Below are positions 1 to 64,000 of a stretch of DNA of 64,000 bases, one piece after another. The DNA comes from a virus. The stretch spans positions 1 to 64,000 of IMG/VR virus record IMGVR_UViG_3300025280_000023. The stretch is one strand, 5' to 3'. The notes below the pieces were generated by a model. That model made no database searches. It was not told the origin of the DNA and worked only from the letters and a program-made list of their open reading frames with translations. The position numbers and the translations under genes are program-made. Positions within the stretch are counted from its first letter, which is position 1; each line of letters begins with the position of its first letter.

Positions 1-479
1 TTAATATCTAGCTTAAACGTACCCCGGCGTATCTCATCCTTTGTGGTAAGCCTAGCAAAGTTCATAAAGAAGGCTTCATTAATCTTCGTTCCAGTGGCCA
101 AATTACCATCTAGATCAAATCTTCTTAGATTGCCATCGGCATCGTATCCCATAAGTTGCGCAGCCATTTCATTATACATTCGAATCTTGTCAGAGCGATT
201 ATATTGAAATGTTGTCCCCGTTGTCCAAGATGAGGACGCATGCCCCGCCGTAATATCGAAAATATGGTTCGCCGACGAACTTGCATGCGGGTAATCGAAC
301 ACGGATTGGAATAGTCCGTGGCTATAGTTCTTGATGTTTGTCTCAACCAGGTCTTTTACACCACTGCCTTCTTCATATGTGGCAGACACAACCGTCCCTG
401 TAACCGGGATTAGTTCGTATAAGTTTGTTTTAGTTGTTATTTTATCTTGCGCCCCAAGAGGCTTAACAAATGAACCCAT
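1..479 (-). CDS. Putative virion structural protein (partial, C-terminus outside window)
   Basis: The frame opens with ATG at 479 (MGSFVKPLG) and runs off the left edge without a stop, giving about 159 residues. An AGGT ribosome-binding site lies five bases before the ATG. The stop of the preceding gene is 12 bp upstream, so it continues the same minus-strand tail operon. The protein is polar with no signal peptide or membrane segment. It has a Gly/Asp-rich stretch near residues 115-130 (YDADGNL and DLDGNL). I recognise no enzymatic domain. A structural role is inferred only from position next to tail and baseplate genes. Confidence 0.8.
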   Translation of the reverse strand, partial: MGSFVKPLGAQDKITTKTNLYELIPVTGTVVSATYEEGSGVKDLVETNIKNYSHGLFQSVFDYPHASSSANHIFDITAGHASSSWTTGTTFQYNRSDKIRMYNEMAAQLMGYDADGNLRRFDLDGNLATGTKINEAFFMNFARLTTKDEIRRGTFKLDI

Positions 480-491
480 TCTTTACCTATC

Positions 492-1379
492 CTATTGCTT
501 TCTTATAAATCTTATCGGTATCGTAAGTTGATAACCTGTCTTTCTACCAACAATCTTAATATTAGTATCTAATGTAAGATACGTAGTCGTACTGATTACT
601 TGTGTGCTTCCTAGCTGTGTAAAATAAAAATTAGAATTTCCACTAATGTTAAGAGTGGGAAATACAGAGAACCTAAGTCTAGTTCCCGGTGGCCCCTTAA
701 TGACGGGAGACTTCTCCGACGGGGACAGATTGCTGATCAGATCCGAACCGACAGATATTTTTCCAATTCCATCGGAATTAATAGTCGCAGGCGACGCTCC
801 GCCGGTTTGGCCAACTAATGAACGAACAAATTTAGTATCTACAAATACATTGTAAGAAGTCTCGCTCAGTGAAGCTTGCAGATTATTGGGATCTCCCATA
901 TCCGTTTCGATGCCTTGGTGGATTTCAATTAGAGAGTTGGTCGCAGCCTGCGTTGTATGCCCTAAAATAACCCCGGGGTTCTTATCCGCCCCGTCGGATA
1001 CAAGCTGATTAGAGGTCTCCTCATTGACAGCAACAACAAAATATCCATTATTATTAAAATCACCACCTTGAGTAGAAAGAGACTTCGCAAGCCTAACAAC
1101 AGGCAAATATACAAACTCAGTGTTTAATAGAGTCATTAACCTATATTTAAGTGCCGTCTTTGAATCAGTGATTGCTTCCAAAATAGGGGTTTTTCTAATG
1201 TCAATGTCTTCCGTACCAGGATTGTTATCCGTATTATATAAGGAATAATCGATCTCGTCATCCCCTAAAGAAAAATGTGTAATATTAAAACTTCCATCAC
1301 CCTTTGCCAATGCTCTTCGTCCCACATCGGTCAAAACGGCGTCGAGGATGATATCCCCGCTGTTATCCAAGAAACCCAT
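492..1379 (-). CDS. Putative virion protein with N-terminal LTxxGRxxLAxG module
   Basis: 295 aa, ATG at 1379 with a good AGGAG site seven bases upstream. The first ~50 residues carry a module (LTDVGRRALAKG, then FSLGDDEIDYSLY) that recurs in altered form at the start of the 393-aa protein at 8720-9901. The rest is beta-rich and Ser/Thr/Asn-rich with no transmembrane segment, signal peptide or catalytic motif, as expected of a tail or baseplate component. It sits at the downstream end of the tail operon, 58 bp after the 946-aa protein. The function is not known to me. Confidence 0.85.
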   Translation of the reverse strand: MGFLDNSGDIILDAVLTDVGRRALAKGDGSFNITHFSLGDDEIDYSLYNTDNNPGTEDIDIRKTPILEAITDSKTALKYRLMTLLNTEFVYLPVVRLAKSLSTQGGDFNNNGYFVVAVNEETSNQLVSDGADKNPGVILGHTTQAATNSLIEIHQGIETDMGDPNNLQASLSETSYNVFVDTKFVRSLVGQTGGASPATINSDGIGKISVGSDLISNLSPSEKSPVIKGPPGTRLRFSVFPTLNISGNSNFYFTQLGSTQVISTTTYLTLDTNIKIVGRKTGYQLTIPIRFIRKQ

Positions 1380-1400
1380 TAATTATCTCCTGTAGGCTGT

Positions 1401-1428
1401 TATAAATAGTTGTTTAAGTATAAATAGT
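1401..1428. repeat. Direct repeat of TATAAATAGT in an intergenic gap
   Basis: The 58-bp gap between the 946-aa and 295-aa genes contains the 10-mer TATAAATAGT twice (1401-1410 and 1419-1428), 18 bp apart. The core TATAAATA matches the T4 late-promoter -10 element, but on the plus strand, pointing away from the gene downstream on the minus strand. On the minus strand the same sites read ACTATTTATA. They may be antisense late promoters or a protein or RNA site. The gap is AT-rich, so chance is possible. Confidence 0.4.
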
Positions 1429-1437
1429 CGCTTCATT

Positions 1438-4278
1438 TTAATCTCGCCCGGTCCCAACAATCACTAGCTGTTTCCCCTTAGATGTCAGTTCCTTCGGTAC
1501 AGATGGTTTCAGTTGAATATCCGTATTGATTGAGTCCTTTGTTCTTATCTCTATCCTTGGGAAAGAAATATTTAAGTCAAACTTTTTACCTGAGTTTTTT
1601 GAACTTACTCTTATCTTAAATTTCTTACCAAATAGTTCGGGGTTAAACTTTGGAATGTGTTCTCCCGCATTGGCAGCCAACTCTTTAATTTTCTCAACTA
1701 CTCCTAGAAGATCCTTTTTCTGTTGTTGCTGCTCTTCAAACGTATCAAGTGCCTCAAGAACCTGTAGCGATGGTCCTTCACCCCCTATCAGCCCTCCTCC
1801 GGTGATAGTGAGCGCTCCCTGGTCGTACCATGCAGGGACTTCTTCTTCAGCAGAAATAGCATCTATTAGTAGTGAATCATTAATTGTTTGCGCTATAGCA
1901 GGGCCTGCTCCCCCCGGCTCGCTCTGAAGCCACTCGACAAATTTAAGAAGAAGAAGATATATTTCACTTGGAGAACCTGAGCCGGGGCCGTTCAATATCG
2001 GTGCCGGCCACTGCTCCCCTGCGGCAAATGCTGCAAGCGCCTGCTCCAGTTTCATATGAATTTGTGTTTCTTGCTGCGTTTTCATCCACTGAGCAAAAAA
2101 GTCCGATATATTATCAGTTCCACCGCCCACCGGAGCCCCTTGAGAGCCTCCAAGAGAAGCAAACACAGAGAGGTCCCCAAAAAAAGTAGTGGGGTCAGCC
2201 ACATTAAAGTGCCCTATCGCCGGAACTATTTGTGCAAGTTGTCGGGCCGTCTTATACTTGTTCATGGGAGGAATATAGTATTTGTCGATCGGTAAATGCA
2301 CAGGGAGCCCCGTATGGGAGCGGCGAGCAATCATTTGCATTGAGCGATGCCATGCTTCACTAATCTTTAGTATTGTTAGTGGCTTAACCAATAAATACAC
2401 CAAGCCATAATCATCAACTAGCTCGACTTCATATACGATAGTCGGATTTGAAACATTTCCATGGAAATCAACAGAACGAAATGTGTAATAATATTTTGTA
2501 TTGGGCAAGAGTGTGTCGTCTTCAAATATTAGACTTTCTTGATATTTGGCTACCCCAATTTTTTTACCACTAAAATCAGAATACTTTTCGGGCACGGGAG
2601 TTATGCCAGTAGGATCGGGACCTATTCTAAATATTTCGAATCCATAGGTCTCATGGAGTCTATTGGTCACCACCATCCTGGCAGCGCGTTCCGGATCGTT
2701 CTCCGTGATTTCGGGATCTATCGTCTCATGGTTTGTTTTAAACAGTAGAAGGCCATTATTGTAGTTTCCTTCCACTCTTGCTCTTTCTCCCAGCCTTCCA
2801 AATATTTCAGAGTCTTCGGGTTCAATCGATATCGGAGGTGCAAAATATTCCCCTATTATTTCTTCAAATAATATTAGTATCTTCCCGTTGTTTCCCTTTA
2901 CCGGAGAGATTTCTACTTTCGGAGTTATCGGAGGATCGTCAAGAACATAAATTTCTGACGTATAAATGGGAACTCGTAAGATTTTGTTTGACGGTTCAGT
3001 AACCACCTCAAACTCAAATTTGACAATTCCATCATCCTCTTCCGGTTCAATCTCATGGCACTCAAGCGCATTTAGGAACTGGTAGTACAAGTCTTTAAGA
3101 ACCAAGACTACCTCTTGCTGGAAAGCCTGATTCGGGTTCATGGCACTGTCGAGAAGAGTGCGGATCTTAACAGCGATCTGATCGTGCATATACGAATAAT
3201 CCGCGCCTATGGGATTTCCAAATGGCTCATAATCAAAATTTTCGATACCTTTCATGTGCCTCTGCACTGAGGAGTTGATCCTGCCTATCAGGTTTTGCTG
3301 GGCGTTTTCCGGGTTTATATTCTCAATATAGTGCTCACCCCATGTCGCTGAGCTAAACGGAGCGGCCATCATCTCATGTATAGATCGAAAAGATCCCACT
3401 TGAGCATCAAGCATCTGCACAATCTTTCCCAAATTCTGTTTTCCAGAAATAAGTTGATTATAGGAGTAATTACCCTCCGAGATAAACTCTTTTATCCATG
3501 CGGCTCTAGATTGAGATTTTTCTTCCGGGAAGGGTGGTGGATCTAGCGGCAACAGACAAAAGGCCGCCGCAGCGGATAGGAAGCCATCATTAATATTTGT
3601 TGCCAGCCCTTCGATTGGACCTTCCGATGCCCAACCTTCTACGAAATCAGGCCATAAACCAATATTACCCGGATTGTCAATCGTTCTCCACCACACAGAC
3701 TGTGAAGTGGTCGAAGGGTTCTCTACTAAACCCACCAAATAGCGCATAAACCCATTCATCTCGGTCGCAAAGTTTTTAAATTTTCCAGAGCTTAGTTTTA
3801 TATTCTGTTCGAAAAAGAAAAATCCATTATTGGCCACGTCTTGAAGCTTAGAAAAAGATGTTTTTAATTCTCCAAATAGGGAATTAAGCGCCGGAATTGA
3901 GGCTCCAACGCCCTTAATGGTTCCGGCCTCAATATTTCTATATTTATACCTAGTCCCATGGATTAGTTGCCAGGCGAAAATCTTATACCTATAAAACTTT
4001 CCATACTTTACCTGAGAATCATAGAACTCTGTATACTGTCTAAATGGCCCCACGGGCAAAAAGATTTTCTGAAGCAGTTTATTGTTCTGATCGTATTTTT
4101 GAAGCTCATAAAATAGAGTCTCGTTAAGGGCCAAATCCCCCTTTAAAATCCTCTTAAAGGTTCTAGTGGGAACGCCTTCAAAATCAGAACCGCCCCCTGG
4201 GGCTTTTCCATAATATTGCTCTATTTCTTCAGCTATTATCGCTGCGATGTTTTCATTTGCGTCTTTAATATCGGGCAT
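1438..4278 (-). CDS. Large putative virion protein, FN3-like segments
   Basis: 946 aa, ATG at 4278. The protein has two stretches resembling the end of fibronectin type III folds: near residues 85-105 (KFYRYKIFAW) and near 595-625 (TKYYYTFRSVDFHGNVSNP). Between them it is mixed alpha/beta, and the last ~60 residues are Lys-rich. There is no signal peptide or membrane segment. The Gly/Pro-rich stretch around residues 690-780 may be a flexible linker. Its size, the FN3-like folds and the location among tail genes suggest a tail or baseplate-peripheral protein. The exact role is unknown. It follows the 601-aa gene after 25 bp. Confidence 0.85.
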   Translation of the reverse strand: MPDIKDANENIAAIIAEEIEQYYGKAPGGGSDFEGVPTRTFKRILKGDLALNETLFYELQKYDQNNKLLQKIFLPVGPFRQYTEFYDSQVKYGKFYRYKIFAWQLIHGTRYKYRNIEAGTIKGVGASIPALNSLFGELKTSFSKLQDVANNGFFFFEQNIKLSSGKFKNFATEMNGFMRYLVGLVENPSTTSQSVWWRTIDNPGNIGLWPDFVEGWASEGPIEGLATNINDGFLSAAAAFCLLPLDPPPFPEEKSQSRAAWIKEFISEGNYSYNQLISGKQNLGKIVQMLDAQVGSFRSIHEMMAAPFSSATWGEHYIENINPENAQQNLIGRINSSVQRHMKGIENFDYEPFGNPIGADYSYMHDQIAVKIRTLLDSAMNPNQAFQQEVVLVLKDLYYQFLNALECHEIEPEEDDGIVKFEFEVVTEPSNKILRVPIYTSEIYVLDDPPITPKVEISPVKGNNGKILILFEEIIGEYFAPPISIEPEDSEIFGRLGERARVEGNYNNGLLLFKTNHETIDPEITENDPERAARMVVTNRLHETYGFEIFRIGPDPTGITPVPEKYSDFSGKKIGVAKYQESLIFEDDTLLPNTKYYYTFRSVDFHGNVSNPTIVYEVELVDDYGLVYLLVKPLTILKISEAWHRSMQMIARRSHTGLPVHLPIDKYYIPPMNKYKTARQLAQIVPAIGHFNVADPTTFFGDLSVFASLGGSQGAPVGGGTDNISDFFAQWMKTQQETQIHMKLEQALAAFAAGEQWPAPILNGPGSGSPSEIYLLLLKFVEWLQSEPGGAGPAIAQTINDSLLIDAISAEEEVPAWYDQGALTITGGGLIGGEGPSLQVLEALDTFEEQQQQKKDLLGVVEKIKELAANAGEHIPKFNPELFGKKFKIRVSSKNSGKKFDLNISFPRIEIRTKDSINTDIQLKPSVPKELTSKGKQLVIVGTGRD

Positions 4279-4303
4279 CGTATCTTCTCAACTAAATATA
4301 AAA

Positions 4304-6109
4304 TTAGAATATATTCGGAACCCCCCCAAGTAATGGGTTGTCCGTTGCGCTTTCCAAGAGACTAAAAATTGTGTCTTCGTTGAACCAATCCGTAAATACC
4401 GGAGAAACGAAGCTTCCTTCGCGTATTACGTCGTACAAAACATTGGAACTCTCCAGGATTCGCGGCCCATGATGAATATAATAATGAGGTACCCCCGATT
4501 CAGATCCCTGGATCTTATTGAAAATATGGACAGCCTGCTCTATATTTTCCCAAAAATCAACCACCTCTCCATTAAACTCCAAGTCTTCAAGTATAGCGGA
4601 GTACTCCGCCCTATCCGACAATTTCTGTACAAGAGCGGTTATCAGGCTTGTCTGAATATCTCCCCATAGGTATTCCCAACCATTCTGATCCAAAATATCC
4701 CATTGGAATGCAAGACCTCCTTCACCAACTATTTTATTAAATAAAGATGGCCACAAATGTTCTTTTGCATCTACTCTTCTGGGGATTCTGAACATCGTAT
4801 AATACGGTATCGTACTTAATTTGGTATTAAAAAGTGCACTCTCATCAAACATCTTCATATTTGCCGAGGTCCAGTATTGTGCCATCGCCGTCTTATCCGC
4901 AAAATCCAGCGTAACTTTAGTATAGTTTTCAGCGTATTGCTTATAATACTCCTTCATCGTTGCCTTCGATATACTATCCGCCGCTTGTATAAACCCATCT
5001 AGTGTAATAAATCTATCAAAGTTCGTCTCAGAATCCTTATACGTAGTCTGGTTTAAAAATGGATTGCCATCGTCATCAAAAATAATCTCTTCTAGGTCCT
5101 CCGAGACAACATTGTCCGTTGCAACAAGAGACATTAAATATATATTCGGCAACACCTGTTCCGGGATTTCCGGCTTGGTTGCAATCAAGAACTCATAATC
5201 ATCTAAGAAATAATTGTACCTATCGATTTCATCTATAGGAAACAAATTCGTTATTTCTGGAGCGAATTCAACGTCGTTGTCATCGGGAACTGACGTTGAC
5301 GGATCAACCTCTCCTATTTCAAACAATATGTCATATGAGCTTCTATCTAAAGGCCTATCAATAAGAAAATTATAATCATCAAATTCTTCATTTGGTCTAA
5401 AATTAACCAAGTCCTTGATTAGTTGCTCTACCGTCGGCTGTATGACGATCGGAAAGCCCTTCTCATCAAAAACTGTTACCTCTTCTCCTACAACCGGGGT
5501 TTTAAAAAAATCGTACATGTCCGTATAAAAGTTATTTTCTTTTTCATTTATGGGCGTAAATGGCCGATAGTCAAACTTATTCATATCCGGATGGGCAGCT
5601 AAATAGGTGACTCTTTCAACTCTCTTAGGCACATCTGGATCGAAATCAGGATCTAGCTCTGTTAGAGGGGCCGCAGGACCCACTTCAATATGCGGAAACC
5701 GATTCCGTATATCCTCACTTTCAAATTCCTCAATAAACTCTTGCGGTAGGCCAGGCTCTGACATATCTTCCGAAGCCCTTATAACATTTAGAACAGAAGG
5801 CAATTCTGCGTTGTTTTTTCTGTTGGAGTAAGTCTCATGCCCCAGTAGCTCATAATTTGTTCCATGAATGGCAGATAAGTATGCCATTGATTGCGCTTCA
5901 TCCGCGTTAATAAAATCTTCCCCTAGCTTTGCCGCACTATCGGGTATCTCATACGTTCCATGATAATTTACATTATCCGAACTCCATATTCGGCCAGTAT
6001 ACTTCCTAAACATATCCGCCCCTATAGCCTCTAGAGCAGTCGCCAATCTTCTGTTCTTATAGTGAGAGGAGAACACAAACTGTAGGTTGTTTTCTTTTAA
6101 ATGCGGCAT
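4304..6109 (-). CDS. Putative virion protein, 601 aa
   Basis: ATG at 6109 overlaps the stop of the upstream 869-aa gene by one base (TAATG), a sign of translational coupling. The protein is strongly acidic, with many Asp/Glu-rich stretches such as DDNDVEFAPE and DLEEIIFDDD, and it is rich in Tyr and Phe. It has no Cys motifs, membrane segments or recognised enzyme signature. It lies in the run of large tail-region genes and is probably a structural component, perhaps one pairing with a neighbouring large protein. I do not recognise the family. Confidence 0.85.
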   Translation of the reverse strand: MPHLKENNLQFVFSSHYKNRRLATALEAIGADMFRKYTGRIWSSDNVNYHGTYEIPDSAAKLGEDFINADEAQSMAYLSAIHGTNYELLGHETYSNRKNNAELPSVLNVIRASEDMSEPGLPQEFIEEFESEDIRNRFPHIEVGPAAPLTELDPDFDPDVPKRVERVTYLAAHPDMNKFDYRPFTPINEKENNFYTDMYDFFKTPVVGEEVTVFDEKGFPIVIQPTVEQLIKDLVNFRPNEEFDDYNFLIDRPLDRSSYDILFEIGEVDPSTSVPDDNDVEFAPEITNLFPIDEIDRYNYFLDDYEFLIATKPEIPEQVLPNIYLMSLVATDNVVSEDLEEIIFDDDGNPFLNQTTYKDSETNFDRFITLDGFIQAADSISKATMKEYYKQYAENYTKVTLDFADKTAMAQYWTSANMKMFDESALFNTKLSTIPYYTMFRIPRRVDAKEHLWPSLFNKIVGEGGLAFQWDILDQNGWEYLWGDIQTSLITALVQKLSDRAEYSAILEDLEFNGEVVDFWENIEQAVHIFNKIQGSESGVPHYYIHHGPRILESSNVLYDVIREGSFVSPVFTDWFNEDTIFSLLESATDNPLLGGVPNIF

Positions 6110-8718
6110 TAGTATAATTCCTCGGCTATGCCTGAAAGGGCTCCTTCTTCAACAACTGCGTCAGCCGGTAGTTCTGCCACCACTGCTTCCGCCCCTCTCG
6201 GGGTGGGAGTTAAAACAGTGTCCAAGGTTGTCACAGACTCTTCCGTACCTTTATATACATAGAAATACTCACTATAAATAGGCAAGTCGGTGTTTTTAAC
6301 AGGAGGCAAAGAGACCAAACGACACAGCATCCCCTTTCTGCTTCTTAGTGTTGTTAACGCCTCCCGAGTTAAAACGGTCCAGGTGTTACCTCCATCTGTA
6401 ATTCTATCCAAATACTCAACCCTTACCAGGTTTCTACGTCTAAAAACTACAGACGCAAAATTTGTAAAATTTAATATACCATTTAAATTTGTAAGATGAG
6501 GAGGGCTAGCTGTCATGCCTCTTGTTATTTCTCCAAAGTCTACTCTTGATAAATTATTTCTTGAGAAAATCATTGCAATATTTAAATCATTAAATAATTC
6601 AAAATCACGATCTCTTTCTATCTTCTTTCTTTTTTGCTTCTCCGACGTAAAGTCTTTAAAAAACTGCCTTGGGTTCATTTTTCCATATAAGTCTTGGGCC
6701 GTGGTTTTATTTTGATCTTGCCTTGATAGATTTCCAGGGCTTTGATCAAGCAGATGCTGGTTTGTTCGATCAACAAGCATGCATCCCTGATTCGACATCA
6801 CTACCTGGATCTCTTCCTGAAGAGAATTTCCCTCTTCAAAGCTTTCATTAACATTATAGTTTATAATCTTTGCCAACGCTAAATTTTCATTCTCGGGGGT
6901 GTCATTAAACCCCTGAATAACCTCTCCATCCAAGGCTGTACTAAGGACTGACAGATACCCCTCATTATCACTCCCAGCCAACCTATTCGTCTCATTCGAA
7001 AACCTCTCTAGAAGAATATTAGAATCAATCACTGGTTCGGCGTTCCCAGCAACAAAGTTAAAGCCCGAGTTAAACCTATAAGGCACATACTGTTCTTCAT
7101 AAAGATGCTCAATTACTATCTCATTTAAATTGTTGTTATCAACATAATTACGTTCATTTTTCTCATTTATAACAGATCGATCCTTTTTTAATTTAAACGT
7201 CCCCAGGTACTTAGAAATGTTTACTAAGATATTAGCCATTTTCTGCAAGTCGTCAATGCCTAAAATAGTATAAGAATTCATTACATTAATAAAATTCAAG
7301 CGCGAATCTCTAATCGGCAAAATTTTTATTATAACGCCCTTAATAAAATTGATTATCTGGTTTAATGATAATTCACTCTCCAGGTCTTTGATCATCTCGT
7401 TTCCTATTATTTGAAGTTTATCTCTGTACGCCCCCGATTCTTGTATGTGTTCCAAAACCTGATTCAACAAGAGAACATACTTGTCTGCCTCTTCAACTTT
7501 TTTATTTAGGTACTCTTCAAATCTATTTGGTATCGTTAGCTTTATTTTATATCTCCATTTCTCTTCGGGGCCTATTCCATCATAGCTAACTCTTGAATCA
7601 ATAAAATAAAAAGATTTTGTATGGTGTGGATTGTTATCTAAGTCAATATGAACAAGCTTATTTCCATTGCCCGACAGATCAGACAAGCCCTCTTCGTTGC
7701 CATTGAAAATACTTTCAGATACTAAAATCCCTCCTCCCGTTTGAGGGACTCTTTCAACCCCAATTCTAATCCGCATACTGTCCGAAAACAACAAATACTC
7801 TCTTAGCAAACTCTCATTTTCCACCAGAGAGTCATAATTTGTATGCTTCCTAAGTAAGTTTTTAATATTAATTGAAAATATTCCTCCGATACTATTAAAA
7901 TCGGGCATTTTTGATATTTTTAGAGGACTAATCGTTTGTATACTACCGTACAGATCTTCAGCCATTATCGCCGTATCAGAGTCTCCCGGTATAGACGACA
8001 GCGGTCCAGTCTTAAATGGCGTCCCAGACGCTCTTAAAAGGTCCATTAGCAGGTTGTTGTTGACAACCTTCGAGGCCGGCTGATGACCGTCAATCGCAGC
8101 ATAATAATCTTTGCTAAATCGCTGCCTGCCTATGCTACTGTATACAAACGTGCACAAGGCTAAGCTTTCTACCTTGTCCGCCGGGACCGGAAGCCTCACA
8201 TTCGCCTGGGCCGGGACTTTAAACGTAAACCTGTCAGAAGCGTCGCTCTTTATTTTATACTTAACGAAGTCATTTTTATTAAGAAAGAAAAGGCTCTCCA
8301 GAGAGTGATCTTCTATCGAAATATAGTCTTTTACATTGTATCTTGTTAGTTTCCTTTGCCCAGTCCCATGGTGACTTGCGCCCTCCATGAAGCCAACATA
8401 GCCATCTTCCGGAGAGGGGCTATTAAAAGTGTGTTCGTGAAATGGAAGCCCCGGCCTGTAAAATTCACCTGTTTCCGTTACAAATAGCAAATATTCTAAG
8501 TCATCCAATGTCCGCATGTCAGTTATCTTCGTTACGAAGTTTTGTACTTGTTTATTATTGTACGCCAATACGACCTTCATTCTCAAGTTTTTCACATAGC
8601 TTTTATCGAAAATCCAGGGAAGCTTTCTTTTTTTCGGTTGTGAAAAGAACGAAAAAATACAAGACACCGTATGGTCATCTAATATAATTTTTTCAACAAT
8701 TGATCTAGGGAAACTCAT
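6109..8718 (-). CDS. Putative virion protein, 869 aa
   Basis: ATG at 8718, one base after the TGA of the upstream 393-aa gene; it ends in a TAATG overlap with the next gene. The predicted protein is mixed alpha/beta. A helix-rich central part around residues 390-500 has heptad-like hydrophobics and may form a coiled coil. An Ala/Glu-rich C-terminus follows. There are no membrane segments or catalytic motifs. The N-terminal ~250 residues look beta-rich. By size and context it is a tail or baseplate-associated structural protein; nothing in the sequence assigns a specific role. Confidence 0.85.
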   Translation of the reverse strand: MSFPRSIVEKIILDDHTVSCIFSFFSQPKKRKLPWIFDKSYVKNLRMKVVLAYNNKQVQNFVTKITDMRTLDDLEYLLFVTETGEFYRPGLPFHEHTFNSPSPEDGYVGFMEGASHHGTGQRKLTRYNVKDYISIEDHSLESLFFLNKNDFVKYKIKSDASDRFTFKVPAQANVRLPVPADKVESLALCTFVYSSIGRQRFSKDYYAAIDGHQPASKVVNNNLLMDLLRASGTPFKTGPLSSIPGDSDTAIMAEDLYGSIQTISPLKISKMPDFNSIGGIFSINIKNLLRKHTNYDSLVENESLLREYLLFSDSMRIRIGVERVPQTGGGILVSESIFNGNEEGLSDLSGNGNKLVHIDLDNNPHHTKSFYFIDSRVSYDGIGPEEKWRYKIKLTIPNRFEEYLNKKVEEADKYVLLLNQVLEHIQESGAYRDKLQIIGNEMIKDLESELSLNQIINFIKGVIIKILPIRDSRLNFINVMNSYTILGIDDLQKMANILVNISKYLGTFKLKKDRSVINEKNERNYVDNNNLNEIVIEHLYEEQYVPYRFNSGFNFVAGNAEPVIDSNILLERFSNETNRLAGSDNEGYLSVLSTALDGEVIQGFNDTPENENLALAKIINYNVNESFEEGNSLQEEIQVVMSNQGCMLVDRTNQHLLDQSPGNLSRQDQNKTTAQDLYGKMNPRQFFKDFTSEKQKRKKIERDRDFELFNDLNIAMIFSRNNLSRVDFGEITRGMTASPPHLTNLNGILNFTNFASVVFRRRNLVRVEYLDRITDGGNTWTVLTREALTTLRSRKGMLCRLVSLPPVKNTDLPIYSEYFYVYKGTEESVTTLDTVLTPTPRGAEAVVAELPADAVVEEGALSGIAEELY

Positions 8719-8719
8719 C

Positions 8720-9901
8720 TCAACATTCCTTCTCTGGTTCTATGTTATCCGGGCTATATACCTGCGTCGGTTTTAGCTTCACAAAACTAGTGTCTATTTG
8801 ATCATCTACAAAAATATTAAACCAATATTCAACGTAATTAGCACCCAGGTTAAAGGAAGTTTCCCCAAGTACACTCGGATCCGCAAAGAATAATTGCTTA
8901 TATTCGGGGCATGAATGGCCTTCGTAAGCAAGCGAATCAATAAACGCATCTTGCTCTGACGCTGACGCAGCCGGATTTTTAAGCACATATCCTGCTTTAA
9001 GATCCGTAATCTCATCATCCGTCAGATCTTTTTTAATGCAGCCAGATTCATCCACCATGTAGACCTCTATATCCAAGTTCTCTTTTTCAAAGACTCCATT
9101 AGTTTCCAATGCAGAGAAAACAAGATCATCGATCCTTTCGAATTCAAAAGTGTCTATGTTTAAAAATGATTTTACCTCTATATCTATCTGTGGTATTTGC
9201 TCGTTAATCCCAATCTGGAACGACTCCGCCTGGTTTGGGAAATACGTAACCGCCCCGCTAATTTCATTAGTCAGTAATTTTACATCCCACGCAGGCGCAA
9301 AATCAGAATGAAGCGAAGAGTTCCCAAGCCTCGTGGAGCCCTGTAGTCCAAGAAGCCCAAGAGCGGAAAGCGACAACGTTCTGGTTTCGAAATCTCTAAC
9401 AACAACGCGTTCAAATCTTTGCGTTACGGAGGCCGGCATTCTAAACGCATCTTCTTCGTCGCATTGTATCGGGACTCCCTTAATAGGGTCAAAGCATATC
9501 TCTTCTTGTTCGCCTGTTTCTGGTTCTGATCCCGGTGGACCCTCTCCTCCAAGTTCAGGCTCTCCTCCAAAAAAGGGCTTTAATTTCCATACCTCCTCTT
9601 GGTAATCCAAGCCTCCATAGTCCCCAACATCATACGTTGATTGATTTAGCGGTGTTTTATGAAAAACTTTCAGCCTGGGTGTCTCAAAAATTCTTTCCGT
9701 CGCTTCGCTCTGTTCTTCTAGCTGGAGGCCTCTCTGGGAATTGGAGCTAGTGGCGGACGCATACCTAACATCATAAATTATGTCATCATCGTAAAAAGCA
9801 TAATAAGCCGGGTCTAGTTTGCCGTCTCGCAATAACCTTTCGCCGTGCTTTGTTAACTTTATGTCCAGTACTTCTTCTTTCCTATTAAAAAATTCCGCCA
9901 T
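8720..9901 (-). CDS. Putative virion protein with the shared LTxxG N-terminal module
   Basis: 393 aa, ATG at 9901 overlapping the stop of the 2859-aa gene (TAATG). Residues ~10-50 (LTKHGERLLRDG, then YAFYDDDIIYD) match the start of the 295-aa protein at 492-1379 in spacing and key residues: an LT..G...L..G core followed by an acidic DD.I.Y element. This suggests two virion proteins sharing an attachment or nucleation domain. The middle contains a Gly/Pro/Glu-rich linker (residues ~110-135). Several Cys are present near the C-terminus. No enzyme signature is seen. A structural role is inferred from context. Confidence 0.85.
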   Translation of the reverse strand: MAEFFNRKEEVLDIKLTKHGERLLRDGKLDPAYYAFYDDDIIYDVRYASATSSNSQRGLQLEEQSEATERIFETPRLKVFHKTPLNQSTYDVGDYGGLDYQEEVWKLKPFFGGEPELGGEGPPGSEPETGEQEEICFDPIKGVPIQCDEEDAFRMPASVTQRFERVVVRDFETRTLSLSALGLLGLQGSTRLGNSSLHSDFAPAWDVKLLTNEISGAVTYFPNQAESFQIGINEQIPQIDIEVKSFLNIDTFEFERIDDLVFSALETNGVFEKENLDIEVYMVDESGCIKKDLTDDEITDLKAGYVLKNPAASASEQDAFIDSLAYEGHSCPEYKQLFFADPSVLGETSFNLGANYVEYWFNIFVDDQIDTSFVKLKPTQVYSPDNIEPEKEC

Positions 9902-12900
9902 TACTTTCTACCTCTCGTAACCGATTCAGCTTCCCGCGCTGCCGCCTTCTTCTTTCTTGTCTTTTGTTCTTGTTTCATACCGCAAACTTCCGATTTTTGT
10001 TCTTGTTTCTCATCTATCTTCGCTTGAGATTTGGAATCGATTAATATGTTTTGTAGCGGTTTCATCTTGGTTGTTCGCGTATCTTCTCCAAATTTTAGGC
10101 TTATCTCAAGTTCCCCTAATTCAATCAAGGAGAAATAATCATAAGGCCAATTATAGGAATATTTAGATGTTAAGTCCTGTCCCACCTCTTGGCCAAATTC
10201 AGTTATGGACCGCTTATTCACTATTGCCCTTTGTTTCACCTTGAATATCATCCATCTAATCTCATCCGTAAATTCCATATCATCAAAAGTAGTTAAATCT
10301 ACAATTGTTTTTTCTTTAATCTCAAAGTTGTCATCCCTTCCAAGGTTAACATTTGTATTTTGCCATATGGCACATAGATCAACCTCTGACAACTCCGTAG
10401 AAAACTCAAATACGTGCATAACAACCGGTGAAAACTGGGGATTTCTTGCAAAGTCAAATCTTGGCGGGAATAAGAACTCCCCCAATGCTTCCCGTGTCTG
10501 CTCATATAGATGATGATCCTCGCATAAATTAAAAAATAAGATGTCCTGCGTTACCGGATCTATTCTCATCGGAACCGCAACAACCGCCTCTTTGATCTCA
10601 AAAGACTCTCTTACCTCGCCAATCCTCTTTCTTCTGTCTTCTCTTGGAATACCAATTGCATCCCATAGAGATTTGGAACCATCATTTGGTTCATCAAGAA
10701 TCATGAAGACCCCGTTGCTTGTATTCTTAGATGGGACTTCTCCGGCGGTTGTCCATATGCTTGTCTGATTCTTGTGTAACTCAAGTAAGTCTCCAGATGC
10801 TCCCGCCGCTTGCAGGTCTCTCAGTACATTGACAAAATTAATGGCGGGCGTCTGCCACTTCGGCCTAATTCTCCAAATTTTATCGCTTGTTTGTGCATCG
10901 TCTACAGTTGTTATTCTGTTATCGTCCGTAACCTGTGTGCCTGGATCAACTACAATCTCATCTATATTCAAAGACGCAGTGATGGCCATAAGATCTCTTT
11001 GAACATCTGCTAGGGCCGTGACTGTTCCTATCGCGTCCAAAGTTCTCCAATCCTTAAATGTTCTTGTGGAAGTACCCAATACATCATGCACAGTCGGCTT
11101 AGAAGATGACGGTATAAATGTTAATTCAACATGATTATTTTCAACGCTATATGCAGATGACTCATCTAATTTGCGAGCCGCTTCAACAAATGAAGGCACA
11201 AATGGATTAAATATCTCTCTTAGACCTCCTATATTTGTATAAAGAAAGTTTGGTCCATATCCCCCAACGTTACCACAACTCAAAAAATCATTAGACATTA
11301 AAGAAATTCTGCCTTTATAGGTTTCGTTCACTTCAAAAGAATTCCATTTTCTTTCCGCAGGGAATAAAATTTCAGCGCCGCCACCTTCAAGATTCATATA
11401 CTCAACTTCAGTTTCAAAATTATCTATCGCCTTAGTATACAGAATTGTTCTATGCTCAACTTTTGCTTGTGTAATTGAAGCAGTTGAATTCGTTAAGTAT
11501 TCCGGGCCCGCCGAATTATCATGCCATCCAGTGCTCCCAAGCGGAAACAAATATGGGATCGGATCTCTAAGAGCCTCAAACGGAAGTCTCCTTAGGCCCG
11601 TACCGCCGTTTAGCGTAGCAGAGTACTCTATAAGGTGCGTACCAAAAAGCGAGCCGCTAGTCGGCGCTAGCGCGGCGTTATACGCAACAACCGACGACGT
11701 TACTAAAGGATAGTCTACCGCGATTCCAGACTTAATAGAATTCAATAAGATACCCGGAGAAGTAAACGGCTGTATCATCGTTCTAGCTGTCCTCTGGGGA
11801 CCCGCTAAGGTCACAATATCTTTTATAGAAGAAGATAACATGGAAGACAATTGAAGCACTCTCTCGGCAGGATAAAATCCATCATACGGCTTAAATTTCT
11901 TTAGGGCCCTGAACGTTAGGCTTACTTGACTAGTAGGGCCGTAATCACTTGGTGCAAATTGCACCGGATCCGTTAATAAATAAGAACCAAGGAATTCCGG
12001 GCCCTTTGTGGTGCTTGCCAAATCACTAAACGCAATATTGAAGGAACCAGTTAAGGTAAACACTATTAAATCTTTTAATACAGAATTACCAATTCCTTGT
12101 GCTGGATCAATCTCCGGATTGTCCAAGATCTTGCTAAATGAGAACTCCGGAATCACCGACATGCCCTGGCCGGCTAGTTTGGTATTTCTCTCAAAATCCC
12201 TCTCGTTATTATGGTAAGGATTCCTCGATGGGTTATCCGCTATCTCAAGAGAGGGGAGCCTTAGAGGCATTGTAGTGTATATATCCCAATCCTTAATCGC
12301 ACCAATATTAGTCACATATTGAAGGCGGGTGGCGGCATATGCCGGAGAACCATCAAAAGTTAACAACTCTCCCCTTGTTCCACTCGCAAAGTTATACGTC
12401 AAGTTTCCCGTTTCTGCCGTCGCTGTCCCGATGGTCCAATCCGAATCGGCATCCAGCGGCCAAATACTCGACGCCGTAGCAATGCCACACGAGTTAACCT
12501 TAGTGGTAGTCGTCCTTGCGTCCCTGCTATCTTTCCAAAATGGTGAAATATATTTTTTTCTAGTCCTTGTTGTATTGCGAAGAGCGTTTACTTCTCTTGG
12601 CCAAACTCCTTCTTTATAAATTAAAGAATTAAAAGACTTAACGGGATTTATACCTTCCGGAACTTTTGTATCTGAATACAATTCAAACAACACATCGTGC
12701 ATAGTTCTCTTATCATAAATACCATCATCTAGTACTTGGTGTGGAGTTAAGTCTTTCTCGGCTGCATGTGTGTACCGATACGTCGCTGGACCTTTCTTTG
12801 TTTCAACACTATGCTGGACCGGCCTGTATTTGACGGTTACAACTGAGGACGACAAAAATAGATTTTTTCCATCATTAACCAATCTGTTCTCAGCGCCTAT

Positions 12901-15900
12901 GACAGAATTAACAGAATGAACGTTGTTTCTATTTTGCCACCTTGTTACTGGGTTCTGAGACGACCTGATTTGCTTCCAAATAGGCCATCCAAATGGCCCG
13001 TTTCTATTCAACAGCCTTGCGTTGAGTTGATCGCCAAGCACGCCAAATTTTGTGTTTACAAAGGCTTCAGAGCTATCAGTCCCTCCTAGGACGGATGCCG
13101 TTACATTAAATGTTTCGACCACTCTAGTATTCAGGCTAGTAAAGTCTACGGGTGCCTGGCCTGTCTTTAGTAATACATTCAAAAAATCAATTCCAGAATG
13201 ATTTGAATTAACCAAGGAACCCGTTTGATATCCAAGAGGTAGTAGAATTGCGGAGCCCGTAATCCATGTATACTGTGAATCGCTTCTTGGTATAGGATGA
13301 ATAACAAAGAAATTATCAAATACGCTAGATGTTGCGACTACTCCAAGGGAACTAGACTTAATAACCTTCAGTGGGTTCTGATAAATGCCGTGTATTGAGC
13401 CGGTGTCCAATGTAAACTTTTCAGTTTTCGCCGATAAGTTATTACGCAGAACCGTTCTAACAACCAAGTTTCTAAAGTTAAGAGAATTGTATACAGAATA
13501 TTCGCCCGCATACGTATCCAGGTAACCCTCGCTCATCGTATATTTATCCCCGGGGGAGGAGAACCTTTGGACAAAGACGCTGCGATTATAATTCCCGTCA
13601 TCCAGCGTTCTCTCGGTCAATCCAGTGGTTCCAAAGCTAGCAGACTGCCCGTTGTTTAAAAATGGCGTCTCGGCGAAAGAAGAGCTTACTACGGCTCTTC
13701 CATCCGAAGCAGCCAGATTATTTTCTCTTCGCCCACTAACGATTTGTGCAATCTCGTATGAGGCGCTATAATTTCCCACAGAGTCCGCCGTGGTCTTGAT
13801 ATTGCGAATGCTCAGTGGCCGTTTTATCTTTGGAAATCTCCAAAGTGTTACCGGAGTTGTACCAAACGTTCTTTCAAATGTGGTGCCGTTTGTAAATACG
13901 TATCCTTCGCGCCTATCGGTTGCAGCTACTTTATGGTGCCTATGAAAAAACCCACCGACCTTATCAGAAATATAAGGGCTTCCATTCAGAGATGATTCAT
14001 ATGGATTATTTAATTGTGACGCATAGCCGTCCTCATGAAGAGCTACAAGCTCCGTACCTACAGTTGATCCATCGTCGGCAACTATCTCGACATCAACGGT
14101 ATTATTGGTCTCATAATACGCCCCAGGCGCTATCTTTTGTGTCGTTAACGTCGTGACACCAGCGTTATCCGTAATCACAGTCTCGTACTCTATTCTCTGC
14201 TTTCTTTCCGGAAAGCTTGCCTCGTTATCAATCCTCTCCTGGGCGCTTGATGTCGCCGAGGGCGTGGCCACAATTGTATCTCCAAACCGCAGGCCCGTCC
14301 AGGCAAAGATGTTCTGATTTCGACGAGCATTTGTACCACCCTTCATATTGGTGACAAAAGCCATGTTCACCGTTGTTCGCCTGCCCAAGTCTACCCTTGC
14401 AGAATTTCTAATCGCTTGGCGCGTTGCATCAACCCCAACGTCACCAGACGTAATTTCAGGATCTGCCGCATCCTTTGTAATCCTTAGCGCCGTAATTCCA
14501 GCCTTGGACGTCCCATCCGGCGTGACATGAAAATTTCGAACGTCGGCAAAATTAGTTCCGCCTCTATCGTTTTCATTGGAATTTTCTCTATTATCATTAT
14601 TCGGCCCCTGGGCCGACGAGTTCCCCCCGCCTACAGGAGGCGGAAGTTTTGTAGTATTATTGAAATTGAGATTTGGATTGTCTCTAAGACCATGACCCGT
14701 CGGGGCAAATTGCCGTTCGCGAGAAGTTCCCGAGATCATATTCGTATACTTATGCTGATACTTGTTTCTCTCTAGAACATGGCTTTCAATTACCGTTCTA
14801 ATATCAGAAGAGTGTTCAGCAGAGACAGGGAACAGATCCTGGACCAAGTACGTTATAGACGAATCTAGCCACTTATAATAATTAACAAATTTATCAAAGT
14901 CCGGTTGCCTTTCTATCTTTCTAAAGTAAATCTCTCTTAGCTTTTTAAGTTCCTTATATTCGATTCTGTACTTATTGACAGGGTTTCCAATGTAGTTATT
15001 AAACTGTTGGATCGTTGAGAACATATGGAGCATTTCTTCCGAAATGAGCCCATACATGCTTGATTCAATAGAGAAGAACATATTTGTGGGCCGAGTTCTC
15101 TTGGTAAACGTATTTGGATTTGTCTCTTCAATATTGATTAGATCATAATCATGTAAATTTCCGGGAACATTTAAATCGAGCATTTGATAATACTTCGTTC
15201 TAAACAGAGAAGAGCCGGAGTCAAATCCAACGGCGCGGCCCGGATGATACTTATATACGGGCTCAGTCGCAATATTGTCTGGGTTTGTCTGCCCAGGCAA
15301 CGGAGAGCCGACCCTTTTTAACGACCCCGACGAAATATCAAGGACCTCATTATACTGGCCGAGCGGAGACGTAATAGTAGCCGTACTTCCAGTCAACGCA
15401 GTAGCTTCATCAGTTTCCTCAGGATATTCAAAATCCCAATTTAAAACAAGGGAATCCGTTCTTGGAAAAAACTCAGAATATGTTTGATTATCATTAAACA
15501 CAAAATTGCTATAATACGGAGTTTTAAGGCCGTAATTGAATGGATCCAATATGTGCCGCTTCACCTCATCGTTGTCAACATATGTTTTATAACACCTAAA
15601 ATTTCTAACCATTACATCAGAAGGCGCTAGAACCGTGCCCGTATGTCCTGTCCTTGTAGCCCCTATATACCCTCTTACAAGGCTCACACTTGATGTGACC
15701 GGCGGTGCGTGAAACACTGTCCCTGAGATCTCACGAACAATTTCTCCAGCGTCCATTTGAACTCCGTATAATTCAATATTATACGATCTATCTATGGTAA
15801 GTGGGGCACCCGTAACGGGATCCGACGTGGATATAGCCGTGGGCTCCGCGACAAGGGGGCCACCCACATCCGGTATTGAACCACCACCGCCAGGATTAAT

Positions 15901-18480
15901 CCCCGGCTTTTCCGCCGATCCACTTGCAAGATGTGAATTGGATATAGAGGAAGCCGCGTCAACAAGATGTCCCCAGTCATTTCTAGGGCTCCATCTAAGA
16001 GCAAAGTTCCAATGTGTGCCTTCATATAGATCAAATATTGAAGACGTAAATGGAGTCGTTGCCAGATCTCCCGTGCCTGTCCCTTCTTTGACAACAAACT
16101 TGGCCTTCTTTGATCTTATATCCGGGTTACCAAGATCATCCACCTTAACGGCATATAGGGTTATCCTCTGATCATATTGGCCCGTGTGAGTTGTGAGTGG
16201 GGACGGGGATGAGCCCACATTTGTAACGCCAAAAACTGATGCCGATACTTGCGATACCGATATAAAATTTGGATCAAAGAAATCTTTTCTATCTGGAAAA
16301 AAGACGCCTGCTTCCCAAGTATGTGAGTTGCCAAAATCAGCAGTACTAAAATTAATATAGGCCTGCGACATATTTGGGGTTTGCTCTCCTCCTAAAATAC
16401 TCGTAGATGAAGTCGCTTGAAAAATCGTTCCCGTTTGTGCCGTCGAAAAGTCAACAAACCTCTTTCTTTCCGTTGTTATCCTTTCATGATCTTTGAGTTC
16501 ATATACTCCGTTTTTATTATAAACATTTAACCTGAATACTTCGTCATCAATACCAAAACACCGAAGAACATTCCTTAGTGCCTTTTCGGTCCCCTTTGAT
16601 TTATATATCGATATGAGATTATTGTGTATATTCTTATAAATAACATTTTTAATATCATGCAGGCTCTTCTCAAAGAGTCGATCTTCATCTCTCCGAAAAA
16701 GGGCCTGAACAACATCGGAATCGATAAAGAAATCCGCAGAGTTCATGCCATATGATTGAAGAATAGAATTTAACATTCCCGCAGGGTACGAATTTTGTTT
16801 CTCGTAATCTACATGTTTGAGTTTAGACAAAAATTCCGACTGGTGGTACAACTTATCAAAATAGCTCGCTATAACTTGCGTGAGTTTAGTCAGTTCCCCA
16901 ACGGAACCAGAAGATGTTAAATCTTGTTCATCAAGTATCCATCCTGGTAAATTATTAAGCAGGTACGAGTTGTTTCTAGAATCATGAAGTGTTCCAGACA
17001 ACTCCTTTTCTTCAATATAATTTATAATATCTCTATGATTTCGATATAAAATCGGATCTTTAAATTCTGGCGTAGAAGACGCACTAGATTCATTAATGGC
17101 GGATCCTTCTGAGCGGTGGCTGCCCGTGTCAAGCCCTACCCATCTGCCGTTGGATACTCTCCCCGAATAATCCAACACAACAGAATCGAATGCAGGATTT
17201 CCTACAATGCCTTCATTAAATTTATAATATACTCCCAACTTCGTATTGGAAGTATCCGTGTTTGTTCCACCAAAAACATGTGTAAAGTAATTCTTGGCAA
17301 TATCTTTTGAGTTTCTATAAGTCTTCCAATACCTAAATTCATCAATAGAGCCGGAAAGTTTTCCCCAGCCGATGGCAGCATTGGAATTATTAGGCGGCGC
17401 AGCCCTAAGCGCGCCAATATGAGCAATATTGCCACCAGCAGGAGCAATATTAGGATTGCTCATCACCCTTTGGATTTTTGTTCCTGTCGCAACCGACTCA
17501 TGGTGCCTTCCATCGACATAAAAATCTATATCAATAGTGTCTATTGATCCTGTATCGTTCCTCAGCGCAATCGCATAATGGTGCCAATTATTATCGGCTA
17601 CCGATGCCGTTCCTATTGCCGCGATTGTATTCTCAGGATTACCAAAGAAAACATCATCATCAGATGAACCAGAGCCAATTATCGCCCTCTGGACGCCGCC
17701 TCCCGCTCCGCCGATTACACCAGACATAGCAGTTACCAAGAATGTTGGTGCGCCATGAGGATGGCCACCGCTACTAGTTAACTCAATCAAGAGTCTGCCA
17801 TGTGCATCGGGATCCGTCTCTCCGTTCCACAAATCAAATATGACTTCTTTCCCGGTTAGGGTGGGAATATATGAATCTTTCTTAAGCCAAAACTCAACAG
17901 TCGCGCCACCAAAATCCCCAGTTTTCCAACTGCCACTTAAGTCAAATTTTAGATTTTCTTCTTGAAATGTTCCTGTGTTGTATACGTTGTCAACGTTAGG
18001 ACCACTTCTAACAGCAATATATTCCTGATCACTAGGACTCCCATATCCTTCGGCCCAGTTTGGATCGGTGGGATCTGTTATTAAGGGTGTCGATAGTGTT
18101 CCCCAGCCACCAGCAGCATGGGGAGAAAAGATCGCATACCCTGTCGCCCTGGGGTACTCCTTTTCAAAAACATACTTGTCCAAATACGACGAACTGTTCG
18201 CCCACGCTGTTTTCTCAGCCGCAGACCCATCATACGGGTATGTGTTAATGATCCTATCGGTCGAATCCAAAAAATATCTTTTGGCAGACCCAAATCTAGC
18301 AAAATTAGATGCCGAAGCATAGTCTATATCCGGAATAAATTCCTTTCTTGATTCTAAAGAATGAAAAACAAAATCTTTGGACTCGACATCGCCTGAAAAA
18401 GTCTCCAGCGTAGATTTTTTTATAAATCCTGACTTATGTGACTCTTTTACATTTTTTTCGAATTTGTCTTTAAGAGACAC
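9901..18480 (-). CDS. Giant LamG-domain tail protein, 2859 aa
   Basis: The start is GTG at 18480, preceded by AGGAG seven bases upstream, so the start is well supported. Residues ~165-395 form a LamG/concanavalin-like jelly roll: ATVEFWLKKDSY strand, NNWHHYAIALRND, FYVDGRHHES and a closing GSIDEFRYWKTYRNSKDI. A second weaker candidate lies near residues 700-880 (EGTHWNFALRWSP). The rest is beta-rich and Ser/Thr/Asn/Gly-rich with few Cys; the C-terminal ~40 residues are very basic (KKKAAAREAE). LamG folds commonly bind glycans or other ligands, so a peripheral tail or receptor-contact role is plausible. It sits between the 645-aa beta-rich protein and the 393-aa protein. The family and function of most of its length are unknown to me. 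Confidence 0.85.
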   Translation of the reverse strand: MSLKDKFEKNVKESHKSGFIKKSTLETFSGDVESKDFVFHSLESRKEFIPDIDYASASNFARFGSAKRYFLDSTDRIINTYPYDGSAAEKTAWANSSSYLDKYVFEKEYPRATGYAIFSPHAAGGWGTLSTPLITDPTDPNWAEGYGSPSDQEYIAVRSGPNVDNVYNTGTFQEENLKFDLSGSWKTGDFGGATVEFWLKKDSYIPTLTGKEVIFDLWNGETDPDAHGRLLIELTSSGGHPHGAPTFLVTAMSGVIGGAGGGVQRAIIGSGSSDDDVFFGNPENTIAAIGTASVADNNWHHYAIALRNDTGSIDTIDIDFYVDGRHHESVATGTKIQRVMSNPNIAPAGGNIAHIGALRAAPPNNSNAAIGWGKLSGSIDEFRYWKTYRNSKDIAKNYFTHVFGGTNTDTSNTKLGVYYKFNEGIVGNPAFDSVVLDYSGRVSNGRWVGLDTGSHRSEGSAINESSASSTPEFKDPILYRNHRDIINYIEEKELSGTLHDSRNNSYLLNNLPGWILDEQDLTSSGSVGELTKLTQVIASYFDKLYHQSEFLSKLKHVDYEKQNSYPAGMLNSILQSYGMNSADFFIDSDVVQALFRRDEDRLFEKSLHDIKNVIYKNIHNNLISIYKSKGTEKALRNVLRCFGIDDEVFRLNVYNKNGVYELKDHERITTERKRFVDFSTAQTGTIFQATSSTSILGGEQTPNMSQAYINFSTADFGNSHTWEAGVFFPDRKDFFDPNFISVSQVSASVFGVTNVGSSPSPLTTHTGQYDQRITLYAVKVDDLGNPDIRSKKAKFVVKEGTGTGDLATTPFTSSIFDLYEGTHWNFALRWSPRNDWGHLVDAASSISNSHLASGSAEKPGINPGGGGSIPDVGGPLVAEPTAISTSDPVTGAPLTIDRSYNIELYGVQMDAGEIVREISGTVFHAPPVTSSVSLVRGYIGATRTGHTGTVLAPSDVMVRNFRCYKTYVDNDEVKRHILDPFNYGLKTPYYSNFVFNDNQTYSEFFPRTDSLVLNWDFEYPEETDEATALTGSTATITSPLGQYNEVLDISSGSLKRVGSPLPGQTNPDNIATEPVYKYHPGRAVGFDSGSSLFRTKYYQMLDLNVPGNLHDYDLINIEETNPNTFTKRTRPTNMFFSIESSMYGLISEEMLHMFSTIQQFNNYIGNPVNKYRIEYKELKKLREIYFRKIERQPDFDKFVNYYKWLDSSITYLVQDLFPVSAEHSSDIRTVIESHVLERNKYQHKYTNMISGTSRERQFAPTGHGLRDNPNLNFNNTTKLPPPVGGGNSSAQGPNNDNRENSNENDRGGTNFADVRNFHVTPDGTSKAGITALRITKDAADPEITSGDVGVDATRQAIRNSARVDLGRRTTVNMAFVTNMKGGTNARRNQNIFAWTGLRFGDTIVATPSATSSAQERIDNEASFPERKQRIEYETVITDNAGVTTLTTQKIAPGAYYETNNTVDVEIVADDGSTVGTELVALHEDGYASQLNNPYESSLNGSPYISDKVGGFFHRHHKVAATDRREGYVFTNGTTFERTFGTTPVTLWRFPKIKRPLSIRNIKTTADSVGNYSASYEIAQIVSGRRENNLAASDGRAVVSSSFAETPFLNNGQSASFGTTGLTERTLDDGNYNRSVFVQRFSSPGDKYTMSEGYLDTYAGEYSVYNSLNFRNLVVRTVLRNNLSAKTEKFTLDTGSIHGIYQNPLKVIKSSSLGVVATSSVFDNFFVIHPIPRSDSQYTWITGSAILLPLGYQTGSLVNSNHSGIDFLNVLLKTGQAPVDFTSLNTRVVETFNVTASVLGGTDSSEAFVNTKFGVLGDQLNARLLNRNGPFGWPIWKQIRSSQNPVTRWQNRNNVHSVNSVIGAENRLVNDGKNLFLSSSVVTVKYRPVQHSVETKKGPATYRYTHAAEKDLTPHQVLDDGIYDKRTMHDVLFELYSDTKVPEGINPVKSFNSLIYKEGVWPREVNALRNTTRTRKKYISPFWKDSRDARTTTTKVNSCGIATASSIWPLDADSDWTIGTATAETGNLTYNFASGTRGELLTFDGSPAYAATRLQYVTNIGAIKDWDIYTTMPLRLPSLEIADNPSRNPYHNNERDFERNTKLAGQGMSVIPEFSFSKILDNPEIDPAQGIGNSVLKDLIVFTLTGSFNIAFSDLASTTKGPEFLGSYLLTDPVQFAPSDYGPTSQVSLTFRALKKFKPYDGFYPAERVLQLSSMLSSSIKDIVTLAGPQRTARTMIQPFTSPGILLNSIKSGIAVDYPLVTSSVVAYNAALAPTSGSLFGTHLIEYSATLNGGTGLRRLPFEALRDPIPYLFPLGSTGWHDNSAGPEYLTNSTASITQAKVEHRTILYTKAIDNFETEVEYMNLEGGGAEILFPAERKWNSFEVNETYKGRISLMSNDFLSCGNVGGYGPNFLYTNIGGLREIFNPFVPSFVEAARKLDESSAYSVENNHVELTFIPSSSKPTVHDVLGTSTRTFKDWRTLDAIGTVTALADVQRDLMAITASLNIDEIVVDPGTQVTDDNRITTVDDAQTSDKIWRIRPKWQTPAINFVNVLRDLQAAGASGDLLELHKNQTSIWTTAGEVPSKNTSNGVFMILDEPNDGSKSLWDAIGIPREDRRKRIGEVRESFEIKEAVVAVPMRIDPVTQDILFFNLCEDHHLYEQTREALGEFLFPPRFDFARNPQFSPVVMHVFEFSTELSEVDLCAIWQNTNVNLGRDDNFEIKEKTIVDLTTFDDMEFTDEIRWMIFKVKQRAIVNKRSITEFGQEVGQDLTSKYSYNWPYDYFSLIELGELEISLKFGEDTRTTKMKPLQNILIDSKSQAKIDEKQEQKSEVCGMKQEQKTRKKKAAAREAESVTRGRK

Positions 18481-18490
18481 TTAAAATCTC

Positions 18491-20428
18491 CTACTCTACA
18501 CGAAATTTAAATCTTTCCGGTTGCTCGTCCTGCTGTTCTCCTGAGCTGATCAGGAAAGATATACCATACGAGTAATTTTTCTCTAATAAAGACATATCAA
18601 AATCAAAGTAACTTCCAGAAATATCGTAAGATAGTTTGGTATAATCAAGAACCCTGGTTGATTGCGCCACAGTACTTCCTGTTCCGTATACGATTACAGG
18701 ATAATTGTCAGCAACTCTATAAATTTTGTAATACATTCTTTCAATAATTTCAGGGGTTTGCTTTGACGTTGCAACACTATACAGGTTAGGATTCCAGTCC
18801 TTCCTTCTGGAAAAAACCCTAAACCGAGGTTTTTCATTATCCTTGTACACCGGCTTAAGATTAGAAATTGTTGTGACGTACTCAGAAACAGCGTTAACCA
18901 CAGTTGTTTTTCTTTTATTTAAATCAATCGAGCCCGTAAAAAATTCCGTATACCCCGTTTGCGTTCTGTCCGCCCACCCAACGTTGGACCATATATCATA
19001 TACTTTCGAAAGGTTGCTCAGCACTCCAGTAATCGCAAAGGACGCCGTATAGATTCCGGTGGCATAATACCCACCCGTGATTACTTGTCCCGCAGCACTC
19101 CCGGTAACACCCCCGCCCTGGGGCAGTAGCAACGCAGAAGACACCGGAGCATTATTTCCTAAGTTGCCGGAAAATAAAGAAACATATATGGGCCCCGTGC
19201 CCGCATCAGGAATATCTTGCAGACGACCATCAATATAATTATATAAGTAAATTGTATTCAAGTTTCCTGATTGGTTCGCCAAAGAGCTACTGAAAAAACA
19301 ATTCCCCCTGCTATCCTGCGTGGAGTCGTCCCACCTAACTTCCAGTGTTGGTCTTCTGTGGAAATATTGGCTGCCTCTAGCGGAGAACATTTTATTAAAG
19401 TACGATACGCTACCGGTTTCCAAACTCGACGTAAACATGACCGCCAGACCATTGTTCTCCAAGCCATTGGTAGTGCGAAGCCAGGAATGGGCCAAGGTGG
19501 TTATGTTCACTTCTAAGTCTTCCGTACCTTTTTCAAAATATGCGGTATACTGATCATCAAAAGAAGTAAAATCGCCGCCGGAGGCGGTCCAAGGAGTATG
19601 ATTACTTCCACTCGTAAACGTCTCCGCCGCAAAGCTACCAGCACCAAGCCCTTCTAGGGTGCCAGCATTGATGCCCTTAAAGCTCTGTACTGTGTTCCTT
19701 GGTACCGCACCACCAACAGAGCTTGTAAACTGGATAAGGGACACATCAGTTGCGTGAACCGTAGATGCCCAATTCGCGTTCGCATTTACCGCTCCGGCCA
19801 CAGCAGTCGCTATTGTAGCGGCAGTCGCTCCGGAACTTATATCGACTTCAATTGACACTCCGGTCCCACCTACCGTTGGTTCGGCACTCAAGTTATCAAC
19901 ATCAATCCAGATTTTATACGAGATATTATTTGCATCGTTGAGAAGAAAATACTTGCCCCCAGTATCTCCGGCTGTGTCTGCCACACAATCCAACTGATAC
20001 GTGCCTGCTCTTTTGGTATCCGTGGCGTTTGCCCAATTGGCAGAATCCTTATCGGAATAATTGAACATATCGAGGCCATTGCCCTCTTCCCAATAAGTGG
20101 TAACTGGCTTAACAGATAAATGAAATTGTTTCGGGGTCTGTTGATCGTGCACTACATTATAGAGTCTTAAAAAATACTGTGGTCCGTTTGTAATTGTTCC
20201 CGACGGTATTGTTCCTCTAGTAATTAAATCAGATATATCTTGCATCGGAAACTCTAGCAAGATACGACTTAACTCGTTATCTCTAGGAGCGCCGCTTCCA
20301 GAGATAACAAACGTTTGTAGGCTATCGGCAGCACCCATGCTGGAACTAACGCCGTTTTTAAGCTTAAAGGAATCACGAGCATTCGTAATTGTTGTATCCT
20401 TTGTTGCTGTGAATCTTTTTACTGCCAT
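18491..20428 (-). CDS. Putative tail/baseplate protein, DNRLRE/CBM96-like N-terminus
   Basis: 645 aa, ATG at 20428 overlapping the stop of the gp6-like gene (TAATG). The N-terminal ~120 residues follow the plan of DNRLRE-type beta-sandwich domains: an opening TATKDTTITNA strand, a LSRILLEFPM strand, a YFLRLYNV strand and a TTYWEEGNG loop. The C-terminal half is beta-rich and may contain a second similar fold (FHRRPTLEVRWDD). No signal peptide or membrane segment is present. Its position between the wedge genes and the 2859-aa protein suggests a baseplate- or fibre-linked structural protein. The domain match is by eye. Confidence 0.8.
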   Translation of the reverse strand: MAVKRFTATKDTTITNARDSFKLKNGVSSSMGAADSLQTFVISGSGAPRDNELSRILLEFPMQDISDLITRGTIPSGTITNGPQYFLRLYNVVHDQQTPKQFHLSVKPVTTYWEEGNGLDMFNYSDKDSANWANATDTKRAGTYQLDCVADTAGDTGGKYFLLNDANNISYKIWIDVDNLSAEPTVGGTGVSIEVDISSGATAATIATAVAGAVNANANWASTVHATDVSLIQFTSSVGGAVPRNTVQSFKGINAGTLEGLGAGSFAAETFTSGSNHTPWTASGGDFTSFDDQYTAYFEKGTEDLEVNITTLAHSWLRTTNGLENNGLAVMFTSSLETGSVSYFNKMFSARGSQYFHRRPTLEVRWDDSTQDSRGNCFFSSSLANQSGNLNTIYLYNYIDGRLQDIPDAGTGPIYVSLFSGNLGNNAPVSSALLLPQGGGVTGSAAGQVITGGYYATGIYTASFAITGVLSNLSKVYDIWSNVGWADRTQTGYTEFFTGSIDLNKRKTTVVNAVSEYVTTISNLKPVYKDNEKPRFRVFSRRKDWNPNLYSVATSKQTPEIIERMYYKIYRVADNYPVIVYGTGSTVAQSTRVLDYTKLSYDISGSYFDFDMSLLEKNYSYGISFLISSGEQQDEQPERFKFRVE

Positions 20429-22206
20429 TATATAACAACGCCCTGTAGGTCTTTTCCGCTTGATAAAAATCTAATTTCCAAAATTATATCTTCCGGCACG
20501 TCAATAAATCTACCATCCGACGACAATGCCTCCTCTATGTCAAAGCCTGATGACGTATATCCAGTCCCACTCCTTAGTACTATCTTTACATCCCTAGTAT
20601 CTACAACAGAATCAAGCGCATTTAGCGTCTTAAATACTTCCGTCACATAAAATGGAGTGCCAATATCTAATTTTTCCCGATATTTTTCTATCAGGGCCTG
20701 GTAGCACTGTGTCAGCACATCAAACTTGCTAAACTGCAATGAGCCTATAACTGAAAATTCAATGCCAATGTTTACAATCCGGGCATTCAAAATATCTATA
20801 GTGTCATTCATCATCCTATGGGAGTTGATCCATCTTTTTAGATTATTCTTAATATTGATATCCGTCTCAACTAGCGTCTCCGAAGAATTCTCGGAGACGA
20901 CATAGGCGTTTATGTTTCTTCGTAAAGAATCCGAATCTCGCACAACGTTTACTCTTTTAACAGATCCAAATTTTGGATCCATTCTATAGCACAGCGAGAT
21001 ATAGTCCTGGCGCGTGACCGCTCTATTCTGAGTCGCAAAAGAATCTATCGCCCTTCTCTTCACATCGTCATCGGATAAGATAGGGTTATTATTTAAGATA
21101 GATCTTTCATTCGTTATCTCTAGACTCGATCGAACACTGGCTCTTTCGGAGGCAGATGTTCCGCCGTTTAAAAAGTCCATTAAAAAATTTCCCACTGTGC
21201 TTAATCTGCCCACCGGAACGTTGATAATGGGCCTGGGATTATACCTGTACGTAACAGATAGAGTCGTATTACTAGGTGCGACTCCAAACTTATCACTATT
21301 GGTGATTCTTGCAGGATCGAAGCTATCATCTTTGACATAGTTTTTCCCAAATACATCTAACACTATATTTCTCGGATTTTCTATTTTGTCCGGTGAGCCA
21401 TATCCAAATATTACTGACGTTAAAGAGTCCTCTCGGTCTACAATAAATCTTCTTGGGACGTTAACTTCCCTCATTAGATAAGGAACCAACCTGTTGTTTA
21501 CAGAGTTGGTATTTCTAACCGATCTATATACAATATTCTGGCTCAAAAAATCTACTTCGAAATATTCGTTTCCTTCAGAGTCTTCGATCTTTATAATTTC
21601 AGTCGCATTCGGTCTGCTAAGTGTCAATCTTAGGAAGTCTTCTTGTGCCTCTACCACAAACGAATCCGTCTGTAGGTTCCCCCCTACAACCTGCCCAAAG
21701 GCCTTCAGGGCGTATCTTGTAACCACCCCGGTGGTTCCGTCTTGTGAGTCTACAACGGTCAACAAGTCTTTTTGTCGAAAATCAACATCTTCTGCTAGCG
21801 TAAATAACGTGCCATCCGCCGCATTAAATGTTGCGCCCTGCCTTAGAGAAGGTAGGTAGTTCAGGTCTGGTCCGTTTCCATCTGCATTCGCTTGGACACT
21901 TATATAAAACGCCGCCGTTCCAAACGGTTTAGTGGAGCCTCCTAACCTAAACCCAAATTGCTTTGCCAACTTTAAAATATTTTTTCTTTCAATCGCCGTA
22001 GACAAAAACGATTCATTTGCTTGATAATCTACATGCCAAGATAAAACATCTCCCACATAAGCGACAAGATCAAGCATCATAGCGCCAAAGGAAGCTTCGT
22101 TAAAGTCTTGAAATGTATCCGGATAATATTTTTTAGCATACTCCGTCAATTCATTTTTAATAGAAGCAAAATCCCTATTGGTATATTTTATAATCGGCTT
22201 TGCCAT
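20428..22206 (-). CDS. 6: Baseplate wedge protein gp6-like (baseplate J family)
   Basis: 592 aa, against 660 for T4 gp6. The N-terminus has the hallmark of this family: YTNRDFASIKNEL, then FNEASFGAMMLDLVAYVGD and YQANESFLSTAIERKNI, which pack in the wedge dimer core. The central part holds the baseplate-J-like region: AIDSFATQNRAVTRQDY is the conserved stretch seen in gp6 and P2 gpJ proteins. The C-terminus is a short alpha/beta domain (IEKYREKLDIGTPFYVTEV). It overlaps the upstream gp25 stop by one base (TAATG). In T4-type baseplates gp6 and gp25 interact directly, so the gene pair fits a wedge module. Confidence 0.92.
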   Translation of the reverse strand: MAKPIIKYTNRDFASIKNELTEYAKKYYPDTFQDFNEASFGAMMLDLVAYVGDVLSWHVDYQANESFLSTAIERKNILKLAKQFGFRLGGSTKPFGTAAFYISVQANADGNGPDLNYLPSLRQGATFNAADGTLFTLAEDVDFRQKDLLTVVDSQDGTTGVVTRYALKAFGQVVGGNLQTDSFVVEAQEDFLRLTLSRPNATEIIKIEDSEGNEYFEVDFLSQNIVYRSVRNTNSVNNRLVPYLMREVNVPRRFIVDREDSLTSVIFGYGSPDKIENPRNIVLDVFGKNYVKDDSFDPARITNSDKFGVAPSNTTLSVTYRYNPRPIINVPVGRLSTVGNFLMDFLNGGTSASERASVRSSLEITNERSILNNNPILSDDDVKRRAIDSFATQNRAVTRQDYISLCYRMDPKFGSVKRVNVVRDSDSLRRNINAYVVSENSSETLVETDINIKNNLKRWINSHRMMNDTIDILNARIVNIGIEFSVIGSLQFSKFDVLTQCYQALIEKYREKLDIGTPFYVTEVFKTLNALDSVVDTRDVKIVLRSGTGYTSSGFDIEEALSSDGRFIDVPEDIILEIRFLSSGKDLQGVVI

Positions 22207-22613
22207 TAAACGACTCCTCCAATAAGTTTTGTATCAACAACGATAGTATCGCTAACTCCAAAGTTAGAAATCGAATAGACTATTTCCATCCTAAGCATGT
22301 TCAGAGGCAAGGTCGGCAATTCATCACGAGTAGTGAATGTAATTTCTTTCAGGTTTATAAACGGCATATATTTTTTAACTTGTGAATAAGATTCTCTTTC
22401 AATTTTATTTGCCACTTCGGAGTTAAAATTTTCAAATAAAAAATTCCTAAGCCCTACGCCAAAAGAAGGAAGCATTACTCGCTCTCCCTTGGATGTTAAA
22501 AATAAATTTTTAATATTTTGTTTTATTGCGTCACGAAGCGTCTTGTTAAGCCTATACGGACCGTCAATCGGATCATAACGAAGCGGTAATGCTGGTGATA
22601 TTCCTGAAGCCAT
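22206..22613 (-). CDS. 25: Baseplate wedge protein gp25-like
   Basis: 135 aa, close to T4 gp25 (132 aa). The family core is visible: an N-terminal GPYRLNKTLRDAIKQNIK helix, then GERVMLPSFGVGLRNFLFE, where the G-E-R and P-x-F-G positions are the conserved signature of GPW/gp25 proteins. A C-terminal beta segment follows (LKEITFTTRDE and LRMEIVYSI). It forms part of the sheath-initiating ring of contractile baseplates. ATG at 22613 has an AGAGGAA site upstream, and the next gene is the gp6-like partner, coupled by TAATG. Confidence 0.92.
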   Translation of the reverse strand: MASGISPALPLRYDPIDGPYRLNKTLRDAIKQNIKNLFLTSKGERVMLPSFGVGLRNFLFENFNSEVANKIERESYSQVKKYMPFINLKEITFTTRDELPTLPLNMLRMEIVYSISNFGVSDTIVVDTKLIGGVV

Positions 22614-22651
22614 TAAAGTTCCTCTAAATAATTATTACGACAAATGATTTA

Positions 22652-22669
22652 TGACCTAAGTTCTTTAGG
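22652..22669. other. Weak hairpin at stop codon of the 1108-aa gene
   Basis: On the minus strand ACCTAA, a five-base loop and TTAGGT form a six-base-pair inverted repeat that includes the TAA stop. No T-run follows, so it is not a convincing terminator. It may limit ribosome run-through or be chance. The remaining bases up to gp25 contain only its ribosome-binding site. Confidence 0.25.
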
Positions 22670-25600
22670 TCTCAAACGACTCATTGGACCAGTCGGGCGG
22701 CCTAGTTATCGGCTTCGTTAGATTATGGAGAATAACGGTCATCTTTGATATCATCGTGGACAAATCCGCATAATTACCAGATATCTTAGATACGCTCTCA
22801 AGAGTTTTTGACCTTTCTAAGAAAAACGCCCCGTAAGACATTGAAACCAATTGCAGGGGAATAACATACCTAAAGAAGTACTTGAACTCATCCGTCTCTA
22901 TAAGCCTTTTCTTTAGCAATGGGTTATAGTTGTCCAGCCCGATTAATATACTCTTGTTTTCTACATCTCCAGCGCAAGACTTATTGAACAAAGAATAAAA
23001 TTTAAAGAACTTCTCCTTAATAGAATAAAAATCCCTAACCGCCTCCCCGGCGTAGAATAGGTGGTAGCCATATGATCTATTTATATTTTTATCGCCAAAC
23101 GTATGGAGAGCCAGTATTGCCCACTGCATCCTCTCCAGCCAGTACGTTTTGTACTCTCGCAATGAAGGCGTGTCCGCAAACCAAGGTAAGCTTTCAGGAT
23201 AAATCGAAAGGTGAGGATCATCGGAGTGTAGGCTGGTGGGCGTTTCCCCCAATAAACAATTAAAAAACGCAGGCGGCAAAACGTCGGTCCTAAGATCTTT
23301 TGTCATGTCCTGCTTAGGGAAAAGATCCCAATAAGCCTGTATGTAGGAATTTATTTGTATGATGCTATAGTGGTAGCTCTCATCGTCATCGCTAAGAAAA
23401 GCACCTGTGGTCTGTTTTAATGCCGGCCAATCATTCCATTTCCCACTTTCAAATTCTAAGCTTGCGCGTCTTTTTAAAAATCCGAGAGGGCCTATATATG
23501 CACTCTGTTTGTTATTGCCAAATTTTCCACTCATAGGCGGCCCCTCTACAAAATTAAAAAGTTGCGGCGTCCATGGGCTTGCGCCGGGTGCCGTCGCTCC
23601 TTCTCCAACATCGCCGTCCCCTTCCAAAACCCTACAAAAGTGTACCTCATAATCAATAAACATAGTAGCGATTTTATCAAGAGCGTTCTTCAAGTTTGCT
23701 CTATCATATGCCAAAATATTGATGGACTTAAGCTTGTCTTGTTCATTTTCCAGTAGCTTTTTTACTTCCCGTATATCCTCGGAGAGCCTTAGTGTGTTTA
23801 ACCACCCATATCCATCATGAGACGGGCCAACATCCATTATATCTCCTGTTTTTCTATTTTCCATTGTCCAGTTATGTATGACATTGGCCTTATCTCGTGC
23901 AAAACCACCACTAAACTCACCGCCACCAAACGGACCGTCGGGAACATCTTCCGGAGGCGTAGTGCCATCGCCATAAAAAGTTAGTTCTTCGGTGGTTAAC
24001 CGCGCCCCTTTCATGTGATCAACTGTTATGTCGGCCCCTAAATTTTGCGTAATTGTTGGAACCTTTCCAGGTATCCAAGTCCCAAGTGTTTTCCAGCCCT
24101 CCAGCGCAACGTAATAATCTACTTGTGGAAAAAAGGTCTTCTTGGTGAAGCCATCGACCACCGCCGGAACTCCCGTTACATTTTTCTTTTCTTGTGCATA
24201 ATTTTTTTCTGTCAACTCGTTCCATAATATTTTCTTATTACCATCAGTCTTAAAAATTATTTTATATAATTCATCGTCGACAATCATCTCCGCTTCGCCA
24301 TCGGGCGTATCTAAAAGAAACGTGTGATCCTCATTGAGACCACTAACACTATCAAGAGAGTCGGGCCCACTATCCCCGGCCGTTAGCCTAGGGTTCTCAT
24401 TTCTTAAATGATTAAAAATAGATTTGCCATTCGGCGTTACAAATTCATCAATGTTTTTGTTTTCATTCCAATAAGTAAACAAGTTCTCTCCGGCTTCTAT
24501 AAGCTCTTCAAACGTTCCCCCCTGTAGATCGCTCTCTAGAATCGTTGTCCTGGCGATTTCAATCGGATGATAAATGATCAAGGCGTCCTCGTGTTTCTGA
24601 AAGAGGTCGCTCGTCTCCTCTATATTGTCATCTAAAAACCCGGACAACTCGGCAGTCTCATCCAAGGGTTCCTCTGGCATCCACCTTGGCTTCACTAATT
24701 CCATTCTAAAATATTCTTTATTTCTCATCGCGTGTTGCCAGGTCTTTTCTGTAAAATGGCCCCACGGAGATGAGCCAAAGCTTACTTTTATAGGGTTTTT
24801 AAGTTTTTTATCAATTATGGTTATAATGTTCTCGTTGATTTCACTTATAAGAACCTGCTTTTTTTCTAGAGTATCCGCTCCATCGAGTTCAAGTACAAGA
24901 TCGCTTAACTCAGAAAAATCATCGCCGTCAAGAGCAACTTCTGATCCAACGAACGATTCATATTCTTTTTTACAATCTACCGTCTCTGCTCCATCCAGCA
25001 CAGAGTTTAAGGTTGGTGAAACAGCCATTAGGCGCAATCCGACAGCGGCCGTTGAGACCAATTTTTGATCAGTGTCACTAATTGCAGGATCGGGCGCAAG
25101 GTATACCGTAAACTTCCCATCTTCCTCCGTGGTATAGGCATTGTTTACAAAATAATCAAAATTTATTACCCATTTTTGACCATCTTCAAACTCAACATCA
25201 ATAAACCTCTCCAGATAGAAGGTTCTTCTGAAGAACGGGATTAAATCCTTGGTAACCCACCCCTTGTCCTTGATAACGGAGTCGTCAAGATCCTCGTCGT
25301 CACTCCAGTATCCTCCCCCGTCATCATCTTTCCATCCGTATTCCAAGGGCCCATACGCGCCCTTTCTATCTACTATATAATGCGTATTCGGGGCGACTTG
25401 ATGGAGTATACCACTCTTGGCAAAACTTTCTTGAATCATCGAGTTGTACGATATTTTATCATTGGCTCTTCCAAATGTGGAATTAATTATATCATTCGGA
25501 ACACTTACATCACCATCAAGAATCTTATACGATGGATAAAATGTATACGGAGAATCTATAATTGCAAGGTGTTCTATGAGCAGTTCATCAATGTCAAAAT

Positions 25601-25991
25601 TGAACGGTGCGTCCCACTCAAACAATTCTCCTATTGCGCTATTGATCAAAGACTCAGTTTCTTTCGCAAATCTTTTTCCAACTCCAGAAATGTTGTCTAA
25701 GACAATTTTTGTCTCCTCCATGATTATATCTTGGATGCTTTCTTCTATGCTAAGATATTCATAAAATATTTTTAAGAGTCCGGGCTCCGTTGCCATCAAC
25801 ATTTCTTCAATTGTTTTTGCTATTATTGATGCAAAAAAAGACCCGCCCTCATTATTAGGAGTTAGATCCGAATGGAGCAGGAATTGAAATGAGGCCGATA
25901 TTTTCTCCAGTGCAAGGATCCTTGCCTTAACTCGTAACAAACCTATAATATTATGTTTTTTATGATTATTTGCAGTTTCAAGTGGGTTCAT
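22665..25991 (-). CDS. Large putative baseplate/virion protein, 1108 aa
   Basis: ATG at 25991, one base after the TAA of the upstream giant gene. The protein is acidic and helix-rich, with long helical stretches at both ends (residues 1-120 and ~960-1090), many Trp and Tyr, and only a few Cys. No membrane segment or catalytic motif was recognised. It is immediately upstream of gp25 and gp6. Large unknown proteins in this position often belong to the wedge or tail hub, but the sequence itself does not settle this. The 51-bp gap to gp25 holds a weak hairpin around its stop codon. Confidence 0.83.
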   Translation of the reverse strand: MNPLETANNHKKHNIIGLLRVKARILALEKISASFQFLLHSDLTPNNEGGSFFASIIAKTIEEMLMATEPGLLKIFYEYLSIEESIQDIIMEETKIVLDNISGVGKRFAKETESLINSAIGELFEWDAPFNFDIDELLIEHLAIIDSPYTFYPSYKILDGDVSVPNDIINSTFGRANDKISYNSMIQESFAKSGILHQVAPNTHYIVDRKGAYGPLEYGWKDDDGGGYWSDDEDLDDSVIKDKGWVTKDLIPFFRRTFYLERFIDVEFEDGQKWVINFDYFVNNAYTTEEDGKFTVYLAPDPAISDTDQKLVSTAAVGLRLMAVSPTLNSVLDGAETVDCKKEYESFVGSEVALDGDDFSELSDLVLELDGADTLEKKQVLISEINENIITIIDKKLKNPIKVSFGSSPWGHFTEKTWQHAMRNKEYFRMELVKPRWMPEEPLDETAELSGFLDDNIEETSDLFQKHEDALIIYHPIEIARTTILESDLQGGTFEELIEAGENLFTYWNENKNIDEFVTPNGKSIFNHLRNENPRLTAGDSGPDSLDSVSGLNEDHTFLLDTPDGEAEMIVDDELYKIIFKTDGNKKILWNELTEKNYAQEKKNVTGVPAVVDGFTKKTFFPQVDYYVALEGWKTLGTWIPGKVPTITQNLGADITVDHMKGARLTTEELTFYGDGTTPPEDVPDGPFGGGEFSGGFARDKANVIHNWTMENRKTGDIMDVGPSHDGYGWLNTLRLSEDIREVKKLLENEQDKLKSINILAYDRANLKNALDKIATMFIDYEVHFCRVLEGDGDVGEGATAPGASPWTPQLFNFVEGPPMSGKFGNNKQSAYIGPLGFLKRRASLEFESGKWNDWPALKQTTGAFLSDDDESYHYSIIQINSYIQAYWDLFPKQDMTKDLRTDVLPPAFFNCLLGETPTSLHSDDPHLSIYPESLPWFADTPSLREYKTYWLERMQWAILALHTFGDKNINRSYGYHLFYAGEAVRDFYSIKEKFFKFYSLFNKSCAGDVENKSILIGLDNYNPLLKKRLIETDEFKYFFRYVIPLQLVSMSYGAFFLERSKTLESVSKISGNYADLSTMISKMTVILHNLTKPITRPPDWSNESFET

Positions 25992-25992
25992 T

Positions 25993-28900
25993 TTATTCCT
26001 TCTTTAGTTTTAGCAACTCATTTCTTAATTTATCAAAAACACTCGACTTAATAGAAGATATATCAAGTAGGTCTTTCCAGACATCCTCTTCAAAGATCTT
26101 CTTTCTTAAGCTGTTTATTTTTGTATAATGTGGATTCATATAATAAGACTCTTGCATATAAAACGGTTCAAACTTATATGACTCTTCTAACAAGCACATT
26201 TCCGTTTGCACATATTTATCCGGTTTTATTCCTATCGAATAATTGTACCTTTGGGCCCTCATGATAGGGTTTCTCATCCACATAAATACCCTTATATTAT
26301 TCGGTACTTCCTCGCCATTATTGTCCTCCTTAAAGAGGCTCCCGTCGTCACTCCCTTTAAGCGCTAACGCCGCGCTATGAATACCGGCCTTCTCCGTCCC
26401 TCCGGGCAAGGTCGCCGCAAATGGGTCAAATTGAACTTGTACATAGTTGTTAAACTCATTTGTTAGGTCAATGGCGCTCTGGGCTTCTACATCAATATAA
26501 TTTTCCTTATATGGGGTAATAAACATCAACAAGGAGCCACAAACCCATTCTTCAAACGGGACCTCTTCATCATCATAATAAATATTTCTGCCGTATAGCT
26601 TATCAAAAAACCCTTCCTTAGATCCACCAGGATCTTCCGCGTCGGTCCTAACTAGTGGGGTGTTGCCCTCGCCATTTGTATCGTTTAATTCAGCAGTCCC
26701 AAACTGGGCTATCATCTTATCAGTGTACCACTGCCTAAATGTTTTAAACGGGGACCTGCATTGCAACTCTTCCGGCAATACTCCGGCAAATTTCTCCGTT
26801 GTTTCAATTTTCCCTTCCGCCGGCTCGCCAAAGACCGGATCGACGTTATCTCTAATGATCTCCAGTTCGTATTCTACTTTTCCAGGGAGAAAAATATTCG
26901 TTTCGCTCGTTGTTTTAATAGTATCAGGATACTCCCTAAGCGGCTTCCAGTCGCCAAAATATTTGTCTTGCTCTATCTCCGACCCTAGTTTCGAAGCAAG
27001 GTCAACAAATCTACTATATTTGTACTCTTCATCCGTAAGCCTTCCATCTTTCCAGATAGGGGGCCTATTAAGAATGCCCAAGATATCTTTCGTAAGCACT
27101 ACTTTTAATTTTGGCTCATCCCGAAGCAATTCAAAAGAATAAGTGGGATCAAAAATTTCCGCGTCTCCTACATCTTGATACTTTTTCGCATGTTGATACT
27201 TGTAGCTCGTAATTTCCCCTTGGTTATTTTTTTCAAAAATGAACCCTGCGCCACTTTTTCTTCTTGGGTTTTGACCTTTTGAATCCCAGGAGTATGCGGG
27301 CTGGTAGGCTCTTGGAAGTTTCCCATCAAGCTCCCACTCGTTAGCCTCTTTTCCAAAGTCTAGATAGTCAATCCCCTCGGGGGCATTGTATTCTAAATAA
27401 AAATTGCCTCCACGTTGAAATCTAGATAGCCATCCATACGCAAGATAGCCTCCAATTACCGGAAAAAGTAAATTTGCACCAAGTGATCCCCAAGACACCC
27501 ATGGATTATAATAAGTCCTTCTTAACTCTGCGGAACTCCTAATGAAGTCCTTCTTCATCTGGTCCGCATCTCCCCTCTCTATTGTCTTTGATAGGCCAGA
27601 TAGCGCCGAGGCACCACTGCCTCCCGTTAGAGTTACCGCACTCGTAAGTCTTCCTTGTCCAATCATCCCCAGAAGCCCATAGCCCGCATAGGACATTGCA
27701 GACGAAGGATTGTCGCTAGAAGCGGCTTCCAGGGGCAGGCCATAAGATAGGCATTTTTCGTAGATAGAAGTGTCGCACAGTTTGTATATTGGAGATAATA
27801 TCCTCATTTCTGTTATTTCTGCCCTATTGAAACCAAGAGAGAGAAATACTTCATAATCTTCTTCGGCTTTCACATCAAAGTCGGGTTGGTACGCTCTCCA
27901 GAGGGCCGCTTGACTCATATCTCCTAGTAATTCAGAAAAATTAGACTCCTCTTTAGATCTTAGCGTGGTTATAAACTGCGTGTCAATCGAATCAAACAAG
28001 AAATTCAATGCCGCCGAGGCGGTTTCTTGGACAAGAGGGATTTCATTCGCGTTAAAAAGAAGCCTAATTATATCAAAAACAGTTATAGGTGTATCAAATT
28101 TATCGCAAATATCCGTAATAGTATCAACAACTTTCTGTGTTTCTAATTCAATCTGCTCCTGTGCCTCAGCGGGCAGATCACTATAAAAGGCGGTGGCTTG
28201 ATCAAACTTATCAACCGGATCACAGTCTTCAGGATGTTCGTCTTCTCGGAGTTCAAAGTCTTCATCTGCCAATACGGTCCCAGCGGCCTTGAATAACAAT
28301 TCGGCCTCTCTTGAAGATAGCGGTATTTTGAACTCTTCAATAATAAAATCTAGAGTCTGCCTAATTGATCTTGATGTGTCTCCCTTGAATAGCCTGTGGA
28401 GATTTTCTCTGCTGAATGTTATATCAACCGCTTGCACAAGCTTTCTATACTCGTCTACAGAAATATCAAATCCAAAATTTTCAATATTAGATGTTACAAA
28501 ATCATCAAAATTTTGAATAGCATCCTTTGATAAGGTAGATAAGGCAAAAATCCCTCCTTCAACTTCCGCTACATTCTTTCTAAATCTCGCGTCATCGCTC
28601 AAGAGTGCCAGTGTGCTCATTGCACCAATATTTCCAATCTTTTGTCCAGCAGACCCACAATCCAATGCAAAAAACTCATCAATCTTGTCCAAGCTTAAAT
28701 CGCACGTATCAAGACCAAGCTGTTTGAGCAGAAAGTTTATTAACAAATAAACAGCCGATATTATCGCAAACATGATCAGCTTCTTTAAAAGCCTTTCGAT
28801 CTTTAGCGGATCTAAAATATTTTCGAATCTCAGATTCTTGAGATAAACAACAAACTGCTTAATCAGGTTAACTGTTGCCTCTATTTGGTTTACACTGTCT

Positions 28901-30255
28901 GCTATTTGACACACAAGGTACTTTTTAAAATCTTCCGTACCAAAAATACATTTTATAACATCGTTTCTTTCAAGAAGACTATCCGGGATGGCCTCCAATG
29001 TTAGTTTCGCCACAACCATGACGATTACCTTCCAGTCGAGCTTGTTAACCATCCTATCATATAAAGTATCAAGAATGCCGGCTGGATCTGTTATAAAGTT
29101 GGTCGCTTCGAGCAAGTCGTCAAGGCAGCGTCCTCCTTGCCCACCAAGACCAAGCTTGCTTAAGAGATCTTTGTTCCTTGAGGCGTAATTAAAGGCCTTG
29201 TACGCATCTTTTAAAGGTATCCCCTTGTCTGTAGCATATGTGGTTATCTGTTCTTTCTTTGCTAGTGCATCTTTTGAAGTCTCAAAAGCGGGCTCCTGCT
29301 GCCCGAAAACCGTCCAGTCCTGCGCAAATCCCAGGGCTTCTAGTTCCGGTGTCGCCCAGACTGCGCTCAAAAGCTCGGTGGTTTCTTTGGGCAACCCAAG
29401 TTGCTCTAAGGCAGTATTCTTACCAGATAGGATACTGTTGAACTTGTCCATATTTTCACTAACGCCCGCAACAAAGCCGGCAACATGATCTCTTTCCTCT
29501 TGTTGCGCCTCTGCCTTAGATGCAAATTCAGCAGTGTGCAGAGTTATCACCTTTGTGACAGGAAGAAGAACTTGCTGGTTCGATACGCCCTCCACCTTTT
29601 GTGGAGATTTGACTAAGAGTGAGTCATTTTTAAAAAAAGATTTCGGATGAGCAACATCGCCAGGATCCTTATATATACTAAGGATCACCCCAAGCGTATC
29701 AGTAAACTTTTTTGATATACCAATAGTCAACTCTTCGTTTATTCCCTCATCGACCGGCGCATACCCTATAATTTCTGACGCGCTTTTTGCGACGATCCAT
29801 CCTCTACTCGTACTTGAGCACCTAGCAACCCTAATCGCCGGTCCAAGGGGATTAATTATTTGCGGGGAATCAGCATCAATGGCAGACGCCCCTTCGAGTC
29901 CCAAAATCTCATTCGCGTCAATAGCAAATAGGAACCTATAGATTCTAAATCCAGCGATCTTAATGGGTTCCACATATATCGCTGGATTCCCCGTGGACTC
30001 ATCATTTGGTATTGTTAGGAACACTTGCGCATTAGGATCTCTTTGAAACCTATCTAATATGTTATCAAGTGCTTTTTTTCGTGCCTTGTCGGTTGTTTTA
30101 TCTTTATCAACAGAGCCGCCCTGCGTTAGAACAGCCGTTACTTTTACAGTCGTGAATACAAAATTTTTATCGGTCGTATACCAAATCTTGTCTTCATTAT
30201 TCCGCCAGTCTATCGTATCAATCGCGGTATCTATGTAATATACAATATCGTTCAT
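25993..30255 (-). CDS. Giant putative virion protein, about 1420 aa, two hydrophobic segments
   Basis: The first ATG (MNDIVYYIDTAIDT) is at 30255, one base after the TAA of the preceding gene, which fits the coupling seen elsewhere. The frame stays open to a GTG at 30333, which would add 26 residues (start KLREWHTYRLGVG) and overlap the upstream gene by 77 bp; no well-placed ribosome-binding site supports that GTG. Hydrophobic stretches occur at about residues 490-515 (FAIISAVYLLINFLL) and about 915-950 (NLLFPVIGGYLAYGWL), unusual for a baseplate protein and reminiscent of tape-measure or membrane-penetrating proteins. The remainder is mixed, with a long helical region at ~400-800. Function unknown. 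Confidence 0.8.
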   Translation of the reverse strand: MNDIVYYIDTAIDTIDWRNNEDKIWYTTDKNFVFTTVKVTAVLTQGGSVDKDKTTDKARKKALDNILDRFQRDPNAQVFLTIPNDESTGNPAIYVEPIKIAGFRIYRFLFAIDANEILGLEGASAIDADSPQIINPLGPAIRVARCSSTSRGWIVAKSASEIIGYAPVDEGINEELTIGISKKFTDTLGVILSIYKDPGDVAHPKSFFKNDSLLVKSPQKVEGVSNQQVLLPVTKVITLHTAEFASKAEAQQEERDHVAGFVAGVSENMDKFNSILSGKNTALEQLGLPKETTELLSAVWATPELEALGFAQDWTVFGQQEPAFETSKDALAKKEQITTYATDKGIPLKDAYKAFNYASRNKDLLSKLGLGGQGGRCLDDLLEATNFITDPAGILDTLYDRMVNKLDWKVIVMVVAKLTLEAIPDSLLERNDVIKCIFGTEDFKKYLVCQIADSVNQIEATVNLIKQFVVYLKNLRFENILDPLKIERLLKKLIMFAIISAVYLLINFLLKQLGLDTCDLSLDKIDEFFALDCGSAGQKIGNIGAMSTLALLSDDARFRKNVAEVEGGIFALSTLSKDAIQNFDDFVTSNIENFGFDISVDEYRKLVQAVDITFSRENLHRLFKGDTSRSIRQTLDFIIEEFKIPLSSREAELLFKAAGTVLADEDFELREDEHPEDCDPVDKFDQATAFYSDLPAEAQEQIELETQKVVDTITDICDKFDTPITVFDIIRLLFNANEIPLVQETASAALNFLFDSIDTQFITTLRSKEESNFSELLGDMSQAALWRAYQPDFDVKAEEDYEVFLSLGFNRAEITEMRILSPIYKLCDTSIYEKCLSYGLPLEAASSDNPSSAMSYAGYGLLGMIGQGRLTSAVTLTGGSGASALSGLSKTIERGDADQMKKDFIRSSAELRRTYYNPWVSWGSLGANLLFPVIGGYLAYGWLSRFQRGGNFYLEYNAPEGIDYLDFGKEANEWELDGKLPRAYQPAYSWDSKGQNPRRKSGAGFIFEKNNQGEITSYKYQHAKKYQDVGDAEIFDPTYSFELLRDEPKLKVVLTKDILGILNRPPIWKDGRLTDEEYKYSRFVDLASKLGSEIEQDKYFGDWKPLREYPDTIKTTSETNIFLPGKVEYELEIIRDNVDPVFGEPAEGKIETTEKFAGVLPEELQCRSPFKTFRQWYTDKMIAQFGTAELNDTNGEGNTPLVRTDAEDPGGSKEGFFDKLYGRNIYYDDEEVPFEEWVCGSLLMFITPYKENYIDVEAQSAIDLTNEFNNYVQVQFDPFAATLPGGTEKAGIHSAALALKGSDDGSLFKEDNNGEEVPNNIRVFMWMRNPIMRAQRYNYSIGIKPDKYVQTEMCLLEESYKFEPFYMQESYYMNPHYTKINSLRKKIFEEDVWKDLLDISSIKSSVFDKLRNELLKLKKE

Positions 30256-30256
30256 T

Positions 30257-31216
30257 TTAATTTGTGTTATTATGCCTGCTGCATATATAGTCCCTACTCC
30301 CAGGCGATAAGTATGCCACTCTCGAAGTTTCACAATTAACTTTTGTGGTTACCTCATCAAATATAACTAAGACGTCCTCAAATAGCGCCTGCAACTCGGC
30401 CAGGGCCAGTTCTACGCTGGCTGCCGCTATCTTACCGGGGCCGACCGGGTTGGGGATGACCGCATGCGTATGTGCACCCACAACACTGGCCACTGCGACG
30501 TTTGTTCTCACTATCTGCGCCACCGTGGATGTTAGCTTCAATATTAAATCGTATATTTCATCCAAAGCGCTTACGAGATTTTTGCCTTTGGCGAGAGGCT
30601 GGAGGCCTCCGCTATCATTGCCAGCAATTAAATCTATGCCTAGGGTCTTAATATTCCCTCTGCTGTCCCCCGTGGTATAATTTGTAATCTTTGTGACTAA
30701 CTTAATTCCTTCACTAGCCATAATTCTAACATTGTCTGCTTTCATGGCGACAACGGATTTGCCTCTTCTTGAGCCAATGCTTCCCGGGGCTACTGCAAAG
30801 TTATCATCCACGTCACTTTTTTGACTAATATATAGGCGCGCAGCGTCACTCGAAAAACTAGGATGGTATCCAACCTCATCTAACACTTTTTCGGGGTCTA
30901 CTTTTCTGGGGGCGACCCCGCCACGTCCAACAACTAGATCGATCGTTGCACAGGCCCGGTCCCCCTCTCCTCCATAACCTGTTCCATATCCAGCAGGTCT
31001 ATCTCGTCCCAAAACTATCCAAGAGTTTAAATTATTCGTGATAGTTAAATCTGCCTCGGCCTCAAAGTATAGAGGATGGACGATCTTTGAAGAATACGTA
31101 CACCCAGTACCTTCATTTGGATCGTCGTGACCAGCAAGTTGTCGCCTTCTAAGTTCCTCTCCTTTCTCCGGAGAGTGCGTCAATGGATCATATTCTACGA
31201 CAAAATGTTTTGCCAT
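30257..31216 (-). CDS. Putative tail spike/hub-associated protein, 319 aa
   Basis: ATG at 31216 with a strong GGGAGG site. The centre (residues ~145-205) has short repeating beta strands (KSVVAMKADNVRIM, GIKLVTKITNY, LGIDLIAGND) like the stacked strands of phage spike and hub proteins. A helical part follows (KNLVSALDEIYDLILKLTS), then a short HTHAVIPNPVGPGK stretch with two His. It lies directly after the candidate OB-fold protein, an order seen for central spike components. No enzyme motif is visible. The C-terminal ~26 codons overlap a GTG-extended reading of the next gene. Confidence 0.75.
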   Translation of the reverse strand: MAKHFVVEYDPLTHSPEKGEELRRRQLAGHDDPNEGTGCTYSSKIVHPLYFEAEADLTITNNLNSWIVLGRDRPAGYGTGYGGEGDRACATIDLVVGRGGVAPRKVDPEKVLDEVGYHPSFSSDAARLYISQKSDVDDNFAVAPGSIGSRRGKSVVAMKADNVRIMASEGIKLVTKITNYTTGDSRGNIKTLGIDLIAGNDSGGLQPLAKGKNLVSALDEIYDLILKLTSTVAQIVRTNVAVASVVGAHTHAVIPNPVGPGKIAAASVELALAELQALFEDVLVIFDEVTTKVNCETSRVAYLSPGSRDYICSRHNNTN

Positions 31217-31234
31217 GTCACGGCCTCCCGATAG

Positions 31235-31822
31235 TTATTCAAATCCCAAAGTTAAATTAGATGGGTTATGAATAGATGTAGTCGGGTTAGAACCGGCCTT
31301 TTTTACCAAAGCCCCACCGCTCTTTTCGTCTATCTTCGGATATGGGTTTGCTCTTGCCAATAAACGATTATACCTCCCGCCATTAGGCAGGGCATTTATA
31401 TCATAAAAGCTTATTTCTATTAAACTACCTATGGGCGGAATTGGCAAATTGGCACTCTTCGAAGCAATGAACGTGGGAAGCTGGGCAATAGCTCGCTGAT
31501 CTTTCGGTCCCGTCGGCATGGGGCTGGGCCAAACACTAATGCCATCCCCTTCCGGATACGCCGCAATCTCTATAAATTGATCATCGGTCTGGCCAGTCTG
31601 GGTAAGCGCCTCGATATGAACAGCGTGCTTGCCTGTTCTTGCCGTTAACTTCGACACAGTATTAACATCGAAAACACGGGCCATGAACACACTTCTTCCC
31701 TCAAGCGTATCATGTTGGTGCGTGAACTTCATCACCTTTCCAAGGTTACGAAGCGCCTTGTCCATACTTGGAAAGCCGCCAGGATCTAGATATAGTGGTT
31801 TATTGTGATTTCCTATCCCCAT
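31235..31822 (-). CDS. Putative baseplate spike/OB-fold protein, 195 aa
   Basis: The ATG at 31822 directly abuts the TAG of the 96-aa gene. A Pro/Gly-rich stretch around residues 95-110 is followed by PPIGSLIEISFYD (residues ~147-160), which has the spacing of the OB-fold beta strand in gp5/gpV-type spike proteins. The N-terminal 60 residues may be an adapter. There is no lysozyme catalytic motif, so if it is gp5-related the muramidase part is absent. The assignment rests on this one motif and on position beside the spike-like 319-aa gene. Confidence 0.6.
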   Translation of the reverse strand: MGIGNHNKPLYLDPGGFPSMDKALRNLGKVMKFTHQHDTLEGRSVFMARVFDVNTVSKLTARTGKHAVHIEALTQTGQTDDQFIEIAAYPEGDGISVWPSPMPTGPKDQRAIAQLPTFIASKSANLPIPPIGSLIEISFYDINALPNGGRYNRLLARANPYPKIDEKSGGALVKKAGSNPTTSIHNPSNLTLGFE

Positions 31823-32113
31823 CTAATCTTGTCCCTCCAGATCCTCATATAGGGCCTCTTTTTCTTCTTTTGATAATGTTCTTGATTCTTTTGTCGTATT
31901 TTTATTTAATATGCCTACAATTTTAACTAGTTGTTCATTGGATCTTTGCAGTGTTTCAACAAACTTTGCAGCCGTCGTACCCAGCGCGCCATAGTCATGC
32001 GGTTGCCCCTGGAGGACTTCCTCCAGGCCAGTCAAGAGCTTCGACGTCCTCTGACGGTCGTTCTCAATATTTTTTAGCGCTTTTTCAAGCAGTTCTTCTG
32101 TGTTTTCACTCAT
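31823..32113 (-). CDS. Conserved small phage protein, helical, 96 aa
   Basis: ATG at 32113 with an AGGAG site. The protein is nearly all helix, with a typical pattern ELLEKALKNIENDRQRTSKL, then AAKFVETLQRSNEQLVKIVG, and a charged C-terminus. From memory, similar small proteins occur in T4-like marine phages next to late genes. No function is established. It is the first gene downstream of the sigma-factor gene and directly abuts the candidate OB-fold gene, so it may be a chaperone or baseplate accessory. Confidence 0.75.
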   Translation of the reverse strand: MSENTEELLEKALKNIENDRQRTSKLLTGLEEVLQGQPHDYGALGTTAAKFVETLQRSNEQLVKIVGILNKNTTKESRTLSKEEKEALYEDLEGQD

Positions 32114-32142
32114 ATACGTATTCTCCTAATAATTAGAAAACA

Positions 32143-32835
32143 CTATACTTTTCCCTCGTTCCAGCCTCTTTTAAATTCATAATATCGCTGCTTTATTTTT
32201 TTTAAGCTATTTGTTATTTGTTTAGTGTTAAGGCCAGTTATTTCTCTTATGTAGAGATAAATGGCTTTTTTATTGAAGATTTCTATATTTTCAATATTGC
32301 CAAAAAGGGTTTCTATAGCATATAAAACCTTTAAATCATTTCCCTTGTAGTGCCTCTTCCAGGCCCCTATATTTTCTAATAAATTAGACCACAACTCAAA
32401 CTGTTCCCTGTCCCGTATATAGCCATTGTATATTATAGTTTTTTCAGTATGACGGGCTTGGCTTTTTGTAATGTCGTCCAGATCCTCTACTCGCACCTCC
32501 GTGAACCTTTTCTTGTTTTGCTTCTTGCACTTGTAAGAAAACCAATTTTTGGTCACAATTGTAAAGTAGGAAAAGGCTTTTGAACCTTTTTCGGGATCAA
32601 AATTACTTAAAATAGAAACCAGATATAGTTTGCATTCATGCTTCAAAGAATCTAGATCGGCTAAATAACCAAAATTATATGTAAAAACAATTCTCTCTAT
32701 TAATTCATCAAAAGCAGGATTAATAGATTCTATATATAATTCTTCTTTTTCTTTTCTACAGTCAGTCTCACAATACGAAACAATTGATTCTTGTGTTTGC
32801 TTCGTAAAATATTTTTTGTCATCGGCTTTTTTCAT
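32143..32835 (-). CDS. 55: Late-transcription sigma factor, gp55-like
   Basis: About 230 aa from ATG at 32835 (MKKADDKKYFTKQ). The frame is open to 32943, but that would put 36 residues inside the upstream gene. The sigma-2-like core is visible in the middle: LKHECKLYLVSILSNFDPEKG, then AFSYFTIVTKNWFSYKCKKQ, resembling the gp55 family that directs phage late promoters with a sliding-clamp co-activator. A C-terminal helical part with ITGLNTKQITNSLKKI follows. T4 gp55 is 185 aa. It stands between the glycan island and the tail genes. Annotation by motif and context; exact start uncertain. Confidence 0.8.
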   Translation of the reverse strand: MKKADDKKYFTKQTQESIVSYCETDCRKEKEELYIESINPAFDELIERIVFTYNFGYLADLDSLKHECKLYLVSILSNFDPEKGSKAFSYFTIVTKNWFSYKCKKQNKKRFTEVRVEDLDDITKSQARHTEKTIIYNGYIRDREQFELWSNLLENIGAWKRHYKGNDLKVLYAIETLFGNIENIEIFNKKAIYLYIREITGLNTKQITNSLKKIKQRYYEFKRGWNEGKV

Positions 32836-33151
32836 ATGAGTATAGTTCTTCTTCATCGTCGATAGTGTCGTATTCATATTCGTCATCCAGCATATCGTAT
32901 ATCTCTCCATAAGTTTTAAGGTATTCCGTGAGCTTGTTCCCATGCTTCATTAATTTTATGAACAAAGGATCGCCATAAAACAACCTATTATTATGCAAAA
33001 CCCTAATATGACTACAAAAATCGTCTATAGCCTCTATCAGGTCCTTCTTGTTCTCTACTAGAAAGCTTAATTGAAATAACAAAAACCTAACATAAAAACA
33101 CATTACTATTAGTGCCAGAGCCAAGACGCATGTTAAAATAATCCAAATCAT
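32819..33151 (-). CDS. Membrane-anchored small protein, 110 aa
   Basis: The N-terminus is one hydrophobic segment (residues 2-27, IWIILTCVLALALIVMCFYV core), followed by a charged cytoplasmic-type helix and a very acidic tail (MLDDEYEYDTIDDEEE). It fits a single-pass membrane protein with its C-terminus probably in the cytoplasm. It overlaps the upstream zinc-ribbon gene by 4 bp and the gp55-like start by ~17 bp, so all three are likely co-translated. Function unknown. Confidence 0.8.
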   Translation of the reverse strand: MIWIILTCVLALALIVMCFYVRFLLFQLSFLVENKKDLIEAIDDFCSHIRVLHNNRLFYGDPLFIKLMKHGNKLTEYLKTYGEIYDMLDDEYEYDTIDDEEELYSYEKSR

Positions 33152-33399
33152 GTTTCGTAGTTAATCCTTGACTTTTTTGTCGATTCTATATCATGTCTTG
33201 TTTCTTCTATTACTTTCTTTATTTCATCTCCAGTACCGGAGCTTAAAGGATTCCTATCATTAATCGTAATAATCGTTGGTAGCCTTTCTAGCTCACAACC
33301 TTCATCACAATCAGGTTTTTTGTAGATCTCATCCTTATAAGAATGCCTTAGTTCAAAAACACTTTCACACTTATTGCACTTATACGAATACGCCGGCAC
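33148..33399 (-). CDS. FmdB-type zinc ribbon protein, 83 aa
   Basis: The GTG start at 33399 directly abuts the TAA of the 58-aa gene (TAAGTG). The first 45 residues match the FmdB zinc-ribbon plan: PAYSYKCNKCESVFE with CxxC, then a second CDEGC pair at ~31-35, then ERLPT. Such ribbons bind one zinc and are often regulatory, but phage versions have no known role. The C-terminal half is charged and probably disordered or helical. Confidence 0.85.
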   Translation of the reverse strand: MPAYSYKCNKCESVFELRHSYKDEIYKKPDCDEGCELERLPTIITINDRNPLSSGTGDEIKKVIEETRHDIESTKKSRINYET

Positions 33400-33576
33400 T
33401 TATTCTTTTCCCGGATCTTCATCCAGGTGGACTACCGGTGGGTTTTTTACAACAAGTCCATCATTAGTGGGCTCCAAGCTGAACTCTTTAAGGATCCCCG
33501 TAACATCTACTTTGTGTAAAATTCCCCTCTGCAAGGCCATCATTATAGCTCCTACCGCTTGATTCGATAAATTCAT
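33400..33576 (-). CDS. Small conserved-looking protein, 58 aa
   Basis: ATG at 33576 overlaps the epimerase stop by 4 bp (ATGA) and has an excellent AAGGAGG site six bases upstream; the TAA abuts the FmdB-type GTG. Start of the translation: MNLSNQAVGAIMMALQRG. It has a predicted amphipathic helix at residues 5-18, then KVDVTGILKEFSL, and a short acidic tail. No known domain. The strong ribosome-binding site and exact coupling on both sides argue that it is a real gene. Confidence 0.8.
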   Translation of the reverse strand: MNLSNQAVGAIMMALQRGILHKVDVTGILKEFSLEPTNDGLVVKNPPVVHLDEDPGKE

Positions 33577-34454
33577 TTTAGTACCTCCTTAAAACAATTT
33601 CGAATTCCTTCTTCAATTGATACCTTAGTAAACCACCCCAATCTGGCCAACTTTGATTTATTTGCCAGAGTGACCATGACGTCACCTTTTCTTGGTGGTG
33701 CATAATCAAAATTAACGTCCGGATTGAACGCCATAACTATTTCTTTCATTTCATTCAATGAAATGTTGGCACCAGTCCCAACGTCAAAAACCTTTCCATT
33801 AAACTTATCACTATATAGCATAGAGAATATATTTGCGGACACAGCATCAGAAACATGAAGCATGTCCCGTCTCTGCCCGCCGGTTCCCGTTATAAACGGA
33901 TTCTTGCCTTCTCGAATATATTTGATCCAATTTGCTACCGCAGTAGCATACGGTCCATCCGCAGGCTGATCTTTTGAGTACACGTTAAAATACCTAAGGG
34001 CAACCGTATCTAGGCCATATAGTTTCGAATACAGTCCGCATTCCAGTTCAGAGACCAGCTTTTGCAGCGCGTATGGGCTTTCAGGTCCGTAGCCATTGCC
34101 GACGATAGAAGAGGAGCTTGAATAAATAACTCTCTTTGCTCCAACTTTTCTTGCAAAATTTAATACAACACTCGTAGACAAGACATTGTTTTCCATAGTC
34201 TGCACAGGCTGCTCAATACTAAGCGGCACCCTAGGAAAGCAGGCTAAGTGAAAAATATGTTCTGGTTTAAAATTAAAGTAATGTGGATGAAAATTTCCAT
34301 CGCTATCTTCTTTTAGGCCATTTAACTTGGTAATATCTTTTGGAACTTCTTCTTTCAAGTCTATTCCCATAACTTCATGACCCTGATTCTTCAGGGCTTC
34401 AAAAAGCCTAGAGCCAATATAGCCCTTATGTCCTGTCACAAGGCACCTACTCAT
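33573..34454 (-). CDS. NAD-dependent nucleotide-sugar epimerase/dehydratase (SDR)
   Basis: 293 aa, an extended short-chain dehydrogenase. The Rossmann motif is GHKGYIGS (residues 8-15). The catalytic triad region shows SSSSS near residues 110-116 and YALQK at ~127-131 (Y-x3-K). NVYSKDQPADG and RRDMLHVSD are also typical of UDP-hexose 4-epimerases. The probable substrate is a UDP-sugar, interconverting the gluco and galacto forms, but a dehydratase or reductase role cannot be excluded. The gene is the last of the glycan island and overlaps both neighbours by a few bases. Confidence 0.82.
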   Translation of the reverse strand: MSRCLVTGHKGYIGSRLFEALKNQGHEVMGIDLKEEVPKDITKLNGLKEDSDGNFHPHYFNFKPEHIFHLACFPRVPLSIEQPVQTMENNVLSTSVVLNFARKVGAKRVIYSSSSSIVGNGYGPESPYALQKLVSELECGLYSKLYGLDTVALRYFNVYSKDQPADGPYATAVANWIKYIREGKNPFITGTGGQRRDMLHVSDAVSANIFSMLYSDKFNGKVFDVGTGANISLNEMKEIVMAFNPDVNFDYAPPRKGDVMVTLANKSKLARLGWFTKVSIEEGIRNCFKEVLK

Positions 34455-35250
34455 TTTTCATACCTCTCATTTCCCCAATTCTAAGATTGGATTTCCAGAC
34501 CTCTTTTAGGAGTTCCGCAGAATATCCCTCTTTTTCAGCAGCGCAAGTCAACGCATTGATATCCTTTGGAAGACATTTCCCAGAAAACGGTAGTTTATTC
34601 TGGTGAAAAACAGCAGTGTGCATCGGATTGACTCTTGGGTCTAAAAGAAACAACTCTCTTGCTTCATTATAATCCATGCCAATGGCGTCACAAATATTTT
34701 TCATTTCGTAGCAAAACGTTATTTTAGTTGCATAGAAGGAGTTCTCCATATACTTAGCGAACTCCGCAGAAGTCGCATTTGTCTTTACATACTTCTTTGT
34801 GGGGCCAACAACAGGCATAAAATAATCAACCATTTTTGATGTATCCACGGGGTCTCCTCCGAAGATAAAAAATGGGGTCTCCTTTACATCCGTATCAAAA
34901 GCATACGGAGACCAATATGTAGACTCGCCACAATATTCAGGAGAAAATACAATACTTTTGCCTGTTTTCGCTTTGAGTCTTTGAGTTGTTCCCACCTCAA
35001 CAGTTGACTTCAAAAGAATAAGGGGAGTGTCAAGCCAATTAATAGTATCTTCAACAATAGATAAATCGCAGCTACCATCGCCTGCCATGGGGGTTGGAAC
35101 ACAGACGACCCCCAAGTTGCATGTATTTATATATTCTTTACTACAACTCCCTTTTTTTCCAGGATCGTAAAAAACTACATCATAATGATCTTTAAAAAAA
35201 TCATACATTGCGGTCCCAACATAACCAAGTCCGATTATTCCTATTTTCAT
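34447..35250 (-). CDS. UDP-sugar dehydrogenase-like protein, truncated C-terminus
   Basis: 267 aa, about 130-180 aa shorter than typical UDP-glucose/UDP-mannose dehydrogenases. The N-terminal Rossmann fold (MKIGIIGLGYVGTAM) and CVPTP, LKSTVEVGTT and SPEYCGE segments match the family. The active-site stretch FSGKCLPKDINAL with the catalytic Cys is at ~residue 226. The UDP-binding C-terminal domain is missing, so it may act as a trimmed enzyme or as part of a complex. A second, 374-aa dehydrogenase lies at 39960-41084, and the two are too different to be a recent duplication. It overlaps the epimerase by 8 bp. Confidence 0.82.
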   Translation of the reverse strand: MKIGIIGLGYVGTAMYDFFKDHYDVVFYDPGKKGSCSKEYINTCNLGVVCVPTPMAGDGSCDLSIVEDTINWLDTPLILLKSTVEVGTTQRLKAKTGKSIVFSPEYCGESTYWSPYAFDTDVKETPFFIFGGDPVDTSKMVDYFMPVVGPTKKYVKTNATSAEFAKYMENSFYATKITFCYEMKNICDAIGMDYNEARELFLLDPRVNPMHTAVFHQNKLPFSGKCLPKDINALTCAAEKEGYSAELLKEVWKSNLRIGEMRGMKNE

Positions 35251-35257
35251 ATGTTCC

Positions 35258-35899
35258 TCATTTATTCAAAATCTTATCGTACTGGCCAATTTCATCCACG
35301 TTTTTTGTCCTGTTGCTGGCGTGTTGTCTATACCTATAGAGCGGCATCTCTAAATGAAAATAACTATACTTTTTTGAAAATCGCTTTAACAAGTCATGCC
35401 CCTCTCTCATTTTAAACTTTTCATCATAGAAATTAATGCCGCATAGGGACTCGTAAGTAAACATTATACCACATGCGACTGGTTCGTCGCTAAAATTATA
35501 TGCCCCCAAGGTATTGCCAACCTCATCAACTTTTTTATAGTCACATGCAACTGCTTGGTATTTTCTATTCATATCTAAAAATAATGACAGCGACTGTAGG
35601 AAGTGTTTCGACACATAATCATCCGCGTCTATTCGAACAAAGTACCTTCCCAGGGACTGGTTCAGGGTCTTATTTAACGACGCAGGCAACCCTATGTTCT
35701 CTTTATTATTTATAAGTCTAATATTCAAATGTGGCTCAACTATACTACAAATGTCATCTAGGCTTTCATCCGGATTATCATTGACGATTATAACTTCAAA
35801 TTCGTCAGTGGGTAAGGTTTGCCCAATAAGGCTTCTAAGGCACCTGTGTAGCCAGTCTCTCTGTTTATAGCAGCACACAGCTACCGTTACCTTGTACAT
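35258..35899 (-). CDS. Glycosyltransferase family 2 (GT-A fold)
   Basis: 213 aa. The GT2 N-terminus is clear: VTVAVCCYKQRDWLHRCLRS, then FEVIIVNDNPDES, then FVRIDADDYVSKHF, where DADD at ~residue 93 is the metal-binding acidic motif. The protein ends about 100 residues short of many GT2 enzymes, so it is a minimal catalytic domain without membrane segments, hence cytoplasmic. Donor and acceptor unknown. It overlaps the upstream dehydrogenase gene by 13 bp. Confidence 0.85.
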   Translation of the reverse strand: MYKVTVAVCCYKQRDWLHRCLRSLIGQTLPTDEFEVIIVNDNPDESLDDICSIVEPHLNIRLINNKENIGLPASLNKTLNQSLGRYFVRIDADDYVSKHFLQSLSLFLDMNRKYQAVACDYKKVDEVGNTLGAYNFSDEPVACGIMFTYESLCGINFYDEKFKMREGHDLLKRFSKKYSYFHLEMPLYRYRQHASNRTKNVDEIGQYDKILNK

Positions 35900-36783
35900 G
35901 CTTCTAAAATCCCTTCCAGGGCCTTTCTCTGGCTCTCTACAGTCGCACCAGCAACATGGGGGGTTATTACAAGATTATCATGTCGCAAATTGAATAACTT
36001 TGATTCTTTCATGTTATAGACATCTTGTTCATTGCATAAAACATCGCAAGAGTAAAAAATCTTATCATCAGTTATAAGGCCATGAATATAGTCTTCGTCG
36101 ACCACCTCGCCCCTTGAAGTATTCACGACAATTAAGCCATCTCTAAAGTCATCAAAAACACCCTCTCTTATCATCTTCTTTGTTTCTTTTGTCAAATAGC
36201 AATTAATCGAAATTATATCACGATCTTTCAAATCATCAATATTTTTAACTTTTTTGTATTTTTCGTTGTCTACATACGGATCAAAATATGAAATATCCAT
36301 TTCAAATGCAGTTGCATATTTCGCTATTTTCCTACCTATTCTTCCAAGGCCCACAATTCCAATCTTTTTGCCAGCCAACTCATTGGATCTCAGTAGCTCT
36401 TCGTTTGCCTCTGTTCTCCAGGGCCTGTGTTTTTTAACAGCCTTGGTAAATTTTCTAAAGGAGTTCATTATATGGATCCACGTAAATTCCGCCGACGCAT
36501 GAATATTTTCAAGCGCATCCCTATTATCAAGAAGGCATTTTAGTTCAATGCCTTTTTCTTCTAGGTATTTAGAGTCAATATGTCCAACGCCCGTAGACGG
36601 GGTTCCGACGATTTTTAAACCTCTGAACTTAGAAAAATATCTCTCCCCAAGATAGGAATCTGTTCCGGGGTTTACGATTAAACAAGACGGTTCTCCGCTC
36701 GCGCTATAACCATACTTAAATAAAATTTCTCCAAGCTCTTTTTTGCTTAGAAAACCCACAGGACAATCAATTTTAACTCTCAT
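35887..36783 (-). CDS. D-isomer 2-hydroxyacid dehydrogenase
   Basis: 298 aa, of the phosphoglycerate dehydrogenase type. The NAD-binding fold is at KKIGIVGLGRIGRKIAKYA (residues ~140-158). Catalytic residues are visible: R in NTSRGEVVDEDYI, and H in DNLVITPHVAGATVE. The N-terminal substrate domain is present; the extra SerA regulatory domains are not. In nonulosonic-acid or sugar-acid pathways such an enzyme could reduce or oxidise a keto-acid side product, but no specific step is shown. It overlaps both neighbours. Confidence 0.85.
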   Translation of the reverse strand: MRVKIDCPVGFLSKKELGEILFKYGYSASGEPSCLIVNPGTDSYLGERYFSKFRGLKIVGTPSTGVGHIDSKYLEEKGIELKCLLDNRDALENIHASAEFTWIHIMNSFRKFTKAVKKHRPWRTEANEELLRSNELAGKKIGIVGLGRIGRKIAKYATAFEMDISYFDPYVDNEKYKKVKNIDDLKDRDIISINCYLTKETKKMIREGVFDDFRDGLIVVNTSRGEVVDEDYIHGLITDDKIFYSCDVLCNEQDVYNMKESKLFNLRHDNLVITPHVAGATVESQRKALEGILEACTR

Positions 36784-37534
36784 CTTTTTCTCTCAATAAA
36801 AGCTCTGCCCTTCTATCTTTTAGGAGAATCTCTGCTAGTTTTAGATCATTCCACGAGTCTATGTTTACAGAGCTTCTTTCATCCATAATATAAGGGCGAC
36901 ATATTCTACCATGCCTAGAAAACTGTTTAACAATGCAGTCTCTAGTCATCGAATATATGGCCCCATTTCTAATATAGCATGGCTCAAGATCTTGTCTTCT
37001 ACTCCCCTCCCCCTCTGGATGCTCCTTGCAAAAGTCTTCGATCCTGTCGTCTACTATTCTTTTCATCCTAACCGGATGTTTATCCTGCATTTTAACAACA
37101 GACGTAACGCTGTGCGTTCCCGAGTTTACAAGCTTCGTGACCGCATCTTCTATGTGCTCTTCGGTCCTAAGGGGGGCTACACACGGCAATTCTACTACAT
37201 AATCATACTTGATATTGTAGATTTTTTCACATTCGATAACAGCATGTTTTAATGCGTCCCTTGACCACACTCCATCTCCAGATAGTCTTTGCGGCCGCAT
37301 AAACGGAACGAGAGCACCACGTGCTTCAGATATCTTGGCAATTTCTTTGGAATCCGTGCTTACCACATAATGACTAAATACTCCGCTCTTTAATGCCGCA
37401 TCAATCGTATAAGCGATTAAGGGCTTGCCATCTATGTTCCGGATATTCTTTTTAGGAACGCCCTTTGAGCCGCCACGAGCCAATGTTACACCTAGTATTT
37501 TTAAGGTGCCTCCAAATAATTTATTTCTTTTCAT
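36773..37534 (-). CDS. neuA: CMP-nonulosonic-acid cytidylyltransferase, NeuA-like
   Basis: About 253 aa from ATG at 37534 (MKRNKLFGG), which has an AGGA site; the frame also allows an ATG at 37558. The NeuA signature is complete: LARGGSKGVPKKNIR, IDGKPLIAYTI, and YVVSTDSKEIAKI. The SKG element is typical of CMP-sialate, CMP-legionaminate and CMP-pseudaminate synthetases rather than KdsB. It activates the 2-keto sugar acid made by the neighbouring NeuB-like enzyme using CTP. The two genes overlap by 14 bp, so they are co-expressed. The true substrate (Neu5Ac, Leg, Pse or other) cannot be read from the sequence. Confidence 0.87.
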   Translation of the reverse strand: MKRNKLFGGTLKILGVTLARGGSKGVPKKNIRNIDGKPLIAYTIDAALKSGVFSHYVVSTDSKEIAKISEARGALVPFMRPQRLSGDGVWSRDALKHAVIECEKIYNIKYDYVVELPCVAPLRTEEHIEDAVTKLVNSGTHSVTSVVKMQDKHPVRMKRIVDDRIEDFCKEHPEGEGSRRQDLEPCYIRNGAIYSMTRDCIVKQFSRHGRICRPYIMDERSSVNIDSWNDLKLAEILLKDRRAELLLREKDES

Positions 37535-38216
37535 ATATAGATTTCCTAACGCCCTCAACCTGAGAGCCCTGCTCTCTGAGCATTCTTAGCTCGTCTAGGT
37601 TCATAGAGCCGATATGATCGTTCCCTTTCATACCTTTATTTAGTGTAAAATGCTTTTCAATAATCGACGCACCATGCGCAATATTATAAAGAGCGTATGA
37701 TATACCATATGAATGGTCACTAAGTCCAATAATATTAGCATTATATACAAACATTTTAAAGTCTACACAACTTGTTGGATATTTTGAAATGCAATTGAAA
37801 TATTTAACATGGGGAGCCGAAAAAGGTACTCCAAGCCCCTGGTAAAGGCCAAGTGATATGTAAGTCGGCTTTCCAAGGTCAACGATCTTTTTACACAACT
37901 CTTGTTCTTTTACTATCGTTCGACTTGCAATCTTATATCTTTTGACCCCCAACTCTTCGCACCATTCAATTTTTTCCTCATCAAAAACAGAAGCGAAAAA
38001 TTCAATATTATAATGCTCACATATTTGTTTTATTGTTTTGACTTGCTCAAAATTGAATTCATTCTTTTTTCTAGACTCATCTCCAAATACCCGAACAGAA
38101 TCATATAATTGAAACTTAGCAAAATCAGCGCCGCCAATAGCGGATTGCCTTATTAACTCCTCAATTTTTCTAAAGTCTCCGTTGTGATTAATACCTATCT
38201 CAGAAATTATCTTCAC
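37521..38216 (-). CDS. neuB: NeuB-like nonulosonic acid synthase (catalytic barrel only)
   Basis: 231 aa. The NeuB/SpsE barrel is recognisable: ISEIGINHNGDFRKIEEL at the N-terminus, FAKFQLYD (K-x-Q), FFASVFDEE, RYKIASR, IGLSDHSYGISYALY, and EKHFTLNKGMKGNDH at ~185-200. These correspond to phosphoenolpyruvate and metal-binding positions. Known NeuB proteins are 335-350 aa with a C-terminal antifreeze-like SAF domain; this one ends after the barrel, so it lacks the SAF lid. It would condense PEP with a hexosamine-type sugar to make a nine-carbon keto acid. Upstream is GME-like and downstream is NeuA-like. Confidence 0.85.
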   Translation of the reverse strand: MKIISEIGINHNGDFRKIEELIRQSAIGGADFAKFQLYDSVRVFGDESRKKNEFNFEQVKTIKQICEHYNIEFFASVFDEEKIEWCEELGVKRYKIASRTIVKEQELCKKIVDLGKPTYISLGLYQGLGVPFSAPHVKYFNCISKYPTSCVDFKMFVYNANIIGLSDHSYGISYALYNIAHGASIIEKHFTLNKGMKGNDHIGSMNLDELRMLREQGSQVEGVRKSIYEKK

Positions 38217-39192
38217 TTTTTTTAACCTGTCCTTTGATCCAGTTGAATGTCGTTTCCATCCCCGTTTTTAACTCCTGGGAATGGCTCCACCCAAGCTTCT
38301 CTTGGATTAGAGTATTGTCAGAATTTCTGCCCCTTACTCCTAAAGGGCCATCAATATTTTCAATAGAAAGATCTTTACCAGAAATATCAATCGCCATTTT
38401 GGCAAGCTCCTGTATAGTCACCATTTCTTCGGAACCAATATTAACAGGGCCCGCAAAACTAGACTCCATTAGGCGCACTGACGCTTCGATACATTCGTCA
38501 ATATACAGAAAAGACCGTGTTTGCGATCCATCACCCCACACCTCAATAAACCCCCCGTCTTTTCCCTGCGCCGCTTTTCTACACATCGCGGCGGGGGCTT
38601 TTTCTCGCCCACCCGTCCACGCTCCTTCAGGACCAAAGATATTATGATATCTTGCTATGCATACGTCCAGTCCATAATTTTTTGCAAAAGCGGACCATAA
38701 TCTTTCACTAAATAACTTTTCCCATCCATACTCGCTATCGGGATCAGCAGGATATGCGCTGCCTTCCGCACACATAGGATTATTAGGATCCATTTGGTTT
38801 CTTTCCGGGTATATGCACGCAGATGAGGAATAAAACACCTTTTCAACCCCGCTTCTCGTGCATTGTTTCGCTATATTTAAATTAATCATTGCGGAATTAT
38901 GCATTATATCTGCATCATTGTCCCCAGTAAAAACAAACCCAGCGCCCCCCATGTCCGCCGCAAACTGAAACACCCAGTCAAACGTTTTATCAAGAACTAA
39001 ATTACAGACCTTTGGATCGCGCAAATCGCCAATTAGAAACTCGTCAGCCACGGCCGCAATATCAAAAAACTCATGATGCTTTAAGTCCACTCCTCGAACA
39101 TAGTGTCCCTCACTTTTGAGCCTCTTTACCATCGCCCCTCCTATAAACCCTCCAGCGCCACATACCAAAATTCGTTTCTTATTATTTTTCAT
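38200..39192 (-). CDS. GDP-mannose 3,5-epimerase
   Basis: 330 aa. The sequence closely follows plant GDP-mannose 3,5-epimerase (GME): FDWVFQFAADMGGAGF, SSSACIYPERNQM, YPADPDSEYGWEKLFSE, RYHNIFGPEGAWTGGREKAP, and LGVRGRNSDNTLI, each with the plant enzyme's spacing. Catalytic residues are in place: Cys126, Tyr155, Lys159 and Lys198. The Rossmann loop is GAGGFIGG. It converts GDP-mannose to GDP-L-galactose and related products, a step of vitamin C and polysaccharide synthesis in plants. Here it probably feeds GDP-L-hexose to the island's glycosyltransferases. It overlaps NadE by 11 bp. Confidence 0.9.
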   Translation of the reverse strand: MKNNKKRILVCGAGGFIGGAMVKRLKSEGHYVRGVDLKHHEFFDIAAVADEFLIGDLRDPKVCNLVLDKTFDWVFQFAADMGGAGFVFTGDNDADIMHNSAMINLNIAKQCTRSGVEKVFYSSSACIYPERNQMDPNNPMCAEGSAYPADPDSEYGWEKLFSERLWSAFAKNYGLDVCIARYHNIFGPEGAWTGGREKAPAAMCRKAAQGKDGGFIEVWGDGSQTRSFLYIDECIEASVRLMESSFAGPVNIGSEEMVTIQELAKMAIDISGKDLSIENIDGPLGVRGRNSDNTLIQEKLGWSHSQELKTGMETTFNWIKGQVKKSEDNF

Positions 39193-39970
39193 TTCTAAAT
39201 TTTTCTCCTATAAGACATACAGGAGGAAGCTCTAACTTGTGCTTATTATTTATATGTCTCAAGGTATAAATACTCAGTGCTTCTTTCTGCTCTCGTGTCA
39301 AGAACCTACTTTCCTGCTGGTTTTTATCATAAAAGTCTAGCGCCCATTCCAAATTTTTATACGAAGCCCCAATTTGTTCTTCATCTGACCGATTATCACC
39401 CCACAGGCCGTCCGTAGGAATCGCTTCTTGAATTGACTTTGGGACGCCTATAGATTTTGCCATTTTATAAACCTCGGTCTTTAGTAGATCCGCGATCGGA
39501 CTAATATCAACACCACCATCACCGTATTTTGTAAAAAAGCCAATTCCGTAATCTTCAACCTTGTTCCCGGTCCCAACAACTAAATAATTTTTTGAATTCG
39601 CAAAAGCGTATAAAGTTATCATCCTTAAGCGGGAGGCTAAATTGGCATAGGCAAGCTCGCTAATCTCGAAAGGCAATACCGACTTAAAACTCTCATGCAT
39701 GCTTGTTAAATCAATAACATGCGACAAAACATTATCGTATCTACTTTTCAGCCAATCAATTTGTTCATTTGAACGACTAAATTGCCCCTCTTCTTGATTT
39801 ATCGGCATGTTAAGAGCCAGCGTTGGTTCTCCCGTTATTGCAGCAAGCGCAGAAGTTAAGGCAGAATCAATCCCCCCAGAGACTCCAATAACAAATCCTC
39901 GCGCCTTAGATTCAACAAGCTTTTGTGTCATCCATGACGAAATATGTTTTACTACTTCTTCATGCCGCAT
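39182..39970 (-). CDS. nadE: NH3-dependent NAD+ synthetase
   Basis: About 262 aa from ATG at 39970 (MRHEEVVKH), which overlaps the dehydrogenase stop. The family signature is strong: VIGVSGGIDSALTSA (PP-loop, residues ~25-39), SRLRMITLYAFAN, GTGNKVEDYGIGFFTKYGDG, and AIPTDGLWGDNRSDEEQIG. The amidase domain of glutamine-dependent versions is absent, so ammonia is the nitrogen donor. It could supply NAD to the surrounding dehydrogenases and epimerases. PP-loop sugar amidotransferases such as PseA are less likely because the NadE-specific GTGNK and TKYGDG motifs are present. Confidence 0.9.
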   Translation of the reverse strand: MRHEEVVKHISSWMTQKLVESKARGFVIGVSGGIDSALTSALAAITGEPTLALNMPINQEEGQFSRSNEQIDWLKSRYDNVLSHVIDLTSMHESFKSVLPFEISELAYANLASRLRMITLYAFANSKNYLVVGTGNKVEDYGIGFFTKYGDGGVDISPIADLLKTEVYKMAKSIGVPKSIQEAIPTDGLWGDNRSDEEQIGASYKNLEWALDFYDKNQQESRFLTREQKEALSIYTLRHINNKHKLELPPVCLIGEKFRNEK

Positions 39971-41084
39971 GCTGATGCTGCCTGTCTCTGACTTGGTATT
40001 CAAACAGGTCTCCATATAGGCTTCTAACATTGTCAATGACTTCTTTTGATTCTCTTATTATAACCTTGTAGCCTTTTTCCGCGATCTCAACAGCAAACTT
40101 TAACTCTTGTGACTCTTCAAGGATTACCGTCCCTGGCTTATACGTAACTTGTTCAATAATTACATCCTCTTCTTTGTCAGTATCCTTCAAAAACTTTTCA
40201 ACTTGAAATTTCAAATGCAAAAAATTACTCTCATCAGAAGCAACACTAATAGGTACCTTTACATCTTTTTCTTCAGCATAGGCCATTAGGGCCCTGTTGT
40301 CGCGTGGAAGGCACGGACCCCCATAACCAAAACCATACCTCAAGCACTTATTTCCAACTCTTGTATCCGTTCCTATTGCCTCCAAGACCTTATCTGCTTG
40401 TGCGCCCGCCGTTACCGCCAAATCACCAATCATATTAGCAAAGGCAATTTTGGTAGTTAGAAAACAATTAAGAGAGATCTTACATATCTCGGCGCTTAGC
40501 GGGCTCATTCTTTTAATAGAGGGTGAATTAACACAAATATTATTATAGATATTTTCCAAAGTATCGCCTATGTTTTCATTGCCTTCTCCAATTAAGACCA
40601 GATCCGGGCTTTGTTGGTCTCTTAAAATACTCCCCTGGGCAATGAACTCCGGGTTGTAGCTGGCGACGAAACCCTCGCCCTTCAACCTCTCCGTGATCTT
40701 GTCAGTGTACCCGGGCATCACCGTCGCGCAGATTATTAAATGCTTCGTCCGCGCCTGTCTCCCAGAAGAAGACAGTTTTTCAACGACCGAATCTATCTGA
40801 CTATGATCATAGCCGCCATTCGATAGCGACGGTGTGGCTACAACCACGAATAATATATCCGAGTGTTCCACCGCCTCCCTAATGTCTACAGTCGCACGAA
40901 AATTTTTAGATGCTCGCAGGTGCTCTCGTACTCCGGGCTCAGACGTAACCAACCTTTTGTCGTTAATGCTCTTAACATAATCTTCTACTATGTCTACACC
41001 AACAACATTATATCCAGATTTTTCCAATGTCAAAGCGAAACAAAGACCCAACTTGCCGATTCCGATTACCGAGACCTTTTCCAT
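39960..41084 (-). CDS. UDP-glucose/UDP-mannose-type 6-dehydrogenase
   Basis: 374 aa. N-terminal Rossmann domain KVSVIGIGKLGLCFALTLE; conserved ATPS, TVMPGYTD and NPEFIAQGSILRD stretches. The catalytic Cys lies in RYGFGYGGPCLPRDNRALM (residue ~258). A shorter C-terminal UDP-binding region follows. It oxidises a UDP-hexose to the uronic acid with two NAD+, perhaps served by the adjacent NadE. The GME-type enzyme next door uses GDP-sugars, so at least two nucleotide-sugar routes run in parallel. Confidence 0.87.
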   Translation of the reverse strand: MEKVSVIGIGKLGLCFALTLEKSGYNVVGVDIVEDYVKSINDKRLVTSEPGVREHLRASKNFRATVDIREAVEHSDILFVVVATPSLSNGGYDHSQIDSVVEKLSSSGRQARTKHLIICATVMPGYTDKITERLKGEGFVASYNPEFIAQGSILRDQQSPDLVLIGEGNENIGDTLENIYNNICVNSPSIKRMSPLSAEICKISLNCFLTTKIAFANMIGDLAVTAGAQADKVLEAIGTDTRVGNKCLRYGFGYGGPCLPRDNRALMAYAEEKDVKVPISVASDESNFLHLKFQVEKFLKDTDKEEDVIIEQVTYKPGTVILEESQELKFAVEIAEKGYKVIIRESKEVIDNVRSLYGDLFEYQVRDRQHQHAA

Positions 41085-41085
41085 C

Positions 41086-41919
41086 TTACCCTTCCTCGTT
41101 TTCCAGCTTGGCTCTTATTAGCATATGCCACCCAACCTCGTCAGACATTTCTTCAAACTTTTCCTCTGTCATACTCTTAAAACAGTCCCTGACAACATAG
41201 TTCCCCTTTATATACTCCGGTACGTCGTATGGGAAAACATGGGTTTTTTTAATTTCTTCAACATTAAAGCCCTCTAATAATTTTTTGGCTTCGAGAAAAG
41301 TATAGGTATATGCCCTGGGACAGTTCGTTTGCGCTTCCGCATATTTCCGAATTATATCATCCGAATTTGAAAAATCCCAGCTTTCGGTTTCCCTCATAAA
41401 ATCAAAAAGCTTAAAACTGTACTTTGCGTAAAGCATCAAGCGGAACTCAGCGCCTGGTTTTAAGACTTTTTTAACTTCATTGACAATATCGGCGGGCTGA
41501 TCCGTATGATGAATAACACCGAAAGAATAGACAAGATCAAATTTTTCATTTTGACGGCCTAAAACACGTACAAGGTCCTCCGCGTTTCCATGAAGAAGCC
41601 TGGCATCCAGCCCATAAGTTTTAAACCTCTTGCGACATAGGTCTAAGCTTTTTTTGGACAACTCAACGACCGTTAAGTCCGCTCCGTGGCGTACAAAATT
41701 TATGCTATCAGTCCCAATCCCACAGCCTATTTCTAAAACCCTCTTACCTTTCCACTTTTCAAATTCGGCAAACTTTGGGATGTGTGGCTCGACAAAGTAT
41801 TTCTTCTTTTCAACTTCATCAAAGTACTCTCTTGTACCGATCTCTTTTTTAGAATGTCTAATGTTACAAGGGCGATGATCCCAAAAGGCCTCAATCTTAT
41901 CTATTAATAAGGTTTTCAT
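41086..41919 (-). CDS. SAM-dependent class I methyltransferase
   Basis: 277 aa. Motif I is [19 protein letters not shown] (residues ~60-78); acidic ribose loop [11 protein letters not shown]; post-motif [10 protein letters not shown] and [15 protein letters not shown]-terminal [17 protein letters not shown] precedes it, a stretch also known from Rossmann methyltransferases in polysaccharide clusters. Substrate unknown; probably a sugar or glycan. Its start overlaps the end of the next upstream methyltransferase by 4 bp (ATGA). Confidence 0.82.
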
Positions 41920-42452
41920 TTAACCGCCTCTACATTCAAACTAATGAGCATTCCATTTTCTTTATCCATGTGAGGTTGATATCCTTGGCTATTATCATCA
42001 ACATGTGCGTGCTCTGTTTCACGCCAATCATATCGGTACACTTCTCTAAACCCAACTTCTTCTAGGTCTTGGCTTAACGAATCAAAATCCCAACACCAAT
42101 GATGGAAATTATTTTCATAATCTTGCCCGCCATAAAGAGATCCCCTTAACAAAGGAAGGTCCTTGTGCTTCTGGTAATGCAAACAAATTTTTTCAAAGTC
42201 CGGGACCGCGACCCTTAAAATCCCACCCGGCTTTAAGATATCAAACCATCTTCTTAAAACAGAGCCGTATTCCCACCTAGTAAAATGCTCTAGGACATGA
42301 GATGCGTAAATCAAGTCCGCAGAATTTTTAGGGTACTTCCTGGCGTGTAAATACCTTATATCAGCTACGGCATCAACTGTCGGCATGTGCATGCTGTCTA
42401 TATTGACAAATCCATCGAGATGAACATCTCCACATCCCAAGTGTAGTTTCAT
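41916..42452 (-). CDS. SAM-dependent methyltransferase (type 11-like)
   Basis: About 178 aa from ATG at 42452, one base after the TGA of the upstream gene and preceded by GGGGGAAG. The frame extends upstream to 42554 but inside another gene. [18 protein letters not shown] at the N-terminus, then [12 protein letters not shown] and [14 protein letters not shown] are the hallmarks of this small type, which acts on sugars or lipid-linked glycans. One of three adjacent methyltransferase genes. Confidence 0.8.
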
Positions 42453-42453
42453 T

Positions 42454-43233
42454 TCACTTCCCCCAGCAAAAAGACGGATTAAGTACAAGCCTATTTTTTT
42501 GCTCTTCCGAAAGGCCCCTATGGTGGTCTTTTTCAATATATGAGTCTTTATCATTTAAATTCATAATCTTAAATCGACCATCATTCAGATCACTTCTCAA
42601 AAAGACTAAATTATTTCTTTTGCAAAAAGCCACTAAGTCATAGCCTTTATAATGACCCAGCCTTTCAAGGGCCGACGCCGAAGCTCCAAAAAATTGAGAC
42701 TCATCCCAGCAATGTAACTCATCATAGGGTATACTAATTCTCTCTTCCCAATTTGAGTTATACTCTATTATAACAACCTTGGGTCTGTACTTCAATTCTG
42801 CCCAAACCCAATAATCGTTCCCATCTATATCAATAGATAATAGATCAAAATCACTTTGTACAAGATTTTTCTTTAGAATTGAATCAAGTTCTTGTCCTTC
42901 ATTCAAACTAATAAACGCTTTTTCGCAAGTAACCTTTTTAAAGCTATTCATAGATTCTTTTAAAGTATTAAATCTAGCTTCGTCACCTTCAATTAAAAGA
43001 GCCCGCCACCCTTTTTTAATCCATCTATAAGAATTGCTCCAATATTTTTCTTCCCACCAGCCATTTCCAGCGCCTAATTCCACAACAACTTTATCTTTGG
43101 CATCTATTGATTCAAAGATTTTTTCTACCACCCCATCTTCACCATCAGTACTATAATAACCCTCCTCTTCCGAGGCTCCTTTCTGAGGGTGTCCGTCAAC
43201 AAAACCCGCTTTGTGTAAAGAAAGATCAATCAC
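42454..43233 (-). CDS. FkbM-like methyltransferase
   Basis: 259 aa. VVELGAGNGWWEEKYW (motif I), RALLIEGDEARFNTLKE, and DLLSIDIDGNDYWVWAEL with the SIDIDGND element typical of this phage/marine variant. FkbM enzymes O-methylate sugars or polyketides. It overlaps the 352-aa gene by 8 bp. Confidence 0.75.
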   Translation of the reverse strand: MIDLSLHKAGFVDGHPQKGASEEEGYYSTDGEDGVVEKIFESIDAKDKVVVELGAGNGWWEEKYWSNSYRWIKKGWRALLIEGDEARFNTLKESMNSFKKVTCEKAFISLNEGQELDSILKKNLVQSDFDLLSIDIDGNDYWVWAELKYRPKVVIIEYNSNWEERISIPYDELHCWDESQFFGASASALERLGHYKGYDLVAFCKRNNLVFLRSDLNDGRFKIMNLNDKDSYIEKDHHRGLSEEQKNRLVLNPSFCWGK

Positions 43234-44284
43234 GATTCGACTTTTTATATAGGGTTATTTCATGTTGGGGAATCCAGTCTCTAACAAAGTCGCTATAATG
43301 TTTCATGCCTCCATTAAATTTGGTAAATACTTTCCACACTTCCAGATATTTTTCCCATTCCTGTTTCCACGGATTGCTCACCTCATAAGGCGCAGAGCCG
43401 GGAGTGTGTATCAAATTTTCAGCGCTAACCCCCTCTTCCCTCCCCTCGATTCCTCTAAGCCACTCCGTATTGTGAGGAATCGCGAAGTGCTCCATAAATT
43501 TAGGCTTCACAGCGAGACCTTTATCAATCAAATGTTGTTTTTGAGAAATATCTCCAAGCCTCTCTTGCGGATGCCCAGGGCCTTCCCAGCGTTCAGATTT
43601 TTCCCAGCAATTCCAAAACCATCCATCAGTCTCTTCTATAAGCCTATTTTTATTAACCGTATGTAACCCTTGGCTTTCGCGCGAATCCGTATAATACGCT
43701 CCCCTGTACGCAACCGCTAGACTATCAAAGTTCTTACCCAACGAAGCCAACAAATATTCAAACTCCAGTCTGTGGGCTGCTTTTCTAATTCCCTCGTGAT
43801 TGTTTTGGAATCCTTCAACCCATATTTCGTTTCTGTCACTAGACCGTTGTTCATCAATAAACTTGATAATTCTAGCGCATTGTTCTCTACCCATTATATC
43901 GCAATGCTGGTACGTCACCCAATCAGTCCTCGCAAGGTAAAGCCCAAGATTCCACTGGATGCCAGTGTCATACGCGGGATACTGGCTTCGGTTTTTTTCC
44001 AAATTCATGCAATAAACATCTAGAAAATCATATTTAAGCACTATGGGATTTGGCTTGTCGGTCCACTCAATCCATATAAAATCAACATCCTCAGAGTTAT
44101 ATTGGTTTTGACAGCACTTCAGTGCCAGATCAATATAGCCCTCCCTATAGAGAGCGTCCCACATAACAACCGTTAGCCGCTTCTCTTCATTTTCATACGG
44201 AGCCGGGGTAAAGAAGTTCCAAGTCGGCTTATCGCAGGGACTCCACGACCATTCAGGTACTATTATTTTTTTCTCATCACTCAT
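43226..44284 (-). CDS. Putative glycosyltransferase (GT-A-like), 352 aa
   Basis: Residues ~95-135 show the fold pattern of GT-A enzymes: an N-terminal strand (KRLTVVMWDALYREG) with an FIWIEWTD strand, then AYDTGIQWNLGLYLARTD and a YQHCDIMG acidic element at the expected metal-binding place. Trp/Tyr-rich, no membrane segment. Its C-terminus is unlike other GTs in the island. It overlaps the sialyltransferase-like gene by 8 bp. The enzyme class is inferred by pattern and by neighbours; family and specificity unknown. Confidence 0.6.
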   Translation of the reverse strand: MSDEKKIIVPEWSWSPCDKPTWNFFTPAPYENEEKRLTVVMWDALYREGYIDLALKCCQNQYNSEDVDFIWIEWTDKPNPIVLKYDFLDVYCMNLEKNRSQYPAYDTGIQWNLGLYLARTDWVTYQHCDIMGREQCARIIKFIDEQRSSDRNEIWVEGFQNNHEGIRKAAHRLEFEYLLASLGKNFDSLAVAYRGAYYTDSRESQGLHTVNKNRLIEETDGWFWNCWEKSERWEGPGHPQERLGDISQKQHLIDKGLAVKPKFMEHFAIPHNTEWLRGIEGREEGVSAENLIHTPGSAPYEVSNPWKQEWEKYLEVWKVFTKFNGGMKHYSDFVRDWIPQHEITLYKKSNRD

Positions 44285-44972
44285 AAATAATCTCCAAATT
44301 AGGGGCTTTTGGCAATTCAGCGACAGTAATCATCTTAAAATCAACCTCAGGGTTTCTCTTAACAACATCCATAAAATGACCAACCATATCTGTATTCTTC
44401 ATCTTACGCTGCTGGTTTTCTAACGAATTATGCCATGGGCGTCTAAACAGGTAATCTTCTTGATAAAAATCTAATCCAACAACCCAAAGATTTTTAGGCT
44501 TCAAAAAATCAGCGGCATATATAACAGCTAGAACTCCAGTGTTCGGATGCTTCTTCTTGTATTTGCCATCTCCAGGCTTAAGATAAAACTTATCATCAAA
44601 ATAGTCATTATATTCAAGTAGCCTCTCAGGAAGCATATGACAGGTTAATTCCAGACTTTCATAATACTGCTTCATATGTGTCAACTCTGGATCAAGCTCA
44701 GCCTTTGAGAACTGTATATTCTCGATACCAAGCTCCCTGTAGTGCTCCGGTAGCAGCGGCGCTGTATGAAGTCTGTTTACGAAATGTGCAACGCGCTTAT
44801 CTTTAAGTTCGGGTGCGATAATTGAGTATTCGGAATCTTCATTATCAACATTTTTATCGATATTATTAACAATAAAACAATCTTGAAAATTACTAGAAAA
44901 CTCCGGAAGTCTCGCCACGCTAGCACCCTTGAGGACAACGCCAAAGTTATTCAAGTTTTTTTTAAAGTACAT
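44277..44972 (-). CDS. Putative sialyltransferase-like glycosyltransferase, 231 aa
   Basis: N-terminal GVVLKGASVARLPEF followed by DCFIVNNID resembles the sialyl-motif-L opening of GT29/GT42 enzymes, where a G-x-x-S loop holds CMP and the next strand ends in N. The centre has PNTGVLAVIYAADFL followed by NLWVVGLDFYQED, which corresponds to the motif-S-type region (P-x-T-G ... GxDFY) of bacterial sialyltransferases. The ATG directly abuts the stop of the FkbM gene. It would use the CMP-nonulosonic acid made by NeuB/NeuA-like proteins. This is a structural analogy by eye, not a match to a characterised enzyme. Confidence 0.55.
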   Translation of the reverse strand: MYFKKNLNNFGVVLKGASVARLPEFSSNFQDCFIVNNIDKNVDNEDSEYSIIAPELKDKRVAHFVNRLHTAPLLPEHYRELGIENIQFSKAELDPELTHMKQYYESLELTCHMLPERLLEYNDYFDDKFYLKPGDGKYKKKHPNTGVLAVIYAADFLKPKNLWVVGLDFYQEDYLFRRPWHNSLENQQRKMKNTDMVGHFMDVVKRNPEVDFKMITVAELPKAPNLEIIYE

Positions 44973-45824
44973 CTACCCTTCCCTAGTGACCATAAAGCTG
45001 CGCACGATCTTTTTGCTGCCCTGCTCCCAGTGCTCCTGGCAAGCAAACTTAAGCAGGTGTTCGTTGCTAATATTATTATATATTCCGCGATGAAACCCGT
45101 CTGTATAGACACTCTGCACAGGCTCATATCCTGCCATTTCAAAAAGCTGCGGTTGCGGAACAGGTGTCGCTACGACATATCTAGAATCAAAACCAATCTT
45201 AAAATATTCCTTAAGGATCTTAACAAAATCGTTATCCTCATTATATAATGCCGGGTGTACCTCAACTAGCATACTGGTGTATCCCTCGTTTTTTGAAAAA
45301 TAATCAAGGCCGCTTTCAAATATCTTCACTTCGTGGCCTTCGACATCCATTTTAATAAAATTGGGATATCTCCTCCCCTCTAAAAAGCTCGTCAGCGTAT
45401 AGCACGGAACAGATATCTTATTGGTGCTATACTTATTCTTTGTTACGCTACTGAGGTTCGGCTTGCTGGCTTCCCAGAAATCTATTTCTCCATTGTTATC
45501 ACTTATTGCGCAATGAACAGTTTCATGATTTTCATATCCATTCTCCTCAATGTTTTCTTTCAAGAGCTTTAAATTTCTAGGATCGGGCTCAATTGCATAC
45601 ACAAATCCGTCATCTCCACAGTTTTCTAGCATATAAAGGGTCGTATAACCGATATTACTACCCAAGTCAACACACGTCATTCCCTCTTCAACCTCATTCT
45701 GTAGCAGGCCCATAAAGGCAAGCTCCCGCTGGCCCTGGTGGTACAATACTGCCGAGATTCCCCCATCTTCAACATCAAGGTTCATCATGTGGTTTCCAAT
45801 GCGCTTCTTAAGAACGTTAGACAT
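44973..45824 (-). CDS. FkbM family methyltransferase
   Basis: 283 aa. Motif I MTCVDLGSNIGYTTLYML, then AIEPDPRNLKLLKENIEEN, and the FkbM signature NFIKMDVEGHEVKIFESG. Typical of sugar O-methyltransferases in polysaccharide islands. It overlaps its upstream FkbM neighbour by 8 bp, and abuts the sialyltransferase-like gene (TAG-ATG). Confidence 0.88.
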   Translation of the reverse strand: MSNVLKKRIGNHMMNLDVEDGGISAVLYHQGQRELAFMGLLQNEVEEGMTCVDLGSNIGYTTLYMLENCGDDGFVYAIEPDPRNLKLLKENIEENGYENHETVHCAISDNNGEIDFWEASKPNLSSVTKNKYSTNKISVPCYTLTSFLEGRRYPNFIKMDVEGHEVKIFESGLDYFSKNEGYTSMLVEVHPALYNEDNDFVKILKEYFKIGFDSRYVVATPVPQPQLFEMAGYEPVQSVYTDGFHRGIYNNISNEHLLKFACQEHWEQGSKKIVRSFMVTREG

Positions 45825-46500
45825 TCAACTCTCCATTAATCCTATTATCAATAGCGCTTAATACTAAATCAAGCATATTTACATTTTTATCGTGCCCTAT
45901 AATTGTATAGGTAGTGCCTTCCGGCGTAGAATCAAATCTTCCCGTCGCAGAAAATTTATGCAAAAATATGTCGTTATTTTCTAGTAAGGCGTAGTAGTCG
46001 CCTTTAACAGGGAGTAGTTCAGAAATTTTTTCAATATCATGTCCAGCGCCACAAAAAATATCCACATGTTTTACTAAATCGCTTTTAACTAGGTCCTGGA
46101 ACACTTCGTACTCCGCCCCCTCAATATTCATTTTTATAATATTGATATCATCTTTAAATGTTGGGACATTATCTAGAATCCACTCAGAAAATAAAATTGA
46201 TTCCACATCTTCACTTTCACTTGTGACATTCTTTTTTGTACTAAAAAGCGAATGGCCTAAGTTATTCGGAGCGTGATATAGTTTTCTATTCCCCGGCTTG
46301 CCTGAAACAGCGTAATTAAAAATTTTGATATTGTCTTTTTTAAGCCACGGAATATTACTAACCGCTTCATAGTGCTCACGACATGCCTCAAAGCCATATG
46401 CAAAAAAATTATCAAATCCTATCTCTGGGATTATACGTTCCGCCATGACCGTTAATTCGGTCCCATGATACAGTCCAAGATCAAAGTAATTAATCCTCAT
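45817..46500 (-). CDS. FkbM-like methyltransferase
   Basis: 227 aa. YFDLGLYHGTELTVMAE at the N-terminus (SAM loop) and NIIKMNIEGAEYEVFQD in the middle follow the FkbM pattern, though the usual D-x-E-G reads N-I-E-G. Likely a sugar methyltransferase. It is the middle one of a coupled GT4-FkbM-FkbM set and overlaps both neighbours. Confidence 0.75.
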   Translation of the reverse strand: MRINYFDLGLYHGTELTVMAERIIPEIGFDNFFAYGFEACREHYEAVSNIPWLKKDNIKIFNYAVSGKPGNRKLYHAPNNLGHSLFSTKKNVTSESEDVESILFSEWILDNVPTFKDDINIIKMNIEGAEYEVFQDLVKSDLVKHVDIFCGAGHDIEKISELLPVKGDYYALLENNDIFLHKFSATGRFDSTPEGTTYTIIGHDKNVNMLDLVLSAIDNRINGELNV

Positions 46501-47404
46501 CTATTACCCCTGACAAAAAATCGCCGTACTTCTCTGAAGTATTTACCATATCAATATCAGTATCGCAATCATTTATGTATTGCTTGCTAAAATCCAAAGG
46601 CCTGGAAACATTGACTTCTTCTGGACTAAGATCCCAGTGATCTTCAATAACAATAGCGCCCTTTCCGGCGATCTCTTTTGTTCCGCCTACGGAAGAACAC
46701 ACAATCTCACAGCCACACGCACGAGCGTCCACAACAACGTTGGGACAGTTATCATATCTCCCAAGATGAACAAGTGTATCCGACGCCTTATAGACCCCTA
46801 AAAGCTCGGACGTAGATAATTCCCCAAGATATTTAAGCTTACTATCCTCAACCACCTGTTCCGTTTCTCCGGCAATCAACATGACATCGTTTTCAGATGA
46901 ATTCTCTAAAAAATATCTTATATTTTCATCCAATCTTTTGAACGGCCTCCAATGTGAGGCTGCGCACCACACCTTGCCATTTTTATTTCTTATCACATGC
47001 GGAGGAGTGTTTTTTATGGCCTCCATATCCGCTCCGTTATGGATAATAGTAGAGTTTTTATGTTCTCCAAAATATTTAAAAACGAGTTCCTTGCTAAACC
47101 TAGACTGAAACACTACCGCATCAGAATTCCGATAAGTTCCGAGTATATTTTGGTTTTTTATTGCAAAATTATCGGTGGGATCAAAATAAATACCATCCAG
47201 CCTCTGTACCATTGGTATGTATCCGTCGGTTGCATTTTTTAATCGCCCATATAAGCTTTCTACAAAAGCCAAATGAACATCGGGAATGCTACCAGGGTGG
47301 TAAAGTTCATGCCCCATTTTCAATAGCTGCTTAACAAGCTTGCTCGCAAAGTGGTTTGGCCCCGTTGTTGACTCGATATTAACATTGTCCAAAAAAATAT
47401 TCAT
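46490..47404 (-). CDS. Glycosyltransferase family 4-like (GT-B)
   Basis: About 304 aa from ATG at 47404, which overlaps the upstream methyltransferase stop (ATGA). An MNIFLDNVN start with GPNHFASKLVKQL, a hinge region HNGADMEAI, and the donor-binding C-terminal part YKASDTLVHLGRYDNCPNVV with VVVDARACGCEIV (residues ~205-230) fit GT4 enzymes. The common E-x7-E is replaced by a D-A-R-A stretch. Cytoplasmic, specificity unknown. Confidence 0.8.
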   Translation of the reverse strand: MNIFLDNVNIESTTGPNHFASKLVKQLLKMGHELYHPGSIPDVHLAFVESLYGRLKNATDGYIPMVQRLDGIYFDPTDNFAIKNQNILGTYRNSDAVVFQSRFSKELVFKYFGEHKNSTIIHNGADMEAIKNTPPHVIRNKNGKVWCAASHWRPFKRLDENIRYFLENSSENDVMLIAGETEQVVEDSKLKYLGELSTSELLGVYKASDTLVHLGRYDNCPNVVVDARACGCEIVCSSVGGTKEIAGKGAIVIEDHWDLSPEEVNVSRPLDFSKQYINDCDTDIDMVNTSEKYGDFLSGVIDED

Positions 47405-48015
47405 TTCTTTTCCGCTACAACAACCTGGCACTCCACTTGGACCGGGCAGATATACTGCTGTTTAATATCAAAGAATTGTGACATATACTCTTGAAGCTCA
47501 CCAAGCGTCCACTCCCTAATGTGCATCTTGTTGTAAGGAGGGCCATTTTCCTCCACCTCCCACCCAAAGCTTCTTTGTAGTCCTTGTATAGCGCCTCTCT
47601 CCGGCGTAGATAAAACCAGAGTCTTAAAGTTCACTTTATTTATAAACCTTAAAAGCTCATCAGGATCTAAAACATGCTCAAGTACATCAGAACATATAAT
47701 TAAATCTACTTCGTCTTGAGGAGGATTATTAAAATCAGACTCTCGAAAATCATATAATGGGTACTTCTTTTTAATAAAAGATAGATTGGGTTCAAGTTCC
47801 AGCCCTATTATTTTTTTATCTCTAAAAAACTTCACAAGCTTATATGCGGAGCCGCATCCAATATCTAAAATTGTTTTATAGGATTCCTGATCGCATATAG
47901 TCCTGGCCTTCTGATAAACCTCTCTTTGGAATTGGTCCGTATGCTCCATCTGTTCACAAGTAACATACTCTTCTCTATGAATGTACCCCTCTTTTATGTT
48001 GTATACTTTATCCAT
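47401..48015 (-). CDS. SAM-dependent methyltransferase
   Basis: About 204 aa from ATG at 48015 (MDKVYNIKEGYI), with a GAGG site upstream and an 8-bp overlap with the preceding gene. Motif I TILDIGCGSAYKLVKFF, GLELEPNLSFI, then IICSDVLEHVLDPDELL and TLVLSTPERGA. The D-V-L-E-H element is the usual type 11/12 signature. Probably modifies a sugar. Confidence 0.82.
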   Translation of the reverse strand: MDKVYNIKEGYIHREEYVTCEQMEHTDQFQREVYQKARTICDQESYKTILDIGCGSAYKLVKFFRDKKIIGLELEPNLSFIKKKYPLYDFRESDFNNPPQDEVDLIICSDVLEHVLDPDELLRFINKVNFKTLVLSTPERGAIQGLQRSFGWEVEENGPPYNKMHIREWTLGELQEYMSQFFDIKQQYICPVQVECQVVVAEKK

Positions 48016-49171
48016 TGTACAAAACCTCATCTAAATACTCAACCGTGCTTTCATAACTTAAAACCCTGGACCAGTCTTTTGTCTTCTTGGCTATGCGATC
48101 ATAGTAATCTTTATCCGAACTAAGTCTTTCAAGCTCTTTTTCAAGCTGCTCTTCATTTCTGACATCTATCGCCGGCATGTCTGCGTACCTTCCGACCGCC
48201 TTCGTGTCCTGTAGGGAGCAGATCGTGGGGACACCAAAATACATCGCCTCAAGGCCGGATTTTCCAACACCTCCACATGTGTCAGTAATTTTATCTATAC
48301 AAACGTGTGATTGCGCCTTTTCAATTATTATATCTTTGTTTGGTAATTGGTTTTCTTTTCCGTATATATTGATCTTTACTTTAGGGATTTTGCTCGCAAC
48401 TTTTTTAACTATATCGCTTCCTTTCTTGTGTGATTCTCGAAGGCCCGGAGTGTGTATTACAGAAAACTCTCCTTTCTTTTTTTCACTAATATACTTAAAA
48501 TCATAAGTTTGCATCAGAGGAAGAGACTCGCGATGCAACCCTACCAAATCTAGCATCGCAAACGCCTGGATATTAAATATGTCTATATATCTGTTAAGGT
48601 TTTCACTATTCTCCCTATACGTTGTATCCGTCCACCAAGACGCTAGTCTTCCGGTAAGCCGCTTCGTGTATTCTTCAACAATACGAAGCTTTTCATTCGT
48701 CGTATGCAGAGAATCCGGAAATATTATTTCTAAAAGTGTTTCCCAGTCTCTAAAAAGGCCTTTGCTTTTCGCAGCCAAACAAAGGCCGATAAAAGACATC
48801 CGGCCTAGAGTATAAGGAGTCCCATTTTCTTCAGACAGATCCGTTATTTGTATTTTGTCCTCGACTCTATATTCTCTACAATAATCAAGTTTAAACAGGA
48901 TCTCAAGCATATCAAGTGAGCGTCCAGAAATACCAAAAAAATATATATCCGGATCATATAGCGCTTCAAGTAAGTATTCTATACTTTCTAATGAAGTTAA
49001 ATCGCTCCAATATTTCTTTTGTTCTTTTTTTAAAAACCCATACGGTATACTATCCGCATAGATGCCCTCCGCCGTAAACCGGCGCGAGTGTTCGTTAATC
49101 GCTTCTATAAGGTTTCCAGATGCACCATACGAAGGGGAAGGCGCAATTATTATTAATTTTTTTTTGTTCAT
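48008..49171 (-). CDS. Putative GT-B glycosyltransferase, 387 aa
   Basis: N-terminal KLIIIAPSPSYGASGNLIEA resembles the acceptor-domain start of GT4 enzymes; the C-terminal domain has FSVIHTPGLRESHKKGS and CGGVGKSGLEAMYFGVPTIC (the donor-binding loop, ~residue 300), which has E in the expected place. A long Tyr/Leu-rich middle separates them. ATG overlaps the next gene stop (4 bp). Specificity unknown. Confidence 0.72.
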   Translation of the reverse strand: MNKKKLIIIAPSPSYGASGNLIEAINEHSRRFTAEGIYADSIPYGFLKKEQKKYWSDLTSLESIEYLLEALYDPDIYFFGISGRSLDMLEILFKLDYCREYRVEDKIQITDLSEENGTPYTLGRMSFIGLCLAAKSKGLFRDWETLLEIIFPDSLHTTNEKLRIVEEYTKRLTGRLASWWTDTTYRENSENLNRYIDIFNIQAFAMLDLVGLHRESLPLMQTYDFKYISEKKKGEFSVIHTPGLRESHKKGSDIVKKVASKIPKVKINIYGKENQLPNKDIIIEKAQSHVCIDKITDTCGGVGKSGLEAMYFGVPTICSLQDTKAVGRYADMPAIDVRNEEQLEKELERLSSDKDYYDRIAKKTKDWSRVLSYESTVEYLDEVLYNG

Positions 49172-49911
49172 TCTAATCCTACGAGCCTATCATAGGGCCT
49201 TTTGGCCCTTATGTCTCTTTCAATGCGAAGCTGCTCCCCTCTGTGTACTCTATCGACCGATATGGGATTTTCTCTATTATAGACATATAGCACATCATAA
49301 ATTGGACAAAAGTGCTCAGGACCAGCCATCTCCACCATAGGATACATCATTGCTTGATCAAATGTACATTTATAGAAGTTACCGTCATGATCAAACATAT
49401 CCTCTTTATTTACTTTTAAAAATAGTTCACGGCGAAATGTCCTCAGGTGAGAAATTGTCCAAGCGTGCCTTCTAATATTGCCATCCCAGAACCCCTTATT
49501 TATTTGAGGCGACGATACAAGCCCATTAGAATTATCAATATATGAACCAGCAGTTATCCATACATCCGGCGTATATATTTCATTCAATCTTGCAAGAACG
49601 TCATGATTAGGAAACCAATCATCACCGTCCAAAGTAATAATTATACTTTCACGGTGAGATCGCACAATCTCGTTATATATGTTTTCTAAGGCCTTCTTGT
49701 TAATCTTGTTTTTTTCATAATGAAAATTTTCAGGATCTCCCAAGTTATCAATAGTGTTACTGACAACCGCATCGGTCTCATCGGTAGAGCAGTCGTTTAT
49801 ATACGCGACATCGAAGTTATCATATTTTTGTGCCAGAGCAGACCTAACGTTTTTTTCTGCCCATTGCTCAACATTGTACGCAGGTATCACTATCGTAAAA
49901 TGTTGTTCCAT
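49168..49911 (-). CDS. Glycosyltransferase family 2
   Basis: 247 aa. FTIVIPAYNVEQWAEKNVRS, VAYINDCSTDETDAV, and ESIIITLDGDDWFPNHDV with DGDD near residue 95 form a complete GT2 catalytic core. The end (HRGEQLRIERDIRAKR) is basic. No membrane anchor. TAATG coupling with the tandem GT-B gene. Confidence 0.87.
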   Translation of the reverse strand: MEQHFTIVIPAYNVEQWAEKNVRSALAQKYDNFDVAYINDCSTDETDAVVSNTIDNLGDPENFHYEKNKINKKALENIYNEIVRSHRESIIITLDGDDWFPNHDVLARLNEIYTPDVWITAGSYIDNSNGLVSSPQINKGFWDGNIRRHAWTISHLRTFRRELFLKVNKEDMFDHDGNFYKCTFDQAMMYPMVEMAGPEHFCPIYDVLYVYNRENPISVDRVHRGEQLRIERDIRAKRPYDRLVGLE

Positions 49912-52001
49912 TACGCAAAACTATTCTGCCAAAAGAAGTCTTTTCGCGTTCTAAGATAATCCAAAGCGCCATCTACATCGCCTTCAAACCAATCCTCTCC
50001 CATGTGTTGAACATTTTCATTAAGCTCTAGTTCACACCCAAGCAGCTTGGCTTCAATAACAAATCTAGGGCAGGTATCGTACCCGCTCGGCTTAAAACAT
50101 ATGCCCTTGGATTGGTTTAGTTTCTCAAGAAACTGCCCATACGGTAAATTAAACAGCACTTCATAATCAAGTTCCTTTTGCGCGCACCACCTCTCAGAGG
50201 CGGCAGCCCCTTTTACCCAGCTATTCGATCCCAAGACGACCCACTTATCCTTCTTGTCGCCATCCTGGGACTTCAATATATCCAACTTCTTGAAAAAGCC
50301 ATCATCAAATACAGAGGACAGAATATGACTATTTGCCTTCTTTATCCCGGGTAGACACTCCTGATATATGTCTCTTTGTTTTTCAGACATAAAGAACGTG
50401 GAGCTAGAATTAGTAATAAAGTCAGATAGAAGCTTTCCTCTAGGCGTTTCTTTATAGTCGCATTCTTCCGGCTCTACAAAAGAATATAACAATGGATTTC
50501 TATGCTTGCAAAACTTATAATCAAATTCTACAAAGCTATACTCTATTCCGGATTCATGAAATAGAGGCAATAAATCAAAATCAATATTGGCTATATTACC
50601 AAAAATCCATTTCTTATCTTTAAACCTATCAATTATTTCCCTTGTTACAAGGTTCGAGTTGACCCTGTTGAGTCCTGTCGGGCACGAATCAATTATTGCC
50701 TGTAGGCTTAGTTCCGCGCCTCCCTGGTACTGTTCCTTGAACAAATCACTCACAAAAATATACTGTGCGTCGTCGGTGTATAAATCACTTCCGCCCAGCA
50801 CAGACTCAACGAACTCTCCATGTTTTGACTCTTCTGAAAAATTCTCTAATAGGTGTGCCTGTAGCTTTTCTGCTTGGCTCTTAAACCTAGGATAGTCTTT
50901 ATAGACCTCCCTAAGCCTCATCTTAAATGAGCCCTCCTTGGGAAAGCACCAGCCAGAATCAGCCTCTAGAACCCCCGGCCAAGCTGCCTCCGGCTCAATC
51001 TGCTGGATGCTGTACTCAACATGCGCAAAATAGGGGCGAATCTTTTCCTTTCCCTTTTTATCTACTTTTGGAGCATATAAGAAATCGCATTGTCCAGACC
51101 ACCCCGGAACAACGATAGGGAGGCCGTTGTATGCACTTTCAAAAAGAGGCAATCCAAACCCTTCTCCGTGTGTAGTAGAAATCATGCATTTAATTTTGGG
51201 ATTATTATATAATGAATTCATCTCTTGAAGGGATAGATCTCCATGCAATAGATATACCTTGCACTTCCTATCCTCATACTTTTTCAAGAACTTTTTAAGC
51301 TTTTTAGTAGCCCTGCTTCTATCGATCAAGGAGTTGTTCTCCATGTTCATCTTGATAACAAGCCCTACTTCCTGATCGATAAACTCCTCAACAAACCATC
51401 TCAAGCAAGACTTAAGGTTTTTTCTTGGTGAGAATTGCGCAATCGTCAGGAAATTAAAATCATATTCCAGATCCAATTGTATATCTTTTTCTTCAGTCTC
51501 CCTCACAGGGTATGAAACAACATCAACCGGCGTTGTCAATCTAAAATCTTTAATCTCTTGCCCTGTATTGGGGTCTCTCTTCGTATAAGAAGTGTTTTCA
51601 TAAACCTCCTTCGAGTGATTAGACACAACAATAATCCTATCCATAAAATTACCGGACTCAATCCACTGCCCGGATACTTTCGTTGTCTCAATACCAGCAG
51701 TATACCCGATGTTTATGGGTGCCATTTTTTCAAATTCATTCGGTATGGTTACCTGAAGGGATATGTCATAGGGCCTCTTTTCACCATGAAGATTCGATTG
51801 GTGCTTCATAATAAGTGAATCAAGCCACTCCCGCTCCTCATCATCCTCAAAAATCCAGCCTGTTTTCCCCCAATTAGTAGGAATCAAAAATATATCAAAT
51901 AGGTCTTCTCTTGTTCTTAGTGCCCTTAATGCAAATCGAGTTTGCTCTCCGTACCCGCTTTGGGATAGTGCTGGGCCTCGTACTATAATTCTTTTTTTCA
52001 T
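49911..52001 (-). CDS. Two-domain glycosyltransferase, tandem GT-B
   Basis: About 696 aa from ATG at 52001, one base after the TAA of the upstream gene. First unit (residues ~1-420): IIVRGPALSQSGYGEQTRF, FNFLTIAQFSPRKNL, and THGEGFGLPLFESAYNG with the E-x7-E motif of GT4. Second unit (~430-690): FVSDLFKEQYQGGAELSLQ, KWVVLGSNSWVKGAA, and KPSGYDTCPRFVIEAKL. So it is a fusion of two GT-B units, which may add two sugars in sequence. The second lacks E-x7-E and could be a degenerate or binding unit. Confidence 0.82.
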   Translation of the reverse strand: MKKRIIVRGPALSQSGYGEQTRFALRALRTREDLFDIFLIPTNWGKTGWIFEDDEEREWLDSLIMKHQSNLHGEKRPYDISLQVTIPNEFEKMAPINIGYTAGIETTKVSGQWIESGNFMDRIIVVSNHSKEVYENTSYTKRDPNTGQEIKDFRLTTPVDVVSYPVRETEEKDIQLDLEYDFNFLTIAQFSPRKNLKSCLRWFVEEFIDQEVGLVIKMNMENNSLIDRSRATKKLKKFLKKYEDRKCKVYLLHGDLSLQEMNSLYNNPKIKCMISTTHGEGFGLPLFESAYNGLPIVVPGWSGQCDFLYAPKVDKKGKEKIRPYFAHVEYSIQQIEPEAAWPGVLEADSGWCFPKEGSFKMRLREVYKDYPRFKSQAEKLQAHLLENFSEESKHGEFVESVLGGSDLYTDDAQYIFVSDLFKEQYQGGAELSLQAIIDSCPTGLNRVNSNLVTREIIDRFKDKKWIFGNIANIDFDLLPLFHESGIEYSFVEFDYKFCKHRNPLLYSFVEPEECDYKETPRGKLLSDFITNSSSTFFMSEKQRDIYQECLPGIKKANSHILSSVFDDGFFKKLDILKSQDGDKKDKWVVLGSNSWVKGAAASERWCAQKELDYEVLFNLPYGQFLEKLNQSKGICFKPSGYDTCPRFVIEAKLLGCELELNENVQHMGEDWFEGDVDGALDYLRTRKDFFWQNSFA

Positions 52002-52002
52002 T

Positions 52003-53259
52003 TTATACCTCCAGTAGCTCCCATCCCTTATATAACTTAGTCGGCCAGCTTCCATTCCTTTCATGAATATCAGTCAATAAATCAACCCATTGTTGATTAT
52101 GATTATCAAAATTATAATTCTTCTTGACGTATTCTCTACCAAGAGTTCCAAGCGCCTTTCTATCTTCCTCCGGTAGCTCCCAAATCTTAACCAATGCGTC
52201 TATGACATCTTCCTTGCCAACCCTATCTTCATAGATATAAGGGATATCTTGTGTGCCGACAATTGCCTTGGAAGCCGGTTCTATTCCAACGCCGAACCAA
52301 TTCTTCCCATCCGTAACCTGTTCCTGTAGGCCTCCGGTCATATTGACAATAATTGGAGTACCACAAGAGAGCGATTCTAAAGTACTCAGGCCAAACCCCT
52401 CCGCATCAGATATATTTATCGTTACATCCGACAAGTTATACATGTTCGCAAGAAACTCCTGTGGTACGATATTATTATTTATAATGAGTTCCTGGTCTGT
52501 CAACTCCAAGTCATTTTTAATAGCTTGAAGATTCTGTCCATTTGGATCATACGGATTTGTATGCATTAGCAAAACCGCTTTGTCTCGGCCAACCTTGTCT
52601 AAAAAGTCTTTCCACCAAAATACCAAAGAACCACTAAGCTTTCTACGCGCATTTCTATTATTCCAAAAAACAACAAACCTATCATTTTCTAAGGTTGGAA
52701 AGTGCTTTTCAGAAAATTTACTTAATTCATCCTTGGGCGTCGGTTGAAATAGCTCACTGTCAACGGAATGCGGGATGTAGGTATTTTCCAAATCAGGGCA
52801 CACGGTACTAACAATATCATGTGTGACCTTAGAAATAGAGACAAAGTGGTCATTAGAGCCCCATACTGGCTTGTTGTAAACCGGATACGGATAATTGTCC
52901 CAAATCCCATACCACACCATAGGCACTAAGGGCCTGACTTCATTTGACATCTCAAGGAGCCATTGAAAAAACCTTGGATCCGATTGAAACAGTAGAACAT
53001 CTGGACGTTGAGTACGCAACAGGCTCCTTATTGTTTCTTGCGATCCAAACCCATCTATGGGTTGGATAATCCAATCATCACCAAACTCTTCTGTCTTAAT
53101 TGGATTATAGTCCTCGTGCTTTATTGCTCCACCAAACGAATACACAGTGAACTTACCGGATCTTAACAGCGCCGTGATTATAGTCCTCATTGTGTGGGCC
53201 ACCCCTGACGCCATCAGCGGGTGATCAGAGATCGTAAAGACCTTAATTTTTTCAGACAT
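52003..53259 (-). CDS. Glycosyltransferase family 4
   Basis: 418 aa. N-terminal KVFTISDHPLMASGVAHTMR acceptor-domain start; FVVFWNNRNARRKLSG; ISDAEGFGLSTLESLSCGTP (residues ~281-300) is a clean E-x7-E motif; a C-terminal helix REYVKKNYNFDNHNQQWVD follows. A typical cytoplasmic GT-B glycosyltransferase using a nucleotide-sugar. First gene of the glycan island, after the Cas4-like gene. Confidence 0.87.
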   Translation of the reverse strand: MSEKIKVFTISDHPLMASGVAHTMRTIITALLRSGKFTVYSFGGAIKHEDYNPIKTEEFGDDWIIQPIDGFGSQETIRSLLRTQRPDVLLFQSDPRFFQWLLEMSNEVRPLVPMVWYGIWDNYPYPVYNKPVWGSNDHFVSISKVTHDIVSTVCPDLENTYIPHSVDSELFQPTPKDELSKFSEKHFPTLENDRFVVFWNNRNARRKLSGSLVFWWKDFLDKVGRDKAVLLMHTNPYDPNGQNLQAIKNDLELTDQELIINNNIVPQEFLANMYNLSDVTINISDAEGFGLSTLESLSCGTPIIVNMTGGLQEQVTDGKNWFGVGIEPASKAIVGTQDIPYIYEDRVGKEDVIDALVKIWELPEEDRKALGTLGREYVKKNYNFDNHNQQWVDLLTDIHERNGSWPTKLYKGWELLEV

Positions 53260-53269
53260 TTATTCCTCA

Positions 53270-54031
53270 TTAAGTACAATAGACCGTCTTGTAGAATTCA
53301 CATCTTCCACATGATAGCCTATTTTTGTAAAACTTCTTTTTATCAATGAATCCAATTGCTTTAACAAGTAATTTAAGGGCGTTACTCACCCTTCTCTCCC
53401 CCGTTGAGACCCTGAATATCTCTACTTTCTGCTTTTTGTTCGTTCTTTTTAACAAAGCAAAGTGTGTCTCAATATCTTTAGCGTCAATATTGTGCTTTAT
53501 AGAAAAGAAATGTTTATATAAAGCGAGTTGATACGTTATTATCTTTTCGTTCTTTTTTCTAGAATCCCATCCCCAAGAACAGGATTTCCAGTCAACTATA
53601 TGGTACTTATCATCTTTTTTTACAACTAAATCTATATAACCCTTAAAATTACATAAGTCAAGGTTATTATAAACTATTTTTTCGTATATCTCTTCTTCAG
53701 TTGAGTAGACTTCATGCTCTCCGAAGTATTCTTTCACCGCCGGCATGATATTCGGTATAATCTCTATACCTTGTTTCAAAAAGATATTGCGCTCTTCATC
53801 TTGAACGGATTCATTCAACAATGAAAGTTCTTTTAGGAACTCGTCTCTAAAAGACTCTTCTTCAACCTCATCACCCAGAACAAGTGTTTCACATGCCTTA
53901 TGTATTGCTGTACCAAACGCGGTATATATATTCCCCTTAAACAGCTTATTACCATCAACGTATGCAATTTTATGCTGATAAGGGCAGGAGTGCCACTTTG
54001 AAAGCTCAGAATAAGATATGTGTTTTCTCAC
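53270..54031 (-). CDS. Cas4/RecB-like PD-(D/E)XK nuclease with Fe-S cysteines
   Basis: 253 aa. N-terminal YSELSKWHSCPYQHKIAYVD, TAFGTAIHKACETLV, then the nuclease core FKGYIDLVVKKDDKYHIVDW with D ... DWK active-site residues at ~135-153. Cys16 and the C-terminal cluster C-x2-C-x7-C (residues 241, 244, 252) have the spacing of the 4Fe-4S Cas4/AddB family. It probably processes DNA ends in phage recombination or replication. No cas1/cas2 genes or CRISPR array lie near it. One-base overlap with the upstream 142-aa gene. Confidence 0.83.
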   Translation of the reverse strand: MRKHISYSELSKWHSCPYQHKIAYVDGNKLFKGNIYTAFGTAIHKACETLVLGDEVEEESFRDEFLKELSLLNESVQDEERNIFLKQGIEIIPNIMPAVKEYFGEHEVYSTEEEIYEKIVYNNLDLCNFKGYIDLVVKKDDKYHIVDWKSCSWGWDSRKKNEKIITYQLALYKHFFSIKHNIDAKDIETHFALLKRTNKKQKVEIFRVSTGERRVSNALKLLVKAIGFIDKKKFYKNRLSCGRCEFYKTVYCT

Positions 54032-54459
54032 TACGCACCTGACGTTTTTCTTCTATTCTTTTTCCTCTTAGAGGATACGGGCGTTTTACTTTCTTGTAAA
54101 GATTTATTTTTTGGCTGGACACTTAAGGGTGTCGCTATACTCGCCGCTGGCTTGGGAGCCGGGTTCGTATTTTTTTCAGGCGACTTTCTTTTCGTAATTC
54201 GGCTATCCTTGAAGGGGAGACTTGACCGTTTGGCCTGTTCCACCGTCTTATCTCCAGGTTCAAAGACCCACGTACCAGATTTGTTAGAGAAGTTTACGAC
54301 AGTGTTCTTTAAGCACCTACCGACGCTTATCTCTTCTTCTCTCAACTTTTCCATCAACAAGGAGCACGTTATTCTACCACGCTCTTCAAAGCGAGGATCA
54401 AATTCTCCCCTGACGTGAACTTCTAGTCCCCGGCTTGTTAAATTTAATTTAATATCCAT
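54031..54459 (-). CDS. Basic-tailed protein, 142 aa
   Basis: N-terminal ~75 residues are a compact alpha/beta domain (LEVHVRGEFD, LLMEKLREEE); the rest is disordered and Lys/Ser/Pro-rich, ending KRKKNRRKTSGA. The tail suggests nucleic-acid binding. ATG at 54459 has GAGGAG eight bases upstream and overlaps the metallopeptidase gene. No known family. Possibly a partner of the nuclease. Confidence 0.78.
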   Translation of the reverse strand: MDIKLNLTSRGLEVHVRGEFDPRFEERGRITCSLLMEKLREEEISVGRCLKNTVVNFSNKSGTWVFEPGDKTVEQAKRSSLPFKDSRITKRKSPEKNTNPAPKPAASIATPLSVQPKNKSLQESKTPVSSKRKKNRRKTSGA

Positions 54460-55117
54460 TGATGAACTCCTCTAGGGCTTCTATCGCTTTATAAACAGAC
54501 GGACTAATTTTTCTAACCCGCCCTAGCTTACCTAAGTAGTAAGATTCAAAGCCATTTGCGAAATATTCTCTAATCGACGTAGCCCCGTAAGGCGTTACAA
54601 AGAGTTCTCCGACGATTTTCCTCATGAGATCATAAGTAACCTCTTTGTACAAAAATTGATCAATCTCCTGATCCCACTTTAATTCAAACTCAAAATGTGG
54701 GGGGGCCTGAAACCCCCTCTGCTGTAGGGCCTTAGATAATTTTCTTCTTTTTATCAGGAATTCTTGAACGATTTCGTCGTCCCCATAGATCTCATCGTAA
54801 GCGATTCTCTCTAGATTATGAGCGACCTCGTGTATTATATCATCTATGAGGTCTTTATCATTATCCTGCTCGTTATCAATATACATAGTACCCTTGAAAA
54901 ACATAGCATTCGTCTCGTTATCTTCAAGTTCCTTGAACTTTCCAATATAAATTGAATCGATCCCAGTGAAGTAGACCTCTGGTAATATACCTTGTATTGT
55001 GTTTATAACATCAAATAAATTAATGTATTTAGGTAACGGATCTTTTATAATTATAGGGGATCCAAATATCTTTGGATCGGTTTTACTTTTAGTAGTTTCT
55101 ATTATGTACTTCTTCAT
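54449..55117 (-). CDS. Putative zinc metallopeptidase, HExxH
   Basis: 222 aa. IIHEVAHNLE (HExxH at ~97-101) is the zinc-binding helix; a later TSIREYFANGFESYYLG has a Glu (E) that may be the third ligand, as in gluzincins and lethal-factor-type peptidases. N-terminal FDVINTIQGILPEVYF, no signal peptide, so cytoplasmic in the host. The long charged helical region between is typical of phage metallopeptidases. It overlaps the HTH gene by 29 bp. Confidence 0.78.
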   Translation of the reverse strand: MKKYIIETTKSKTDPKIFGSPIIIKDPLPKYINLFDVINTIQGILPEVYFTGIDSIYIGKFKELEDNETNAMFFKGTMYIDNEQDNDKDLIDDIIHEVAHNLERIAYDEIYGDDEIVQEFLIKRRKLSKALQQRGFQAPPHFEFELKWDQEIDQFLYKEVTYDLMRKIVGELFVTPYGATSIREYFANGFESYYLGKLGRVRKISPSVYKAIEALEEFINGY

Positions 55118-55454
55118 TATTATTTTTTATTTCTAGATATTCTTTAGTATTATACCGGACTCTCATTTTCTTAAATGTATCAAGTTTAATACCTAACATC
55201 AAACATATTTCCTTTTGTGTCCTTTTATAGGTCTCAGCAAAGTTTAAAACTGATTCCTTAACAATAAAGTCCAACACATGATACAATGGGAAACAAAATT
55301 TTCCATTAAGTAACTTACACATTAACTCTAGTTTAAGAGAAAGGATCTCTTCTATGGATAAAGAATTTAGTAAAACCTCAAATTCCTTATGGATCCCTTT
55401 CTCTGTTCTTAATTTATGTGAAATACTAAAGTATTTATTTTTTGTGCGTTCCAT
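55089..55454 (-). CDS. Fis-type helix-turn-helix protein, 121 aa
   Basis: Residues ~75-105 (FAETYKRTQKEICLMLGIKL, followed by DTFKKMRVRY) have the spacing of the Fis/NtrC C-terminal HTH. N-terminal part is helical, LNSLSIEEILSLKLELMCKL. ATG at 55454 lies four bases from a 9-bp tandem repeat that carries its AGGT ribosome-binding site. It may be a DNA-binding regulator or replication accessory. It follows a 137-bp gap, the largest on the minus strand, and could be the first gene of its own transcript. Confidence 0.72.
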   Translation of the reverse strand: MERTKNKYFSISHKLRTEKGIHKEFEVLLNSLSIEEILSLKLELMCKLLNGKFCFPLYHVLDFIVKESVLNFAETYKRTQKEICLMLGIKLDTFKKMRVRYNTKEYLEIKNNNEEVHNRNY

Positions 55455-55457
55455 TTG

Positions 55458-55479
55458 TACCTAGGGTACCTAGGGTACC
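55458..55479. repeat. 9-bp tandem repeat overlapping a ribosome-binding site
   Basis: TACCTAGGG occurs twice in tandem (55458-55466, 55467-55475) followed by a partial TACC. It creates alternating CCTAGG and GGTACC palindromes. Read on the minus strand it supplies CTAGGTAC immediately upstream of the HTH gene ATG, so unit copy number would set the ribosome-binding sequence. Confidence 0.7.
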
Positions 55480-55549
55480 ATATATTGGATCTCTTGTAAA
55501 GCTTTAATATACTATTAAATATAACTAATACTTAAATACATAAAGTAAA

Positions 55550-55594
55550 GGATCCAACACATTGGGATCCAATACATTGGGATCCAATCTATTA
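55550..55594. repeat. Three tandem 15-bp GGATCCAA repeats
   Basis: Units GGATCCAACACATTG, GGATCCAATACATTG and GGATCCAATCTATTA run head to tail; the third overlaps the stop of the upstream 224-aa gene. A further ATTGGATC copy sits at 55484-55491. Each contains the palindrome GGATCC, so the array may bind a dimeric protein such as a repressor, origin protein or the nearby HTH protein. Between the two repeat clusters lies AT-rich sequence with TATATT and TATTAA stretches. Confidence 0.75.
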
Positions 55595-56266
55595 AGTCCT
55601 GGGAGCGTTTAAAGAAATATCCTCTTCGAAAGACTTCATATATAAACGTAAATTTTTAATTAAATATTTAGAGAAGGTTTTACGATCCCCTTCATCTGCT
55701 AAGAGTTCTGCTGAAGTTACTATTTTAGATTCTATTTTTTTAAACGTTTCATAGGCCATATTACGACCTGTCTCATCGAGACCAGAAATCCGGAAATCCT
55801 GCCTCTCCCTATCTTCATCTGATACAATCTCGTCTTCAATATCAAGGAGACCCTCATCATCAAGACCAAGCATCTTTAGGATTTCTTCATCTTCATCTTC
55901 GTCTTTGTATAGTTTGATCTTTAAGCCTTCATCTATGCCTTCGTGTCTAGCATGGTCAAGGCTTAACAGGTTTTGAACCGCTTTAACTAAATGCAGAGAA
56001 AAAGATTTCCTCTGTTCAACACTGGTACCAAGGTCCTTGTATCCGTCTTCAATAGACGGTATAATCTCTTTTAAGAGATCCTCTAAGACATTAATCGCCG
56101 TGGAGCGAGTAGGAAATCTTCCCATCTCTACTTCTTTTAAAAGACCTCGTACAGTGGTTTTTATGTAGGCCTCTTTAATAGCTTCTTTCTCAAGATTGTC
56201 CATGACAACCTTAGAGATCTCCTCTCGTATGACTCTTTCCTGCAAAACTTTAAGCCTATCTACCAT
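55592..56266 (-). CDS. Acidic helical protein, 224 aa
   Basis: Starts at ATG 56266, one base after the TAA of the upstream gene. Helix-rich; the middle is very acidic (YKDEDEDEEILKML, then DIEDEIVSDEDRE), and the C-terminal half is amphipathic. No recognised domain. May be a structural or scaffold-like protein. Confidence 0.75.
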   Translation of the reverse strand: MVDRLKVLQERVIREEISKVVMDNLEKEAIKEAYIKTTVRGLLKEVEMGRFPTRSTAINVLEDLLKEIIPSIEDGYKDLGTSVEQRKSFSLHLVKAVQNLLSLDHARHEGIDEGLKIKLYKDEDEDEEILKMLGLDDEGLLDIEDEIVSDEDRERQDFRISGLDETGRNMAYETFKKIESKIVTSAELLADEGDRKTFSKYLIKNLRLYMKSFEEDISLNAPRT

Positions 56267-56267
56267 G

Positions 56268-56762
56268 TTAATTACCAAATTGAGATTCTTTACCCTTGTC
56301 TAATTCAAGAGCGACATTGCCGGTGGTTGCCTTCACAACTGCCTTCTTAGCTCCCGGGCGAGGCAAACCACCTGCCTGGGTTCCTACAACCTCGGAGGAG
56401 TCCCCTAAATCCACATTATATGGGCCTCCAGCATCTTCAACGTCTTGGTCAGTCGTATGTGAAAATGGACCCGGAGTTCCTTGAACATCTCCCCCGGCCA
56501 CAGAGGACGTTTCAATCACGACCCCTTCTAACAGAATATCCCGCTCTTCAACGGCTTCATTAAGATTTCTTTCCATCTTACTAAGTTCGGTCTTCAAAGA
56601 CTTAAGACGCTTTTTGATTGAATGGACTCTGTTTCTATCGCCATCCGTTCTAACTCTTAAATTTTCTAACAAGTCTTGAATTGTCCTGAAGTCATCCCTC
56701 CAAGATTCCTGAACTAAAAAGTCTCCCTTAATAAACTTCTTTGTTAATTTTTTATAATTCAT
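56268..56762 (-). CDS. Coiled-coil protein with disordered tail, 164 aa
   Basis: N-terminal helix with heptad-like pattern (residues ~45-85, RVHSIKKRLKSLKTELSKM); the rest is Gly/Ser/Asp-rich and probably disordered. ATG at 56762 after a 12-bp gap. No known family. Low-complexity C-terminus is shared in style, not in sequence, with its neighbours. Confidence 0.72.
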   Translation of the reverse strand: MNYKKLTKKFIKGDFLVQESWRDDFRTIQDLLENLRVRTDGDRNRVHSIKKRLKSLKTELSKMERNLNEAVEERDILLEGVVIETSSVAGGDVQGTPGPFSHTTDQDVEDAGGPYNVDLGDSSEVVGTQAGGLPRPGAKKAVVKATTGNVALELDKGKESQFGN

Positions 56763-56774
56763 CTTTATCTCCGA

Positions 56775-57248
56775 TTATGTGGAGGCCACAAAAAATTCTA
56801 TATCGCACGCGGCGGTATCTGCTAGTGCGGTTATGTTAACCAGGTCACCCAAGGCAAGAGTTAAACCTGCGCCGTCTATCGCGTCCATGGTGTCTACTAC
56901 ACCTCCAGAATTATCACCCGGATAAATAAATGAGTGGCTAGCGTCTACCTTGATTGCAAATTCATCATTGTTTTCGTTCTTAAAAGTCAACGTGATATGG
57001 TTTGTATCATCAAGGTTAGTAATTCTAATGTATTTAACGCTACCTTCTAAAAATGTCCCACTTCCAACTGCGGTTCCGCTAAAAGCCAAAATCTCAACTT
57101 CCGTAATTGGAATAGTGACAATTCTTTTAGAGATTTCATTTATCCCAGAAAGGCTAACAGTAGCTTGGCTACCTCGTTGTCGGCCATCTAGAATGATGTC
57201 TTCAACTATCTTAACTTTTAATGTGGCTGACGAAAGTTTACTTGCCAT
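56775..57248 (-). CDS. Beta-rich putative virion decoration protein, 157 aa
   Basis: No Met-rich or membrane parts; alternating strands such as VEILAFSGTAVGSG, VKYIRITNLDDTNH and ACDIEFFVAST suggest a beta-sandwich. Size and composition resemble small head decoration or tail-tip proteins. ATG at 57248 has no clear ribosome-binding site and follows the 288-aa gene stop by 3 bp. Role inferred only from fold guess. Confidence 0.65.
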   Translation of the reverse strand: MASKLSSATLKVKIVEDIILDGRQRGSQATVSLSGINEISKRIVTIPITEVEILAFSGTAVGSGTFLEGSVKYIRITNLDDTNHITLTFKNENNDEFAIKVDASHSFIYPGDNSGGVVDTMDAIDGAGLTLALGDLVNITALADTAACDIEFFVAST

Positions 57249-57251
57249 CGA

Positions 57252-58118
57252 TTAGTTCTCATTAAGTTTATCAACAATTAAATCAAAATCATATCCATCT
57301 TTTTGTAATTGTTTTTTGTTTTCATGAAACCAAGTTAGCATTAGAGAATTCGATTCTTCTTCGGTTCTTTCATTGAGCACCTTTACGACCCTTTCTGGAT
57401 CATATCCGTCGCTTTTTAGGGGCTTTAGATTTTCTATAAGCCAACCGCGAACGACGGCGGACTTCGATTCCCATAGGCCATCTTCGGGATCTCTATTAAA
57501 GGAGGGGTCGGAGTCACCAACTAGGTCTTCCCATGTCATATCTCGATTGTATGCCGTATCGCCATATCCGTCATCCCTGGTCCTAGGAATTTGACCCCTG
57601 TCTATTTCACCGGCATCGAATTTATGTCCTAATTCTTCAAAGCCACCTGATGCTTTGAATCCTTTTGGATCGCCCTGCTGTAGTGTTTGACCCCATGACC
57701 GCACATCTGTGGGCAAATCTTTCCCCGAATACCCGGGTACTTTCCTAGGATCTACTTTTTGTCCTAATCCTTTAATACCACCGATGCTATCAAGGGCACC
57801 GGGGGCTCCCTGTTCTAGTTCTTCTCCGTATGATTGCACATGACCAGGGAGCCCATGCTCGCCTCTTAGGTCGGTCATGCCCTTGGTTGTTCTACCGCTA
57901 ATATCACCAAGGTTGCCAGCCATGCCTCCGGCAGGCATGCCGCCAGCAAAATCCCGACCATATGCGTCACCAAGATCGTCATCTCTATCATAAGACCAAT
58001 CCTCTGATAGATCACCAGATATATCGTCTCTATTAGTTTCGTAGTGCTGCTTAAGATCTTCTGTCAAAGAAGCTTCGTTAATCTCTTTTCTGAGATCTGC
58101 AAGTTCATCGCTATTCAT
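57252..58118 (-). CDS. Protein with two different internal duplications, 288 aa
   Basis: Residues 90-123 and 135-168 form a 45-residue repeat (VQSYGEELEQG versus VRSWGQTLQQG, ending LGQKVD versus LGHKFD). Residues 226-250 and 263-287 form a 37-residue repeat (WLIENLKPLKSDGYDPERVV versus WFHENKKQLQKDGYDFDLIV). The middle is Gly/Asp-rich. ATG at 58118 overlaps the 52-aa gene by 8 bp. No family recognised; the C-terminal repeats look like small helical peptide-binding units. Confidence 0.78.
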   Translation of the reverse strand: MNSDELADLRKEINEASLTEDLKQHYETNRDDISGDLSEDWSYDRDDDLGDAYGRDFAGGMPAGGMAGNLGDISGRTTKGMTDLRGEHGLPGHVQSYGEELEQGAPGALDSIGGIKGLGQKVDPRKVPGYSGKDLPTDVRSWGQTLQQGDPKGFKASGGFEELGHKFDAGEIDRGQIPRTRDDGYGDTAYNRDMTWEDLVGDSDPSFNRDPEDGLWESKSAVVRGWLIENLKPLKSDGYDPERVVKVLNERTEEESNSLMLTWFHENKKQLQKDGYDFDLIVDKLNEN

Positions 58119-58269
58119 TTTCTTCTTCCTCTATCTTATCAACACCCTCTTCGAGAACAAGAGCCTCGGTCTCAGTATCGGTATGATGGTTTTCGTTTAT
58201 TAGTTTGTAAGTGTAGGGCCGAGCGGATTTAATACCCTCTTTAATAGCTTTCTTGAAGTCGAATGACAT
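58111..58269 (-). CDS. Small acidic protein, 52 aa
   Basis: ATG at 58269 preceded by ATAGGAGAAAA; the frame MSFDFKKAIKEGIKSARP, then a YTYKLINENHH segment and an acidic tail LVLEEGVDKIEEEENE ends in TAG overlapping the next ATG. Tight fit between two genes and a good AGGAG site support it. Function unknown. Confidence 0.75.
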   Translation of the reverse strand: MSFDFKKAIKEGIKSARPYTYKLINENHHTDTETEALVLEEGVDKIEEEENE

Positions 58270-58287
58270 GATATTTTCTCCTATATG

Positions 58288-58575
58288 TTATTCAGGTGTT
58301 GATTTTGGCTTCTGTGAACGTGTCTTCCTAGCAGGCTTGTCTGGCACCGCAGGCTCGGGTGCAGAAGTAGGTGTAGGCTCTGGCTCAGGAGCAGGCTCAG
58401 GAGCAAGAACAGGAGCAGGCTTGGGCGTAGGCTTAGGCCTGTGAGCCTGCGTTTTATTAGGGGGTGCCGGCTTTGACTCGGGCCCTGGAGCGGCCTCAGT
58501 TACCCCGCCTCTCCGAGCTTTCTGCGTTTTTAATAAGGCTCTTTTTCTGGCTAATCTAGTTCCTGGTGATCCCAT
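58288..58575 (-). CDS. Proline/alanine-rich low-complexity protein, 95 aa
   Basis: N-terminal Arg/Lys-rich 30 residues, then repeated P-K-P, A-P-E-P and P-T-P units. Its local base composition is much richer in G and C than the neighbours. Probably disordered. It overlaps the 119-aa gene by 1 bp. May be a linker or nucleic-acid-binding accessory; could also be a non-conserved frame. Confidence 0.6.
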   Translation of the reverse strand: MGSPGTRLARKRALLKTQKARRGGVTEAAPGPESKPAPPNKTQAHRPKPTPKPAPVLAPEPAPEPEPTPTSAPEPAVPDKPARKTRSQKPKSTPE

Positions 58576-58934
58576 TACAGTATCCCTCCTAATCCGGTAT
58601 ACTTCTTCTTCTTTTTATAGAAGTCTTTAAATTTAATTTTAACGATGTTGTCAATGTTCACTATTCTTCTATGTAGTTCAGTTAAATACTTTTTTGGATG
58701 CTCGCCTTCTAGCGGCAAATATTTAATTTTTATGCTACTAACGTTTCTCCTATCGGAAGAAGCGACAGATGGATTTAAACTACTCACAATAGTAATTCCA
58801 CGAAGACCTCGTATTTCTGTGAGAATATCCGAAATATTCCTGTCGGAAGCAGATGTCATGATTGCTTCAATAGAAACAACCTTGCCCTCAATAATTGAGA
58901 TGGCTTCCTTAACAATAGTACGTAGTTCTTCCAT
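58575..58934 (-). CDS. Small alpha/beta protein, 119 aa
   Basis: Mixed pattern: helix 1 (residues 2-25), then ISDILTEIRGLRGITIVSSL, a conserved-looking beta-alpha unit with NVSSIKIKYLPLEGE; the C-terminus is Lys-rich (DFYKKKKKYTG). The fold resembles a ferredoxin-like domain. ATG at 58934 is the first codon of the minus-strand operon and reads away from PhoH. Function unknown. Confidence 0.75.
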   Translation of the reverse strand: MEELRTIVKEAISIIEGKVVSIEAIMTSASDRNISDILTEIRGLRGITIVSSLNPSVASSDRRNVSSIKIKYLPLEGEHPKKYLTELHRRIVNIDNIVKIKFKDFYKKKKKYTGLGGIL

Positions 58935-59026
58935 TTGTTATAATTAGTTTAGTGAACCACAAAAATATGTATAATGGTCAAGAATGAATTTATATCGGAG
59001 TCTCTAATTATAAAAAGAGGGTTCAA
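58935..59026. promoter_or_regulatory. Divergent promoter region
   Basis: The 92-bp gap is the only divergent junction in the window. Plus strand: TATAAT at 58970-58975 is a perfect -10 match; a weak -35 TTTAGT lies at 58948-58953 (16-bp spacer). Purine-rich AGAGGG just before 59027 is the ribosome-binding site of phoH. Minus strand: AATTATAAC near 58938-58946 is a possible -10 with no good -35. Early-type promoters plausible; not proven. Confidence 0.45.
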
Positions 59027-60337
59027 GTGAGTAAAAAAATATATGTTTTAGATACAAGTGTTTACCTCACAGATGCAAATTCAGTCTACAGCTTTGGAAG
59101 GAACGACATAGTTGTACCTCTAAAAGTACTAGAAGAAATTGATAAGCATAAAAAGCGTCAAGATGGGGTTGGTGCAAACGCAAGATCAATCATACGAATA
59201 CTAGACAAACTTCGCTCTAAGGGAAATTTAAACCAGGGCGTCAGGGTAGAAAAGTACAAAGGCATGATTTATGCCAAAAATTATGATCCTGGCGTACTGC
59301 CTTCTGGTTTTGATATTAGTAATCCCGATAACGAAATCATTGCAACGGCACTCACAGAGAAGAGGAATAACCCGAAGAAAGAAATTGTTGTTGTCTCCAG
59401 GGACATAAACATGAGAGTCAAGTGCGATGCGCTCCAAGTAAAGACTCATGATTTTATTTCTGACGAGATTATTTCAAACACAGATGATTTATTTACGGGG
59501 ATGGCAACGCATCTAGTAGATGAACAAGTCGTAGATATGTTTTACGCGGGCGAAGATGTGTTTATCTCTGCGGAAGAAGCGAAGCTTCATCCCAATCAAT
59601 TTGTGATGTTGATATCAAATTCTAATGAGAAAAAGACTGCTCTTGCAAGATTCAACCACCATTCAGAACCCCTTAAAAAAATAGTGGAGTTCAAGAATGG
59701 ATTGTGGGGAATAAGACCTAGAAATAAAGAGCAGGCATTTGCCGCTAATTTACTCATGGATGAGTCGGTTCCAATAGTAACAATTGTGGGCAAGGCTGGG
59801 ACCGGGAAAACGTTATATGCCTTAAGTGCGGCGCTAGAACAGGTAGTAGAGAGCCAAAAATATACTAAAATTCTTGTCTCTAGGCCAGTGCAACCGATGG
59901 GTAAAGACATAGGGTTCCTCCCGGGGGATATAAAAGAAAAACTATTGCCATGGTTAATGCCGGTGCAAGATAATCTTCAATTTTTGATGGGTAACGACAA
60001 AACAACCCTAGAAATGTATATGGAGAACGGTACAATAGAGATTGAAGCCTTATCATACATTAGAGGCCGCTCTATTTCTAACGCCTTTATAATCATTGAT
60101 GAAACCCAAAACTTATCGAAGCACGAACTTAAAACAATCATTACCCGTGTTGGAGAGGGGACCAAGATTGTCTTGACCGGAGATATTGAACAAATCGACA
60201 GCATGTACCTGGACTCTACATCAAACGGGCTATCCCATGCGGTAGAAAGTTTTAAGGTATGCGATTTGTCCGGGCACGTAACACTATTGAAGGGAGAGCG
60301 GTCAAAGGTAGCAACTTTAGCCGCCAAGGTGCTGTGA
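59027..60337 (+). CDS. phoH: PIN-PhoH fusion protein
   Basis: 436 aa, GTG start at 59027 with AGAGGG upstream. N-terminal PIN domain (residues ~1-140): VLDTSVYLTDAN, VPLKVLEEIDKHKK, then the acidic NEIIATAL and VSRDINMR. C-terminal PhoH ATPase: Walker A VGKAGTGKTLYALSAA (~residue 254), a VSRPVQPMGKDIGFLPG stretch, Walker B AFIIIDETQNLSKHEL (~354) and TGDIEQID. The fusion of an RNase-like PIN and an ATPase is known as PhoH2/YlaK-type and is common in marine phages. Heads the plus-strand operon. Confidence 0.93.
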   Translation: MSKKIYVLDTSVYLTDANSVYSFGRNDIVVPLKVLEEIDKHKKRQDGVGANARSIIRILDKLRSKGNLNQGVRVEKYKGMIYAKNYDPGVLPSGFDISNPDNEIIATALTEKRNNPKKEIVVVSRDINMRVKCDALQVKTHDFISDEIISNTDDLFTGMATHLVDEQVVDMFYAGEDVFISAEEAKLHPNQFVMLISNSNEKKTALARFNHHSEPLKKIVEFKNGLWGIRPRNKEQAFAANLLMDESVPIVTIVGKAGTGKTLYALSAALEQVVESQKYTKILVSRPVQPMGKDIGFLPGDIKEKLLPWLMPVQDNLQFLMGNDKTTLEMYMENGTIEIEALSYIRGRSISNAFIIIDETQNLSKHELKTIITRVGEGTKIVLTGDIEQIDSMYLDSTSNGLSHAVESFKVCDLSGHVTLLKGERSKVATLAAKVL

Positions 60338-60603
60338 TATCAAAAACAAAATACAAAACTATAGGACACGACAATTATGAGGTTATTGTTGTGGACAAAA
60401 AAGGGGAAGAAACCGTCATAGGGAGAGTTTTTAAAAAGCTTGGCGAGAATAAATGGAAATTTAAGCCATATTTTAAACTTGCGAAAGAACAAATAATGTA
60501 TATAATAAAAGAGCATCATAGTTTTGTAGAGGCGGGAAGAACCCTATCAAAGCTATGGGAAAATTCCCTATTCTTCAACTTCTTTGATGGAGAACTACTT
60601 TAA
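60334..60603 (+). CDS. Small unknown protein, 89 aa
   Basis: GTG at 60334 overlaps the PhoH TGA (GTGA); the frame extends to 60259 inside phoH but a start there is unlikely. Begins ISKTKYKTIGHDNYEVIVVD; middle FKKLGENKWKFKPYF; ends FFNFFDGELL. Small alpha/beta, no motif. Coupled to PhoH and the lipoprotein. Confidence 0.75.
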   Translation: MISKTKYKTIGHDNYEVIVVDKKGEETVIGRVFKKLGENKWKFKPYFKLAKEQIMYIIKEHHSFVEAGRTLSKLWENSLFFNFFDGELL

Positions 60604-62496
60604 ATGAAAAGGCTCCTACTTCTTTTTATTGTCCTGGTACCACTATACTCCTGTGCCGATAAAGTGACAGAGGGCGAAGACGGGGACATAGGGCTTACAC
60701 CTATTATCCCAATTTATGATCCGTCATTGATAATGAACATCAAGGCGATGACGCCGCACGAGTACCAGCAGGAGTGCATCAGGCGGGAATATTATTTTTG
60801 TGATCTAGACGCCAAGACAAAGATGGAAGTCGTAAAGGATATATGTTTCGATCCCCCCAAGATCCTAAGTGTCGGTGAGTGCGAAGAGTTTTTGGAATGC
60901 GATCCAACGCAATACCTAATAGGTACGATAGAATGCGTAACATGGGATGGATATCCAGGAACGCAGGACGAGGTTTGTGATAAAGGAACCATTAAGTATA
61001 CGGAATGTGTAAGTCTGTGCGAAGAAGAGATATGCGATGGGGAAGATAATGATTGTGATGACCAGATTGATGAAGGCCAGCTAAATGATTGTGGCCTGTG
61101 TGGGTTCTTGCCCGAAGAAGTATGCGATGGTGTGGACAATGATTGCGACGGCTCTACAGATGAAGACCTGCTTCAAGAATGTTTTACAGCGTGCGGAACG
61201 GGCGTAGAATATTGTATTGGTGGGAATTGGGTTTCGTGTACAGCCCCTCCCGTCCAGGTGGAAATATGCGATGGATTTGACAATGATTGTGATGGACAAA
61301 TTGATGAGGAACTCAACTGCGGATGTACCATCGGTCATGTGGGAGTTTTATTCCCCTGCAACGAGTCGCCCCTTATATGTGGTAAGGGGTATAAGACCTG
61401 TGAATGCCTTGACCCAGGATGTACGTCTTTATCGATGACAGATTGTATGGCCGCCTGTGTCTACTTTCCTGATCCCGATGAACCCTGTGATCCAACGGTT
61501 GGACAGCCTCTCAAAGAAGAGGAATGCAACAACTTTGATGATAATTGTAACGAGCTTATAGACGAAGACCTGTTCGGCCAATGCTATACAGGGGACCCCG
61601 CGACCCTATACGTAGGCATATGCGAACCTGGAATCATGACGTGTAAAGAGGGCACCTGGGGAGGGGTCCATGATGAAATACAAGAATTCATCCCTGGGTT
61701 CTGCGATGGTGAAATTGTACCACAAGAAGAAATATGTAATGGTGTTGATGACGACTGTGACGGCGTTACTGATTCAGGAGAGGAGTTAGACCCTGTTGAT
61801 ATCTTGTTTATTATCGATTGGTCCGGTTCTATGTATATTGAAATAAATGCCGTCATGACCGCCCTTAATAAGTTTGCTAGTAATTACATTGACGAAGAAG
61901 TCCTACAATGGGGTACTATCATTGGTCCACTGGACTCCCCTGCTAACTCCTCAGGTAAAGAATACCTTAAGCTTCATCATAACCTATCTGGGTTTACTGA
62001 TTTTATATCCGCAATGTCACAATTGAATTTAAACTCGTACACAATGATTGGTGCCCGCGAAATGATGTATGACGCAATATATTTAGCCATGCATAACTTG
62101 GTGGGTGCTTCTTCTTTGCCGGTTGCCATAGCAGATGTCGTATGGGATACAATAAAGGGCGTTACTGAGTCGTCTCCTCCTAAAGAAGACTTTGTTATCG
62201 ATTGGCGTACTGATTCAGACGTAGAAAGGGTTATCATTATCTTTACCGATGAAACTCCGCAATCTTACTTCTTACCCAAGATAACTCAATTGGATCTGTT
62301 GGATTTGATTTCTAAGACGTTTAATACTAAGATATATGTGTTTACAAAGGACTGGCATAAAGAAAACGGCATGTATAACGATGGCTGGGAGCCTATTTGT
62401 ATCGCTTCTGGAGGGAAATATTACGAGTTAACTTCTGATATGCTTACTATGTATAATAACCTTGTGGAGATCATTGATGAAAATGCCTGCAAGTAG
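60604..62496 (+). CDS. Lipoprotein with five MopE-type repeats and a VWA domain
   Basis: 630 aa. Lipoprotein signal: MKRLLLLFIVLVPLYSC with Cys17 as the acylation site and Ala at +2, suggesting outer-membrane sorting. Five Cys/Asp repeats near residues 140, 171, 219, 308 and 375 (EICDGEDNDCDDQIDE, EVCDGVDNDCDGSTDE, EICDGFDNDCDGQIDE, EECNNFDDNCNELIDE, EICNGVDDDCDG) match MopE-type metal-binding motifs. C-terminal VWA domain (residues ~398-625) has a complete MIDAS start FIIDWSGSM (D-x-S-x-S) and IIIFTDET. Many other Cys point to an oxidising extracellular site. Such proteins are known from delta-like bacteria; a phage copy is unusual. Confidence 0.9.
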   Translation: MKRLLLLFIVLVPLYSCADKVTEGEDGDIGLTPIIPIYDPSLIMNIKAMTPHEYQQECIRREYYFCDLDAKTKMEVVKDICFDPPKILSVGECEEFLECDPTQYLIGTIECVTWDGYPGTQDEVCDKGTIKYTECVSLCEEEICDGEDNDCDDQIDEGQLNDCGLCGFLPEEVCDGVDNDCDGSTDEDLLQECFTACGTGVEYCIGGNWVSCTAPPVQVEICDGFDNDCDGQIDEELNCGCTIGHVGVLFPCNESPLICGKGYKTCECLDPGCTSLSMTDCMAACVYFPDPDEPCDPTVGQPLKEEECNNFDDNCNELIDEDLFGQCYTGDPATLYVGICEPGIMTCKEGTWGGVHDEIQEFIPGFCDGEIVPQEEICNGVDDDCDGVTDSGEELDPVDILFIIDWSGSMYIEINAVMTALNKFASNYIDEEVLQWGTIIGPLDSPANSSGKEYLKLHHNLSGFTDFISAMSQLNLNSYTMIGAREMMYDAIYLAMHNLVGASSLPVAIADVVWDTIKGVTESSPPKEDFVIDWRTDSDVERVIIIFTDETPQSYFLPKITQLDLLDLISKTFNTKIYVFTKDWHKENGMYNDGWEPICIASGGKYYELTSDMLTMYNNLVEIIDENACK

Positions 62497-62507
62497 GAGC
62501 GGTCTAA

Positions 62508-62675
62508 ATGGATTCGGAGAGCCTGATGTGCCTCATATGCGCAGATATAGCTAAGGGAAACATGAATTCTCTAGAGGCAAGAAGAAACCTTGGTGAAATA
62601 CATTCTTCAATGAAAAAAGAGCATATTTTGGAAGTCTTAAGAAAAATATGGGAACTAGAAGATGAAGAAGAATAA
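62508..62675 (+). CDS. Small protein, 55 aa
   Basis: ATG at 62508 with TAGGAG eight bases upstream; ends TAA at 62675, overlapping the next ATG by 14 bp. Sequence MDSESLMCLICADIAKGN, then SLEARRNLGEIHSS and a charged helix HILEVLRKIWELEDEEE. The CLIC pair is unlikely to be a full zinc site. Good ribosome-binding site and coupling argue it is real. Function unknown. Confidence 0.72.
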   Translation: MDSESLMCLICADIAKGNMNSLEARRNLGEIHSSMKKEHILEVLRKIWELEDEEE

Positions 62676-63285
62676 GAGAGTGACTTGGGCCTGGACAGAG
62701 TTTTTAACTGAACTAGCTATGAGTCAGATTGGAGATCTTAAATCGGAGTGGTCTGTTATCGTCACTAAAGACAAGGACCAGTTCGACGAGACCTTTCAGA
62801 TTCTGATGGTCCAAGAAGATCCTAAATCTACTGCTATTAGCCTTCCACAAGGCAATTTTAATAAGGTGAAAGGGCAGGATGGGTCGTCTGCTCAAATAAT
62901 ACTTACTAAATACCATGAAGACACCGACTGTGATGCCTTTATTATCAATCAGGTAAGCGCCCCCAAGGGCTTTGGGCCCCTGCTGTATGATATTGCTCTG
63001 GAACTATCGGAGGACTCAGGGGCGATGCCGGATAGGATCTACGTAACAAAGGATGCCTATAAGGTGTGGGAGTACTATATGAATAGCAGGGTTGATGTTG
63101 AAACAAAACAACTAGAATACGGTGTATGCCCTTGGGAGCCAGGTGAATCAGACGAACACGGCTCTGACCATGACCTCTGGTACGATTCACCCCTTTCGAA
63201 AATTTATTATAAAAGAGACAGATCAGTAATAAAAAGTTTGACAGGGGCGAACAAGATGATATATAGAGTCGGAGACTTATTATAA
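62662..63285 (+). CDS. Putative GNAT-like protein, 207 aa
   Basis: N-terminal KKNKRVTWAWTEFLTELAM; the centre SAPKGFGPLLYDIALEL followed by PDRIYVTKDAYKVWEYY resembles GNAT acetyltransferase motif A (G-x-G plus helix) and the following strand. A later acidic DEHGSDHDLWYDSPLSK. The acetyl-CoA loop reads GFGPLL rather than the classical Q/RxxGxG, so activity is uncertain. Phage proteins of this form occur near head and replication genes from memory. ATG overlaps the 55-aa gene. Confidence 0.6.
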   Translation: MKKNKRVTWAWTEFLTELAMSQIGDLKSEWSVIVTKDKDQFDETFQILMVQEDPKSTAISLPQGNFNKVKGQDGSSAQIILTKYHEDTDCDAFIINQVSAPKGFGPLLYDIALELSEDSGAMPDRIYVTKDAYKVWEYYMNSRVDVETKQLEYGVCPWEPGESDEHGSDHDLWYDSPLSKIYYKRDRSVIKSLTGANKMIYRVGDLL

Positions 63286-63298
63286 TAAGGAGAATCCA

Positions 63299-63535
63299 AT
63301 GCAGCCCGAAATGAGACTCAATGTGAATTTAAAACAATGTAACAATGTAGCGTGTGACGAGTGTGAGAACACGTTCTTTAATACGGCATTCTTGATTAAA
63401 GAAGTGTCCCCGGTGGTTTCGCCCACTGGAGAAGAGATGCTCTTGCCGGTTCAAGTGTTTTCTTGTTTGTCTTGTGGACATATCAATGAAGGCTTCCTTG
63501 AGCACGTAGAGAACGCCAGCCCCGCTGCTGGGTAG
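63299..63535 (+). CDS. Zinc-ribbon-like small protein, 78 aa
   Basis: ATG at 63299 with AAGGAG six bases upstream. CDEC (residues ~19-22) and CLSC (~57-60) are two CxxC pairs suited to one zinc ion; the region between has a hydrophobic strand NTAFLIKEVSP. The stop TAG abuts the deformylase ATG. Similar proteins occur beside phage deformylase genes as far as I recall. Confidence 0.78.
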   Translation: MQPEMRLNVNLKQCNNVACDECENTFFNTAFLIKEVSPVVSPTGEEMLLPVQVFSCLSCGHINEGFLEHVENASPAAG

Positions 63536-63955
63536 ATGGATATTGTCAAAGACAAGGAATACCTAAAGAAGAAGTGCGATAAAGTAGAGCTTCAGCAGGG
63601 TATAAAAACAGGCAAAATCTTACTCGGTGTCCTTCAAAAGCACAAGAGTGGTATCGGTTTGGCTGCAAACCAAGTTGGAATCAATGAATCTGTCTGTGTT
63701 GTAAACGTGACAAGCCCCTTGATTCTGGTGAACCCTGGGATTACGGGCGAGTTTGGCAGCATAGTGACCGCCGAACGATGCCTTTCCTTCCCGGGTGAGT
63801 TTGTAATCACCAAAAGGCCCATGAGCATAGTCGTTGAGTGTGACTATAATGGAACAAAGAGATTTGATTCTAGAGAGGATTTGTTAGAACTCGTTTGTGT
63901 TTGCCATGAAATAGATCACTTGAACGGCATTACTATGCACGAAAGAAAAAAATAA
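63536..63955 (+). CDS. def: Peptide deformylase, phage type
   Basis: 139 aa. All three catalytic motifs are visible: GIGLAANQVG (motif 1, residue ~39), ERCLSFPG (motif 2, ~79, with R instead of G before C), and CHEIDHLNG (motif 3, HExxH, ~123). It removes the formyl group from nascent proteins. The very short C-terminus (ends ITMHERKK, lacking the C-terminal helix) is typical of marine phage deformylases. ATG abuts the stop of the zinc-ribbon gene. Confidence 0.93.
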   Translation: MDIVKDKEYLKKKCDKVELQQGIKTGKILLGVLQKHKSGIGLAANQVGINESVCVVNVTSPLILVNPGITGEFGSIVTAERCLSFPGEFVITKRPMSIVVECDYNGTKRFDSREDLLELVCVCHEIDHLNGITMHERKK

Positions 63956-64000
63956 CTTTTCTCTTGACTTTTAAAAATGCGTCCCCATTTTATCTTTATC
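63956..64000 (+). promoter_or_regulatory. Possible promoter after deformylase
   Basis: TTGACT at 63964-63969 and TTTTAT at 63988-63993 with an 18-bp spacer form a weak sigma-70-like pair; an A-rich stretch precedes it. There is also a weak AGAAAA/TTTTCT inverted repeat at the deformylase stop without a T-run. The window ends here. Confidence 0.25.

Follow-up and report, generated by a model that had tools for sequence, protein, structure and literature searches.

A block of sugar genes in a phage genome raises the question of what the phage glycosylates: its own particle, its DNA or the surface of its host. We analysed such an island in a window of 64,000 nt (the whole stretch of DNA examined), which comes from a partial record of 123,549 b (G000). 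The ORF listing of the window has 22 tightly packed minus-strand ORFs that span 33573-53259 (about 20 kb). All 22 reading frames are open, adjacent ORFs either overlap or are separated by no more than 7 bases, and 10 bases separate the last of them from the upstream exonuclease gene. The gene number and the coupling of the genes reported in an earlier note on this DNA were thus recovered. The genes of the island and of the frame that surrounds it are listed below, with activities predicted from fold or family.

59027..60337, +, PhoH-like gene, outer frame edge (phrog_2765, E 4.4e-111; upstream in relatives too)
54449..55117, -, w54449, small gene flanked by phoH and the exonuclease gene (same-place homologue in relatives; weak PF07737, below cut-off)
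53270..54031, -, PD-(D/E)XK exonuclease, frame gene (PF12705, 2.9e-18; phrog_1218)
52003..53259, -, w52003, GT4a, constant glycosyltransferase (PF00534, 2.4e-11)
49911..52064, -, w49911, GT4b, constant glycosyltransferase, with an additional C-terminal half in the window (PF00534, 2.1e-5, below cut-off; alignment)
49168..49911, -, w49168, GT2 glycosyltransferase (PF00535, 3.6e-18)
48008..49171, -, w48008, GT1/GT4-like glycosyltransferase, weak (PF00534, 7.7e-4, below cut-off)
47401..48030, -, w47401, methyltransferase (PF13489, 4.8e-12)
46490..47431, -, w46490, GT1/GT4 glycosyltransferase (PF00534, 2.5e-8)
45817..46500, -, w45817, FkbM-type methyltransferase (PF05050, 1e-7)
44973..45824, -, w44973, FkbM-type methyltransferase (PF05050, 3.8e-18)
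44277..44972, -, w44277, predicted CMP-nonulosonate transferase, GT42 (CstII)-like fold (no Pfam match; AlphaFold, Foldseek and VIA)
43226..44284, -, w43226, orphan protein, 352 aa (no family; model pLDDT 34)
42454..43233, -, w42454, FkbM-like methyltransferase, marginal (PF05050, 1.1e-4, 22.8 bits against a cut-off of 22.7)
41916..42554, -, w41916, methyltransferase (PF13489, 2.3e-7, C-terminal half of the profile only)
41086..41919, -, w41086, methyltransferase (PF13649, 3.5e-18; adjoins NadE in several other loci)
39960..41084, -, w39960, NDP-sugar (UDP-glucose type) dehydrogenase (TIGR03026, 2.1e-71, over cut-off)
39182..40036, -, w39182, NAD-synthetase-family protein (PF02540, 3.8e-53)
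38200..39192, -, w38200, SDR epimerase/dehydratase (PF01370, 4.5e-42)
37521..38216, -, w37521, short NeuB, nonulosonate synthase, 231 aa, without SAF domain (PF03102, 6.9e-37)
36773..37558, -, w36773, CMP-nonulosonate cytidylyltransferase (PF02348, 1.4e-21; PDB 6ifd, E 1.5e-30)
35887..36783, -, w35887, D-2-hydroxyacid dehydrogenase (PF02826, 4.7e-37)
35258..35899, -, w35258, GT2 glycosyltransferase of the nonulosonate cassette (PF00535, 7.1e-21)
34447..35250, -, w34447, short NDP-sugar dehydrogenase-like protein, without C-terminal UDP-binding domain (PF00984, 1.1e-22)
33573..34454, -, w33573, SDR epimerase/dehydratase, gp55 end (PF01370, 1.9e-42)
32143..32943, -, w32143, gp55-like late sigma gene, other frame edge (phrog_234, E 0.0021)

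By Pfam, the sugar-nucleotide set comprises two SDR epimerases/dehydratases (w33573, w38200) and two NDP-sugar dehydrogenases (w34447, w39960), together with NeuB (w37521), a CMP-transferase (w36773), a 2-hydroxyacid dehydrogenase (w35887) and a NadE-family protein (w39182). Cys226 in the GxCxP(K/R)D motif of w34447 is invariant across seven sequences. The earlier note counted about eight glycosyltransferases; several are indeed present, but their number is six to seven, with four over the curated Pfam cut-off (w35258, w46490, w49168, w52003), two below it (w48008, w49911) and a further one predicted by fold (w44277). Its six methyltransferases agree with six Pfam matches over a cut-off (w41086, w41916, w44973, w45817, w47401 and, just, w42454). 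No Pfam family was found for w43226 and w44277. The sole relative found for the orphan w43226 is a 100% copy, and its predicted model is useless.

The island was said to encode no membrane protein, and this is borne out: the hydropathy maximum is 1.52 (w39182), none of the 22 proteins has a segment above 1.6, and the closest protein that does (w32819, 32819-33151, one segment) lies outside the island. A flippase gene beyond the window had been named as evidence against virion glycosylation. The flippase family PF01943 is absent from two sets of 17 and 18 related records (three shared, 32 distinct, many of them fragments, with G000 itself incomplete); the control matched 13 of 14 genomes each time. 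The initiating phosphoglycosyltransferase PF02397 is absent from 15 records (control: 9 of 14). Multi-spanning proteins were counted among ORFs of at least 150 aa by a crude hydropathy measure (threshold 1.3 plus a density rule; 5 for a control ABC transporter). A threshold of 1.6 was dropped, since a real ABC transporter, the control, scored only 3. A set of 80 gp55 loci has 0.07 such proteins per 100 kb and a set of 80 bacterial NeuB loci 3.52, so that they are about 50 times rarer in the former; one gp55 locus has any, against 31 of the bacterial loci. In that locus (L176), the protein is encoded upstream of gp55 and belongs to no Pfam family. No such ORF occurs in the whole 185 kb of the relative G002, the one in G006 is outside its island and has no Pfam family, and the one in G000 is antisense to two minus-strand ORFs. 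The lack of export genes is not decisive, because soluble phage glycosyltransferases could act on a lipid-linked unit or LOS core of the host and leave its export to host proteins.

Judged by its families, the cassette in the window should make a CMP-nonulosonic acid. NeuB aligns with PDB 6ncs and 1vli, and long stretches of it are invariant among nine sequences. It matches the NeuB of other phages at 62-73% (plus one 100% copy) and the closest bacterial NeuB among the matches listed at 47%; in the locus of the latter, an ABC transporter is found two genes on. Relatives of the D-2-hydroxyacid dehydrogenase (w35887) and of the GT2 (w35258) accompany NeuB in all 14 loci (L004-L017), and the phage set of NeuB, CMP transferase, hydroxyacid dehydrogenase and GT2 occurs in none of the 80 best bacterial NeuB loci. 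We leave the nonulosonic acid unnamed because the match of w36773 to the PseF model (TIGR03584, 1.9e-44) is below cut-off. In 15 records (G000 being incomplete), there was no aminotransferase PF01041 and no NeuC-type PF02350 match over cut-off (G011 and G012 gave two below it). As neither a NeuC-type nor a DegT-type gene turned up, the six-carbon precursor is probably host-derived.

We predict from its modelled structure that w44277 is a CMP-nonulosonate transferase with a CstII fold, outside the reach of Pfam. The AlphaFold model has a pLDDT of 77.9. Foldseek, proposed as a check in the earlier note, recovered a CstII-like fold (top match 2x61, E 4.1e-5, TM about 0.47), and comparison with CstII 1ro8 in VIA gave Z 11.6 and an rmsd of 3.6 over 178 residues. 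The GT42 sequence family PF06002 had no match in G000 and one sub-threshold match in G014, but control genomes gave no match either; a PDB search with the w44277 sequence returned nothing useful. Other kinds of CMP-sugar transferase are represented in the cassettes of relatives by GT29-like and MptE-like proteins, to which the w44277 profile matched with a probability below 1%. Overall, family matches and the absence of export genes support soluble, export-free synthesis with nonulosonic-acid enzymes and methyltransferases, as originally proposed.

The NadE-family gene overlaps the dehydrogenase gene w39960 by 77 bases, and 57 of 68 viral loci have NadE within one gene of a UDP-sugar dehydrogenase of this type. 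This pairing hints that the NadE-family protein may amidate a uronic acid. The protein is 49.8% identical to a cellular homologue and 42-64% to viral ones, so that the cellular match is as close as many viral ones. In the sugar cluster of S-SSM7, genes for a methyltransferase, NadE, UDP-glucose dehydrogenase and glycosyltransferases stand in a row, and that of HTVC008M has the same NadE-dehydrogenase pair. The pairing would correct the annotation as "NAD synthetase" in marine phages such as these.

The island is a modular locus with a fixed frame and a swappable sugar cassette. Many related viral contigs have the frame (phoH, exonuclease, GT4a, GT4b and, beyond the interior, the gp55-like gene), and it is partly present in cultured phages of Flavobacterium, of Microcystis and, weakly, of Rhodothermus. 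The sugar genes between GT4b and gp55 vary and take up from 0 to about 18 kb. GT4a and gp55 are 1.5-19.9 kb apart in relatives and 19.06 kb apart in the window, and in L125 and L128/L278 phoH, w54449, the exonuclease gene, GT4a and GT4b are followed by gp55 without a cassette. Thus, the gene-order search suggested in the earlier note yields a recurring frame with a varying interior. Among the matches listed, GT4a relatives occur in 594 and gp55-like relatives in 587 of 599 candidate stretches. In the best 80 GT4a loci, the exonuclease gene is at most 2.5 kb upstream of GT4a (72 of the 73 with enough flank) and GT4b adjoins GT4a (76 of 77). Cultured phages with GT4a homologues are immuto, Mel-JY01 and, weakly, RM378; the GT pair is common to them, near replication genes, with RM378 lacking an exonuclease match.

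The glycan had been described as dedicated. This calls for qualification, with the GT4a-GT4b pair as the constant part and the nonulosonate genes as a patchy cassette: window-type NeuB (at least 55%) is found in none of the best 80 GT4a loci and in one of the best 80 gp55 loci (L148, same contig as L006). Nonulosonate genes as a universal core were rejected on these counts. In loci selected by NeuB (near-duplicate L015 dropped), NeuB and gp55 appeared co-inherited (matrix correlations 0.73-0.85 overall, 0 of 2000 permutations), more weakly so within lineage B (43-81 of 2000 permutations). We discount this because the locus set was chosen by NeuB.

A position inside the late operon, also proposed, found no support. 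The late-promoter pattern TATAAATA occurs 12 times (6.4 expected; 1 of 100 shuffles reached 12), with ten sites inside genes and the remaining two in a gap, on the other strand. In the Flavobacterium phage immuto, the gp55-like gene is about 28 kb from GT4a and about 18 kb from the point where the sugar cluster ends. The gp55-like and tail genes do lie beyond the island end, but not directly: w32143 is the third listed ORF past it, and baseplate wedge genes are further on. PF04865 had no match in the record of the window.

The source is a T4-like phage, read here as deep-branching and perhaps Far-T4. The partial record G000 has no recognisable gp23; for the gp23 of the relative G002, bit scores are 371-362 against LR756508, immuto and Mel-JY01, 250 against RM378 and 170 against cyanophages (scores only).

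The reading that we tentatively prefer, at a little under an even chance, is that of a modular locus for soluble glycan assembly in the cytoplasm, with a virion protein as the most likely acceptor; acceptor and purpose of the glycan are what we infer. GT4a and GT4b would begin a glycan, or lengthen one, on a fixed acceptor specific to the phage, and the adjacent swappable cassette would provide further activated sugars, transferases and methyl groups. NeuB and the CMP-transferase would yield CMP-nonulosonic acid from a precursor probably supplied by the host, and the CstII-fold transferase would add it. The cassette would also yield UDP-uronic acid, a possible substrate for amidation by the NadE-family protein. 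Neither lipid carrier nor export would be required for assembly. With a virion protein as acceptor, the cassette would set the surface chemistry of the particle. In favour are the recurring frame and the GT pair in cultured phages, the absence of export genes from the records searched, the CMP-sugar transferases of the cassettes and the closeness of NeuB to that of other phages; on the other side stand the distance of the cluster from the baseplate genes in immuto and Mel-JY01, the multi-spanning protein of L176, the cellular NadE homologue and the partial state of G000, in which gp23 is not recognisable. A more specific version is possible but doubtful: a Far-T4-like "virion serotype" locus, in which GT4a-GT4b build a base glycan on a virion protein and caps are swapped at the dock, here a nonulosonic acid, which the unrecognised CstII-fold transferase would add, and a uronamide from a NadE-family enzyme that no longer serves NAD metabolism.

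Remodelling of the host surface is the main rival and a real possibility. Phage enzymes would alter LPS, LOS or capsule precursors for export by the flippase and ligase of the host, blocking superinfection or the adsorption of progeny to debris. Bacterial CstII-type enzymes have lipo-oligosaccharide as their acceptor, the NadE-dehydrogenase pair is shared with the sugar clusters of S-SSM7 and HTVC008M, and cassettes that vary at one fixed site resemble the variation of O-antigens. Similar cyanophage and pelagimyophage clusters are read in this way in the available text of PMC7029224 and PMC7824862. The records tested, however, have no PF02397, no flippase and almost no multi-spanning protein; NeuB resembles that of other phages more closely than it does the best bacterial NeuB among the matches listed; and phages with very different hosts carry the GT4 pair, which is also found cassette-free.

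DNA glycosylation, in which the transferases would act on a modified base of the phage DNA as in T4 and RB69, is unlikely, and we give it only a slim chance. The constant pair adjoins an exonuclease gene and is near replication genes in cultured relatives, and viral glycosyltransferases acting on DNA were reportedly described by Pyle in 2024. DNA as acceptor is disfavoured because relatives of the thymidylate-synthase/hydroxymethylase family are missing from one set of 17 records and present in just two (G023 and immuto) of a set of 20; moreover, several glycosyltransferases, six methyltransferases and a nonulosonic acid make a larger set than those known for base modification. A TET/JBP search found nothing, but its control failed as well, so that it is uninformative. 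It is improbable, too, that the product of the island is soluble, as a secondary metabolite or a storage glycan, or that the island is functionless passenger DNA ("stuffer"), an option stated for cyanophage LPS clusters in the available text of PMC3037559: cassettes are patchy, from none to about 18 kb, but none of the 22 closely spaced frames is interrupted, the NeuB stretches are invariant across nine sequences, and almost all loci examined keep the GT4 pair together.

Should the virion carry the glycan, as we tentatively prefer, these phages would have exchangeable surface "serotypes". A laboratory test of the question is made feasible by the fixed dock, by the GT pair that is shared with cultured phages (immuto, Mel-JY01, weakly RM378) and by relatives that lack a cassette. 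The island as a whole had been called undescribed; this is unsupported, because large sugar clusters, named LPS genes, are published for marine T4-like phages (P-SSM2, S-SSM7, pelagimyophages; PMC3037559, PMC7029224, PMC7824862). In the available text of these papers, they are named or read as LPS genes with no experimental test quoted. For the fixed slot, the constant GT pair and the nonulosonate cassette, no description was found in the accessible text of the literature searched, and the main text of the Far-T4 genome paper (PMC4360716), as far as available, has none of the terms "glycosyl", "lipopolysaccharide", "sugar" and "polysaccharide".

Like the island, the clusters of the cyanophages P-SSM2, S-SM2 and S-SSM7 are large, and that of P-SSM2 is near phoH; the exonuclease-GT4a-GT4b frame is unmentioned in the available text (PMC3037559). 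These phages are absent among the tblastn matches (E 1e-5) of GT4a, NeuB and the CMP-transferase of the window, with only S-SSM7 confirmed in the collection searched. Pelagimyophages (HTVC008M group) have a similar hypervariable host recognition cluster with glycosyltransferases, which, in the available text, also has tail-fibre genes, whereas the dock in the window runs from exonuclease-GT4a-GT4b to gp55 (PMC7029224). Flavobacterium phage immuto 2-6A, with a capsid close to the capsid protein of a window relative, has a PD-(D/E)XK nuclease, GT4a, GT4b and then eight annotated sugar-type genes plus some hypotheticals, but differs in having annotated aminotransferases and no annotated NeuB. The mycobacteriophages studied by Freeman in 2023 are said to have few glycosyltransferases, compared with the 22-gene pathway in the window. 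In those phages, glycans are on capsid and tail tube (Freeman 2023, as cited in the available text of PMC12619734). Chloroviruses and giant viruses, though viruses of eukaryotes and likened by description, resemble the island in having a virus-encoded sugar and transferase pathway (available text of PMC4691112 and PMC10117803).

The window covers the first 64 kb of a virus record that is 123,549 bases long. The earlier note had described a glycan island in it, which was borne out. The features concerned are as follows.

33573-53259, minus strand: the island, 22 ORFs that overlap or are spaced by at most 7 bases
39182-41084, minus strand: overlapping island genes for NadE and a UDP-sugar dehydrogenase
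54449-55117: w54449, a small gene; it matches the metallopeptidase-type domain PF07737 weakly and below the cut-off
55455-55591: intergenic region upstream of 55089-55454, with repeated TTGGATCC-type units

By Pfam, the sugar enzymes of the island comprise a pair each of SDR epimerases and NDP-sugar dehydrogenases, together with NeuB, a CMP-transferase, a 2-hydroxyacid dehydrogenase and NadE. They are accompanied by six methyltransferases and by glycosyltransferases (four clear, two weak); two proteins are without a Pfam family. No island protein contains a segment with a hydropathy above 1.6. The island is a real, recurring and modular glycan locus. The mechanism proposed for it, cytoplasmic glycosylation of virion proteins or of DNA, is a plausible hypothesis.

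The modularity is evident from a constant frame into which variable sugar genes (cassettes) are set. A scan with the glycosyltransferase GT4a (w52003) and its relatives returned at least 594 relatives in at least 599 candidate stretches, of which the best 80 loci were kept. Where these have enough flanking sequence, a PD-(D/E)XK exonuclease gene lies within 2.5 kb upstream of GT4a (72 of 73 loci) and a second glycosyltransferase, GT4b, directly downstream (76 of 77). The gp55-like gene is reachable from GT4a in 18 of the 80, at 1.5-9.6 kb; this distance is 2.2-19.9 kb in eight contigs common to the GT4a and gp55 scans and 19.06 kb in the window. Loci L125 and L128/L278 have phoH, w54449, exonuclease, GT4a, GT4b and gp55 in order, with no cassette in between. 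Several loci with a GT4a-gp55 distance of 1.5 kb (e.g., L274, L276, L283), as well as lineage B (L011-L017), have their sugar genes placed ahead of the exonuclease; thus, either flank of the GT4a-GT4b pair can take up cassettes. In L277 and L284 (also 1.5 kb), no sugar genes were recognised upstream of the exonuclease. The scan with the gp55-like protein gave at least 587 relatives in at least 599 stretches. Among its best 80 loci, 61 have, upstream of gp55, at least one homologue of a cassette gene from the island; of the 60 loci with at least 5 kb of upstream sequence, 54 do. The full cassette set of the window is seldom found there.

Besides the window's contig, NeuB occurs at 62-100% in 14 contigs (L004-L017), L004 being a near-identical copy. 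All 14 also encode the hydroxyacid dehydrogenase, the GT2 protein and an NDP-sugar dehydrogenase. Thirteen have a separate CMP-transferase, the exception being L007, where a single protein (L007:10684-12456) is a fusion of NeuB with a CMP-transferase domain. An epimerase of the w33573/w38200 cluster is likewise present in 13 of the 14, and its adjacency to NeuB is not constant. The NeuB of the window is short (231 aa), is devoid of the SAF domain and can be aligned with solved synthases. Stretches such as IGINHNGD and EKHFT, which we take to have a catalytic role, are invariant in nine phage NeuB sequences. Since no NeuC-type or DegT-type enzyme exceeded the cut-off in any of 15 records, the precursor is probably supplied by the host. 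The sugar is predicted at the level of its class, the nonulosonates, and not by a specific name.

The island protein w44277, which has no Pfam match, is a candidate for handling this sugar. Its homologue adjoins NeuB in L006, L007 and L008, is one gene off in L009 and L010, and is farther away in L005 and the window. An AlphaFold model based on six sequences (pLDDT 77.9) has CstII as top Foldseek match (E 4.1e-5). Structure comparison also ranks CstII first (Z 11.6), followed by a Pasteurella sialyltransferase, SteA, an archaeal HPPK and GT29 enzymes; beyond row 15, the list falls to Z 5. Sequence-only tests did not recover the likeness to CstII. Ten sequences, two of which are copies, all have H199, N36, N37, N66 and the stretch GLDFYQ unchanged; these positions presumably resemble the CstII active site. 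From the model, we predict that w44277 is the transferase for the nonulosonic acid of the cassette. Cassettes of relatives encode GT29-like proteins (L012, 4e-11; L008, 3e-6), an MptE-like protein (L012, 4e-12), a DAHP/KdsA-type synthase and additional CMP-transferases. The L012 cassette (~1.7-6.1 kb) combines a DAHP/KdsA-like synthase, two CMP-transferases, the GT29-like and MptE-like proteins and an HpcH aldolase, and perhaps makes a further acidic sugar, similar to Kdo; L017 shares these gene clusters.

NadE (w39182) is closely associated with its dehydrogenase partner. Among the 68 viral loci from a scan with w39182, the window-type dehydrogenase adjoins NadE in 41 and lies at a distance of about one gene in another 16 (together 57); it is farther off in two, missing from two with full flanks, and the remaining seven are truncated. 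NadE is present in both loci of the gp55 set (best 80) that have this dehydrogenase; in three such loci of the GT4a set (best 80), it is not within reach. The same pair, annotated as NAD synthetase and UDP-glucose dehydrogenase, is found in S-SSM7 and HTVC008M next to glycosyltransferase or methyltransferase genes. As NadE converts a carboxylate to an amide, it is an attractive guess that it might amidate the uronic acid made by the dehydrogenase. The alternative is a role in NAD supply, because w39182 retains the SGGIDS loop and shares 49.8% identity with one cellular NadE.

The claim that export genes are lacking held up in the records searched. No member of the flippase family PF01943 occurs in two sets of 17 and 18 records (three shared, thus 32 distinct records); the control search was positive in 13 of 14 genomes. 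A set of 15 records likewise lacks PF02397. Multi-spanning proteins were counted by hydropathy with a density rule in ORFs of at least 150 aa. The best 80 bacterial NeuB loci have 37, in 31 loci (3.52 per 100 kb), versus a single one (0.07 per 100 kb) in the best 80 gp55 loci of phages. There are none in 14 NeuB-related phage loci or across the whole 185-kb viral record G002. Record G006 has one, outside its island and without a Pfam family, and the window's own record has one such ORF, antisense to two minus-strand ORFs. The single case in the gp55 loci is a protein of 517 aa (L176:1-1554, start cut off, no Pfam family) encoded upstream of gp55 in the sugar region of a relative. Downstream of the closest bacterial NeuB among the matches listed (L041, 47%) come a gene for a GT2 protein and one for an ABC transporter.

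Similar clusters have been interpreted as modifying the host surface in excerpts of PMC7029224 and PMC7824862, while an excerpt of PMC3037559 leaves their function open. For the island, we favour a virion protein as acceptor, on arguments rather than proof: the glycan machinery appears entirely soluble, the GT4a-GT4b pair is shared by phages whose hosts differ widely and is also present where there is no cassette, and NeuB is nearer to that of other phages than to any bacterial one among the matches listed. Attachment of the glycan to phage DNA is disfavoured, as a thymidylate-synthase/hydroxymethylase relative was found in none of 17 and in two of 20 records.

Elsewhere in the record (75.3-91.9 kb; L001, L002), several proteins have a common N-terminal leader resembling MKxLLExWxxxL. 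Of 149 ORFs, 5 fit a loose pattern for it, compared to 0.22 in shuffles; more are seen by eye. Internal head proteins of T4 carry a capsid-targeting sequence, and the leader may, by analogy, be a similar tag.

GT4a has matches in 10 of 50,697 phage records, including Flavobacterium phage immuto, Microcystis phage Mel-JY01 and Rhodothermus phage RM378. In immuto 2-6A, whose isolation host is Flavobacterium sp. LMO8, the cluster has the same start, a PD-(D/E)XK nuclease and two glycosyltransferases. It continues with genes for a GT2, two aminotransferases, a methyltransferase, a mannosyltransferase, a "pilin glycosylation protein", an epimerase and a further glycosyltransferase. In Mel-JY01, the order is nuclease, IMP dehydrogenase, a split GT4a, GT4b and more transferases, whereas RM378 has two genes weakly similar to GT4a/GT4b, with neither a cassette nor a PD-(D/E)XK match. 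The 484-kb uncultured phage LR756508.1 matches the NeuB, GT4a, gp55-like and gp6-like proteins of the window at scattered places, so that very large phages may also have parts of the glycan system. The capsid protein of G002 is nearer to the immuto/Mel-JY01/RM378 group than to cyanophages. This sequence likeness would fit membership in the Far-T4 group, in which RM378 is included according to an excerpt of PMC4360716.
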